A stretch of 64,000 bases of DNA from the NCBI RefSeq assembly GCF_004210375.1, contig NC_134829.1:59264107-59328106 (forward strand), in the 5' to 3' direction. The notes under the pieces were generated by a model. It was not told the origin of the DNA. It ran no database searches and saw nothing but the letters and a program-made list of their open reading frames with translations. Source of the stretch: Tachypleus tridentatus (taxonomy: Eukaryota; Arthropoda; Merostomata; Xiphosura; Limulidae). The first letter of the stretch is position 1, and each line of letters starts with the position of its first letter. This document shows positions 1 to 64,000 of this stretch, one piece after another. Made by a program: the position numbers and the translations under genes.

Positions 1-353
1 ATTTAAATATATTATATTGCCCCATATGCTATCATAACATGGTATATCTACATATCACAGACATATGGTTGTGGACATTTCTGCAGCAATCGGTTGAAAT
101 ACTTAATCACTTGTTTATAAAAATTTGGGATTTCAATCATTACGTTTGATAACTAGTCTTGCAATACACTCATTCTGGCTGTTAGAGCTATGATACGTTT
201 TTATTTCAGGTATCTTTTTCGTATATGTTTATAATTTCTAAGATAACTAAGCCAATTTCCTTCAAAAAAGGATTTGTCTGATAAAGAGTGGAGAATTAAA
301 AAATCTTGGGACAGAGTCTGATTACAGTGGCGATTTGGTAACAGAGTCATCTA
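1..353. other. Unassigned AT-rich sequence
   Basis: I see no open frame, splice-site pair or recognisable repeat here. It ends at the left target-site copy of the SINE that follows. Confidence 0.5.
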
Positions 354-366
354 TGCGTGGTCGTTT

Positions 367-649
367 GTTTGTTTGTTTGTTCTTTGAATTTCGCGCAAAG
401 CTACTCGAGTACTATCTGCGCTAGCCGTTCCTAATTTAGCAGTGTAAGACTAGAGAGAAGGCAGCTAGTCATCACCACCCACCGCCAACTCTTGGGCTAC
501 TCTTTTACCAACGAATAGTGGGATTGACCATCACATTATAACGTCTCCACGGCTAAAAGGACGAGCATGTTTGGTGCGACCGGGATTCGAGCCCGCGACC
601 CTCGGATTACGAGTCGAACGCCTTAACAAACTGGGCCATGCCGGGCCAT
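367..649 (-). repeat. tRNA-derived SINE, family 1, with target-site duplication
   Basis: On the minus strand the right end begins with a tRNA-like head. It has A-box-like and B-box-like segments (GGTTCGAATC-type) and an anticodon-loop region resembling tRNA-Thr(CGT). The body follows, and the element ends at the left in a GTTT-rich tail. A perfect 13-bp direct repeat, TGCGTGGTCGTTT, flanks it at 354-366 and 650-662, which is a typical target-site duplication from LINE-driven insertion. The element looks full length and little changed, so the insertion is fairly recent. It sits beside a LINE 5'-end segment. From memory, this SINE family is abundant in horseshoe crabs. Confidence 0.9.
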
Positions 650-705
650 TGCGTGGTCGTTTATCAGCAAGCTGTTTATTTTATGATTTTGTCTTTTTTA
701 GTGAT

Positions 706-1150
706 TGGGGAATCGAAAGTACAGAAAGGAACATTCAGTGCCTACTGACCCCACCCCCCCCAGGGAGTCCTACAAGGGGATGCACTACAATGCCAAACAA
801 GGATACAGCGTCAACGCCAAGGTTTCGTGAGCACTATACCCAAATATCAACATCAGACATAATGTCCACAACACCTGCTGAGAACATCCAATATTGGCAC
901 TTGGTTGACCCTAGCCCAACAGGACCAGTCGATTGATTCTGAAGGGCAACCCCAAGACCATATTTCTACAGGAATTCAAGACCAAATTGCAGAGTTGGGG
1001 TTGGACCTCTCAACCACCAGGATCTTCTTCTCCCCTTCACGAGTCGACATGCACGGCAAACACGTGGGTGGATGTTCAAACCCCAGAGGAGGTAGACTGA
1101 AAACCTTCCCTGGGAGATCACTTACCATGTACAGGAACCCACTTCGAGGG
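706..1150 (-). repeat. LINE 5'-end segment (dispersed repeat)
   Basis: This stretch is clearly related along its length to 26888-27330 and that segment's two tandem copies near 40.7-41.1 kb and 54.5-54.9 kb. In those copies it lies directly upstream, on the minus strand, of a LINE ORF1 remnant, so I read it as a LINE 5' untranslated or promoter region. Here it stands without ORF1. The open frames that cross it are chance frames in GC-richer repeat DNA. Confidence 0.65.
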
Positions 1151-1151
1151 G

Positions 1152-1405
1152 TATGTGATTGTAAACTATTTAGTATTGAACATTTAGTAAAATACTATCT
1201 CATAGGGAATAGTACTTAGTATTGAATTTTCGGTAAAACATTATGTGATAGGAAACTGTTAAGTGTTGAACAATAAGTAAAACACTGTCTGATGGGAAAC
1301 TTACTAAGTACTGAACATTCAGTAAAACACTACATGATGGGAACTACATAGTACTGAACATTTAGTATTACATTAGGTGATGGAAACTACTTAGTCTGAA
1401 AGACT
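1152..1405. repeat. Minisatellite, period about 43-46 bp, about five copies
   Basis: A unit close to AGTACTGAACATTTAGTAAA followed by about 24 bases ending near GATGGGAAACTACTT recurs about five times with substitutions and small indels. It directly abuts the LINE 5'-end segment on its left. No coding role is visible. Confidence 0.8.
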
Positions 1406-2462
1406 GAAGTTATTGTCCCTCTTAACGGTAATTATGGAAGCTCGAATTGCTAAAATCCGAGTTTAGATACACGTCATATGCAAAACACAGATAGCACATT
1501 GTGTAACTGTATGTTTTGCAACAAACAAACAAAACCTTCCTGGAAAATACTGAATATTAATTTGTATAGAAATAAGGTATATGAATAAACCATGAGTGAG
1601 GAAACAGAAATAAACTATAAAAACGCATTAATGTTAATGAAAAAATTAAAATAAATTTAACAGAAAACTGAATTAAATACAGGAAGGTAATATAAAAATA
1701 ACATACGCGATCAAAGCCCTGATGGGCAGGGCGGAACAGAATGGAACATTTGTGTACCCCGCCAGTAATCAAAACAATAATACGTATATGTCGCATCGAA
1801 ATATTGATTCGTGCAAGTTAAGAGATGGATTATTGTTTTCAATTACAACTTCGGATAATTCTCTAAAATAACTGGCCGAAAGTGAATTCATGCGCGCGCT
1901 CCTATATAGAGAGCAGAATCTGAAAAACAGTTAACTGGGAATATGGGTAGTTAAATAAAACAAAACAAGATGTTGCATAATCATACAGAGTTAAAGCAAA
2001 ATACATGTATAAAAGTTTCGAGAATGTATGTTTAGTGGAAACGTATACAAGGGAGATGGATGGGTAATGGTGCGTGAATTAACTTTGTCCCAGCACGATT
2101 GCTATAAGCAAAGTTTCAGAAAAAGCACAAAACAAAATGTTCTTGCTGCAGTCTGTCAACTTACGGTGCTATTTTAAAAATTAAGATTTTTTATGAATTT
2201 TCTTTTTCTGCAGGTCATATTTTTAACCCGAACTGAAAGCAATAAACTACTAACATTATGACTAACATTTCTATTGCATATAAATCTCTCAACAACTGGG
2301 TTTCTCGACATCACTGATTATGATTAACACTTCACCTTCTTTGAGGGTTCAAAAGGTTATTAATATTTCTGGAAATTTTTTGAGTGATTTGATCTTACTA
2401 ATTTTATAGGCCAAATCTAAAATCAATTTCAATTAAACATAGAGACAAAATACTTAACTGAA
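1406..2462. other. Unassigned intergenic sequence
   Basis: I recognise no gene or repeat family here. A TATA-like stretch near 1902-1910 follows GCGCGC, but no plausible coding exon lies beyond it. The minus-strand open frame near 1557-1796 has no domain signal. Confidence 0.4.
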
Positions 2463-2585
2463 CGCCCCCCAGTGGCTCATCAGTAAATCAGCGGATTGAC
2501 GCTGCTAAAAACCAGCTTTCAATACTTCTGGTGGAGACTAAGCACGGATAGCCCAGTGTGTACCTATGCGCTTAACAAGAACTTA
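2463..2585 (+). repeat. SINE family 2, degraded copy
   Basis: It starts with a CCCCCCAGTGGCTCA-like tRNA-derived head and continues into an AAGCACGGATAGCCCAGTG-like body. The body is shared, in sense or antisense, with copies near 2707-2815, 3985-4110, 17399-17525 and 18800-18925. Confidence 0.65.
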
Positions 2586-2706
2586 ATTAATCTATATGCA
2601 ATATTTTAGGAGAAGGTTCAAGTTAGTTAATAAACTAAATATAAAAATCTGATGTCAAAATAAAATAGTAAACCAGAACAAGTAAAATAATGTGAAAAGA
2701 CCGACA

Positions 2707-2815
2707 GTTTGTTTGGTTGTTTGTTCTTAAGCACAAAGTCACAAAATGGACTATCTGTACTATACCCATCACAGGTATCAAACCCGTATTTTAGTGGTTG
2801 GTTTGAAAGACTGAG
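2707..2815 (-). repeat. SINE family 2, degraded copy
   Basis: A GTTT-rich tail at the left is followed by TTCTTAAGCACAAAG and CTATCTGTACTATACCCATC. This is the antisense of the family 2 body, so the element lies on the minus strand. It is truncated at the tRNA-like end. Confidence 0.65.
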
Positions 2816-3067
2816 AAAAAAAAGCCAGGGGAATAAGTAAGTCGATGAAGTTTTAAAAGAAAGTACTCTAGAGAAAGGCATAAAATTATATTGAAATATT
2901 TCAGATCTCAGAAAACAATAATGCTTAAATGCCTAAAATACTATTAATAATGAGTAAGAGGCTGAGAAAGTAAAACGGAAATAAATGTATGATACATTTT
3001 GAGCAAATAAAACTTTAATCCAAAATGCATTATTTTTTATTTATCTAACATCTTTCGTTTTCTGCAG

Positions 3068-3336
3068 CTCAGCATGGCCAGGTGGGTTAAGGCATTCGAC
3101 TCGTAATCTAGGGGTCGCGGGTTCGAATCTCCGTCGCACCAAACATGCTCGCCCTTTCAGTCGTGGGAGCGTTATAATGTGACGGTCAATCCCGTTATTC
3201 GTTGGTAAAGAGTAGCTCAAGAGTTGGTGGTAGGTGGTGATGACTAACTGCCTTCCCTCTAGTCTTACACTGCTAAATTAGGGACGGCGAGCGCAGATAG
3301 CCCTCGTTTAGCTTTGCGATATTCAAAAAAAACAAA
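3068..3336 (+). repeat. tRNA-derived SINE, family 1, with target-site duplication
   Basis: Plus-strand copy of the same family as 367-649. The tRNA-like head (GGTTCGAATCTCCG near 3119-3135) is at the left, the body follows, and a short A-rich tail lies at 3325-3336. A 15-bp direct repeat with one mismatch flanks it (3053-3067 and 3337-3351, TTTCnTTTTCTGCAG). Confidence 0.88.
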
Positions 3337-3599
3337 TTTCCTTTTCTGCAGAACTAAAACCATTACAGCCGTGTATAGAAGTATATGTTGAAACTCGGAC
3401 TTCTATACTGATACAGTTTAAAGCTGCCATCTCCACACTGAGAGCATTTTGCATAACGTTTTAATGCATGTTAAACCGCAAATCATTTATGTATGTGAAA
3501 TGTAACAAAGTTATACTACATTTCTTTCGCGAAACACGAAAAGTGTTCTTTAAGAGTCTCACCGTTGGTTCAATGTTAATCCTTAATACTAATGTTTGG

Positions 3600-3675
3600 T
3601 TTTCGATCTTCGTTGCTGGCACACTCAGATAGCTCAATCTACAGATTCGTGTTTAACAACAAACATATCTGGATA
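3600..3675 (+). repeat. Possible SINE family 2 fragment
   Basis: A short stretch with TTTTCGATCTTCGTTGCTGG and CAGATAGCTCAATCT resembles the central body of family 2 and ends in an ACAACAAAC tail. It is diverged and truncated, so the family assignment is tentative. Confidence 0.4.
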
Positions 3676-3984
3676 ACAAACCGAGATCTTAGAAAAGTAA
3701 TAAAAACCTGCTTTACTTTGGTGCTGTTTAAATTAACACCAGAAGCTCAAAATTAATTTAGGATTCCAGTATTTGTTACCAAGGTAATTGTATGGCCTTA
3801 ATTATCTCATCATACCTGATTGAATACTTCGATGTATTCAATAATTAAGTACTCGATATTGTTATGAGACATGATAACTCGTAAACCAGTGAACGAAATA
3901 GAGAGGGCTTCTAATACGATATATATATGTACATAAGACTCATAATATTATATAAACGCTCTTATCTTATCACTTAAACTTGGA

Positions 3985-4110
3985 GCCTTTCTTTGTTTTT
4001 TAAGCACAAGCTTTCTTAATGAGCTATCTGTGCTATGCTCACCGCGAGCGTAAAACCTTATGTATAGTGTTATAAGCCCCAGAGTTACAGTTGGGCTACC
4101 GAGAATGGGG
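3985..4110 (-). repeat. SINE family 2, degraded copy
   Basis: The antisense family 2 body is recognisable by TTTTTTAAGCACAAGC, then GAGCTATCTGTGCTATGCTC, then a diverged tRNA-like head near 4075-4110. The minus-strand open frame here is incidental. Confidence 0.6.
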
Positions 4111-5040
4111 GTAGGGTACTTTAGAATAGCGAACAAAGCCTAAACTCTCATGAAAACTGCTTATTTTGATTGTAATTAATCTCACCTTGTTATGTTACCA
4201 AGCTCTTTGCGAAATACACTGAAACTAATGATCCTGGATTGTACGAATAAACGAGTGTTTATTGCTGGCACTAGTTAATACGGCGTGCAAAGGACAGGGA
4301 CTTGAACATTGATGAAAAACAGAGCACGTTTTCAAGTATGTGATGGGGTTGGTGAGGGTTGGGGGGATATAGGAGACTATGGGGAGTGTGGGCTATTTCT
4401 GGTACACACAGGGTAAATAATCATAAGAAGCAAACGTATCCCTTTTGTAGTATTTATAGATGATTTGTGACTTACAGAAAGGGTACTTTACTATAGAGTA
4501 AAAGACATGACTTCAACCCACCCATCTTCTTCCTTCTGCAAGTCACTGTTAGTGTGTAATATTTGTTTTGTTACAAGCAAAAGTCGCAGTAAAAATAAAA
4601 AAAAAGCAGAAGCTGTAATTAAGAAGTTAAAAAGACACGAAACTGTATAATTCATTGTTCATAGTTCGTTTCTTTCACTTTACAAGTTCTTCATAAGTCA
4701 CATCCAACCCAAAGAAACATCGATAAGGAATATTTCCACATTACGTCATACGAAAGAACTGTTGGTTTGAGCATCTGAAATTTAAAAACAAATCACTTAT
4801 TTACGTTACTTACACCATTACATTATGTAACATATCACATTCATGTGATCACAAGATTGTAGCAAGACATCTTGATTAATTGAGTTCCTGCACAAACAGG
4901 ATGGTAATACATTGTTGTTTATTTTATAACCCGAGTAATTTAACCAATAAATAGGACTAAGCTGAATGAAATCAAAATATTCATAGTTATTAATCTAAGT
5001 GATTTGTATTTCATAAACGAATAAGTTTTATTTCAGTCTT
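4111..5040. other. Unassigned intergenic sequence
   Basis: I see no gene and no clear repeat. It includes a short G-rich stretch near 4343-4395. Confidence 0.4.
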
Positions 5041-5260
5041 TTCTAGCAAAGCCGTATGAAGGGTTAACTGCGCATAACAGACTCTAATTTTGCACTGATA
5101 GACTAAAGGGAAGATAGCTGGTCGAATCCCACAGCAAACTCTTGGGATAATCTTAGCTGACCAAATAGTTGGATCTATTCGCCACTATTAAGGTGCAACC
5201 ACAGCCTTAAAGTGTAGAGCATATTTTAACGGCATCAAGTCGCATCCGGAATCCCAAAAT
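5041..5260 (-). repeat. SINE family 1, old degraded copy
   Basis: Antisense remnants of the family 1 body appear in order: GCAAAGCCGTATGAAGGG, AAGGGAAGATAGCTGGTC, CAAACTCTTGGGATAATCTT, and a decayed tRNA-like end near 5240. It is much more diverged than the copies at 367 and 3068. Confidence 0.6.
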
Positions 5261-5832
5261 TGTTATTCCTAGCACACTCTTCACAAACCCACGCCCCGTG
5301 GCGTAAACTATGTACATGAACAAAACATTAGCAGTAAACTAAAATATTTAAAAAAAACATTTTTAGTAAGTTAGATTAATCAGGATTATAAGAATCAGAA
5401 ACTTAATTCCCAAAAGTCATGAATCATAATGTTAACAGACGGACTTGACTCAATTTGGAAACATTTTCTGGTGATGCTTTAACATAAATAAGAAACATTT
5501 TATATAATGGTAACAGAAGTGAGCAAATTCAATAGACTTCAATTCTGTTATTTCCAATTAATCTAGTTATATTAATCTACTTTAATTAATACGTCTGTGC
5601 GTGCCCTGTCACCCACAATGTTTCTAGTTGAATTATAATGCGAATCCTTCCAATGTTAAAACATGCTTAACCATCTTCATTATAATTGTTTCTTGCAGGA
5701 GATTCAGAAAACGAACATAATAAAATGATGAACAAAAATTGGGTATCCTGTGAAAAAGAAATAAGTTCAGGAAAGGAAATAAACTATATCTGTGTACATG
5801 TACATAAAATTTCTGCTTTAAGTGAGCTGAAA
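5261..5832. other. Unassigned sequence left of the assembly gap
   Basis: Mostly AT-rich. A TTGTTTCTTGCAG acceptor-like string at about 5685-5698 is followed by a short open stretch that runs into the N gap, but nothing identifies it as an exon. Confidence 0.35.
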
Positions 5833-6332
5833 NNNNNNNNNNNNNNNNNNNNNNNNNNNNNNNNNNNNNNNNNNNNNNNNNNNNNNNNNNNNNNNNNNNN
5901 NNNNNNNNNNNNNNNNNNNNNNNNNNNNNNNNNNNNNNNNNNNNNNNNNNNNNNNNNNNNNNNNNNNNNNNNNNNNNNNNNNNNNNNNNNNNNNNNNNNN
6001 NNNNNNNNNNNNNNNNNNNNNNNNNNNNNNNNNNNNNNNNNNNNNNNNNNNNNNNNNNNNNNNNNNNNNNNNNNNNNNNNNNNNNNNNNNNNNNNNNNNN
6101 NNNNNNNNNNNNNNNNNNNNNNNNNNNNNNNNNNNNNNNNNNNNNNNNNNNNNNNNNNNNNNNNNNNNNNNNNNNNNNNNNNNNNNNNNNNNNNNNNNNN
6201 NNNNNNNNNNNNNNNNNNNNNNNNNNNNNNNNNNNNNNNNNNNNNNNNNNNNNNNNNNNNNNNNNNNNNNNNNNNNNNNNNNNNNNNNNNNNNNNNNNNN
6301 NNNNNNNNNNNNNNNNNNNNNNNNNNNNNNNN
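5833..6332. other. Assembly gap, 500 N
   Basis: Exactly 500 undetermined bases, a conventional fixed-size scaffold gap, so the true distance is unknown. The open frames that span it are artefacts of translating N. Confidence 0.98.
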
Positions 6333-9300
6333 AATGAAACCAAAATTGTAACACAATTAACAAAGTCTATGAAGTAATTTAAATTGACAGATTAACTTAA
6401 ATTTTTCCACAACAAGGGATGAGTACTTTCAATCAATATAATTATGACAAACCTTTTACACATAAAAATATAACATTCATTAGTTTTAAAAACACGTGTG
6501 GTACATTTTCATAACATTTCTTGTAAACATGTCACATTAATTTGGTCTGTGTACAGTCAGCTGTGAAAACTGTTAAATTACAGGCCCCACACTTGTGCCT
6601 TGTGAATGTATGATGTTTAACTTGTGACAATTCAACACATTATTTTCTTTACAAATTCTTGTGCTACTACTTTGATTTTTCTTAGCATTGAATGGAAAAT
6701 TTGTTGCATAACTATCAACTATTATGGACAAGTTCATTTCTTTATTTGTAGTTTTTTTGTAACTAAGTATGCAATAGAAATGAATATTATAATGTTACTA
6801 AAGATTTGTGGTACCAAACTACTATACCTTTTAAAAGAGGACAGCACACTTGTCACATCTGAACTGGATTGTGAAGATGTAGGTAAATGGTCATCTAGTA
6901 GTTTGGTTTCTTTGCGTAAAATACCCTCTGTTTCCTGTCCTCAGAAAGGAGGATAAATAAAAATCAGTAATTTTTATTCATTATCAAACTAAATTTTAAA
7001 CTTTTTTTTCAAATAAAGATTTACTTTAATTTTACTTTTGAAAATTTAGCACTAATTAAAGTTTATTTCAAATAGTAGAATTCAGTGTATTTCTTTCTTT
7101 TCTTTATTGTAATAAAATAGGAGTTCTACTGATTAAAGATATATTTTAGCACTCTGCTTTATCAATTCTTTGTTAATTGTATGTTATGTATCAAAAGTAC
7201 TCTTTTTTTTTCCCATCACAATTTGTCTTCACGTCTCAGAAAATTATAATTTTATAATAGAAATTAAATTATTCAAAACTAAAAGTAACACTTTCTTTTG
7301 CTTGTCGAACTGTGAAGATTATTAAAAATCAAGCAACATAAAATATTAAACCTAAATCACATATACCATATGTATCTATCAAATCAAACAAAAGTATTAT
7401 TTATGTGTAATTGATTCAACTAATATACACCTTTTTGTATCTAAGATTACTTTTAATGCAGCAATTCTGACAACATAACACCTTAATAATTACTAAGTAT
7501 AGGAGCTTTAACCAGTTGTAATAAATTACTATATTAACAATGTTGAACTACAACTGGAAGTTCATACCCACAGTCAACATTTTTCTTTCTATGCTTGTTC
7601 TAATAGGAAGGTATTCAATGGAACTTTTAAGGAAAGTTTTAAGTCATCTGGTTTGTTTGTTTGTTTGTTTGCATCTGTGTATTAAAAATAAATTTTGAAG
7701 AAATAAAATCTCAAGATATAAAACAAAATTGATTAAACATTTTGGGTTTTAGTTAAAACTCCCAAAAAGTATCTGCAGTAGCTTACATCACAGAATACTC
7801 AAGGAGAAACTGTACTATCATTACTATCACTAACAGTCTTGTAATAATTCTGAAGACAAAAGGTGGAAGACTTTTGAAAAATCATCCTTTTACACTTGTG
7901 TTTCCATAACAGGCAGTTGCCATCCATTCTACAAAGTTTCATCAGTCTTGTAATAACTTGTAAACACTAATAGACTTTCCTTTGTCTTATAATAATTTCT
8001 GAAGTGTGAAAATGTGAAAGACATTGAATCATAAGTCTTAATTTATTTTTAACACATTTGGTGTAACCTGTAATAACAGCTGTGTACAATTATGCTATAC
8101 AAGATATGCTTTAAGGTTTGAGCTTGCTTCTGGAACACAAAAAAAGAAATGATTTGACTGAGGTGTTAACAATTTTTAGTGGATTAGAAATTTTTCTGTA
8201 GATAACATTTTTGTGTAGTGTAATGAAAAAAATGGAAATAAAAACTCCAATGCAAGAGGTAATAAATTCAAGCTGTGGAAGCCTAAAGATATTTTTCTTT
8301 TGATGTTTTTTTAAATCAAGAGCTGTATGCAGTAATGCAGTTTGCTTGGTAATGTTGTGTGGGTTGTAAAGTGTCAACTTCCAGAGAACCACTTGGTAAG
8401 GCTTTTCACCATTATGTTGTGTATAATATGGATTCCTTTAGATGAAGTTCCTTCTTCAAGTACCCATCTGAGAACAATGAAACTGGAACTTATATCAAAT
8501 ACTCAAGTACTGGCTCTACTCATTTTCACATTTTCAAAAATTCCTTTTTGTAAGAAGCAAAGTTCCTATGATATTTGCAAGAATAACCTGCTATTAAGCA
8601 CACAGAGATGGTAATTGTTCACATTCATTGCATAAGTAACATGTATTATTCTGTACAGCCTTGTCTGTAAACATTGCTTGGCTAACATAGAGTACTTGAA
8701 ATGAGTTGTTCATCTTAGGTTCACCAAAATGCCTATTACTGCTTTCTAACTAAAAACACCAACATTAATAACAAGCTGTATAGCATGTGCAGTGAAGCTC
8801 AGAGTAGATATTAAGTTCATTCTTTTCACCATGTTTGCTCAACTGTCTCTCAGCAATATGTCTTTGATTTGTACTGGTCTCATTCAGCATATTCCTGGAA
8901 GTCTGTCAAAAATTCTCTTCAGTATGAGATCCAAATATTAGATATACATTGACAACAGCCAATATTCTCTTCCAGTCATGCTCATTCCAGTTAGTAGTAA
9001 GAACAATAAGTACTTCTGTCACTCCTGTAAATATTCAGCAGTGAAAGAGATGTTATGGGCAGCATTTTATACTGTTAAAAAACTTTAATTTTTATCCACT
9101 TTACAATATATTTCTTCAAACACATAGGTGCAGAAAATTTTCCCATTTTTTTTTATGTTGTACCTTGGTCGTAGTGCAATAATAAAGTACCAAAAAATCA
9201 ACATCTGACACTACAGTATATAAATGACCATATGTTGCAATTATTTGTTATTTTATAGTCATATGCTTTAGATCTGAAGTAATTTATGGTCCATGCCTGT

Positions 9301-9789
9301 GGTATATTCAATATTTCTAAGAATGTAGTTTATGTTATAGTATTTGATGCATTAACTCTCTCTTTCACCCATTTTCTATTTATTCTTTTCCAAATGTACT
9401 ATAATGGTTTTTCAAATGAGTCCAAATACTGGAAGTAATTTTCTACTTTATTTTTTTATCACACTGGACACACTTCTGATGAACATAGAGTATACTGTGT
9501 TGCACCAATATACAACTTTTTAAAGAATTATTACACTTTGCTCTTACAAGTCCCTTCAGTCACCTGTAAAATTAAAACTCATATGCTGCTGCTCAACATA
9601 TGAGTGTCTATTAAATCAGAATGCTTTTATGCACACCACTTTCCCATCTGAAAAGAAACAGTTATAGCTCCTAGTTAAGATTTAAAAAGTACCTTTATTA
9701 TACTAATCTTCAGTAATATTTGATTTAAATTTGCTTGGTTCATAGCATTACCATTATTTTGAAATTTGGAAGAAGATGTAAGCACTGGA
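6333..9789. other. AT-rich noncoding region
   Basis: Low CpG, long AT-rich stretches and no open frame with recognisable domains. A (TTTG)n simple repeat occupies about 7651-7671. It resembles intron or 3'UTR sequence and could belong to the minus-strand gene whose first coding exon lies at 16835-17039, but no downstream exon could be identified. Confidence 0.4.
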
Positions 9790-12700
9790 GGAAAGTGGGC
9801 AGGAAGGGTGGGGTGTGTGAGGAGAAGGAAATACCTTAATGAAATACTTTTTTCAGTATAGAAAAATTATCATTTCCTATATGGTACTTCCCACCCTTCA
9901 CAAGATTAGCTAGTACCCATGTTGGTAAGGTGGAGAGACCAGTGCAGGGGATGACAAAAGTACCTATAAAAAGTGTCTAAGAATACCCCTGGAAATGAGA
10001 GAGTCAAATCTGAAGAGGGGAACCATACCACTTCTGACCACGTAAAGTCTTCACTCATCTGTGAAATATGTAGTAGATAGGGTGGAAAAAATAAAGGAGC
10101 AATGAGTAACTACAAAACCCTATTTTGAAAAGCAGATCATACCGATTTGTTCAATACAAGGCATGGAAAGGATGGAGAGGAATTCCTTTCTGCATCACCC
10201 ACTGCAGCCTAAGAGTGGTATGGTTCAGAATGGGCAAGTTTATGAAGCAATTGCATCATGAGATTATTTACCTATAAGCAATTTGTGAAAAAACCTTATC
10301 TCTACAGTGTGCATTTCAAAGTGTGGAAGTTAATCCATGAATCCACATGGCTGTACAGTGTGGAAGACAAGGGAAGGGGTACTGAGGGAAAAAAGTTGCA
10401 TATGGTGTACTCATGGAAAACATGGTTATGCTGACTAACAGGGAGCAATCAGATGGACTCAATACAGAATGGTAGGAATGAGAGAGACCACCCAATGAAG
10501 TAATTGCACAGAAGAATTAACCCAAAGGAATTTGTAGGACTAATCCTGGATGCTGACATCAACCACCAAAGCCTGAGAATGAAGTACGGGAAACCAAAAT
10601 GGGGGGATAATTTGTGATTGAGGGCTGTGACAAATGCATCTACACGTGCAAAGCCACTGGAATACAAGGGAATCTAAAGACCACCCCGTCAAACAAAATT
10701 TTTCAGGGCTGGAAAAATGACCCACTACAAGAATAAAAGCACTTGGAATATTAAACTCAAGAAGATGAATGTGATGCATATGGGCCCAGTATAAGAGATT
10801 AAATGTACAGAGAGATTTGACCAGATGCCCCCCTTGGTGACTGATACATGCAACCACTGTAGAAATGTTGGAATGAATTACCACCAGGCAATGCTATGAA
10901 GTGATTCAAAGCCTGATGGACAATTAGAAGCTTAAAGACATTGATATGCACAAACTCAAAGTCAATTGGTGATAGACCCATGTACCTCAGTCCTGAAGGG
11001 ATGCAACCATGAAAAGATGTAAATACAGATGAGGAGAAGAAAGCAGGGCACCTGCCAACACAGAAGCCAAGCCTGTGCACAGCCAAGTGGGACCAGCAAA
11101 GTCACTGACGACCACATCCCTAAGAGCAATTGAGCTTCATACGCATAAAGTGAGGGAGCTAAAAAGCATGATGAACTAAGAATTCCATGGAATGAAGTCA
11201 TGGAGGAGAAGGCTTGGCCCAACTGACATGAGTGTTAAAAAAAAACACCTAAAGGACAAGATATTGGGTATGATGGAGGAAGGACTTCTCCAATTTGAGT
11301 AACCAGCTCAATCAAGCAGCCACATGAAGGAGCTGACAAGTATGGCTAGCCAACTCCAGTTTGTAATTAGGCATAAAAAGCCAGTCATCTATATAATGGT
11401 GAATTGCAGCCCAAGAGCATAAATATGATGAACAAAATCTCTGACCACCAAACAGAAAACATAAAGAGCAGAAATAAGCCTGAAGAGTAGGGTACAAAAT
11501 TGATTAACCACCCCATGATGGATGAATCTAAGATACAGATGAGACTGTGTTGAGATAGGGATGTGTAGGTAAGCATTAGTGACACACATCTTGATCATCC
11601 ACACATCTGAAAAAATCCCTAACATAGGGAAAGAAATTACTCCATGGTGAAATGTGGAAATTGAAGGAATCATATTGAGGTGGGACAAATAAATGACAAG
11701 CTTCTATTCCCCAGTTTCTTGGAAATATCAGAGAGTCTGGAATATAAACCTGGTAAAATCTGTCAAACAGGTTAATAGCCTACTGAGATAGTTGATCCAG
11801 AAACACCTCCAATAAATGTTGTTCAATTATTGGATCCTAAGGCAGAGGGAAGGAAATGGGTATAAGAAATGTGATGTGGGGAAAGAAATGGGATCACAAA
11901 TCCTTCCAATAAAACTTGAAGAACAAAGTGATCTTTGATGAAAGGACACCACAGATGAAATTTGGCATGTCATGCCCCCAAAGAATCAGAACCCAACAGG
12001 CAATCACAAATACTATTAGTAATGTGACACACACTGTCAAAAAAATGATGAGAAAAACAGGCAAAAAGATTGGAATAGATAGATTGTTGTTGTACAGATG
12101 AAACAGGGGACTCAAGGACTATGGGACCATGTCAAGTATGTAATGCCACTAAAATGGGGTGATACATAAATTCCAAAGATACAGGTAAACGGATGTGATT
12201 TAAGGTCCCATAAAAACCTAATAAGTCTAAACAAAAGAGAAATCACATATGCAAAGTCAGTACTAAAGATGAGAAACAAACCAATGTGAGAGAGAAAAGG
12301 GAGAGAATGTCACAAAAAAAAAACCCTCATGATTTCAATGGAAAGTCTCAGAGAGAAGATGGATGGTACAGAGTTATGGTAAAAGTGATGTGAGTGGAAG
12401 ATGAAGATGGGAAAATTGTGTAGGGGTCAGACTTATAGGAGACTTGGAGACTATCCCCTTAACAATTATTGGTCTGAATGATGATATGTAAGATGATATG
12501 ATCCAAAGCCCACTGGGGGCAAGGCATGCTAACCCCATCACTTAATTGTGAGGCAAACTGGTCAGCATATACCTGAATATTTGGGGAAAGAAGATTGGTC
12601 ATGTAGTTAGGAAGAACATGGTTCAGAAGAAGTAGGCAGAAGGGAAAAAACATCATATGTATGAGAAATAAAATGTGTAATAGACTTAATGAATCCTGAG

Positions 12701-13380
12701 TAGTAGTTTGGGAAGTGGGAAGACACAGCAAAATCAGGAGGTGGAAATAGGGATCCAAGTCCTTGTCAGTCTAAACAGGCTCAGTATGTTCAGGAAGAAG
12801 TGAGGTGAGGTCTAGAAATACCAGTTGACCCAATTAATATTCAATCTTCTTGTGAATAAATGCGAGCAAATCTCCCACTATATTGCCTGCACCTGAGGCC
12901 TTTGATATGGCACCAGTTGCAAGTGTAACCCACAAAGTAGTAACACAAATTTTAACTTTAGAATTCATAATCAAGAAGATTCAACCAAAAATCTAAATTA
13001 TAAATAATAATGTGACTGTAATAAACTAGAATTGTATTACAGTAAAGAAACAGCCTAAATAAACGTGGAAGTAAAGGAAAACCACTTTGCAAGTGAAACT
13101 TGAAACAAAAAAAAACACATCTGAACACAAGCTCTACCAAATGAGAAGTAATAATTTGGTAGAGAGTCATATGCATCACATGTCATGCACTTATTAGTGG
13201 AGAAATGACACATGACAACTTGCATGAAAGAAATGTTGGAATCATTTTATTCAATAGGGGAGCAGAAAGCTTATGACATGCATGAAAAAAATGTTTGCAC
13301 ACAGAGGCAGCACAAGGCAAGAATAGCTAATCTTGTGAGTGGAGGGAAGCACTGTAGCAGAATTATTTCATTCAAATTGT
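9790..13380 (-). mobile_element. DIRS-type (tyrosine-recombinase) retroelement fossil, broken
   Basis: Minus-strand remnants of a pol region are visible. A reverse-transcriptase-like block at about 11390-11690 reads like the region leading to the Y-(I/L)-D-D-W motif usual in DIRS elements. An RNase H-like block lies at about 10540-11090. The more promoter-proximal part (about 11700-12800) may be gag-like. The outer right end (about 13110-13380) is related to the inverted terminal repeat of the second copy at 61236-63535. The element is inactive, with many breaks, and clearly old. A recombinase domain was not identified, so assignment to DIRS rests on the RT type and on the inverted termini of the other copy. 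Confidence 0.7.
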
Positions 13381-14082
13381 ATCTTTGCATTTCTTCAGTG
13401 ATAATGAGAAAGCACCTTCTAATAACATGAATTAGATAACTTCACTAAACATTTTTATGCAGACTAATTTTTAATAAGGATAATTAAATCATCACGCATT
13501 CTTTTCTGGTAAAATGTCCTGCAGTAATTCCTTACAGTAAACATAACTAACTGCATACATGCTTTTGTAAATTATAATTTGTTGAGCAGTAAAGGAATTC
13601 AAATAAATAAAATAATAAATATACATTTCTATGCAACAGTTTGGGCATGTTTAATGGAAATCTAACATCATCTTTTTATATAAATAAAAACAGCCATAGG
13701 AGATGAATAGAGAAATCCCATTTACTTTATACTGTGTTGCAGAAAGAAAATATTCATCTGTTACTCATTTATAAAAAATATCATTTTGCTTATTATTTAG
13801 GACAAAATGCAGATTTTCCTTACCTTTTATGAATACAAATTATGATCTGAAACCTCCATGGCTGTATACATCCAAACACTATCAGTTGAAGGCAAAATTT
13901 AATCTAGTCATTCTTTGTGCAACATCAACTTGGAATATTTTTTGCACATTCAATTCTCAATTATTTTTTTAAACCACTGAGGTGTTTTGTCATGTAACCT
14001 ATAAAACAAATACTTGCCAATATTGGAGCGACCTACTGACAACATTTAAACAAATCCCAAATACTGACCATTATTGTCAGAA

Positions 14083-14119
<37 letters not shown>

Positions 14120-16834
14120 TTCTCTACTCTCACAACATACTGACATTGTAAAAGATGCAAACTTTTTCACAGCCAGCAAACTGTCCCTTGATAAATCCTA
14201 ATAAGTTGTACATTAACCAAAAGTTGGTATTTGTAAGTCAGCTTCACTATTAGATGAAAGCAGAGTTTTCAAACTAGAAGTTACAGATACCCAGACAGCA
14301 ATAAGAAAGTGTCAAGGAAGCAACTGCAACTATATAAAGTCCTGTTTATGTACTCAGTCTATAGGTTCATTAGGTGAGGTATACAGAATGTTTTGGGAAG
14401 TCTTGTGCTGTAAAAGTTTGGGAACCCTGAGCTAAAGAATGGATGTTTGAACTTATAATTACCACACAATGATCACACTTGTTAAAAATTTAAAAAATGG
14501 ATGACTTTTACCCATTTCAAAATGCATATTCTTTAGTTTATCAAACACTACAAAATTTAATTTTTCCCCACTATCAAAAGCTCCTATATACACATGTAGA
14601 TATTAAACAGATCCAAAATTAACAGATTATCACTATGAAATGAGACAGTTTTGTTACTTTAATAATTTAAATGTTCACTATCACTTTACAAATTTTCATC
14701 CTCATAATTTGGCACCCAAGAGTATTTCACCCCAAGTCCTGAAATCCTATGAAAAACCTTGTTCTTAAAAACTTAAGCAAGTATTATTTAACTGTTTACT
14801 CATGTCATCTCATGATGCATTACCAGGTGTAAACAGCTATCACAATAACTCATTATTATGGATTTACAATCACATGATGTTATGTTATTAGACACACATT
14901 AAGTCATTTTATCTAGCAAATTTCAGTGAAAATGTCGTTGAAGAGTTTTAAATATGAATGCACCATCTGTTGAAGCACACTGAATTTATTACTTAAGTGC
15001 AACAGTAGTTTTTAGCATTATGTGGCACAGATCTTAACAATGTTGGCTTATCAATTCATCAGATGTTGAAAAGTCATTGAATGTGATACTGCTTTGATCA
15101 TCTGTTATTCCTTTACCAAAGTAGTGTTCTTCCAGTTAAACATGCTTGATGATACTACTAAAACAATGGGAAAAAGAAGTTTGGAATCGTTACATACAAG
15201 TATTTGCAAAAAAAGACAAAAACTTCAAATATTTTTGTTAAAATGCAAAAATGAGCCTGAAAAAATTACATTTACAATAACAATTTGAAAGTTGATTCAT
15301 AATTTACTATACATCCCAGAATCTCAGCAGTAAATTTGATCATTCTGCCTGTGGTAGATACAATATAGCTAGCCAACTGTGTACTTCAGTGCTTCACAAT
15401 ACACAAACAAACATTTAACTACATGTGCAAATATTTTAGATAAAATTATTCTGTAATAAATGTACTAAATAAATAAAAAAAGAGAAATTTTACTGAAAAT
15501 TATAATTATATTTAGTTTAAAATAAGGTCATTTAAGAACTTGGCACTTCTTTATGCAGGTGTACACCTTGAGAGCCATATATAAAAGCAAAATGGTCACA
15601 GTAAACTTAATATACCAATATGGTTCATTGTCATGTTAATTAGTGCCTCTACCATACTGGGGGCTAGAATGCTAACTTCAAGAGGCAAGTTTCATCTTAC
15701 CTACCCCCAAATGGCAGTATCTTATTTCCTTGTTTGTTATTTTATTTTTATTTTCATTTTTTTCTTATTATTATTTTAACATGGAAGAGCAGTTACCTTG
15801 CCACAGCTGTCTGATGTAGAATGTTGTGGGTTTCAGTACCTATATCTCACTCTCCTAATTTCTAATCTAATTGTGTCTATTTCTTATGCAATACTAGTGA
15901 ATTGGAGGTTAAGACTGATAGATGGTGTATCCCCACTGCAATGTGAGTTCTACTCCTTCAGTCACCTCCAAAACCTAAGATACATTTTATAATCCCATGT
16001 TGTAGCTTGTACCCTAGGACCTATTCTTTTAAAAATGCAGTGTATTTTGTTTAATTTTAATGTGTTTTGTTTTGGCTTAAAAATTATTGTTATAATATAC
16101 AAATATATATATATATATATAAATTATGGATTATTACTTTGTGTTCCATAATACTGACTTCATCCTAGTAAGCAGTATAAACTACCACTACAATGATATG
16201 TCAGAAAAACACACAGGTTCAAGAAATCATAATATAAAATGACAAAACACTACAATTTATGTGCTTTTGAAGAGTCTACCTTTCAAAAGTACTCATGTTA
16301 TAAGGTTTTTATATTACCACTACAATGGTAAAACATTATGTTTATTTCTAAAAGAACTCCACGAGCTGTCCTGAACTCTGATGATGACAAACCTAAGGAA
16401 TTAAAGGAAAAGTGTGTAACTTTTTTAACATGTAATAATAGTGCTAACATGTGAAACAGCTTGGATTATTTAACTTCTAAAGGTAAATGGTGTATTTCTT
16501 TTTCACTACATCAGTAATATGTTACTCAGTGCTACTAACAATAACACTAAATCACTGAATACACACAAAAAAATGAAAATACTAGGTCCACATTTTCTTT
16601 ATTAAATCACTTTTGTCAAACATGTTTATAGTTATGTCATGCTAGCAAGCAATATGTTAATTTTACTCATCAGTGCCAGTCACTAATAGTAATAAAAATT
16701 GTGATACTAAACAATAATGATAAGCCTAAGTTAGTACTACTACTATAAATACTAGTGGTATGATCATTAGTATTATTAATACTAACACAAGTAGCAGCAC
16801 ATATTGCTTATTGTCACTGAATGAATCTACTAAC
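13381..16834. other. AT-rich noncoding region, probable intron
   Basis: I recognise no exon. (TA)n microsatellites lie at about 14085-14117 and 16106-16122. Because the next feature is a minus-strand first coding exon with a donor at its left edge, this stretch is probably the start of that gene's first coding intron. Confidence 0.45.
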
Positions 16835-17039
16835 CTGAAGGTTGTATTTTTTTAAGAACTGAAGTACAGCAAGCAATGCATTTTTTATCTACATCAGGTT
16901 GCTGACTTTCAGCACCACTTTGGTCAGTCGATGCTTCGTTCCCTCCTTCAACAGTAATAATATCATTTTGTAATTCAGGCTCATTCGTTGCGTTGACAAC
17001 TGAATGAGAATCCATCACAATTTCGGCCATCGCTCTCAT
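16835..17039 (-). CDS. First coding exon of an unidentified protein (partial)
   Basis: The minus-strand frame is richer in CpG than its surroundings. It opens with three nearby candidate starts: one at 17054, MRAMAEIV at 17039, and MAEIV at 17030, which has the best start context (GCGATGG). It encodes an acidic, Ser/Asn/Glu-rich N-terminus followed by the cysteine-containing segment KKCIACCTSVLKKIQ. It ends at a good splice donor (TTCAG|GTTAGT, boundary at 16835) in phase 1. About 66-73 residues are encoded. I do not recognise the family. The CIACC cluster could be a metal or lipid-attachment site, but that is speculation. Downstream exons should lie to the left, possibly beyond the N gap, and none was found. 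Confidence 0.6.
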
Positions 17040-17398
17040 ATTCGTGTTACACAAGCAACTAAAAATCTATGATAGACTTAATCAGTCAATACAGCTTAAT
17101 TTGTAATATGTATTTTTTTAGCAATCTCATACTTTATGTATTTTTTTTGTCAATAACCTTTATAATTATGGAATATAAATACAACAAAATAAAAGGATAA
17201 AGATTATTTTAGGAGATGAGTGGTAATTAGTAACAATAGCAACAAAAAAGACATATCACACTAATATACTAAGCACAATAAAGCTACATTTAAAATGGAA
17301 TTAACAAGAAAACGTCATTTGAAACTGATAAAATGATAAAATTAAACCATCAGATAAAATAACCAGTATCAAACTAAAACACGTAACACAACTAAACG
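17040..17398. other. 5' flank or 5'UTR of the 17 kb minus-strand exon
   Basis: AT-rich with no clear TATA or other promoter element. The transcription start could not be placed. Confidence 0.35.
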
Positions 17399-17525
17399 TA
17401 CCCCGCTGGTACAGCGGTGTGTCTATACATTTACAACACTTAAATCAGAGGTTCGATTCCCCTCGGTGAAATCAACAGATCGCCCAATATGGCTTTGCTA
17501 TAAGAAAAACACTAAACACAAAATT
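17399..17525 (+). repeat. tRNA-derived SINE, family 2
   Basis: Best-preserved family 2 copy. The tRNA-like head is CCCCGCTGGTACAGCGGT and includes an A-box. GGTTCGATTCCCC forms a B-box, and the body has GATCGCCCAATATGGCTTTG before an A-rich tail. The anticodon-loop region (TTTACAA) suggests a tRNA-Val-like ancestor. It is not a functional tRNA, because no acceptor-stem pairing is kept. Confidence 0.8.
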
Positions 17526-18799
17526 AAAATAGAACAAACATTTTAACACAATAAATGAAATAAAAACTGAAAGACAAAAAGATACAAAGACATATACAGA
17601 ATATACACAGTACACCTATAGATTAAGAAGAAATGTTAAAATTATATACTTATTCGGCAGTAAACATGAGGCTTAATTCACTTTACTCACTACAACGTAG
17701 CTTTCTATAACAATTGAAGGTCAAAGCCTACGTCTATTCAACGACTATATATTTACAATGGTACTTGTAAATGGAATCTTCTCAAACATGGGATGGTTTT
17801 TGGTAAATTATTCTGTGGTTTGTTCAAAGTTCCTCTTACAGTTGCTTCTGAAGTTGTTTTTAGGGTCCTATGGTAATGGAGATTCGATCGTATAAAGGTA
17901 AAAGCTTCTCACCATGTTTTTTCGAGGTGGATGGTTTCAATCTGGTGTACTCCATTCGACATATCCTTGTTAATGGCAAATCCTGTTATTTGCAGTAGTG
18001 GAGAAACTCAACAATCTAGTTCATATGAATCACCTTGTTGGTGACACTGGGCCTGGCGGTTTTGACTACACAGACAGCATACGTCATCTAGGGACTCTTT
18101 TTCCCTGAATCCAAGATACAGAAAGGTTTACTTTGGCTACGATATGTAGTACACACAACCATAAAAAATACATCCTTACTAGCTGTGAATGAGGTCACAC
18201 AGGCTTCACTGAATTTCTCCTTGAATAAAATCTATATTCATGCTGTCCTCTAATGCCACTGTCAGACAAGGAGAACACATCTCACCATTCAACACAATTG
18301 CATTTGCACTGCTACTGTTCGATTATCAGATGAGTAGAACCTGAATCTATTAGAAAATTAAATGGGTTAAGCCTGGAAAACTAGTTCCTACACATTTGAG
18401 TAGACTTTGATTAAATGACGCCACCCCTTGATTTTGACCATTAGTAATTACCATGGCTAACAATGTATCGCCTTAGAGGCTTTCTTCCAGTTACAGGTTT
18501 ATTACCAACTTGGCATAATTTACAAAGTTTCGCTATGCATGTGTTAATTTTTATCTCCCGCAGTGCTCTCACATCTTAAATGTTCATGCTCTGTGACTGT
18601 ACCTTGCACTGAAACATAGTTAAGAAAATATTCAGAAACATATGTGGTTATAAAATATTTTAATCTGCATGAGTAAAAAGATTCTATCACAGGCAAAAAT
18701 AAAAAATAATGGGTACATGAAGCTTACGCTTGACATTGTGTTTAAGATACCTTCTAGAAATTTCATTTAGTACTAATCATTTCACTTTCGTCCCCCACC
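17526..18799. other. Unassigned, possibly repeat-derived
   Basis: About 17800-18480 is somewhat GC-richer and may be an old transposable element, but no motif was identified in any frame. Confidence 0.3.
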
Positions 18800-18925
18800 C
18801 TCTCAGTGGCGTAGACGTATGTCTTTAGACTCAAACTGCTACCAACCAGGTTTCAATATCCGTGGCTGGAAGAAGACAGATAGTCCATGGTATAGCTTTA
18901 TGCTTAATTCCAAACATACATACGT
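18800..18925 (+). repeat. SINE family 2, degraded copy
   Basis: CTCAGTGGCGTAGACGTATG forms a decayed tRNA-like head, followed by GGTTTCAATATCCGTGGC (B-box region), CAGATAGTCCATGGTATAGC and TTTATGCTTAATTCC. Confidence 0.65.
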
Positions 18926-19248
18926 ACATATCACGTGCTCGTAACTGTTTCAGTTTGATCCAATCTATATATCTTTTAATACTCTTACGGAAAATCATTA
19001 GGTAAAAATGTTTTATTACAGATGTAGTATCACTATTTTACACTATTATTACACTGTCAATGATAAACGCAACCATACTAGTGTTAATAATAATAAAACA
19101 ACTGTACTGTATCTTTAAAAATACTTTCTACGTCTGTTGTCACACGTACCTTCATGTCACAAAGTCTTAACATCCAGCTCACACGCGTAATTAATCCATT
19201 CGTGTTACCTGACACTCATGAATGACTTAATGTCCACAATCACTCATG

Positions 19249-20935
19249 CAGTGCTGTACAAAAGTATTAGGATAAGATAATATTTCATCATTCTTTCCGT
19301 TTTACAGAATAATTATTTCAGGCCATTACAGAACGTAAATATCAAATCTATGGTAATGCTTCACTGAAATTGACAACTGAATGAGCCAGAATGAGAATAC
19401 TTGTCATTTGTTAGAATTCCCATATACCTGTATCAAGATCATGTCGTAATGGTTGTGCTTGAATTAACATACTAATCAAATTTGGGGTCTGAAATAACTG
19501 TCATGGTACTCCATGCAGTATCTTAACTATTAGGTTGTCCAGAAACAATGTCGTTTTTGAACTGTTAAGTTTGGAAAAGTATAAACCAGTATTGTAAAAC
19601 ATGTTGTGATAAAAGTAACCACAAGTTGGTTTAACACACTTTTGCCAACGTGTAATAATGCTATTTATGCTCCTATTGTAGAATTCAGAGTTTCTATGGT
19701 TAATGAACTTCCTGAAAGCTTCTTCTGCAGCTGCCTGGTTTTGAAAGAGTTTATTGTTCAAAAAGTTGTCAAAGTGCTTGACAAAAATGAAAATCTGTAT
19801 GGGAAAGGTCTGCAGAATAAGGTGGATGAGTTAGAACCTCGATTCCATGGCACAGCCCAAAAAGCGTAGAGAATTATTAATAGAGCTGAGAATTCACATA
19901 AAATCTTTAAGTGGTGAAAGCTGGACTCTCCAAAATACTGCTGTGGACTTGAAATGCTCCCCAACACTGTCAAATACCTTAGATCATAAAAGTGAGACAG
20001 GTAAACTTGAATATCGGAAAGGAAGAACAAGAACACGTTAACTCAATATCATTGAGTTATCGGAATAGAAAGAAGACTAACGACCATGTACCAAATGATG
20101 GAAAAATGTCCAATCTACAGTAACAAGGAGATTCAATGAGAATAGAATATTAAGTCGTGTAGCAGTTAAAAACCTTTACTTCGATCTCCAAGTATTTTCT
20201 AGAGCCTTAAATTTTCTAAACAGTACAATTGGTGATTGGAAAAGGGTGTTTTGGACGGATGAGTCCAAATTTGAAATATTTGGTTAAAATTTAGGTTGTA
20301 CGTCCAGTGGAAGAATAGTGAAAAATTCATTGTGGGAGACAATGTGATAGTTTGTGGGTGTTTTAATTCTAAGCGGCAGGAAATATTTGCAAAATAGATG
20401 GAATAATGACCAGCACAAGTACCATCAGATACTGATTCATCATGGTATACCCATTGGTTTGCGTACTGTTAATAAATAATTCTACTACCAAGAAGATAAT
20501 GATCCCAAACACTCTTTCAACCATGCAGAAATTACCTAGATAAGAAAGAAACTGCTGGAGTCATTTAAATGATACAGTGGCTCCCACAGCCATTCTCAAT
20601 CGAATTAAGCAGATAGGGGACGTGATAGATCAAAAACTTGAAAAATCAGAAGTTACTTCCAAAGAAATTTTATTGAAGTGTATAAGAGACAATTAGAGCA
20701 CAATCCCAAAGGACACTTTAATCAAATATTTTGCAACAATGCCTGAAAGATTGTTTGCAGTTATTAAAGCAAAAAAGAGACATATAAAATATTAACTGTT
20801 TGCTGAACTCAAGCACTTTTACTTAGTTTCTGATGTTCTAAATATGAAGATTAATAAAATTTTGATGCTTCACCAGTGATTTACCTTTCATTTGTCTTTG
20901 AAAGTAGATGAAATCTAATTTTTGATAGTGTTGTA
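19249..20935 (+). mobile_element. Tc1-like DNA transposon, inactive, interrupted by mariner
   Basis: A Tc1-type transposase remnant reads on the plus strand from about 19847 to 20793. The N-terminal helix-turn-helix region (ETGKLEYRKGRTRTR near its end) is followed by the WTDESKFEIFG block with the second catalytic Asp region. A later frame carries YQEDNDPKHS. Several frame changes and stops interrupt it. The left end CAGTGCTGTACAAAAG at about 19249 is Tc1-like, and a weakly matching inverted counterpart lies near 20900-20935. A mariner fragment lies between the left end and the transposase. The part right of 19719 belongs to triplication unit 1. Confidence 0.8.
19530..19853 (-). mobile_element. 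mariner transposon fragment, 3' part
   Basis: Minus-strand frames encode the C-terminal part of a mariner transposase. EVLTHPPYSADLSHTDFHF matches the usual HPPYSPDLAPxD block, and later residues match the FYxRSI...RWQKC end. A one-base frame change separates the two parts. The outer end TTAGGTTGTCCAGAAAC at 19530 is a mariner-type terminus. The 5' half is missing. The left breakpoint of the tandem unit (19719) falls inside this fragment. Confidence 0.82.
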
Positions 20936-21587
20936 ACACCTTTACATGTTATTATATCACTTTTGTGATATGTGAGGGCGTTCTTAGCTATTGATATGCA
21001 AATCCATGCACACCAACTAATGCACATTTTAACCAGACACAAGTGTAATAAACAATGAAAATAATCTTTATTTCACACAACACAAATTAACAGTATTATA
21101 TATTTAACGCCATGGATTATAGACAATCGTCTTTACTGTCTAAATCTTACATTACTTAGTTGAATTGGTAATGTCAGTGTACGACTGGCAATTCTTATTC
21201 AAACTTAGTGGAGGATTTAGAATATTGAATATGCTATTTTTCAGTTAAAATAGCATCAAACTTTAGTCCAAACAAATAAATATACATCATTTATCTTTGT
21301 TGCTTCAACACTTTTATAATAATGGACTAAAGTTGATATCGAAAGAAGTAAAATTAGTAAATTATTAAAGTTTGTGCATGACAATAAACTGTTTCGTATT
21401 TACTTCTTGATGACGAGATACATCTTTGGAATTTAGATACCTATTCAGGATGTTGAAGTGTTATTGAATGATGTGAATCAACTGTAACATGGGCAAATAG
21501 TTAGCAAATGTCCTTTACATAGTAAATGCTAGATACTCCTTCTTCCCTATTTTAATTTATTTATTTCATTGTAGCTGATAGTCTCAC
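20936..21587. other. Unassigned, AT-rich, with short hairpins
   Basis: It contains a perfect 7-bp stem with a 4-nt loop (ATATCAC/GTGATAT, 20954-20971), an ATGCAAAT octamer at about 20996, and an inverted pair around ACTTTAGTCCA near 21252 and 21324. On the minus strand an AATAAA occurs near 21070. The same sequence recurs in units 2 and 3. Confidence 0.35.
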
Positions 21588-21945
21588 CTGCAGAGTTATT
21601 GAACAGACCACTGCCATCTGTTAATTGCTTTTGGAGGTTTCTACTTTTCTTGTTCTTCGGAGGTACTGATGGTAAGCTTCTTAAGCTTATCAGTAGTATT
21701 TGTGTCCAGGCTGCAGCCCTAATCAAATATATTGTTTTTTGGGTGCTGTTGTCCTTCTTAATGCGTGCAGTAGATATGGAGTAAATGTTGCATAAACACT
21801 TTCTGGATGTTCTTAAATTCTTCTCTATTAACACCATCCCGATTTGTATGTTGCTACACAGATGGAAGATTACAGAGAATATGTATATCCAATATGCTTC
21901 ATCTATATTTTCACCTCAGCTTACTCACCTTGGATCGGGTTTCAT
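21588..21945 (-). other. Exon-like segment, unidentified (unit 1)
   Basis: On the minus strand an ATG at 21945 begins MKPDP and is followed by a consensus donor (CCAAG|GTGAGTAA, boundary 21929). An acceptor-like TCTGTGTAG ends at 21854 and a frame then stays open to a second good donor (CTGCAG|GTGAGA, boundary 21588). Joined at these sites the frame is open. Another frame contains the more protein-like TNRDGVNREEFKNIQKVF before a stop, so this may instead be a decayed gene or transposon piece. I recognise no family. Confidence 0.25.
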
Positions 21946-22080
21946 AGCGAAACTTTTATAAAATTGTGTTAAATGAGTAGCGAGATGTTTAAATTGTTAT
22001 ATATAATAAAGATAAAGATTTGGTCACATTAATACTTTTGATTTTAAAAGTTTTTGTAAAATTCTTAGTTTGGTTACCTT

Positions 22081-22282
22081 TAAAGCATTGTTCGAGGTAC
22101 TGGTGATGACTAACAACAATATGCTTTTGCTATATGTGAGACAAAGTATTTGTTCAAGGTATTGTTGATGACTAACAATAATATGTTTTTGTTATATGCA
22201 AGACAAAGCATTTGTTCAAGGTATTGTTGATGACTAACAATATGTTTTTTGTTTTATGTAAGACAAAGCATTTGTTCAAGGC
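22081..22282. repeat. Minisatellite, period about 62 bp, about 3.2 copies (unit 1)
   Basis: Repeats of a unit containing GGTATTGTTGATGACTAACA, then AATATG, a T-rich stretch, and AGACAAAGCATTTGTTCAAG. The first copy is the most diverged. Confidence 0.88.
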
Positions 22283-23868
22283 AAGTTACAAAACACAGCT
22301 TATATAATGTCATGGTGGAGTGACACATGAAATACATTTTGACATTGATGTTTTGTACATTGTATGATGCCACTGAAAACTGTTTTGGAAGGATATCAAC
22401 AACTCTTTCTCATAAAAAAATATTTATACTCATAGATCATAAAGATGTGTTCAAGTGAGAGACTTAGAATGTTTAAGACAGAGGTTTCCTTGTAATTAAT
22501 GGCATTAGAAAAAAAGAATAAGGTTGACTTTGGGGAACCCAAACCATACATAAAGAAACCCTGTAAGGAATTGTAACTCAGTCATATTACGTAATATGTG
22601 GCATCTTTATAACTTTTAAGAATCCTCGAATGTAGGAATCAACAACAAAATCCATCCATGTGTCCCAGGCAACAATGAAAAACAAACCCAAGAAGTATCT
22701 CTGCCTGGGAATCAGGCCAAATGGGTATGGACTCATTAACCAGGCTATCATTCATACCCTCATCACTACGTCAAGTAAATAGAGAATGAAATGGATATTA
22801 ACACAAAGAAGACATACATGTCAGATTACCAGATACAGCACCTATAGAATTATGTGTGGTCAAATTAATGAAATTTCAGGCAGTAAACTATGATATCCTC
22901 TTACACTAGAGGAACTATGAAACATCAGGAAGGAGTGGTGTGCTTTGGATGTGAAAATCTTACAACAAAGCTTGTTGTAATGTGAATTACACTGCAGGAT
23001 TCACAGATAACACAGATAAAATATTGTAATGTGGACTCTAATGACGTGATTGGATAAGGCTCCAAATCTTTATAACTATAAAATAATGAACATTCTCTAG
23101 CCTCAGCTGTATTTCTCTGTCTTCATCATAAAACCAATTAGCATTCAACTTTGTAATCTATCTTGAAACAGTTTTAATGTATCAGGAAGCTTTTATCCTG
23201 TTTTTTATGAGTTAACACTTTTCAGTTAAAGCAAGTGTCCTTTGTATTATTAAATAAAGAGTGTTTTCACTGTATGTACACTTGTATTTCTTTGAACATA
23301 GTTAATCAGAAATACTTTCTGGTCAAATATTTTTTTTATACAGGGATCAACCTCATTCTTAGGGACTTAGTTTTACAGGGGAATATTACACTGTTATAGA
23401 CTATGTTTTCTGATAATTAATACATTTTATAAAGTTTGTTAGTGGTACTTGTGGAATGATGCACAAAGAAATTTCCCAAGTTTCTAGAATGGATGTAATG
23501 TATAGAATATTCTAGCGACTTGTGAAAATATTGTAGCATATAAAATTAGTTAGTTAATCATTGATCTTTTTAGTTGATGCATCTATAACATTTTACAAAT
23601 CTGTACTGAATTAGCAAGTGTGTTTTGATCCAGTTTTGTATTAATGCTGGAGGTACAGGAGGAAAATTAATAAGTACATGGCTATTTACTTTTATTTGTG
23701 AGTTATGCCTATCTATTGGTTGTCTTTAGTTTGTGAAACTGTAGGTTATGAAACATTCAACTAAACAAATAAAATGTTTTCCATTTCATTTAGTAAACTG
23801 TACTTTGTACTAGTTTTATTGAATAATCACAAAGAACACATACAATGATACAAACCATTACAACAGAG
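22283..23868. other. Unassigned AT-rich sequence (unit 1; also 36092-37660 and 49885-51460)
   Basis: I see no gene or clear repeat. Stop codons are frequent in all frames. Confidence 0.35.
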
Positions 23869-25600
23869 GTGCCAGTAGAGCTGCTTTGGCTGAAATAAAA
23901 TCTAAACTGAACTGTTTGATTTCACGATGGTAACATGTTTAAAGTGTGATTGAACAGTTGGAGGAAATAACGCAACAGTGGAAGTAATAAAACTCTGAAA
24001 CAGAATATTATAAAAGATCTAAAAGAAGATGCAGAGTTATAAAAACAGACAGAGGATTCAAAGATCCCGATATAAAATTAAAGGAAAATTACAAATATTA
24101 AAGAAAGATCTTGAAAAAGTTGACGATGGTTAACAGAAGATCAAAATATTTGAAGAATTACAAGAACAAATTAATATTTAAATAAGAATTAAGGACAAAA
24201 AATTGTTTGAAAATAAGATAAAAAAGTTATAGGAGATGTACAGAGAAAGTATAATAAAAATGTAAAGTGTAAAACTTTTTTATGGAGTACAGAAAGATTT
24301 TGATAATAGACTTGAAGTAGTATGAAAGATATTTATGATGTACATATTATAACAGCAAAACCACTGGTGTCAAAAAGAATAAAGACAGGATAAAACATAT
24401 GGAAAATAAAACTGTAAAGCAAAAGACAAAATTGTTCATACCTCTTTTGGTACGTTCTTGAGAATCTTAACCCCAAGCAACATCACCTATGAAATAAGAA
24501 ATGGAAGAAACCATCTGGCCTACACCTGTCAATTCTACTGATATGTCATCTATGATTACACAACCTTCTTGGACTACAAGTTATATCATTATCCAACTCA
24601 GTTACAGAGATTAGCTGGTCAGTTCAACAACACTGCTCTGTTGAAAAACCAACAGCTTACAATAGAAAACATATCATAGGAGGTATATAATGCTATGTTT
24701 CAAATAATTTCTGAAGTGAATAGATGAAGTACCAAACATAAAGCCTTCCATTTTGTTGCCAAGCTCAACAAAATTAAGTAATATGTCAGCCAACAGCCAA
24801 ATCAACTATTTGTGACTGTCTTGTCAAAAAGGTTTAGCATGACATACCTAAGGAAAGTTTCTAAAACAAAAGTTCACTAGCAGAATATGGAGCAAAGATT
24901 AGAACTTAACTAAACTTTCATTATATGTGTAAAGGTTTGTCTACGTTTCTTACCCACGATTCACTTGAAATGATGAAATAGTTGAAAAGTGGCACATTTA
25001 TATGTGACATAGTAGACAAGGGTATGCAAAGTAGGTTTACATTTTTAAAGAAAGCTGTCTAGTTGGTAGTGAATATTGAATCAATTGAATTCACCATCTA
25101 GGAATCATAAATTTATGTGATCAAATAATATCGATACATCCAACTTCTCTCATGAAGTCTTTAGACGACTGTTAACTCAGGATGGAAAAGGGAAACCATG
25201 CGATAGTAGGTGTTTCAACTGCAACTTAAAAAAAAAAAAGAGTATATTATCAAGAACTATAGGTTTAGTTTGAATTTTGTTCAATGGTACATGAAGGGTA
25301 TCTGCACCTGCCATCATTAATTTAGCAGTAACAAACTAGAGGGAAAGCAGCTACTCATCACCACTCAGTTATTTTCTTTACCAATAAACAGTAGAATATA
25401 CCATCACAATATAATGTCCTGAAACCTAAAAGAGTGAGCATGTTTGCAGGAACTAAAGACCAGAAGGTGTTTCAGCTGTAATTTAAAATGACACATTAAT
25501 GAAACTGTTTCTAAAGGATGAAAGAAAAATGAAAGGAAACTCCTCTGGAAAAGAAGGGAATTAAATCTGAGACTATGATGAATCTGTCATTAATAATGTA
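23869..25600 (+). mobile_element. Possible gag-like retroelement fossil with SINE insertion (unit 1)
   Basis: Plus-strand frames give lysine- and glutamate-rich, gag-like sequence, and near 25195-25225 a CFNCN stretch reminiscent of a CCHC zinc knuckle. An old family 1 SINE (25261-25460) is inserted there, flanked by an imperfect direct repeat of about 20 bp. The element is broken throughout. No polymerase region was found, so family and limits are uncertain. Confidence 0.35.
25261..25460 (-). repeat. SINE family 1, old copy (unit 1)
   Basis: Antisense body remnants appear in order: TTTAGTTTGAATTTTG, ATTAATTTAGCAGTAAC, AGGGAAAGCAGCTACTCATC and GAGCATGTTTGCAGGAAC. The direct repeat GGTGTTTCAnCTGnAAnTTA lies on both sides (about 25200 and 25466). 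Confidence 0.75.
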
Positions 25601-25700
25601 TGAAGTAGATATTACCTTGAAGATCAGAAAACATAGAGCTTATTATAAAAAGATACCAGTATGGGAATCCTGCCTGAGCTACAGTTGTTTGATCCCACTT

Positions 25701-27330
25701 GGTTGGTTGATTTGGTGTTTTATGGCACAAAGCAGCTAGGCTATCTGCACCAAATATCAGGTAAAAAGTTAAAATTAAAGTAAATTTAGTAAAATGCATA
25801 AAAGGAAATTAAAGCAAAACAAAACAAAGTTTAAAAAAACATAACTAGCATAAAACCAATGTTTACATCTAGTCTACAACGTTAAGAGAAAAACTACAGT
25901 AACACAAGTTGAAAAGGACTTTTTATAGCATAATTGTAATTATCATAACTTGCCTGGAAGACTAACAGGTAAGTACAAAAACCACCGTCAGTCACCTGAA
26001 GTTGGTCTTTCCAGTCCTGATTCCAAGTTATTTGATGTTATGGCCATTTTCAAAAAATAAAGTAATAAAAGTTTTAAAAGACTTGTAGCAAACTTTTAAT
26101 AATAACTCGTCAGGATGACTAATGGGTAGTTCAAACAACACCTCTTTTTCTTCCAACCATTCAGGGCAAGAACGAAAGTAGGATGGGTGACAGCCATTGC
26201 AATTGATGCAATGAGGGTCTGTTTCACACTATTAGGCATCACGGTCCTTGATACAAGTACACGTCAAGGAACCACAACATGACGTCTTCTAGTGACCGAA
26301 CCATTGACACTGGAAACATTGGAAAGAGTTTGGAATGTATGGCCATTTTCTGCAGTTAACATAGCCTGCCTTGATGGTCGCAGGCAGATGTGGTGACGTA
26401 AACGTGAGAATGAAAACATTTGTCGGCACCATAATTTCATCTTTGCAAGCAGATATACGCCTCACTGCAGAAACTCCTTGGATGGAGAAACCAGCGAGAA
26501 TCTCTAACTCTGGGATGTTCTCCAAATCCCTCTCAACAATAACTCCTCATGATGAATTCAAAGTAGCATGAGGTGTAACCTCAATAGGTAAATCCCCAAT
26601 TGCCTTTGAATGCAAGAAGACTACACTGTGTTGAAATGCAGATGTTTCCACCAATATGTCACCAGATCTTTACTGACTTTGGAGAGTCAGCAAGTCCCTC
26701 CAGTCCCTTCTGAATGAAAGAGAGAGACATTACCCTAAAGATTTGTCTGGAAATGAATGCAATATAAGAAAATTAGGTACAACAGGTGGTACAGATGGTG
26801 AGGATTGCTGCTCAGAATCTTCAAGATGTTGTTGTTTACCTATAGACTGTTTTTCACTATTTTATTAAAATTTTTAATTGGAGTATCCATAATAAAGAAA
26901 GGGAAATCTCAGTGTCCACTGACCCCACCCACCACAGAGCCTTATGAAGGGATGCACCACAATGCCAAACAACGACACTGCAGGAATGCCAGGGTTTAGT
27001 GAGCACTGTACCCAAACACCAGCATCAGATATAATATCCACAACACCTGTGGAGAACATCCAACATTGGTACTTGGTTGACCCTAGCCCGAGTGGACCAG
27101 ACGATTGACCCAAGGGGCCATCTCAAGGCCGCCCGTCTACAGGAATTCAAGGCCAAAGTGGTGTGTTTGGGTTGGACTCCTCAACCACCAGGATTCTTTC
27201 CTCCCCTTCACAGGTTGCCATGCACAGCAAACATGGGTGGATGTTTAGATCCCAGAGAAGATAAACTGAAAGAACAGAACCTTCCCCTGGGAGGTCCCCT
27301 CACCATGTACAGGAATCCACACTGAGAGGG
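25701..27330 (-). mobile_element. LINE remnant: 5' region plus ORF1 (unit 1)
   Basis: On the minus strand, 26888-27330 is the dispersed 5' segment also seen at 706-1150. About 25970-26760 decodes to an ORF1 nucleic-acid-binding protein of the kind found in Jockey/X-element LINEs. It includes QGVSAVRRISACKDEI, KAGYVNCRKWPYIPN and the first CCHC knuckle start CFQCQWFGH. Further cysteine and histidine residues follow in shifted frames. Stops and frame changes make it non-functional. No endonuclease or reverse transcriptase is present. The left end (from GGTTGGTTGATTTGGTG at 25701) resembles another repeated segment common in such genomes and may be a separate element. Confidence 0.75.
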
Positions 27331-28000
27331 ATTCCACTTGAAAGCAGCTTTCCTGCAATATTTTAAAGTTAGAATACGTTATCATTCCACACTTTCTGTA
27401 ACATTAACATTTGAAATATTTACATGTGCTTGTATGGATATGGACCTATTGAAATTAATTCAAAAATTGGGTTAATTTTATGCAGGTTAAGTTAAAGTTG
27501 TTGGAAATAACCTAATTATCCAGTCTTTGCACTAACTTCACAATCTGTGCCTATAAGTATGTGAAGCTTAATTTGAAATTAGTTTACTAGTAATTCCCAT
27601 TTAGAACAGCATAATTTTCTGTGACTTGTTTGGGTGTAAGAAAGATGATAAAAAAACTAATATTTTTTTTTTATTATTATTATTATACAAGTTTTTCCTT
27701 GGATAAGTAAAATTATCTGGTGGAACAAAAAATTTAATCAAAGACTGGTCTGACTTAAGAGTTTGTTCACTTGAACACCTTATATACACAAAGGGTAAAA
27801 CGGACAGGTCAGAGGTCTCTAAGGCATAAATCTTCATTTTATGCTTCTGAGGACATGAAACCAGTCAGCAACATCTTCCATCTGACTTTTACTCCTATAA
27901 TGCACCTACAACATAATACTGAAAAGAAAATTTCTGAAGCAGCACATTTCAAACCCGAGATGCTGGAACCCTCAGTCTGATATGCTAACAAGTACATCAT

Positions 28001-28016
28001 ACACACACACACACAC
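28001..28016. repeat. (AC)8 microsatellite (unit 1)
   Basis: Eight AC dinucleotides. The same length occurs in unit 2 at 41806-41821. Confidence 0.9.
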
Positions 28017-28355
28017 AAACACTTTGATAAAGTGAGTCGTTCTGGTTGCAAAAAGAACATTTGAGTCTTTTATTCTTCACTTTACAGTGATTAACTGAAA
28101 TTAAAGTTTAAAATGCCTCTTATTAAATGCACAACAGTTACAGCATTCTTACATTAAGAGTACTGTTGAATAAGTAGTTTTTTGAACCAAGTTCATTTCT
28201 AGAAAACATAGCCCACTACTCCAACACAAACTTCTGCAGTACCTATCACAGTTAAGTATGCCTTGTTGTAGTAGCACTTTAACTAATAACAATATATTTT
28301 TCATGCCAATTTCCAAATTGTTTTTATGTGAACACAAAATGCCTCAAATAATTGT

Positions 28356-28588
28356 TTAGTTTGTTTTGAATTTCAAGCCAAACTACACGAGGGCTATCTG
28401 TGCTAGCCATCCCTAATTTAGCAGTGTAAAATAGAGGGAAGACAGCTAGTCATCACCAACCACCTCTCGGGCTACTTTTTCTCCAACGAATAGCTGAAAT
28501 GGCAAGCATGTTTGGTGTGATGAGGATTTGAACCCACGACCCTCGGATTACATGTCAAGTGCATTTACCGCCTGGGCATGCTGGGCCA
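28356..28588 (-). repeat. tRNA-derived SINE, family 1, with target-site duplication (unit 1)
   Basis: A GTTTGTTTTGAATTTC tail lies at the left and a tRNA-like head at the right (GGATTTGAACCCACGACC, then GGGCATGCTGGGCCA). A perfect 13-bp duplication CTCAAATAATTGT flanks it at 28343-28355 and 28589-28601. It lies just beyond the probable Rab5 3'UTR. Confidence 0.88.
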
Positions 28589-28601
28589 CTCAAATAATTG
28601 T

Positions 28602-31600
28602 AAAAACCATTTGTTACTACATTTAGATGTATAATTATACAAGTATATTTAGAAATGTCTAAATTCAATCAGGATTAAAAACTAAAAATTTAGAAAATAT
28701 ATGATGTGCAATAAAATATATTGATATACAATTTTCATTATAAAATTGGTCTTTTGGTTGCTTTGATTTTTAAATATTAACAAAAACGTTTTTGTTGAAA
28801 AAAACACTTTTATTTTACTTCACTTACTACAAAGACAAATACATGACATTTCTTTATAACCACTAGCTTTTACAATACTTTCTTTAGGAACCAATAAACA
28901 TGTAGGTTTGTTAATTAACAGAAAAACTATTTCAATCCTCAATGAGACTCACGCCATTTCATTTTAAAGATTATATTTAATCAATATACAGATTCTAATT
29001 GTTAAATTACTTTAATAATGTTTTTTAATATCACAATTCTATGAAAATGTGTTTATATCATCATCAGTATTAAGTTTACTGTGAGCTTTCAACTGAAGAT
29101 GAAAGAGTAATAGTCCTACAACAGTAATTTGTAATCATTGGTATTAGTTCAGGGAATGTTAAGAAACAAGTACACAAAATATATTGATTTTATGTTATTG
29201 AATACAATAAAGTTACTCACACATTTCCCATTTCAAAATTAACAAAGTATGGGAATACAATATCTATGAAGAATACAATATCTATACTTTTAATCAAACT
29301 TGCATAATTTTAGTTAGATACAAAACACTGTTGCTGGAACACAAGCCCATGTTTACTATTAACAGGACTTACAATTACATGTGGTTTTTTCTTGCTTTTA
29401 CTGCATTTAACACCCAAAATATTTTACAATCAAAATCATTCTATTCTTATTGTCTGTGCAGAACAAGGAAACTCAAAAATATAAAAGTATGGTTATGTAT
29501 TTAAAGACGCATCATTTAATTTGCTAGTTTTAAATAATCATATATGAAAACAAAAATTCTTATTTACATAAATTTTGTAAACCATGTCCAAAAGAGTGTT
29601 GAATGGAAAATAATGTATGTGTCATATTCAAACACATGAACAGTTATTCCTAGTATTATTCTTAATAATATTGACAGTGCACTTCTATTTGACCTTCAGC
29701 TAAAAAATGAATTTTATTTTTACAAACCTACAGAGAAATAAAACACTAGTCTCAGATACTTGAACAATTTTCATTTTCATTAATTTCAAAATTAACATTG
29801 TATATTCTTTAAGTTCCACCTTTACACCAATAATGTTATTTTGTCATAAGTCATACAAAACAAACAAACAGTAAATGAAGTGTTTTGATTATCAAAATGT
29901 TCCAAGACTTCATAACACCAAATAATGATTTTCAAGTTTTGATCATGTAAAAAAACACAAACTATATTGCAGTGTTGTACATAACATGTTTCGAAAGAAT
30001 TGTATATTTAATTCATTAACTGAGATCTAGATTTTGTCTAAAATTACAAATCATGCAGTTAAAATACTAATTTCATGGCTAGCTGTGTGTGTATAAACAC
30101 ACACATCTCTAATCAAGTACACTTTCTAAAAAACTGACATAAAATACACAAAAGCAAGTTTTTTTTACTGTATGCTGAAAAAAATAAACATAAAAAATCA
30201 ATTTTTTAGGAAATAAAAGCATTTTTAAATTAAGATATGGAACTATGCTTACAAAATGATAAGTTGCATGTATATATGCAGTTATGTTTCTACAATATTT
30301 TTGGTTGAAAGAAGATTTTGCATCCCTTTATAATGATGGTTTTTTAGATACATAAAGAAGAGTTACTTTTTTTAGTGAATGACACTGACAAATTAAACTA
30401 TATAATTGTAAAAAGACCTATTTATCAGAATTATTATCCTTATATTATAATACACACACACACACATACATAAAAACCTTATACTATGTACTTTCATTCC
30501 AGTCACAGATACTTTACAAACTAGAACTTTAAAACATATAATTGGCTTGATTATTTTGCATAACTATGAAATATTATCAAAATAGTTTTAAAAGGACTAA
30601 ACATTGTTTGATATAAACTGAATTGTGATTACAGAACATTAGCTTTTTAACATTCCTTGAATACCAAGAATAATAATGCAACTATTCTTGTCTTCTGTCA
30701 AATATTAAGTTTTTAATTGTAGCTTATCACCAGTCAATGGATAAAGCTGTCAAAATTAAACAGAACCTTTTAGTTTCTTGAATGTACGTGTATACATGGG
30801 TGTATCGCACATATCAACCCATCAGAAATCTAAAATAATTAGTATTTTTAAATCTATTAAAGGATCCTTTGTGTATATACATATACAAAGACAATAATAC
30901 TAATATGCAAGTAAGCTGTCATCCATTAAAGCACAAGGCCAGCAACACACTTTTATTGTTTATGCATGATTTGAAAGTTATTTTATGTGAATTATCCTGA
31001 TGAATGTCATAAACTTATAAATATAATCTTCCTATAACTTTTACATTTTTTTGAGATAATACAGCAAAGTATGATTATGCTTCAAATGTCTCTATCATGT
31101 TCCTATTTACCATATATATATATATATACAGCAAAGAATATATCAGACAAGTATTGATACAATCTTTTAACCTATCATAACTTTTCTTTACTTCTTTTAT
31201 TCATGAAATACGATACATAAGCTGAATATTTAAGATGGGCTATGATACATTTATCTCAACAACAACAACAAAAGAAAACCAAATGTGAGAAAATAAAAAT
31301 GAAATTATATACCAAACAAAACCAAACAACATTTCATAAATCAGATTAATTTTTTTTCCATAATTTATAACTTATAAAAGATTTTCTCCCATTTTCTTAA
31401 TAGATGTTGATTGCTAGTGAAGATTTTATATTTTACATGTTTTCTTTTAATATGAAATAATACATTACAATTAACCTTTTCTGTTTTAGCTTATGCCTAC
31501 AGAGTACTAATGGTGTGGTCATCTTTTTTTTATTTCAGAGCCACAACTTTTTTTAAAGATGGAAAATGTATATACACAATTTTCCAATATACATTACATC

Positions 31601-31654
31601 AGGGCCAAATGCAAGAAAGGGAAATTCATGTCTGGAATAATACAATACTTTTCA
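28602..31654 (-). other. Rab5: Probable Rab5 3'UTR and downstream flank (unit 1)
   Basis: About 3 kb of AT-rich, repeat-poor sequence follows the Rab5 stop codon on the minus strand. An AATAAA-type signal lies on the minus strand near 28808, just before the SINE, so a long 3'UTR ending there is plausible. It contains a perfect 9-bp stem hairpin (TGTGTGTGT/ACACACACA, 30084-30105). A (TA)n tract lies near 31110-31128. Confidence 0.4.
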
Positions 31655-31767
31655 TCACTTGCAACATCCACTGCTGGTTTGTTGTTGGTTTTCACTCAAA
31701 TCCACCCCTCGTCTTCCATGCCCAGGTAAACCACTAGCCAACTGTTCATTTTTAGGTAACTTCTTAG
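31655..31767 (-). CDS. Rab5: Rab5 last coding exon (copy 1)
   Basis: Rab5 is the small GTPase that controls early-endosome fusion and endocytic traffic. It is anchored to membranes by C-terminal geranylgeranyl groups. This exon starts after a TTTTATACAG acceptor and continues the codon begun in the previous exon (phase 1). It reads AKKLPKNEQ, a variable linker, RRGVDLSE, and ends in the double-cysteine prenylation signal GCCK before a TGA at 31655. The order and sequence match the hypervariable tail of animal Rab5 (KKLPKNE and RGVDL are family hallmarks). The frame is intact. This is the copy farthest from the upstream exons. The plus-strand open frame over it is antisense and not a gene. Confidence 0.93.
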
Positions 31768-32927
31768 CTGTATAAAATTTAAAAAGAGTACTGCTTAATC
31801 TTGGAAAAAAAAACAACTCCAAAAATGTATAAAAATTATTTCTAAATAATTTCTTTTCAGTTAAATGGTATTTTCAAACAAATCATCAAAAAACTCTGCG
31901 ACAAAATACTTCATTCCATTGGAACATTAATGAACTCCCTCAGTGTTGTAAATGATAAACCATATTTTTATAGTTACTATTCAGGGGAGTCACAATTACT
32001 TAAATAGCCTGTTACAATTTGGTATGAGGCCCTAACTGGTTTAAAACTTCCCAAACTATTGCTAGAAGTTATTGTTCCTCATTTTTATTTATACCACTAC
32101 ACATGTTTAATTGCAGTCATAAAAATTTGCTTATTTGGCTAATACCACAAGCAGTGGACAGTTTAAAACTTAAGCAGCTTTATAGTGTACAAGAAAATTC
32201 ATATATAAGAGTATACATACAAGGATTTACTTCCTACCAGTTATAAAAATGAGCTGAATTCTTATGAATGTTTTCATGTATTTTGTTCTGAAATAGAACC
32301 CAAGTTTGATGATCTGTTTGCCTTTTATTGCAAATAATCAAAACTTTACTTAATCCTTTGATCTGGGTCAACTCAGTAATGTGACATCAACAGCTTTCAA
32401 CTTCCTACACTCCAAAGTAGGTTACAAAGCAGTTTAAAGCACAACACCCAATGATATTTTTAAAACTGTAATTACAGTTTTGAATCTGGTTACAGTATAG
32501 TTATGAACTAGATGTTTATATTTTTAAAAATCTATATGCTCATAGCATACTACTATGATTTTATGATATACAACATAAATATGTGCTGTGTGGTATTAAT
32601 TACAACAATAACAATTGTTTGATATTTAGTTTGTACTAAAGATATTAATTTTAACTGTTTGATAAAACTTGTTATAAAGTGCAACTAAATGAAAAGTGCA
32701 AAATTAGACATTATAAAATATAATGGAAATTTTGTAAGTATAGAACATCATCTTTCCACAAGCCAATAAATTTTAACCTTAGTGAATTTCATTTTTACCA
32801 AAAAATGCACAGCAGTTTTCCCTCTTAACTTCATTGCCCAAATTCAAAGAACATTAACAAAAGTAGAAATATTTTCAAAATAACAACTGCATAACTTAGA
32901 AAATTAAATAGTTCTATTTCATCTTAC
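31768..32927 (-). other. Rab5: Rab5 last intron (copy 1; also 45569-46721 and 59353-60514)
   Basis: An AT-rich intron of about 1.16 kb with consensus ends. I see no repeat insertion in it. Confidence 0.85.
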
Positions 32928-33021
32928 CTATAGCCAAAAATATATCATTTACATTCATAGCTGTCTTCGCAGAAGTCTCCATAAAAAGGAGACCATTTTC
33001 TTCAGCATATGCTTGTGCTTC
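32928..33021 (-). CDS. Rab5: Rab5 penultimate coding exon (copy 1)
   Basis: A 94-base exon between a TTTTCTAG acceptor and a good donor (TATAG|GTAAGA). It encodes [10 protein letters not shown], then [21 protein letters not shown]. This includes the G5 guanine-binding motif (ETSAK), helix alpha-5 and the hydrophobic FLAI segment. It begins in phase 0, matching the end of the upstream exon at 63872, and ends in phase 1, matching the last exon. The frame is intact and every expected motif is present. Confidence 0.93.
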
Positions 33022-33514
33022 CTAGAAAATATATATCAACAAACACACATCAAGTAAACAATCATTTAAACAGTTAGTACTTATATCAAAAGGAATGACT
33101 GTGTTAAAAACACCACCATGAAACCTCTGATGAAAGAGAACATATTTATTAATGCTTGTTTTGAATTTTACACATATACACAAAGGCAGTTACTAGAACA
33201 TTAAAACAAAACTTTTTCAAAATACTTCACCACTAAAGAAAAATATTATCAAAGAATGTTTTAACAATACTGTTTTTAAGTAAGCAATTTAAATAGAATA
33301 AATTTTACCTAACTTTTAGGTACTTAATGGTTTGTACTTTAACACTTCTCTGCACAAAATTACCTGCATTATACAAGAATTGCACACTTTTATTTTCAAA
33401 AGTTATACTCAAGAAGTCAGATTTGTTATATTTAGAATCACATCCCTTGTTTTAAGGTTTCAGTCATTGTTTGTACTTATGTAGGTTTCTTACATATACA
33501 TTTTTTTAAGGTAG

Positions 33515-33545
33515 TTATAAGGTTTTTAACTTCTTCTGCAGCTGC
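33515..33545. other. Tandem junction 1/2
   Basis: AAGGTTTT from the right flank joins CTTCTTCTGCAG from the left flank through a short TAA filler. There is no extended homology between the two parental flanks (CCTGAAAG before the left breakpoint, GTTTTACTTT after the right one). Confidence 0.9.
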
Positions 33546-33664
33546 CTGGTTTTGAAAGAGTTTATTGTTCAAAAAGTTGTCAAAGTGCTTGACAAAAATG
33601 AAAATCTGTATGGGAAAGGTCTGCAGAATAAGGTGGATGAGTTAGAACCTCGATTCCATGGCAC
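33530..33664 (-). mobile_element. mariner fragment, truncated by the unit boundary (copy 2)
   Basis: Only the part inside the unit is present. The mariner 3' terminus seen at 19530 is lost at the junction. Confidence 0.85.
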
Positions 33665-34744
33665 AGCCCAAAAAGCGTAGAGAATTATTAATAGAGCTGA
33701 GAATTCACATAAAATCTTTAAGTGGTGAAAGCTGGACTCTCCAAAATACTGCTGTGGACTTGAAATGCTCCCCAACACTGTCAAATACCTTAGATCATAA
33801 AAGTGAGACAGGTAAACTTGAATATCGGAAAGGAAGAACAAGAACACGTTAACTCAATATCATTGAGTTATCGGAATAGAAAGAAGACTAACGACCATGT
33901 ACCAAATGATGGAAAATGTCCAATCTACAGTAACAAGGAGATTCAATGAGAATAGAATATTAAGTCGTGTAGCAGTTAAAAACCTTTACTTCGATCTCCA
34001 AGTATTTTCTAGAGCCTTAAATTTTCTAAACAGTACAATTGGTGATTGGAAAAGGGTGTTTTGGACGGATGAGTCCAAATTTGAAATATTTGGTTAAAAT
34101 TTAGGTTGTACGTCCAGTGGAAGAATAGTGAAAAATTCATTGTGGGAGACAATGTGATAGTTTGTGGGTGTTTTAATTCTAAGCGGCAGGAAATATTTGC
34201 AAAATAGATGGAATAATGACCAGCACAAGTACCATCAGATACTGATTCATCATGGTATACCCATTGGTTTGCGTACTGTTAATAAATAATTCTACTACCA
34301 AGAAGATAATGATCCCAAACACTCTTTCAACCATGCAGAAATTACCTAGATAAGAAAGAAACTGCTGGAGTCATTTAAATGATACAGTGGCTCCCACAGC
34401 CATTCTCAATCGAATTAAGCAGATAGGGGACGTGATAGATCAAAAACTTGAAAAATCAGAAGTTACTTCCAAAGAAATTTTATTGAAGTGTATAAGAGAC
34501 AATTAGAGCACAATCCCAAAGGACACTTTAATCAAATATTTTGCAACAATGCCTGAAAGATTGTTTGCAGTTATTAAAGCAAAAAAGAGACATATAAAAT
34601 ATTAACTGTTTGCTGAACTCAAGCACTTTTACTTAGTTTCTGATGTTCTAAATATGAAGATTAATAAAATTTTGATGCTTCACCAGTGATTTACCTTTCA
34701 TTTGTCTTTGAAAGTAGATGAAATCTAATTTTTGATAGTGTTGT
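33658..34744 (+). mobile_element. Tc1-like transposase remnant (copy 2)
   Basis: Copy of 19847-20933. The WTDESKFEIFG block lies at about 34065-34097, in a frame that stays open from 33897. Other frame breaks remain, so it is not functional. Confidence 0.82.
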
Positions 34745-35399
34745 AACACCTTTACATGTTATTATATCACTTTTGTGATATGTGAGGGCGTTTCTTAGCT
34801 ATTGATATGCAAATCCATGCACACCAACTAATGCACATTTTAACCAGACACAAGTGTAATAAACAATGAAAATAATCTTTATTTCACACAACACAAATTA
34901 ACAGTATTATATATTTAACGCCATGGATTATAGACAATCGTCTTTACTGTCTAAATCTTACATTACTTAGTTGAATTGGTAATGTCAGTGTACGACTGGC
35001 AATTCTTATTCAAACTTAGTGGAGGATTTAGAATATTGAATATGCTATTTTTTCAGTTAAAATAGCATCAAACTTTAGTCCAAACAAATAAATATACATC
35101 ATTTATCTTTGTTGCTTCAACACTTTTATAATAATGGACTAAAGTTGATATCGAAAGAAGTAAAATTAGTAAATTATTAAAGTTTGTGCATGACAATAAA
35201 CTGTTTCGTATTTACTTCTTGATGACGAGATACATCTTTGGAATTTAGATACCTATTCAGGATGTTGAAGTGTTATTGAATGATGTGAATCAACTGTAAC
35301 ATGGGCAAATAGTTAGCAAATGTCCTTTACATAGTAAATGCTAGATACTCCTTCTTCCCTATTTTAATTTATTTATTTCATTGTAGCTGATAGTCTCAC

Positions 35400-35755
35400 C
35401 TGCAGAGTTATTGAACAGACCACTGCCATCTGTTAATTGCTTTTGGAGGTTTCTACTTTTCTTGTTCTTCGGAGGTACTGATGGTAAGCTTCTTAAGCTT
35501 ATCAGTAGTATTTGTGTCCAGGCTGCAGCCCTAATCAAATATATTGTTTTTGGGTGCTGTTGTCCTTCTTAATGCGTGCAGTAGATATGGAGTAAATGTT
35601 GCATAAACACTTTCTGGATGTTCTTAAATTCTTCTCTATTAACACCATCCCGATTTGTATGTTGCTACACAGATGGAAGATTACAGAGAATATGTATATC
35701 CAATATGCTTCATCTATATTTCACCTCAGCTTACTCACCTTGGATCGGGTTTCAT
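35400..35755 (-). other. Exon-like segment, unidentified (unit 2)
   Basis: Copy of 21588-21945. Splice-like motifs are kept, but a one-base difference in a T run near 35547 changes the frame that is open in unit 1. Confidence 0.25.
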
Positions 35756-35891
35756 AGCGAAACTTTTATAAAATTGTGTTAAATGAGTAGCGAGATGTTT
35801 AAATTGTTATATATAATAAAGATAAAGATTTGGTCACATTAATACTTTTGATTTTAAAAGTTTTTTGTAAAATTCTTAGTTTGGTTACCTT

Positions 35892-36091
35892 TAAAGCATT
35901 GTTCGAGGTACTGGTGATGACTAACAACAATATGCTTTTGCTATATGTGAGACAAAGTATTTGTTCAAGGTATTGTTGATGACTAACAATAATATGTTTT
36001 TGTTATATGCAAGACAAAGCATTTGTTCAAGGTATTGTTGATGACTAACAATATGTTTTGTTTTATGTAAGACAAAGCATTTGTTCAAGGC
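35892..36091. repeat. Minisatellite, period about 62 bp (unit 2)
   Basis: Same array as at 22081 with the same number of repeats. Only T-run lengths differ. Confidence 0.88.
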
Positions 36092-37660
36092 AAGTTACAA
36101 AAACACAGCTTATATAATGTCATGGTGGAGTGACACATGAAATACATTTTGACATTGATGTTTTGTACATTGTATGATGCCACTGAAAACTGTTTTTGGA
36201 AGGATATCAACAACTCTTTCTCATAAAAAAATATTTATACTCATAGATCATAAAGATGTGTTCAAGTGAGAGACTTAGAATGTTTAAGACAGAGGTTTCC
36301 TTGTAATTAATGGCATTAGAAAAAAAGAATAAGGTTGACTTTGGGGAACCCAAACCATACATAAAGAAACCCTGTAAGGAATTGTAACTCAGTCATATTA
36401 CGTAATATGTGGCATCTTTATAACTTTTAAGAATCCTCGAATGTAGGAATCAACAACAAAATCCATCCATGTGTCCCAGGCAACAATGAAAAACAAACCC
36501 AAGAAGTATCTCTGCCTGGGAATCAGGCCAAATGGGTATGGACTCATTAACCAGGCTATCATTCATACCCTCATCACTACGTCAAGTAAATAGAGAATGA
36601 AATGGATATTAACACAAAGAAGACATACATGTCAGATTACCAGATACAGCACCTATAGAATTATGTGTGGTCAAATTAATGAAATTTCAGGCAGTAAACT
36701 ATGATATCCTCTTACACTAGAGGAACTATGAAACATCAGGAAGGAGTGGTGTGCTTTGGATGTGAAAATCTTACAACAAAGCTTGTTGTAATGTGAATTA
36801 CACTGCAGGATTCACAGATAACACAGATAAAATATTGTAATGTGGACTCTAATGACGTGATTGGATAAGGCTCCAAATCTTTATAACTATAAAATAATGA
36901 ACATTCTCTAGCCTCAGCTGTATTTCTCTGTCTTCATCATAAAACCAATTAGCATTCAACTTTGTAATCTATCTTGAAACAGTTTTAATGTATCAGGAAG
37001 CTTTTATCCTGTTTTTTATGAGTTAACACTTTTCAGTTAAAGCAAGTGTCCTTTGTATTATTAAATAAAGAGTGTTTTCACTGTATGTACACTTGTATTT
37101 CTTTGAACATAGTTAATCAGAAATACTTTCTGGTCAAATATTTTTTTATACAGGGATCAACCTCATTCTTAGGGGACTTAGTTTTACAGGGGAATATTAC
37201 ACTGTTATAGACTATGTTTTCTGATAATTAATACATTTTATAAAGTTTGTTAGTGGTACTTGTGGAATGATGCACAAAGAAATTTCCCAAGTTTCTAGAA
37301 TGGATGTAATGTATAGAATATTCTAGCGACTTGTGAAAATATTGTAGCATATAAAATTAGTTAGTTAATCATTGATCTTTTTAGTTGATGCATCTATAAC
37401 ATTTTACAAATCTGTACTGAATTAGCAAGTGTGTTTTGATCCAGTTTTGTATTAATGCTGGAGGTACAGGAGGAAAATTAATAAGTACATGGCTATTTAC
37501 TTTTATTTGTGAGTTATGCCTATCTATTGGTTGTCTTTAGTTTGTGAAACTGTAGGTTATGAAACATTCAACTAAACAAATAAAATGTTTTCCATTTCAT
37601 TTAGTAAACTGTACTTTGTACTAGTTTTATTGAATAATCACAAAGAACACATACAATGAT

Positions 37661-39410
37661 ACAAACCATTACAACAGAGGTGCCAGTAGAGCTGCTTTGG
37701 CTGAAATAAAATCTAAACTGAACTGTTTGATTTCACGATGGTAACATGTTTAAAGTGTGATTGAACAGTTGGAGGAAATAACGCAACAGTGGAAGTAATA
37801 AAACTCTGAAACAGAATATTATAAAAGATCTAAAAGAAGATGCAGAGTTATAAAAACAGACAGAGGATTCAAAGATCCCGATATAAAATTAAAGGAAAAT
37901 TACAAATATTAAAGAAAGATCTTGAAAAAGTTGACGATGGTTAACAGAAGATCAAAATATTTGAAGAATTACAAGAACAAATTAATATTTAAATAAGAAT
38001 TAAGGACAAAAAATTGTTTGAAAATAAGATAAAAAAGTTATAGGAGATGTACAGAGAAAGTATAATAAAAATGTAAAGTGTAAAACTTTTTTATGGAGTA
38101 CAGAAAGATTTTGATAATAGACTTGAAGTAGTATGAAAGATATTTATGATGTACATATTATAACAGCAAAACCACTGGTGTCAAAAAGAATAAAGACAGG
38201 ATAAAACATATGGAAAATAAAACTGTAAAGCAAAAGACAAAATTGTTCATACCTCTTTTGGTACGTTCTTGAGAATCTTAACCCCAAGCAACATCACCTA
38301 TGAAATAAGAAATGGAAGAAACCATCTGGCCTACACCTGTCAATTCTACTGATATGTCATCTATGATTACACAACCTTCTTGGACTACAAGTTATATCAT
38401 TATCCAACTCAGTTACAGAGATTAGCTGGTCAGTTCAACAACACTGCTCTGTTGAAAAACCAACAGCTTACAATAGAAAACATATCATAGGAGGTATATA
38501 ATGCTATGTTTCAAATAATTTCTGAAGTGAATAGATGAAGTACCAAACATAAAGCCTTCCATTTTGTTGCCAAGCTCAACAAAATTAAGTAATATGTCAG
38601 CCAACAGCCAAATCAACTATTTGTGACTGTCTTGTCAAAAAGGTTTAGCATGACATACCTAAGGAAAGTTTCTAAAACAAAAGTTCACTAGCAGAATATG
38701 GAGCAAAGATTAGAACTTAACTAAACTTTCATTATATGTGTAAAGGTTTGTCTACGTTTCTTACCCACGATTCACTTGAAATGATGAAATAGTTGAAAAG
38801 TGGCACATTTATATGTGACATAGTAGACAAGGGTATGCAAAGTAGGTTTACATTTTTAAAGAAAGCTGTCTAGTTGGTAGTGAATATTGAATCAATTGAA
38901 TTCACCATCTAGGAATCATAAATTTATGTGATCAAATAATATCGATACATCCAACTTCTCTCATGAAGTCTTTAGACGACTGTTAACTCAGGATGGAAAA
39001 GGGAAACCATGCGATAGTAGGTGTTTCAACTGCAACTTAAAAAAAAAAAAGAGTATATTATCAAGAACTATAGGTTTAGTTTGAATTTTGTTCAATGGTA
39101 CATGAAGGGTATCTGCACCTGCCATCATTAATTTAGCAGTAACAAACTAGAGGGAAAGCAGCTACTCATCACCACTCAGTTATTTTCTTTACCAATAAAC
39201 AGTAGAATATACCATCACAATATAATGTCCTGAAACCTAAAAGAGTGAGCATGTTTGCAGGAACTAAAGACCAGAAGGTGTTTCAGCTGTAATTTAAAAT
39301 GACACATTAATGAAACTGTTTCTAAAGGATGAAAGAAAAATGAAAGGAAACTCCTCTGGAAAAGAAGGGAATTAAATCTGAGACTATGATGAATCTGTCA
39401 TTAATAATGT
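37661..39410 (+). mobile_element. Possible gag-like retroelement fossil (unit 2)
   Basis: Copy of 23869-25600, broken in the same way and carrying the same SINE insertion. Confidence 0.35.
39072..39271 (-). repeat. SINE family 1, old copy (unit 2)
   Basis: Same insertion as at 25261, at the same relative position. Confidence 0.75.
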
Positions 39411-39511
39411 ATGAAGTAGATATTACCTTGAAGATCAGAAAACATAGAGCTTATTATAAAAAGATACCAGTATGGGAATCCTGCCTGAGCTACAGTTGTT
39501 TGATCCCACTT

Positions 39512-41139
39512 GGTTGGTTGATTTGGTGTTTTATGGCACAAAGCAGCTAGGCTATCTGCACCAAATATCAGGTAAAAAGTTAAAATTAAAGTAAATTTAG
39601 TAAAATGCATAAAAGGAAATTAAAGCAAAACAAAACAAAGTTTAAAAAAACATAACTAGCATAAAACCAATGTTTACATCTAGTCTACAACGTTAAGAGA
39701 AAAACTACAGTAACACAAGTTGAAAAGGACTTTTTATAGCATAATTGTAATTATCATAACTTGCCTGGAAGACTAACAGGTAAGTACAAAAACCACCGTC
39801 AGTCACCTGAAGTTGGTCTTTCCAGTCCTGATTCCAAGTTATTTGATGTTATGGCCATTTTCAAAAAATAAAGTAATAAAAGTTTTAAAAGACTTGTAGC
39901 AAACTTTTAATAATAACTCGTCAGGATGACTAATGGGTAGTTCAAACAACACCTCTTTTTCTTCCAACCATTCAGGGCAAGAACGAAAGTAGGATGGGTG
40001 ACAGCCATTGCAATTGATGCAATGAGGGTCTGTTTCACACTATTAGGCATCACGGTCCTTGATACAAGTACACGTCAAGGAACCACAACATGACGTCTTC
40101 TAGTGACCGAACCATTGACACTGGAAACATTGGAAAGAGTTTGGAATGTATGGCCATTTTCTGCAGTTAACATAGCCTGCCTTGATGGTCGCAGGCAGAT
40201 GTGGTGACGTAAACGTGAGAATGAAAACATTTGTCGGCACCATAATTTCATCTTTGCAAGCAGATATACGCCTCACTGCAGAAACTCCTTGGATGGAGAA
40301 ACCAGCGAGAATCTCTAACTCTGGGATGTTCTCCAAATCCCTCTCAACAATAACTCCTCATGATGAATTCAAAGTAGCATGAGGTGTAACCTCAATAGGT
40401 AAATCCCCAATTGCCTTTGAATGCAAGAAGACTACACTGTGTTGAAATGCAGATGTTTCCACCAATATGTCACCAGATCTTTACTGACTTTGGAGAGTCA
40501 GCAAGTCCCTCCAGTCCCTTCTGAATGAAAGAGAGAGACATTACCCTAAAGATTTGTCTGGAAATGAATGCAATATAAGAAAATTAGGTACAACAGGTGG
40601 TACAGATGGTGAGGATTGCTGCTCAGAATCTTCAAGATGTTGTTGTTTACCTATAGACTGTTTTTTCACTATTTTATTAAAATTTTAATTGGAGTATCCA
40701 TAATAAAGAAAGGGAAATCTCAGTGTCCACTGACCCCACCCACCACAGAGCCTTATGAAGGGATGCACCACAATGCCAAACAACGACACTGCAGGAATGC
40801 CAGGGTTTAGTGAGCACTGTACCCAAACACCAGCATCAGATATAATATCCACAACACCTGTGGAGAACATCCAACATTGGTACTTGGTTGACCCTAGCCC
40901 GAGTGGACCAGACGATTGACCCAGGGGCCATCTCAAGGCCGCCCGTCTACAGGAATTCAAGGCCAAAGTGGTGTGTTTGGGTTGGACTCCTCAACCACCA
41001 GGATTCTTTCCTCCCCTTCACAGGTTGCCATGCACAGCAAACATGGGTGGATGTTTAGATCCCAGAGAAGATAAACTGAAAGAACAGAACCTTCCCTGGG
41101 AGGTCCCCTCACCATGTACAGGAATCCACACTGAGAGGG
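39512..41139 (-). mobile_element. LINE remnant: 5' region plus ORF1 (unit 2)
   Basis: Copy of 25701-27330. The ORF1 fragment is at 40100-40336 and the 5' segment at about 40699-41139. Confidence 0.75.
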
Positions 41140-42159
41140 ATTCCACTTGAAAGCAGCTTTCCTGCAATATTTTAAAGTTAGAATACGTTATCATTCCACA
41201 CTTTCTGTAACATTAACATTTGAAATATTTACATGTGCTTGTATGGATATGGACCTATTGAAATTAATTCAAAAATTGGGTTAATTTTATGCAGGTTAAG
41301 TTAAAGTTGTTGGAAATAACCTAATTATCCAGTCTTTGCACTAACTTCACAATCTGTGCCTATAAGTATGTGAAGCTTAATTTGAAATTAGTTTACTAGT
41401 AATTCCCATTTAGAACAGCATAATTTTCTGTGACTTGTTTGGGTGTAAGAAAGATGATAAAACTAATATTTTTTTTTATTATTATTATTATACAAGTTTT
41501 TCCTTGGATAAGTAAAATTATCTGGTGGAACAAAAAATTTAATCAAAGACTGGTCTGACTTAAGAGTTTGTTCACTTGAACACCTTATATACACAAAGGG
41601 TAAAACGGACAGGTCAGAGGTCTCTAAGGCATAAATCTTCATTTTATGCTTCTGAGGACATGAAACCAGTCAGCAACATCTTCCATCTGACTTTTACTCC
41701 TATAATGCACCTACAACATAATACTGAAAAGAAAATTTCTGAAGCAGCACATTTCAAACCCGAGATGCTGGAACCCTCAGTCTGATATGCTAACAAGTAC
41801 ATCATACACACACACACACACAAACACTTTGATAAAGTGAGTCGTTCTGGTTGCAAAAAGAACATTTGAGTCTTTTATTCTTCACTTTACAGTGATTAAC
41901 TGAAATTAAAGTTTAAAATGCCTCTTATTAAATGCACAACAGTTACAGCATTCTTACATTAAGAGTACTGTTGAATAAGTAGTTTTTGAACCAAGTTCAT
42001 TTCTAGAAAACATAGCCCACTACTCCAACACAAACTTCTGCAGTACCTATCACAGTTAAGTATGCCTTGTTGTAGTAGCACTTTAACTAATAACAATATA
42101 TTTTTCATGCCAATTTCCAAATTGTTTTTATGTGAACACAAAATGCCTCAAATAATTGT

Positions 42160-42392
42160 TTAGTTTGTTTTGAATTTCAAGCCAAACTACACGAGGGCTA
42201 TCTGTGCTAGCCATCCCTAATTTAGCAGTGTAAAATAGAGGGAAGACAGCTAGTCATCACCAACCACCTCTCGGGCTACTTTTTCTCCAACGAATAGCTG
42301 AAATGGCAAGCATGTTTGGTGTGATGAGGATTTGAACCCACGACCCTCGGATTACATGTCAAGTGCATTTACCGCCTGGGCATGCTGGGCCA
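42160..42392 (-). repeat. SINE family 1 (unit 2)
   Basis: Same insertion as in unit 1, with the same target-site duplication at 42147-42159 and 42393-42405. Confidence 0.88.
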
Positions 42393-42405
42393 CTCAAATA
42401 ATTGT

Positions 42406-45400
42406 AAAAACCATTTGTTACTACATTTAGATGTATAATTATACAAGTATATTTAGAAATGTCTAAATTCAATCAGGATTAAAAACTAAAAATTTAGAAA
42501 ATATATGATGTGCAATAAAATATATTGATATACAATTTTCATTATAAAATTGGTCTTTTGGTTGCTTTGATTTTTAAATATTAACAAAAACGTTTTTGTT
42601 GAAAAAAACACTTTTATTTTACTTCACTTACTACAAAGACAAATACATGACATTTCTTTATAACCACTAGCTTTTACAATACTTTCTTTAGGAACCAATA
42701 AACATGTAGGTTTGTTAATTAACAGAAAAACTATTTCAATCCTCAATGAGACTCACGCCATTTCATTTTAAAGATTATATTTAATCAATATACAGATTCT
42801 AATTGTTAAATTACTTTAATAATGTTTTTTAATATCACAATTCTATGAAAATGTGTTTATATCATCATCAGTATTAAGTTTACTGTGAGCTTTCAACTGA
42901 AGATGAAAGAGTAATAGTCCTACAACAGTAATTTGTAATCATTGGTATTAGTTCAGGGAATGTTAAGAAACAAGTACACAAAATATATTGATTTTATGTT
43001 ATTGAATACAATAAAGTTACTCACACATTTCCCATTTCAAAATTAACAAAGTATGGGAATACAATATCTATGAAGAATACAATATCTATACTTTTAATCA
43101 AACTTGCATAATTTTAGTTAGATACAAAACACTGTTGCTGGAACACAAGCCCATGTTTACTATTAACAGGACTTACAATTACATGTGGTTTTTTTCTTGC
43201 TTTTACTGCATTTAACACCCAAAATATTTTACAATCAAAATCATTCTATTCTTATTGTCTGTGCAGAACAAGGAAACTCAAAAATATAAAAGTATGGTTA
43301 TGTATTTAAAGACGCATCATTTAATTTGCTAGTTTTAAATAATCATATATGAAAACAAAATTCTTATTTACATAAATTTTGTAAACCATGTCCAAAAGAG
43401 TGTTGAATGGAAAATAATGTATGTGTCATATTCAAACACATGAACAGTTATTCTAGTATTATTCTTAATAATATTGACAGTGCACTTCTATTTGACCTTC
43501 AGCTAAAAATGAATTTTATTTTTACAAACCTACAGAGAAATAAAACACTAGTCTCAGATACTTGAACAATTTTCATTTTCATTAATTTCAAAATTAACAT
43601 TGTATATTCTTTAAGTTCCACCTTTACACCAATAATGTTATTTTGTCATAAGTCATACAAAACAAACAAACAGTAAATGAAGTGTTTTGATTATCAAAAT
43701 GTTCCAAGACTTCATAACACCAAATAATGATTTTCAAGTTTTGATCATGTAAAAAAACACAAACTATATTGCAGTGTTGTACATAACATGTTTCGAAAGA
43801 ATTGTATATTTAATTCATTAACTGAGATCTAGATTTTGTCTAAAATTACAAATCATGCAGTTAAAATACTAATTTCATGGCTAGCTGTGTGTGTATAAAC
43901 ACACACATCTCTAATCAAGTACACTTTCTAAAAAACTGACATAAAATACACAAAAGCAAGTTTTTTTACTGTATGCTGAAAAAATAAACATAAAAAATCA
44001 ATTTTTTAGGAAATAAAAGCATTTTTAAATTAAGATATGGAACTATGCTTACAAAATGATAAGTTGCATGTATATATGCAGTTATGTTTCTACAATATTT
44101 TTGGTTGAAAGAAGATTTTGCATCCCTTTATAATGATGGTTTTTTAGATACATAAAGAAGAGTTACTTTTTTTAGTGAATGACACTGACAAATTAAACTA
44201 TATAATTGTAAAAAGACCTATTTATCAGAATTATTATCCTTATATTATAATACACACACACACACATACATAAAAACCTTATACTATGTACTTTCATTCC
44301 AGTCACAGATACTTTACAAACTAGAACTTTAAAACATATAATTGGCTTGATTATTTTGCATAACTATGAAATATTATCAAAATAGTTTTTAAAAGGACTA
44401 AACATTGTTTGATATAAACTGAATTGTGATTACAGAACATTAGCTTTTTAACATTCCTTGAATACCAAGAATAATAATGCAACTATTCTTGTCTTCTGTC
44501 AAATATTAAGTTTTAATTGTAGCTTATCACCAGTCAATGGATAAAGCTGTCAAAATTAAACAGAACCTTTTAGTTTCTTGAATGTACGTGTATACATGGG
44601 TGTATCGCACATATCAACCCATCAGAAATCTAAAAATAATTAGTATTTTTAAATCTATTAAAGGATCCTTTGTGTATATACATATACAAAGACAATAATA
44701 CTAATATGCAAGTAAGCTGTCATCCATTAAAGCACAAGGCCAGCAACACACTTTTATTGTTTATGCATGATTTGAAAGTTATTTTATGTGAATTATCCTG
44801 ATGAATGTCATAAACTTATAAATATAATCTTCCTATAACTTTTACATTTTTTTGAGATAATACAGCAAAGTATGATTATGCTTCAAATGTCTCTATCATG
44901 TTCCTATTTACCATATATATATATATATACAGCAAAGAATATATCAGACAAGTATTGATACAATCTTTTAACCTATCATAACTTTTCTTTACTTCTTTTT
45001 ATTCATGAAATACGATACATAAGCTGAATATTTAAGATGGGCTATGATACATTTATCTCAACAACAACAACAAAAGAAAACCAAATGTGAGAAAAATAAA
45101 AATGAAATTATATACCAAACAAAACCAAACAACATTTCATAAATCAGATTAATTTTTTTTCCATAATTTATAACTTATAAAAGATTTTCTCCCATTTTCT
45201 TAATAGATGTTGATTGCTAGTGAAGATTTTATATTTTACATGTTTTCTTTTAATATGAAATAATACATTACAATTAACCTTTTCTGTTTTAGCTTATGCC
45301 TACAGAGTACTAATGGTGTGGTCATCTTTTTTATTTCAGAGCCACAACTTTTTTTAAAGATGGAAAATGTATATACACAATTTTCCAATATACATTACAT

Positions 45401-45455
45401 CAGGGCCAAATGCAAGAAAGGGAAATTCATGTCTGGAATAATACAATACTTTTCA
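42406..45455 (-). other. Rab5: Probable Rab5 3'UTR and downstream flank (unit 2)
   Basis: Copy of 28602-31654, differing mostly in homopolymer lengths. Confidence 0.4.
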
Positions 45456-45568
45456 TCACTTGCAACATCCACTGCTGGTTTGTTGTTGGTTTTCACTCAA
45501 ATCCACCCCTCGTCTTCCATGCCCAGGTAAACCACTAGCCAACTGTTCATTTTTAGGTAACTTCTTAG
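45456..45568 (-). CDS. Rab5: Rab5 last coding exon (copy 2)
   Basis: Identical in coding sequence to copy 1, with the same acceptor, the same KKLPKNE and RGVDL motifs, GCCK end and TGA. It is paired with the penultimate exon copy at 46722-46815. Confidence 0.93.
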
Positions 45569-46721
45569 CTGTATAAAATTTAAAAAGAGTACTGCTTAAT
45601 CTTGGAAAAAAACAACTCAAAATGTATAAAATTATTTCTAAATAATTTCTTTTCAGTTAAATGGTATTTTCAAACAAATCATCAAAAAACTCTGCGACAA
45701 AATACTTCATTCCATTGGAACATTAATGAACTCCCTCAGTGTTGTAAATGATAAACCATATTTTTATAGTTACTATTCAGGGGAGTCACAATTACTTAAA
45801 TAGCCTGTTACAATTTGGTATGAGGCCCTAACTGGTTTAAAACTTCCCAAACTATTGCTAGAAGTTATTGTTCCTCATTTTTATTTATACCACTACACAT
45901 GTTTAATTGCAGTCATAAAAATTTGCTTATTTGGCTAATACCACAAGCAGTGGACAGTTTAAAACTTAAGCAGCTTTATAGTGTACAAGAAAATTCATAT
46001 ATAAGAGTATACATACAAGGATTTACTTCCTACCAGTTATAAAATGAGCTGAATTCTTATGAATGTTTTCATGTATTTTGTTCTGAAATAGAACCCAAGT
46101 TTGATGATCTGTTTGCCTTTTATTGCAAATAATCAAAACTTTACTTAATCCTTTGATCTGGGTCAACTCAGTAATGTGACATCAACAGCTTTCAACTTCC
46201 TACACTCCAAAGTAGGTTACAAAGCAGTTTAAAGCACAACACCCAATGATATTTTTAAAACTGTAATTACAGTTTTGAATCTGGTTACAGTATAGTTATG
46301 AACTAGATGTTTATATTTTTAAAAATCTATATGCTCATAGCATACTACTATGATTTTATGATATACAACATAAATATGTGCTGTGTGGTATTAATTACAA
46401 CAATAACAATTGTTTGATATTTAGTTTGTACTAAAGATATTAATTTTAACTGTTTGATAAAACTTGTTATAAAGTGCAACTAAATGAAAAGTGCAAAATT
46501 AGACATTATAAAATATAATGGAAATTTTGTAAGTATAGAACATCATCTTTCCACAAGCCAATAAATTTTAACCTTAGTGAATTTCATTTTTACCAAAAAA
46601 TGCACAGCAGTTTTCCCTCTTAACTTCATTGCCCAAATTCAAAGAACATTAACAAAGTAGAAATATTTTCAAAATAACAACTGCATAACTTAGAAAATTA
46701 AATAGTTCTATTTCATCTTAC

Positions 46722-46815
46722 CTATAGCCAAAAATATATCATTTACATTCATAGCTGTCTTCGCAGAAGTCTCCATAAAAAGGAGACCATTTTCTTCAGC
46801 ATATGCTTGTGCTTC
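46722..46815 (-). CDS. Rab5: Rab5 penultimate coding exon (copy 2)
   Basis: 94 bases, identical to copy 1 in coding sequence, with the G5 ETSAK motif and both splice sites intact. Confidence 0.93.
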
Positions 46816-47309
46816 CTAGAAAATATATATCAACAAACACACATCAAGTAAACAATCATTTAAACAGTTAGTACTTATATCAAAAAGGAATGACTGTGTT
46901 AAAAACACCACCATGAAACCTCTGATGAAAGAGAACATATTTATTAATGCTTGTTTTGAATTTTACACATATACACAAAGGCAGTTACTAGAACATTAAA
47001 ACAAAACTTTTTCAAAATACTTCACCACTAAAGAAAAATATTATCAAAGAATGTTTTAACAATACTGTTTTTAAGTAAGCAATTTAAATAGAATAAATTT
47101 TACCTAACTTTTAGGTACTTAATGGTTTGTACTTTAACACTTCTCTGCACAAAATTACCTGCATTATACAAGAATTGCACACTTTTATTTTCAAAAGTTA
47201 TACTCAAGAAGTCAGATTTGTTATATTTAGAATCACATCCCTTGTTTTAAGGTTTCAGTCATTGTTTGTACTTATGTAGGTTTCTTACATATACATTTTT
47301 TTAAGGTAG

Positions 47310-47340
47310 TTATAAGGTTTTTAACTTCTTCTGCAGCTGC
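47310..47340. other. Tandem junction 2/3
   Basis: Identical to junction 1/2, including the TAA filler, so both boundaries come from one original joining event followed by amplification, or from one repeated assembly path. Confidence 0.9.
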
Positions 47341-47459
47341 CTGGTTTTGAAAGAGTTTATTGTTCAAAAAGTTGTCAAAGTGCTTGACAAAAATGAAAAT
47401 CTGTATGGGAAAGGTCTGCAGAATAAGGTGGATGAGTTAGAACCTCGATTCCATGGCAC
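47325..47459 (-). mobile_element. mariner fragment, truncated by the unit boundary (copy 3)
   Basis: Same truncated remnant as copy 2, beginning at the second junction. Confidence 0.85.
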
Positions 47460-48540
47460 AGCCCAAAAAAGCGTAGAGAATTATTAATAGAGCTGAGAAT
47501 TCACATAAAATCTTTAAGTGGTGAAAGCTGGACTCTCCAAAATACTGCTGTGGACTTGAAATGCTCCCCAACACTGTCAAATACCTTAGATCATAAAAGT
47601 GAGACAGGTAAACTTGAATATCGGAAAGGAAGAACAAGAACACGTTAACTCAATATCATTGAGTTATCGGAATAGAAAGAAGACTAACGACCATGTACCA
47701 AATGATGGAAAAATGTCCAATCTACAGTAACAAGGAGATTCAATGAGAATAGAATATTAAGTCGTGTAGCAGTTAAAAACCTTTACTTCGATCTCCAAGT
47801 ATTTTCTAGAGCCTTAAATTTTCTAAACAGTACAATTGGTGATTGGAAAAGGGTGTTTTGACGGATGAGTCCAAATTTGAAATATTTGGTTAAAATTTAG
47901 GTTGTACGTCCAGTGGAAGAATAGTGAAAAATTCATTGTGGGAGACAATGTGATAGTTTGTGGGTGTTTTAATTCTAAGCGGCAGGAAATATTTGCAAAA
48001 TAGATGGAATAATGACCAGCACAAGTACCATCAGATACTGATTCATCATGGTATACCCATTGGTTTTATGTACTGTTAATAAATAATTCTACTACCAAGA
48101 AGATAATGATCCCAAACACTCTTTCAACCATGCAGAAATTACCTAGATAAGAAAGAAACTGCTGGAGTCATTTAAATGATACAGTGGCTCCCACAGCCAT
48201 TCTCAATCGAATTAAGCAGATAGGGGACGTGATAGATCAAAACTTGAAAAATCAGAAGTTACTTCAAAGAAATTTTATTGAAGTGTATAAGAGACAATTA
48301 GAGCACAATCCCAAAGGACACTTTAATCAAATATTTTGCAACAATGCCTGAAAGATTGTTTGCAGTTATTAAAGCAAAAAAGAGACATATAAAATATTAA
48401 CTGTTTGCTGAACTCAAGCACTTTTACTTAGTTTCTGATGTTCTAAATATGAAGATTAATAAAATTTTGATGCTTCACCAGTGATTTACCTTTCATTTGT
48501 CTTTGAAAGTAGATGAAATCTAATTTTTGATAGTGTTGTA
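47453..48540 (+). mobile_element. Tc1-like transposase remnant (copy 3)
   Basis: Copy of 19847-20933 with extra one-base differences, including loss of one G in the codon run before the DESKF block at about 47858. Not functional. Confidence 0.82.
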
Positions 48541-49194
48541 ACACCTTTACATGTTATTATATCACTTTTGTGATATGTGAGGGCGTTTCTTAGCTATTGA
48601 TATGCAAATCCATGCACACCAACTAATGCACATTTTAACCAGACACAAGTGTAATAAACAATGAAAATAATCTTTATTTCACACAACACAAATTAACAGT
48701 ATTATATATTTAACGCCATGGATTATAGACAATCGTCTTTACTGTCTAAATCTTACATTACTTAGTTGAATTGGTAATGTCAGTGTACGACTGGCAATTC
48801 TTATTCAAACTTAGTGGAGGATTTAGAATATTGAATATGCTATTTTTTCAGTTAAAATAGCATCAAACTTTAGTCCAAACAAATAAATATACATCATTTA
48901 TCTTTGTTGCTTCAACACTTTTATAATAATGGACTAAAGTTGATATCGAAAGAAGTAAAATTAGTAAATTATTAAAGTTTGTGCATGACAATAAACTGTT
49001 TCGTATTTACTTCTTGATGACGAGATACATCTTTGGAATTTAGATACCTATTCAGGATGTTGAAGTGTTATTGAATGATGTGAATCAACTGTAACATGGG
49101 CAAATAGTTAGCAAATGTCCTTTACATAGTAAATGCTAGATACTCCTTCTTCCCTATTTTAATTTATTTATTTCATTGTAGCTGATAGTCTCAC

Positions 49195-49551
49195 CTGCAG
49201 AGTTATTGAACAGACCACTGCCATCTGTTAATTGCTTTTGGAGGTTTCTACTTTTCTTGTTCTTCGGAGGTACTGATGGTAAGCTTCTTAAGCTTATCAG
49301 TAGTATTTGTGTCCAGGCTGCAGCCCTAATCAAATATATTGTTTTTTGGGTGCTGTTGTCCTTCTTAATGCGTGCAGTAGATATGGAGTAAATGTTGCAT
49401 AAACACTTTCTGGATGTTCTTAAATTCTTCTCTATTAACACCATCCCGATTTGTATGTTGCTACACAGATGGAAGATTACAGAGAATATGTATATCCAAT
49501 ATGCTTCATCTATATTTCACCTCAGCTTACTCACCTTGGATCGGGTTTCAT
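49195..49551 (-). other. Exon-like segment, unidentified (unit 3)
   Basis: Copy of 21588-21945 with the frame open as in unit 1 over 49195-49444. Confidence 0.25.
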
Positions 49552-49684
49552 AGCGAAACTTTTATAAAATTGTGTTAAATGAGTAGCGAGATGTTTAAAT
49601 TGTTATATATAATAAAGATAAAGATTTGGTCACATTAATACTTTTGATTTTAAAGTTTTGTAAAATTCTTAGTTTGGTTACCTT

Positions 49685-49884
49685 TAAAGCATTGTTCGAG
49701 GTACTGGTGATGACTAACAACAATATGCTTTTGCTATATGTGAGACAAAGTATTTGTTCAAGGTATTGTTGATGACTAACAATAATATGTTTTGTTATAT
49801 GCAAGACAAAGCATTTGTTCAAGGTATTGTTGATGACTAACAATATGTTTTTGTTTTATGTAAGACAAAGCATTTGTTCAAGGC
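49685..49884. repeat. Minisatellite, period about 62 bp (unit 3)
   Basis: Same array with the same repeat number. A minus-strand frame of 82 codons crosses it and is not a gene. Confidence 0.88.
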
Positions 49885-51460
49885 AAGTTACAAAAACACA
49901 GCTTATATAATGTCATGGTGGAGTGACACATGAAATACATTTTGACATTGATGTTTTGTACATTGTATGATGCCACTGAAAACTGTTTTGGAAGGATATC
50001 AACAACTCTTTCTCATAAAAAAATATTTATACTCATAGATCATAAAGATGTGTTCAAGTGAGAGACTTAGAATGTTTAAGACAGAGGTTTCCTTGTAATT
50101 AATGGCATTAGAAAAAAGAATAAGGTTGACTTTGGGGAACCCAAACCATACATAAAGAAACCCTGTAAGGAATTGTAACTCAGTCATATTACGTAATATG
50201 TGGCATCTTTATAACTTTTAAGAATCCTCGAATGTAGGAATCAACAACAAAATCCATCCATGTGTCCCAGGCAACAATGAAAAACAAACCCAAGAAGTAT
50301 CTCTGCCTGGGAATCAGGCCAAATGGGTATGGACTCATTAACCAGGCTATCATTCATACCCTCATCACTCGTCAAGTAAATAGAGAATGAAATGGATATT
50401 AACACAAAGAAGACATACATGTCAGATTACCAGATACAGCACCTATAGAATTATGTGTGGTCAAATTAATGAAATTTCAGGCAGTAAACTATGATATCCT
50501 CTTACACTAGAGGAACTATGAAACATCAGGAAGGAGTGGTGTGCTTTGGATGTGAAAATCTTACAACAAAGCTTGTTGTAATGTGAATTACACTGCAGGA
50601 TTCACAGATAACACAGATAAAATATTGTAATGTGGACTCTAATGACGTGATTGGATAAGGCTCCAAATCTTTATAACTATAAAATAATGAACATTCTCTA
50701 GCCTCAGCTGTATTTCTCTGTCTTCATCATAAAACCAATTAGCATTCAACTTTGTAATCTATCTTGAAACAGTTTTAATGTATCAGGAAGCTTTTATCCT
50801 GTTTTTTATGAGTTAACACTTTTCAGTTAAAGCAAGTGTCCTTTGTATTATTAAATAAAGAGTGTTTTCACTGTATGTACACTTGTATTTCTTTGAACAT
50901 AGTTAATCAGAAATACTTTCTGGTCAAATATTTTTTTATACAGGGGATCAACCTCATTCTTAGGGGACTTAGTTTTACAGGGGAATATTACACTGTTATA
51001 GACTATGTTTTCTGATAATTAATACATTTTATAAAGTTTGTTAGTGGTACTTGTGGAATGATGCACAAAGAAATTTCCCAAGTTTCTAGAATGGATGTAA
51101 TGTATAGAATATTCTAGCGACTTGTGAAAATATTGTAGCATATAAAATTAGTTAGTTAATCATTGATCTTTTAGTTGATGCATCTATAACATTTTACAAA
51201 TCTGTACTGAATTAGCAAGTGTGTTTTGATCCAGTTTTGTATTAATGCTGGAGGTACAGGAGGAAAATTAATAAGTACATGGCTATTTACTTTTATTTGT
51301 GAGTTATGCCTATCTATTGGTTGTCTTTAGTTTGTGAAACTGTAGGTTATGAAACATTCAACTAAACAAATAAAATGTTTTCCATTTCATTTAGTAAACT
51401 GTACTTTGTACTAGTTTTATTGAATAATCACAAAGAACACATACAATGATACAAACCATT

Positions 51461-53200
51461 ACAACAGAGGTGCCAGTAGAGCTGCTTTGGCTGAAATAAA
51501 ATCTAAACTGAACTGTTTGATTTCACGATGGTAACATGTTTAAAGTGTGATTGAACAGTTGGAGGAAATAACGCAACAGTGGAAGTAATAAAACTCTGAA
51601 ACAGAATATTATAAAAGATCTAAAAGAAGATGCAGAGTTATAAAAACAGACAGAGGATTCAAAGATCCCGATATAAAATTAAAGGAAAATTACAAATATT
51701 AAAGAAAGATCTTGAAAAAGTTGACGATGGTTAACAGAAGATCAAAATATTTGAAGAATTACAAGAACAAATTAATATTTAAATAAGAATTAAGGACAAA
51801 AAATTGTTTGAAAATAAGATAAAAAAGTTATAGGAGATGTACAGAGAAAGTATAATAAAAATGTAAAGTGTAAAACTTTTATGGAGTACAGAAAGATTTT
51901 GATAATAGACTTGAAGTAGTATGAAAGATATTTATGATGTACATATTATAACAGCAAAACCACTGGTGTCAAAAAGAATAAAGACAGGATAAAACATATG
52001 GAAAATAAAACTGTAAAGCAAAAGACAAAATTGTTCATACCTCTTTTGGTACGTTCTTGAGAATCTTAACCCCAAGCAACATCACCTATGAAATAAGAAA
52101 TGGAAGAAACCATCTGGCCTACACCTGTCAATTCTACTGATATGTCATCTATGATTACACAACCTTCTTGGACTACAAGTTATATCATTATCCAACTCAG
52201 TTACAGAGATTAGCTGGTCAGTTCAACAACACTGCTCTGTTGAAAAACCAACAGCTTACAATAGAAAACATATCATAGGAGGTATATAATGCTATGTTTC
52301 AAATAATTTCTGAAGTGAATAGATGAAGTACCAAACATAAAGCCTTCCATTTTGTTGCCAAGCTCAACAAAATTAAGTAATATGTCAGCCAACAGCCAAA
52401 TCAACTATTTGTGACTGTCTTGTCAAAAAGGTTTAGCATGACATACCTAAGGAAAGTTTCTAAAACAAAAGTTCACTAGCAGAATATGGAGCAAAGATTA
52501 GAACTTAACTAAACTTTCATTATATGTGTAAAGGTTTGTCTACGTTTCTTACCCACGATTCACTTGAAATGATGAAATAGTTGAAAAGTGGCACATTTAT
52601 ATGTGACATAGTAGACAAGGGTATGCAAAGTAGGTTTACATTTTTAAAGAAAGCTGTCTAGTTGGTAGTGAATATTGAATCAATTGAATTCACCATCTAG
52701 GAATCATAAATTTATGTGATCAAATAATATCGATACATCCAACTTCTCTCATGAAGTCTTTAGACGACTGTTAACTCAGGATGGAAAAGGGAAACCATGC
52801 GATAGTAGGTGTTTCAACTGCAACTTAAAAAAAAAAAAAGAGTATATTATCAAGAACTATAGGTTTAGTTTGAATTTTGTTCAATGGTACATGAAGGGTA
52901 TCTGCACCTGCCATCATTAATTTAGCAGTAACAAACTAGAGGGAAAGCAGCTACTCATCACCACTCAGTTATTTTCTTTACCAATAAACAGTAGAATATA
53001 CCATCACAATATAATGTCCTGAAACCTAAAAGAGTGAGCATGTTTGCAGGAACTAAAGACCAGAAGGTGTTTCAGCTGTAATTTAAAATGACACATTAAT
53101 GAAACTGTTTCTAAAGGATGAAAGAAAATGAAAGGAAACTCCTCTGGAAAAGAAGGGAATTAAATCTGAGACTATGATGAATCTGTCATTAATAATGTAT
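51461..53200 (+). mobile_element. Possible gag-like retroelement fossil (unit 3)
   Basis: Copy of 23869-25600, broken in the same way and carrying the same SINE insertion. Confidence 0.35.
52861..53060 (-). repeat. SINE family 1, old copy (unit 3)
   Basis: Same insertion as at 25261, at the same relative position. Confidence 0.75.
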
Positions 53201-53299
53201 GAAGTAGATATTACCTTGAAGATCAGAAAACATAGAGCTTATTATAAAAAGATACCAGTATGGGAATCCTGCCTGAGCTACAGTTGTTTGATCCCACTT

Positions 53300-54930
53300 G
53301 GTTGGTTGATTTGGTGTTTTATGGCACAAAGCAGCTAGGCTATCTGCACCAAATATCAGGTAAAAAGTTAAAATTAAAGTAAATTTAGTAAAATGCATAA
53401 AAGGAAATTAAAGCAAAACAAAACAAAGTTTAAAAAAACATAACTAGCATAAAACCAATGTTTACATCTAGTCTACAACGTTAAGAGAAAAACTACAGTA
53501 ACACAAGTTGAAAAGGACTTTTTATAGCATAATTGTAATTATCATAACTTGCCTGGAAGACTAACAGGTAAGTACAAAAACCACCATCAGTCACCTGAAG
53601 TTGGTCTTTCCAGTCCTGATTCCAAGTTATTTGATGTTATGGCCATTTTCAAAAAATAAAGTAATAAAAGTTTTAAAAGACTTGTAGCAAACTTTAATAA
53701 TAACTCGTCAGGATGACTAATGGGTAGTTCAAACAACACCTCTTTTTCTTCCAACCATTCAGGGCAAGAACGAAAGTAGGATGGGTGACAGCCATTGCAA
53801 TTGATGCAATGAGGGTCTGTTTCACACTATTAGGCATCACGGTCCTTGATACAAGTACACGTCAAGGAACCACAACATGACGTCTTCTAGTGACCGAACC
53901 ATTGACACTGGAAACATTGGAAAGAGTTTGGAATGTATGGCCATTTTCTGCAGTTAACATAGCCTGCCTTGATGGTCGCAGGCAGATGTGGTGACGTAAA
54001 CGTGAGAATGAAAACATTTGTCGGCACCATAATTTCATCTTTGCAAGCAGATATACGCCTCACTGCAGAAACTCCTTGGATGGAGAAACCAGCGAGAATC
54101 TCTAACTCTGGGATGTTCTCCAAATCCCTCTCAACAATAACTCCTCATGATGAATTCAAAGTAGCATGAGGTGTAACCTCAATAGGTAAATCCCCAATTG
54201 CCTTTGAATGCAAGAAGACTACACTGTGTTGAAATGCAGATGTTTCCACCAATATGTCACCAGATCTTTACTGACTTTGGAGAGTCAGCAAGTCCCTCCA
54301 GTCCCTTCTGAATGAAAGAGAGAGACATTACCCTAAAGATTTGTCTGGAAATGAATGCAATATAAGAAAATTAGGTACAACAGGTGGTACAGATGGTGAG
54401 GATTGCTGCTCAGAATCTTCAAGATGTTGTTGTTTACCTATAGACTGTTTTTACACTATTTTATTAAAATTTTTAATTGGAGTATCCATAATAAAGAAAG
54501 GGAAATCTCAGTGTCCACTGACCCCACCCACCACAGAGCCTTATGAAGGGATGCACCACAATGCCAAACAACGACACTGCAGGAATGCCAGGGTTTAGTG
54601 AGCACTGTACCCAAACACCAGCATCAGATATAATATCCACAACACCTGTGGAGAACATCCAACATTGGTACTTGGTTGACCCTAGCCCGAGTGGACCAGA
54701 CGATTGACCCAAGGGGGCCATCTCAAGGCCGCCCGTCTACAGGAATTCAAGGCCAAAGTGGTGTGTTTGGGTTGGACTCCTCAACCACCAGGATTCTTTC
54801 CTCCCCTTCACAGGTTGCCATGCACAGCAAACATGGGTGGATGTTTAGATCCCAGAGAAGATAAACTGAAAGAACAGAACCTTCCCCTGGGAGGTCCCCT
54901 CACCATGTACAGGAATCCACACTGAGAGGG
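53300..54930 (-). mobile_element. LINE remnant: 5' region plus ORF1 (unit 3)
   Basis: Copy of 25701-27330. The ORF1 fragment is at 53887-54123 and the 5' segment at about 54484-54930. A private G-to-A difference lies near 53586. Confidence 0.75.
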
Positions 54931-55595
54931 ATTCCACTTGAAAGCAGCTTTCCTGCAATATTTTAAAGTTAGAATACGTTATCATTCCACACTTTCTGTA
55001 ACATTAACATTTGAAATATTTACATGTGCTTGTATGGATATGGACCTATTGAAATTAATTCAAAAATTGGGTTAATTTTATGCAGGTTAAGTTAAAGTTG
55101 TTGGAAATAACCTAATTATCCAGTCTTTGCACTAACTTCACAATCTGTGCCTATAAGTATGTGAAGCTTAATTTGAAATTAGTTTACTAGTAATTCCCAT
55201 TTAGAACAGCATAATTTTCTGTGACTTGTTTGGGTGTAAGAAAGATGATAAAACTAATATTTTTTTTTATTATTATTATTATACAAGTTTTCCTTGGATA
55301 AGTAAAATTATCTGGTGGAACAAAAAATTTAATCAAAGACTGGTCTGACTTAAGAGTTTGTTCACTTGAACACCTTATATACACAAAGGGTAAAACGGAC
55401 AGGTCAGAGGTCTCTAAGGCATAAATCTTCATTTTATGCTTCTGAGGACATGAAACCAGTCAGCAACATCTTCCATCTGACTTTTACTCCTATAATGCAC
55501 CTACAACATAATACTGAAAAGAAAATTTCTGAAGCAGCACATTTCAAACCCGAGATGCTGGAACCCTCAGTCTGATATGCTAACAAGTACATCAT

Positions 55596-55607
55596 ACACA
55601 CACACAC
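55596..55607. repeat. (AC)6 microsatellite (unit 3)
   Basis: Two repeats shorter than the matching tracts in units 1 and 2. Confidence 0.9.
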
Positions 55608-55945
55608 AAACACTTTGATAAAGTGAGTCGTTCTGGTTGCAAAAAGAACATTTGAGTCTTTTATTCTTCACTTTACAGTGATTAACTGAAATTAAAGTTT
55701 AAAATGCCTCTTATTAAATGCACAACAGTTACAGCATTCTTACATTAAGAGTACTGTTGAATAAGTAGTTTTTGAACCAAGTTCATTTCTAGAAAACATA
55801 GCCCACTACTCCAACACAAACTTCTGCAGTACCTATCACAGTTAAGTATGCCTTGTTGTAGTAGCACTTTAACTAATAACAATATATTTTTCATGCCAAT
55901 TTCCAAATTGTTTTTATGTGAACACAAAATGCCTCAAATAATTGT

Positions 55946-56178
55946 TTAGTTTGTTTTGAATTTCAAGCCAAACTACACGAGGGCTATCTGTGCTAGCCAT
56001 CCCTAATTTAGCAGTGTAAAATAGAGGGAAGACAGCTAGTCATCACCAACCACCTCTCGGGCTACTTTTTCTCCAACGAATAGCTGAAATGGCAAGCATG
56101 TTTGGTGTGATGAGGATTTGAACCCACGACCCTCGGATTACATGTCAAGTGCATTTACCGCCTGGGCATGCTGGGCCA
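55946..56178 (-). repeat. SINE family 1 (unit 3)
   Basis: Same insertion as in unit 1, with the same target-site duplication at 55933-55945 and 56179-56191. Confidence 0.88.
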
Positions 56179-56191
56179 CTCAAATAATTGT

Positions 56192-59100
56192 AAAAACCAT
56201 TTGTTACTACATTTAGATGTATAATTATACAAGTATATTTAGAAATGTCTAAATTCAATCAGGATTAAAACTAAAATTTAGAAAATATATGATGTGCAAT
56301 AAAATATATTGATATACAATTTTCATTATAAAATTGGTCTTTTGGTTGCTTTGATTTTAAATATTAACAAAAACGTTTTTGTTGAAAAAAACACTTTTAT
56401 TTTACTTCACTTACTACAAAGACAAATACATGACATTTCTTTATAACCACTAGCTTTTACAATACTTTCTTTAGGAACCAATAAACATGTAGGTTTGTTA
56501 ATTAACAGAAAAACTATTTCAATCCTCAATGAGACTCACGCCATTTCATTTTAAAGATTATATTTAATCAATATACAGATTCTAATTGTTAAATTACTTT
56601 AATAATGTTTTTAATATCACAATTCTATGAAAATGTGTTTATATCATCATCAGTATTAAGTTTACTGTGAGCTTTCAACTGAAGATGAAAGAGTAATAGT
56701 CCTACAACAGTAATTTGTAATCATTGGTATTAGTTCAGGGAATGTTAAGAAACAAGTACACAAAATATATTGATTTTATGTTATTGAATACAATAAAGTT
56801 ACTCACACATTTCCCATTTCAAAATTAACAAAGTATGGGAATACAATATCTATGAAGAATACAATATCTATACTTTTAATCAAACTTGCATAATTTTAGT
56901 TAGATACAAAACACTGTTGCTGGAACACAAGCCCATGTTTACTATTAACAGGACTTACAATTACATGTGGTTTTTTTCTTGCTTTTACTGCATTTAACAC
57001 CCAAAATATTTTACAATCAAAATCATTCTATTCTTATTGTCTGTGCAGAACAAGGAAACTCAAAAATATAAAAGTATGGTTATGTATTTAAAGACGCATC
57101 ATTTAATTTGCTAGTTTTAAATAATCATATATGAAAACAAAAATTCTTATTTACATAAATTTTGTAAACCATGTCCAAAAGAGTGTTGAATGGAAAATAA
57201 TGTATGTGTCATATTCAAACACATGAACAGTTATTCCTAGTATTATTCTTAATAATATTGACAGTGCACTTCTATTTGACCTTCAGCTAAAAAATGAATT
57301 TTATTTTACAAACCTACAGAGAAATAAAACACTAGTCTCAGATACTTGAACAATTTTCATTTTCATTAATTTCAAAATTAACATTGTATATTCTTTAAGT
57401 TCCACCTTTACACCAATAATGTTATTTTGTCATAAGTCATACAAAACAAACAAACAGTAAATGAAGTGTTTTGATTATCAAAATGTTCCAAGACTTCATA
57501 ACACCAAATAATGATTTTCAAGTTTTGATCATGTAAAAAAACACAAACTATATTGCAGTGTTGTACATAACATGTTTCGAAAGAATTGTATATTTAATTC
57601 ATTAACTGAGATCTAGATTTTGTCTAAAATTACAAATCATGCAGTTAAAATACTAATTTCATGGCTAGCTGTGTGTGTATAAACACACACATCTCTAATC
57701 AAGTACACTTTCTAAAAAACTGACATAAAATACACAAAAGCAAGTTTTTTTTACTGTATGCTGAAAAAAATAAACATAAAAAATCAATTTTTTAGGAAAT
57801 AAAAGCATTTTTAAATTAAGATATGGAACTATGCTTACAAAATGATAAGTTGCATGTATATATGCAGTTATGTTTCTACAATATTTTTGGTTGAAAGAAG
57901 ATTTTGCATCCCTTTATAATGATGGTTTTTTAGATACATAAAGAAGAGTTACTTTTTTTAGTGAATGACACTGACAAATTAAACTATATAATTGTAAAAA
58001 GACCTATTTATCAGAATTATTATCCTTATATTATAATACACACACACACACATACATAAAAACCTTATACTATGTACTTTCATTCCAGTCACAGATACTT
58101 TACAAACTAGAACTTTAAAACATATAATTGGCTTGATTATTTTGCATAACTATGAAATATTATCAAAATAGTTTTTAAAAGGACTAAACATTGTTTGATA
58201 TAAACTGAATTGTGATTACAGAACATTAGCTTTTTAACATTCCTTGAATACCAAGAATAATAATGCAACTATTCTTGTCTTCTGTCAAATATTAAGTTTT
58301 TAATTGTAGCTTATCACCAGTCAATGGATAAAGCTGTCAAAATTAAACAGAACCTTTTAGTTTCTTGAATGTGCGTGTATACATGGGTGTATCGCACATA
58401 TCAACCCATCAGAAATCTAAAAATAATTAGTATTTTAAATCTATTAAAGGATCCTTTGTGTATATACATATACAAAGACAATAATACTAATATGCAAGTA
58501 AGCTGTCATCCATTAAAGCACAAGGCCAGCAACACACTTTTATTGTTTATGCATGATTTGAAAGTTATTTTATGTGAATTATCCTGATGAATGTCATAAA
58601 CTTATAAATATAATCTTCCTATAACTTTTACATTTTTTTGAGATAATACAGCAAAGTATGATTATGCTTCAAATGTCTCTATCATGTTCCTATTTACCAT
58701 ATATATATATATATACAGCAAAGAATATATCAGACAAGTATTGATACAATCTTTTAACCTATCATAACTTTTCTTTACTTCTTTTTATTCATGAAATACG
58801 ATACATAAGCTGAATATTTAAGATGGGCTATGATACATTTATCTCAACAACAACAACAAAAGAAAACCAAATGTGAGAAAAATAAAAATGAAATTATATA
58901 CCAAACAAAACCAAACAACATTTCATAAATCAGATTAATTTTTTTTCCATAATTTATAACTTATAAAAGATTTTCTCCCATTTTCTTAATAGATGTTGAT
59001 TGCTAGTGAAGATTTTATATTTTACATGTTTTCTTTTAATATGAAATAATACATTACAATTAACCTTTTCTGTTTTAGCTTATGCCTACAGAGTACTAAT

Positions 59101-59239
59101 GGTGTGGTCATCTTTTTTATTTCAGAGCCACAACTTTTTTAAAGATGGAAAATGTATATACACAATTTTCCAATATACATTACATCAGGGCCAAATGCAA
59201 GAAAGGAAATTCATGTCTGGAATAATACAATACTTTTCA
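56192..59239 (-). other. Rab5: Probable Rab5 3'UTR and downstream flank (unit 3)
   Basis: Copy of 28602-31654. If the gene splices to its nearest terminal exons, this is the copy used as 3'UTR. A private A-to-G difference lies near 58374. Confidence 0.4.
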
Positions 59240-59352
59240 TCACTTGCAACATCCACTGCTGGTTTGTTGTTGGTTTTCACTCAAATCCACCCCTCGTCTT
59301 CCATGCCCAGGTAAACCACTAGCCAACTGTTCATTTTTAGGTAACTTCTTAG
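59240..59352 (-). CDS. Rab5: Rab5 last coding exon (copy 3, nearest the upstream exons)
   Basis: Coding sequence as in copies 1 and 2, ending GCCK and TGA. By position this is the terminal exon expected to be used by default, because it is the first one reached after the copy 3 penultimate exon. Confidence 0.93.
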
Positions 59353-60514
59353 CTGTATAAAATTTAAAAAGAGTACTGCTTAATCTTGGAAAAAAAAACA
59401 ACTCCAAAAATGTATAAAAATTATTTCTAAATAATTTCTTTTCAGTTAAATGGTATTTTCAAACAAATCATCAAAAAAACTCTGCGACAAAATACTTCAT
59501 TCCATTGGAACATTAATGAACTCCCTCAGTGTTGTAAATGATAAACCATATTTTTATAGTTACTATTCAGGGGGAGTCACAATTACTTAAATAGCCTGTT
59601 ACAATTTGGTATGAGGCCCTAACTGGTTTAAAACTTCCCAAACTATTGCTAGAAGTTATTGTTCCTCATTTTTATTTATACCACTACACATGTTTAATTG
59701 CAGTCATAAAAATTTGCTTATTTGGCTAATACCACAAGCAGTGGACAGTTTAAAACTTAAGCAGCTTTATAGTGTACAAGAAAATTCATATATAAGAGTA
59801 TACATACAAGGATTTACTTCCTACCAGTTATAAAATGAGCTGAATTCTTATGAATGTTTTCATGTATTTTGTTCTGAAATAGAACCCAAGTTTGATGATC
59901 TGTTTGCCTTTTATTGCAAATAATCAAAACTTTACTTAATCCTTTGATCTGGGTCAACTCAGTAATGTGACATCAACAGCTTTCAACTTCCTACACTCCA
60001 AAGTAGGTTACAAAGCAGTTTAAAGCACAACACCCAATGATATTTTTAAAACTGTAATTACAGTTTTGAATCTGGTTACAGTATAGTTATGAACTAGATG
60101 TTTATATTTTTAAAAAATCTATATGCTCATAGCATACTACTATGATTTTATGATATACAACATAAATATGTGCTGTGTGGTATTAATTACAACAATAACA
60201 ATTGTTTGATATTTAGTTTGTACTAAAGATATTAATTTTAACTGTTTGATAAAACTTGTTATAAAGTGCAACTAAATGAAAAGTGCAAAATTAGACATTA
60301 TAAAATATAATGGAAATTTTGTAAGTATAGAACATCATCTTTCCACAAGCCAATAAATTTTAACCTTAGTGAATTTCATTTTTACCAAAAAATGCACAGC
60401 AGTTTTCCCTCTTAACTTCATTGCCCAAATTCAAAGAACATTAACAAAAGTAGAAATATTTTCAAAATAACAACTGCATAACTTAGAAAATTAAATAGTT
60501 CTATTTCATCTTAC

Positions 60515-60605
60515 CTATAGCCAAAAATATATCATTTACATTCATAGCTGTCTTCAGAAGTCTCCATAAAAGGAGACCATTTTCTTCAGCATATGCTTGT
60601 GCTTC
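60515..60605 (-). CDS. Rab5: Rab5 penultimate coding exon (copy 3), motif altered
   Basis: Same exon as copies 1 and 2, but 91 rather than 94 bases long. One A is missing from the A run near 60570 and two bases (GC in CTTCGCAG) are missing near 60556. The losses total three bases, so the outer frame is kept. Between them, however, the reading changes from [11 protein letters not shown] to [10 protein letters not shown]. This removes the G5 ETSAK motif that contacts the guanine base, so a protein made from this copy should bind nucleotide poorly. Splice sites are intact. The change may be a real mutation or an uncorrected read error. It is notable because this is the copy closest to the upstream exons. 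Confidence 0.9.
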
Positions 60606-61235
60606 CTAGAAAATATATATCAACAAACACACATCAAGTAAACAATCATTTAAACAGTTAGTACTTATATCAAAAGGAATGACTGTGTTAAAAACACCAC
60701 CATGAAACCTCTGATGAAAGAGAACATATTTATTAATGCTTGTTTTGAATTTTACACATATACACAAAGGCAGTTACTAGAACATTAAAACAAAACTTTT
60801 CAAAATACTTCACCACTAAAGAAAAATATTATCAAAGAATGTTTTAACAATACTGTTTTAAGTAAGCAATTTAAATAGAATAAATTTTACCTAACTTTTA
60901 GGTACTTAATGGTTTGTACTTTAACACTTCTCTGCACAAAATTACCTGCATTATACAAGAATTGCACACTTTTATTTTCAAAAGTTATACTCAAGAAGTC
61001 AGATTTGTTATATTTAGAATCACATCCCTTGTTTTAAGGTTTCAGTCATTGTTTGTACTTATGTAGGTTTCTTACATATACATTTTTTTAAGGTAGTTAT
61101 AAGGTTTTGTTTTACTTTTACCTTTATCATATGTACTTTGCTTAAAACACAAAAGAAAATATGAAACCTTAGTTTGTTTACACAGTGAAATACTGTGATG
61201 AAAAGAAAACTTAGGAATTTTAACTCAATAAAAGT
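60606..61235 (-). other. Rab5: Rab5 intron, right part of unit 3 and single-copy flank
   Basis: AT-rich intron. The unit boundary at 61108 lies inside it. The matching unit sequence in copies 1 and 2 (33022-33529, 46816-47324) instead runs into the next unit. Confidence 0.7.
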
Positions 61236-63535
61236 TATAATTTTCCTACACTAAAAATATATTTCCAATTGATACCTCCCTCCTCACACAAGATTAGCTA
61301 TTCTTGTTCAATGTTACCCTTATTTGCAATCTTTTTTTCTTTATGCATGATGCAAACCCTCTTCTCCTCCTATTGGAATCAAGTGATTCCAGTGTCTCTC
61401 TCATGTAAATCATCATGTATCACCTTCTTAACCAATAGGAGCACAGTATACTAATATGATGAATGTGACTTCCTTCATACACTTCTTTCAAACTATCACT
61501 GAGTTTGGCAGAATAATCTGGTGAGGAAGGGTGGGAAGTGTAAGAGAAGGGACATACCCTACTGGAAATACATTTTAGCACAGGAAAATTATAACTTCCA
61601 GTATGGTTCTTCCCGCTTCTCACCTGATTAGCTAGAATTTATAACTAATATTAGTAGAGACCAGTGTGAGGGAATAACAGATGTACTTCCAAAATCATCC
61701 AAAAGATACTTTCATAGATGAGAGTCAGATCAGAAAATCAGAAGAGGGAACCACACCATTTCTGACCAGGTATACTCATCATCCATGTGTGAAATGTGTA
61801 AGAAATGAGGGCAGAAACAGAAAGGAGCACATCCAAGTGGGGAAGAACATGGTAGAAAAGTGATCCTAATCAGAGAAAGATGTGGTAACTCAATCCCACA
61901 ATGAGAAAAGTGAATAGATAAGGATGTACCTCAGAATGCAGAGTGGCTAGGACATTCTGGACCATACTCAGTGAGTCAACTACATCCAAAACCTCCTCAT
62001 AAAGTACCAACATCTGCACAGGGTAGGATGAAGACAGTACTGTCTTCACCTTAAACTCAAGAACCAAGGAATGGAGTACCACTCAAATTCCCAGGTATGA
62101 CACAAAGATTATCTCTGAGTTATCAATCCATGAACTTGACATCTTATATCAAAGGATGTCTACTGCATGCATTCAACTCCCCAACTGTGGAACAGACCAG
62201 AACCCTTTAAATGGCAAGAATAACCCTGTACAAAGAGACAATGAGGGCTAGCCAAGAATAGAACTGGAACAATGGCGTGCACAAAACTATGACACACAAC
62301 AAAGGTGGAGAAAATCAAGGGAGGAAGATAGACAACCTGAAACCTGCACAATAACTTACATTGATTGGTTCACTCTAAATTCAAAACCAAGCCACAGAGT
62401 ACTATCACCAAAGCAGTGGTAGGATGAGAATTCCCAATTGAAGAGGTGAACTGCAATTTGATGTCTCACTCCTCAATAACTGTATAATGCATGTTAGAGA
62501 ACATCATATCATCTACACCTGCAGAACCCCACTGCCATACTCTGCACTGAATGGTCATTGCCATCTTTGTGTGGATCCCATTCAGGAGAGTGCTTGCAAT
62601 GTCAACCACCTCATTGGCTTGGAACTGGTATGTGGTAAGAACACCTACACTCCATTAGAAGAAGAGAGAGGTGAAAATGCATTTAAGAGTCTAAAAGAAT
62701 GTCATAGCCTGAGACAGCTTAATGGATGATCTTGAAAAACAATCCTCAGGGATGTGACATGCTATATCCATCACTGAACTGTGAAACTTACGTATCAAAA
62801 CAAACCAGAATAACATGGGAAGGAGAAAACCAAACATTTGGAAGGTAGTTCCTGCAATAAAGAGAAAACAGCACAAACATGAGACAAAAAATTTGTTAAG
62901 ACAAAATTAGATCCAGGAAACTCACACCAAGATAAGAATGAGAATGACTATCAAACCCTGAGGGCTAAAAAAGAAGATCAAAGTTCTTTGCTGGCTGACA
63001 AGGTGTAGGTTTTCTAATGATGGTCTTATGTACTTGTATACTTCAGGAGGTTGAATGCTACGCTGTTCAACTTTTATCTACAGGCTTCACCTGTGGCCCA
63101 GTAAAAACTCTAGTCAGTGGTGTAACCCTCAAAGTGGTAAGGTTAACTAAGGAAAGGTCTCACCAAACCCAAGTGTAGAAATAAAGCAACTTGAATTAAC
63201 TGATAAATATGAATACAAAAATCTGTGTGAATAAATAAAATTGAAAAGTAACCACATGCAGCAATAAACATAAAGCACGCCCAAACACAAACTCTGCCAA
63301 GAAAGAAGTGATAGTTCAGTAGCAGTGCACAAAGGAGTCATATGTGATGTATGCTATGCTTCTACTGGTGGAGAGGCAACACATGACAAGTTGTGTGTAA
63401 CACATGTTGCAATCACTCAATTCCAATAAGGGGAAGCAGAAGGTTTGTGGCATGCATAATGAAGAAGTTTGCATATATAGGGAAGCACGAACAAGAATAC
63501 CTAATCTTATAAGAATGTTAATTTTTCTATAACAT
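61236..63535 (-). mobile_element. DIRS-type retroelement fossil with inverted termini, broken
   Basis: The left end (about 61290-61510) and right end (about 63290-63500) are inverted copies of each other. Shared blocks include AGATTAGCTATTCTTGTTC, ATGCATGATGCAAACC, CTATTGGAATCAAGTGATT and AACTATCACT, in opposite orientation. A second inverted relation links about 61236-61300 with 61538-61605. Inverted rather than direct terminal repeats are a hallmark of DIRS elements. The interior is related to the element at 9790-13380 but is shorter and lacks most of the recognisable polymerase region. It is inactive, with many breaks, and old. It lies inside a Rab5 intron, on the same strand as the gene. 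Confidence 0.72.
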
Positions 63536-63871
63536 ATTTTCTATTTGTTATCTCACATTATTATAAAATTAGAATGTTCAGTTACAAAGTAGAAGCTACA
63601 CAACTTGGCAACTCAAAATGCAAAGAGCTCATCAAAATTTTCTTTCATACAATTGCAAACAAACATCAAGTTGCATTAATTGCTTTAGTTGATATCCAAT
63701 AATTATGTTTCACAGAAAGACAACTCAATATTTTTCACTGACATAAAAAAAATTTAAGATCCTTCAGCTTGTTTGAAACTTAAAAAAAATCAAATCCATA
63801 TCCTGGAGCTAAGCCTTTTATTTTTACCATTGCAAGCTTCAATTGATATAATTTTATAAAGATTAGCATAC
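63536..63871 (-). other. Rab5: Rab5 intron, donor side
   Basis: AT-rich intron between the DIRS fossil and the exon at 63872. The donor reads GAA|GTATGC. Confidence 0.75.
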
Positions 63872-64000
63872 TTCATATTCCACAGCTCGTTTATTGGCCA
63901 AGTCTGCTTTATTCCCTGCTAATGCAATCACAATGTTTGGACTGGCTTGGCTGCTGTAATTCTTTAACCCATATTTTTTGCTCGACTGAATGTATCCTGA
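63872..64000 (-). CDS. Rab5: Rab5 internal exon, G4 region (partial, cut by window edge)
   Basis: The minus strand decodes to [16 protein letters not shown], then [18 protein letters not shown] and NKRAVEYE. This is the Rab5 segment with the G4 motif NKAD that reads the guanine base. It ends in phase 0 at GAA|GTATGC (63872) and joins EAQAYAEEN in the next exon, exactly as in animal Rab5. Two single extra bases interrupt the frame, one near 63972 (between AKN and WVK) and one near 63950 (between LQQ and QAS), so the exon as written spans three frames. Splice site and motifs are otherwise fine. Consensus error is the simplest explanation; a decaying paralogue is the alternative. The 5' part of the exon and gene lies beyond the window. 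Confidence 0.92.

Follow-up and report, generated by a model that had tools for sequence, protein, structure and literature searches.

The near-perfect tandem array in the stretch of Tachypleus tridentatus DNA analyzed here (the window, 64,000 nucleotides) is not a triplication on scaffold C5, where it was assembled; it can be no more than a young copy-number variant at a locus on scaffold C12. The array sits on one 57,818-base contig (6333-64150) with 500-N gaps on both sides. We are highly confident that this contig is an unpurged C12 allele, parked by scaffolding with other strays at the C5 end. We also favor, with some reserve, the fuller reading that it represents C12:19.590-19.620 Mb from a haplotype on which a 13.8-kb segment was truly amplified. 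An earlier note had offered a choice between a very recent triplication and an artefact of assembly. The placement on C5 almost certainly falls under the second, since the whole contig is a second C12 copy, and the extra units may be a real heterozygous amplification at C12.

Self-BLAST and k-mer offsets confirmed exactly the three head-to-tail units at 19719-61108 that the earlier note had described, with the lengths given in Table 1. Pairwise identity among them is 99.5-99.6%. They are thus head-to-tail, longer than 1 kb and at least 90% identical, as tandem duplications are, and 13.8 kb of near-identity excludes chance as their source. In global alignments, units 1 and 2 showed no substitutions over 13,782 aligned bases, while unit 3 differed from unit 1 at 2 positions and from unit 2 at 3. 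Indel events numbered 36 (units 1 and 2), 54 (1 and 3) and 53 (2 and 3), and 32, 43 and 41 of these, respectively, fell in homopolymers of 4 or more. The earlier note was right that one-base homopolymer changes predominate and that substitutions are few: 70 of the 84 indel events in a MAFFT alignment are of the homopolymer kind, and unit pairs differ by 0-3 substitutions.

Table 1. Features of the window and its immediate surroundings (positions are those of the window)
Feature	Position	Strand	Remarks
End of preceding contig	1..5832	.	End probes 98% identical to C1:33.28-33.31 Mb
Scaffold gap, 500 N	5833..6332		
Left flank on stray contig	6333..19718	+	Collinear with C12:19607131-19620468 (minus)
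Degenerate element	19533..20925	+	Putative extent
Unit 1	19719..33529	+	13,811 bases; 3-base junction filler at its end
Unit 2	33530..47324	+	13,795 bases; the 3-base filler of unit 1 also at its end
Unit 3	47325..61108	+	13,784 bases; filler-free join to right flank, as in C12
Rab5 coding exon 5 (C-terminal)	31661..31768; 45462-45569; 59246-59353	-	tblastn, units 1-3
Rab5 coding exon 4	32923..33027; 46717-46821; 60510-60611	-	tblastn, units 1-3
Rab5 coding exon 3	63872..63976	-	tblastn extent; in right flank
Right flank on stray contig	61109..64000	+	Collinear with C12:19590297-19593353 (minus); contig end at 64150, outside window
Second scaffold gap, 500 N	64151-64650		Just beyond window

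The contig is collinear from end to end with C12:19590297-19620468, at 99.3-99.6% identity. At the C12 locus, where no N occurs in the 140 kb examined, the unit is present once and both flanks are present. A probe within the unit found four full-length copies, three on the stray contig and one on C12, so that the copy number is three versus one within a single assembly. The left flank is longer by about 63 bases, located near 10.95-11.01 kb. For C12 sequence outside the aligned part, two of two probes (starting 133 bases past one end and 297 past the other) found no second copy; their other matches, among 40 candidates scored for each, were repeats at 89% or less. Whole-contig collinearity, bounding gaps and single-copy sequence beyond the ends, three marks of a heterotype duplication, are present here. 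The 500-N gap within the window (5833-6332) had gone unmentioned in the earlier note.

Gong et al. 2019 is reportedly the chromosome-level assembly of T. tridentatus. The assembly at hand has been published, from Nanopore data (PMC7815833), and criticized for redundancy and mis-assembly, with duplicates reported for 4,855 of its 34,966 predicted proteins, at no less than 98% identity and 70% coverage (PMC7210998). That criticism concerns the same assembly, but in the excerpt bearing on it gives protein counts and does not name this locus. A closer parallel is the false heterotype duplication, or unpurged haplotig, which the relevant part of PMC9516828 describes as a near-identical second copy, gap-bounded and collinear with the primary copy. 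Such pairs are tabulated there whether or not they share a scaffold. The gaps listed are those between same-scaffold pairs, whereas the two copies here belong to different scaffolds, with gaps nonetheless bounding the stray one. Unlike the duplications described there, our stray contig has two extra tandem units. A large heterozygous difference of this kind would explain why the assembler kept the allele separate.

A four-way MAFFT alignment of units 1-3 and the C12 copy contains 84 indel events and 17 substitution columns. All three units differ from C12 in 9 columns, unit 3 differs from the others in 8, and in none does one unit agree with C12 while the remaining two differ from it. We therefore rejected the idea that two haplotypes had been glued in tandem. 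The nine columns common to the three units hint at haplotype-specific alleles. Among the indels, 11, 12 and 22 events are private to units 1, 2 and 3, and 19 split two versus two in all directions, C12 pairing with unit 3 in 8, unit 1 in 6 and unit 2 in 5; we read these splits as probable noise.

Measured against C12, units 1-3 carry 9, 8 and 11 substitutions, the left flank 15 and the right flank 8. These are the global aligner's figures, which we use throughout; the counts vary with gap placement, and MAFFT pairs gave 15, 8 and 16 for the units, 23 for the left flank and 9 for the right. The contig differs from C12 by 2.7-7.6 indel events per kb, the right flank having the highest rate among the parts compared. 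Substitutions run at 0.58-1.13 per kb in the units and left flank, below the heterozygosity of 0.65% reported for the species in another study (PMC6390705), and this counts against the reading that we favor. By substitution count, the amplification would be younger than the haplotype split, since units 1 and 2 do not differ over 13.8 kb while each unit differs from C12 at 8-11 positions.

The two unit junctions are identical, each with 3 filler bases, and at up to 3 mismatches the junction sequence occurs twice genome-wide, both times in this array. Between the two 4-kb regions around the breakpoints, the longest match was 17 bases at 94% (blastn, E 1); the extended homology at both breakpoints expected of NAHR was not found. 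We suggest that homology-free end joining produced the first duplication and left the 3-base filler, and that a later unequal exchange or re-replication could have copied unit and junction together to give three units. A real heterozygous 13.8-kb tandem triplication at the 3' end of Rab5, begun by such repeat-free end joining, is the account towards which we lean. The left breakpoint, 19719, falls within a degenerate element that carries a presumably mariner-like terminal sequence. For part of this element (20082-20925), a relative at 74% identity lies at C12:19628678-19629526, and a Pfam search of the ORF at 19585-19869 was negative.

The unit was said to be gene-bearing. It does contain coding exons 4 and 5, the final two of a Rab5 gene, as seen from reading of the sequence and tblastn, but this is only part of a gene; the amplified segment would comprise these exons and about 12 kb downstream. 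Over 108 bases, exon 5 matches C12 without a difference in each of the three units. Indels disturb the frame of exon 4 in unit 3 and of exon 3, the latter having two one-base insertions relative to C12, which suggests that few reads may underlie the contig. Nor can C12 be taken as error-free: its exon 4 has a one-base frameshift, and the same exon is open in units 1 and 2. Since exon 3 continues into the third unit, one Rab5 gene ought to remain intact; units 1 and 2 would then bear promoterless Rab5 3' exons. A look for whole genes covered 10 of the 18 stop-to-stop ORFs (70 aa or more) listed for unit 1, and none of these 10 had a Pfam match above a cut-off. Within the window, Rfam at gathering scores returned no hit, and ARAGORN with the bacterial code no tRNA.

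Perhaps the contig is a misplaced C12 allele whose two extra units were created by chimeric or mis-overlapped Nanopore reads that looped the 13.8-kb segment? We consider this a substantial possibility, though short of an even chance. The published redundancy and mis-assembly of the genome (PMC7210998) would accommodate it, as would the high indel load with its peak in the right flank, the near absence of substitutions among units and the indels within conserved Rab5 exons. However, the breakpoints lack homology from which a loop could form, and the same junction and filler were found twice; together these make it unlikely that the assembly graph looped through a repeat common to both ends. The missing homology weakens the repeat loop and leaves chimeric reads as a possible source, but from a single random chimeric read two copies would be expected, so that three argue against it. 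The contig also includes both flanks, and every unit has indels of its own. We judge a real, young heterozygous amplification somewhat likelier than an artefact. An amplification at C12 may fit the suggestion in the earlier note that copy number varies between individuals. If true, it would be nothing unusual as structural variants go, though a young one whose end-joining junction is clean, and it could serve as a marker in what is an endangered species. It resembles tandem segmental duplications and copy-number variants in its head-to-tail units over 1 kb, identity over 90% and identical junctions. It differs in that the array, as assembled, is on one stray contig, the primary scaffold having a single copy.

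A true interchromosomal segmental duplication that carried the C12 region to the end of C5, where it was then triplicated in tandem, is very improbable. The sequence does stand on scaffold C5, but the limits of the copy are exactly the contig ends, gaps flank it on both sides with no unique C5 sequence joined to it, and its divergence from C12 lies within the allele range. Its neighbors look stray too. One is a satellite contig. The preceding contig looks like a second copy of C1: window 2001-5800 matches C1:33310826-33314674, and a 5-kb probe whose start lies 20 kb upstream of the window's first base corresponds to C1:33283893-33288749, each at 98%; the likeness to C1 is judged from these two probes. 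Scaffolding, presumably by Hi-C, would have put our contig in this company. As a feature of the C5 chromosome the array is to be ignored. Stray second copies at this end could pass for gene-family growth or segmental duplication, and the number of genome duplications in this lineage is debated in the accounts given by PMC7210998 and PMC7815833.

That the array is real but wrongly counted, with two or more than three units over-expanded or collapsed by the assembler, is scarcely credible: near-identical units would be hard to count from noisy reads, but these have private indels and their contig extends into both flanks.

Two further probes were placed on C5. The one at 59.15 Mb landed in repeats. 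The other, of 2 kb at 57.0 Mb, was rejected as a single-copy C5 control, since an inverted copy at 100% identity lies some 240 kb from it; taken with the known redundancy of the assembly, this copy tells against our favored account by suggesting that stray second copies may arise here without a large variant.

An earlier note had described a near-perfect 13.8-kb tandem triplication here, three head-to-tail repeats (units 1, 2 and 3), and read it as either a very recent segmental triplication or an assembly artefact. We confirmed its borders exactly, at 19719, 33530, 47325 and 61109. The few substitutions and predominantly homopolymeric changes that it reported between units were also borne out. 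With a global aligner, no substitutions separated units 1 and 2 across 13,782 aligned bases, and the indel events numbered 36; the corresponding counts were 2 and 54 for units 1 and 3, and 3 and 53 for units 2 and 3. Most indel events (32 of 36, 43 of 54 and 41 of 53, respectively) lay in homopolymers of at least 4 bases. Each unit carries one minisatellite with a period of 61 to 62 bases and 3.3 copies (22082-22281, 35893-36090 and 49686-49883).

Where does this array belong? The triplication and both its flanks are carried by a single contig of 57,818 bases (the stray contig), which runs from one 500-N gap (5833-6332, inside the window) to another (64151-64650, just outside). Some 72 kb separate the window (C5:59264107-59328106) from the end of the 59.4-Mb scaffold C5. 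The entire stray contig aligned with the minus strand of another scaffold (C12:19590297-19620468), where a single 13,777-base unit is present along with both flanks; the 140 kb examined there contained no N. Searching the assembly (2,167,478,450 bases in 205 contigs) with a 2-kb probe from within the unit, we observed four full-length copies: three on the stray contig and one on C12. Two C12 probes outside the aligned part (C12:19620601-19624600 and C12:19588001-19590000) had no full-length match other than themselves; the 40 candidates scored per probe otherwise comprised repeats of at most 89% identity. Within the reach of these probes, the second copy hence stops at the contig ends. The C5 placement of the stray contig is very probably false.

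Coordinates of the repeat units, of the segments aligned with C12 and of the Rab5 exons
Feature	Window	C12	Strand	Detail
Unit 1	19719-33529			13,811 bases
Unit 2	33530-47324			13,795 bases
Unit 3	47325-61108			13,784 bases
Aligned segment	6333-10942		C12 minus	99.6%
Aligned segment	11013-33526		C12 minus	99.5%
Aligned segment	33530-47321		C12 minus	99.5%
Aligned segment	47325-64150		C12 minus	99.3%
Rab5 exon 1		19581517	plus	tblastn
Rab5 exon 2		19588711	plus	tblastn; best PDB matches Rab-5C and Rab-5A chains
Rab5 exon 3	63872-63976	19590448	C12 plus, window minus	tblastn
Rab5 exon 4	recurs in each unit	19593854-19593959	C12 plus, window minus	tblastn
Rab5 exon 5	recurs in each unit	19595115	C12 plus, window minus	tblastn

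A four-way MAFFT alignment of the three units and the C12 copy held 17 substitution columns and 84 indel events. All three units agreed against C12 in 9 of the 17 columns, and unit 3 alone differed in 8; these 8 partly reflect gap placement, the global aligner leaving 2 to 3 differences for unit 3. In none of the 17 columns did C12 side with a single unit against the remaining pair, which argues that the three units derive from one haplotype, distinct from that of C12. On the same ground, we rejected the possibility that the stray contig is two haplotypes laid in tandem. Two-against-two splits made up 19 of the 84 indel events, joining C12 with unit 3 in 8, with unit 1 in 6 and with unit 2 in 5; we read them as homopolymer noise, not shared descent.

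Against C12, the global aligner gave 1.13 substitutions per kb in the left flank, 0.58 to 0.80 in the units and 2.63 in the right flank, which also has 7.6 indel events per kb. The stray contig has about 63 additional bases near 11.0 kb relative to C12. The excess of indels over substitutions, their concentration in homopolymers and the noise at the right end together point to Nanopore consensus errors. The chromosome-level tri-spine assembly is reported to have been built with Nanopore reads (PMC7210998). Window G+C is 32.2%; another T. tridentatus draft is reported at 32.03% (PMC7011531).

Are the extra units themselves real? We lean somewhat toward their being so, on an alternative C12 haplotype. 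Both internal junctions are identical, the last bases of a unit being followed by three extra bases and then a unit's first bases. Unit 3 passes into the right flank without the three extra bases, as in C12. The genome contains two occurrences of the junction sequence, both in the array, and a comparison of the 4-kb regions surrounding each breakpoint found no match of more than 17 bases (E 1). Together, the identical filled junctions and this lack of matches suggest that end joining would have come first, with the joined unit then being copied. A chimeric read arising once at random would be expected to yield two copies, not three, and three copies with the same filler require the junction at two or more positions in the layout. 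Neither a repeat-driven graph loop nor recombination between repeats suits breakpoint regions with so little in common. Drawn from the assembled sequence, these points are arguments, not proof. A SINE-like repeat of about 285 bases (19245-19530) adjoins the left breakpoint, with 79-83% identity to the 38 other genome matches scored.

The absence of substitutions between units 1 and 2 over 13,782 bases gives an upper 95% bound of about 0.22 per kb (Poisson, our own arithmetic), compared with 0.58 to 0.80 between the units and C12. The amplification, if real, would hence have arisen after the two haplotypes separated. As a kind of finding it is unexceptional, serving mainly as a warning about this assembly.

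We located the exons of a Rab5 gene by tblastn with a human RAB5A query. The unit extends downstream from the intron that separates exons 3 and 4 to a point about 12 kb past exon 5. A promoter-driven Rab5 transcript would take exons 4 and 5 from unit 3, and units 1 and 2 would carry orphan 3' exons. Exon 5 is identical in all three units and C12. Exon 4 has indels in unit 3 and a one-base frameshift in C12; in units 1 and 2 it is open. On the stray contig, exon 3 differs from C12 by two one-base insertions and one substitution. Errors thus occur in both copies; given the C12 exon 4 frameshift, absent from units 1 and 2, the primary sequence probably also has consensus errors in conserved exons.

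The contig upstream of the gap at 5833-6332 looks like a copy of part of scaffold C1. Both probes, one at each end of C5:59244107-59269906, matched there at 98% (C5:59244107-59248978 to C1:33283893-33288749, and C5:59266107-59269906 to C1:33310826-33314674). From probe end to probe end, this contig is about 5 kb shorter than the corresponding C1:33.284-33.315 Mb. Its CpG observed/expected ratio is 0.78 (window 1-5832 plus C5:59244107-59264106), compared with 0.22 in the triplicated contig; the ratio is 0.94 in the last C5 contig (64651 onward), which spans 71,116 bases downstream of the second gap and reaches the scaffold end. In that last contig, divided into eight pieces, the one 10-kb piece analysed with TRF is a 37-base satellite of 269 copies, with full-length relatives of 84-87% near the start of scaffold C6 and at C2:20.28 Mb. 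TTAGG, TTAGGG or CCTAA runs of at least 4 units were not found in the C5 stretch examined.

None of the C5 pieces tested proved to be unique sequence. C5:57000001-57002000 recurs in inverted form, 100% identical, at C5:57242586-57244584, which ruled it out as a single-copy control; the pair is either one more false duplication or a large palindrome. Repeats occupy the probe C5:59150001-59152000, which has copies of 97-99% identity at C5:59035857, at 59167361 and, partially, at 59184724. Positions 59150001, 59167361 and 59184724 are spaced 17,360 and 17,363 bases apart, and another large tandem repeat near the C5 end is possible.

Elsewhere in the genome, a search for Coagulin (PF02035), the clotting protein of horseshoe crabs, returned 19 matches above the cut-off, the strongest at 100 bits, and none in 14 control genomes. 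Twelve of the 19 are on scaffold C7 and seven on C11, where the best match lies at 9.02 Mb. The regions are C11:9016804-9022066, C7:19.2-20.5 Mb, C7:29.07 Mb and C11:42.9 Mb; several closely spaced C7 matches may be tandem copies.
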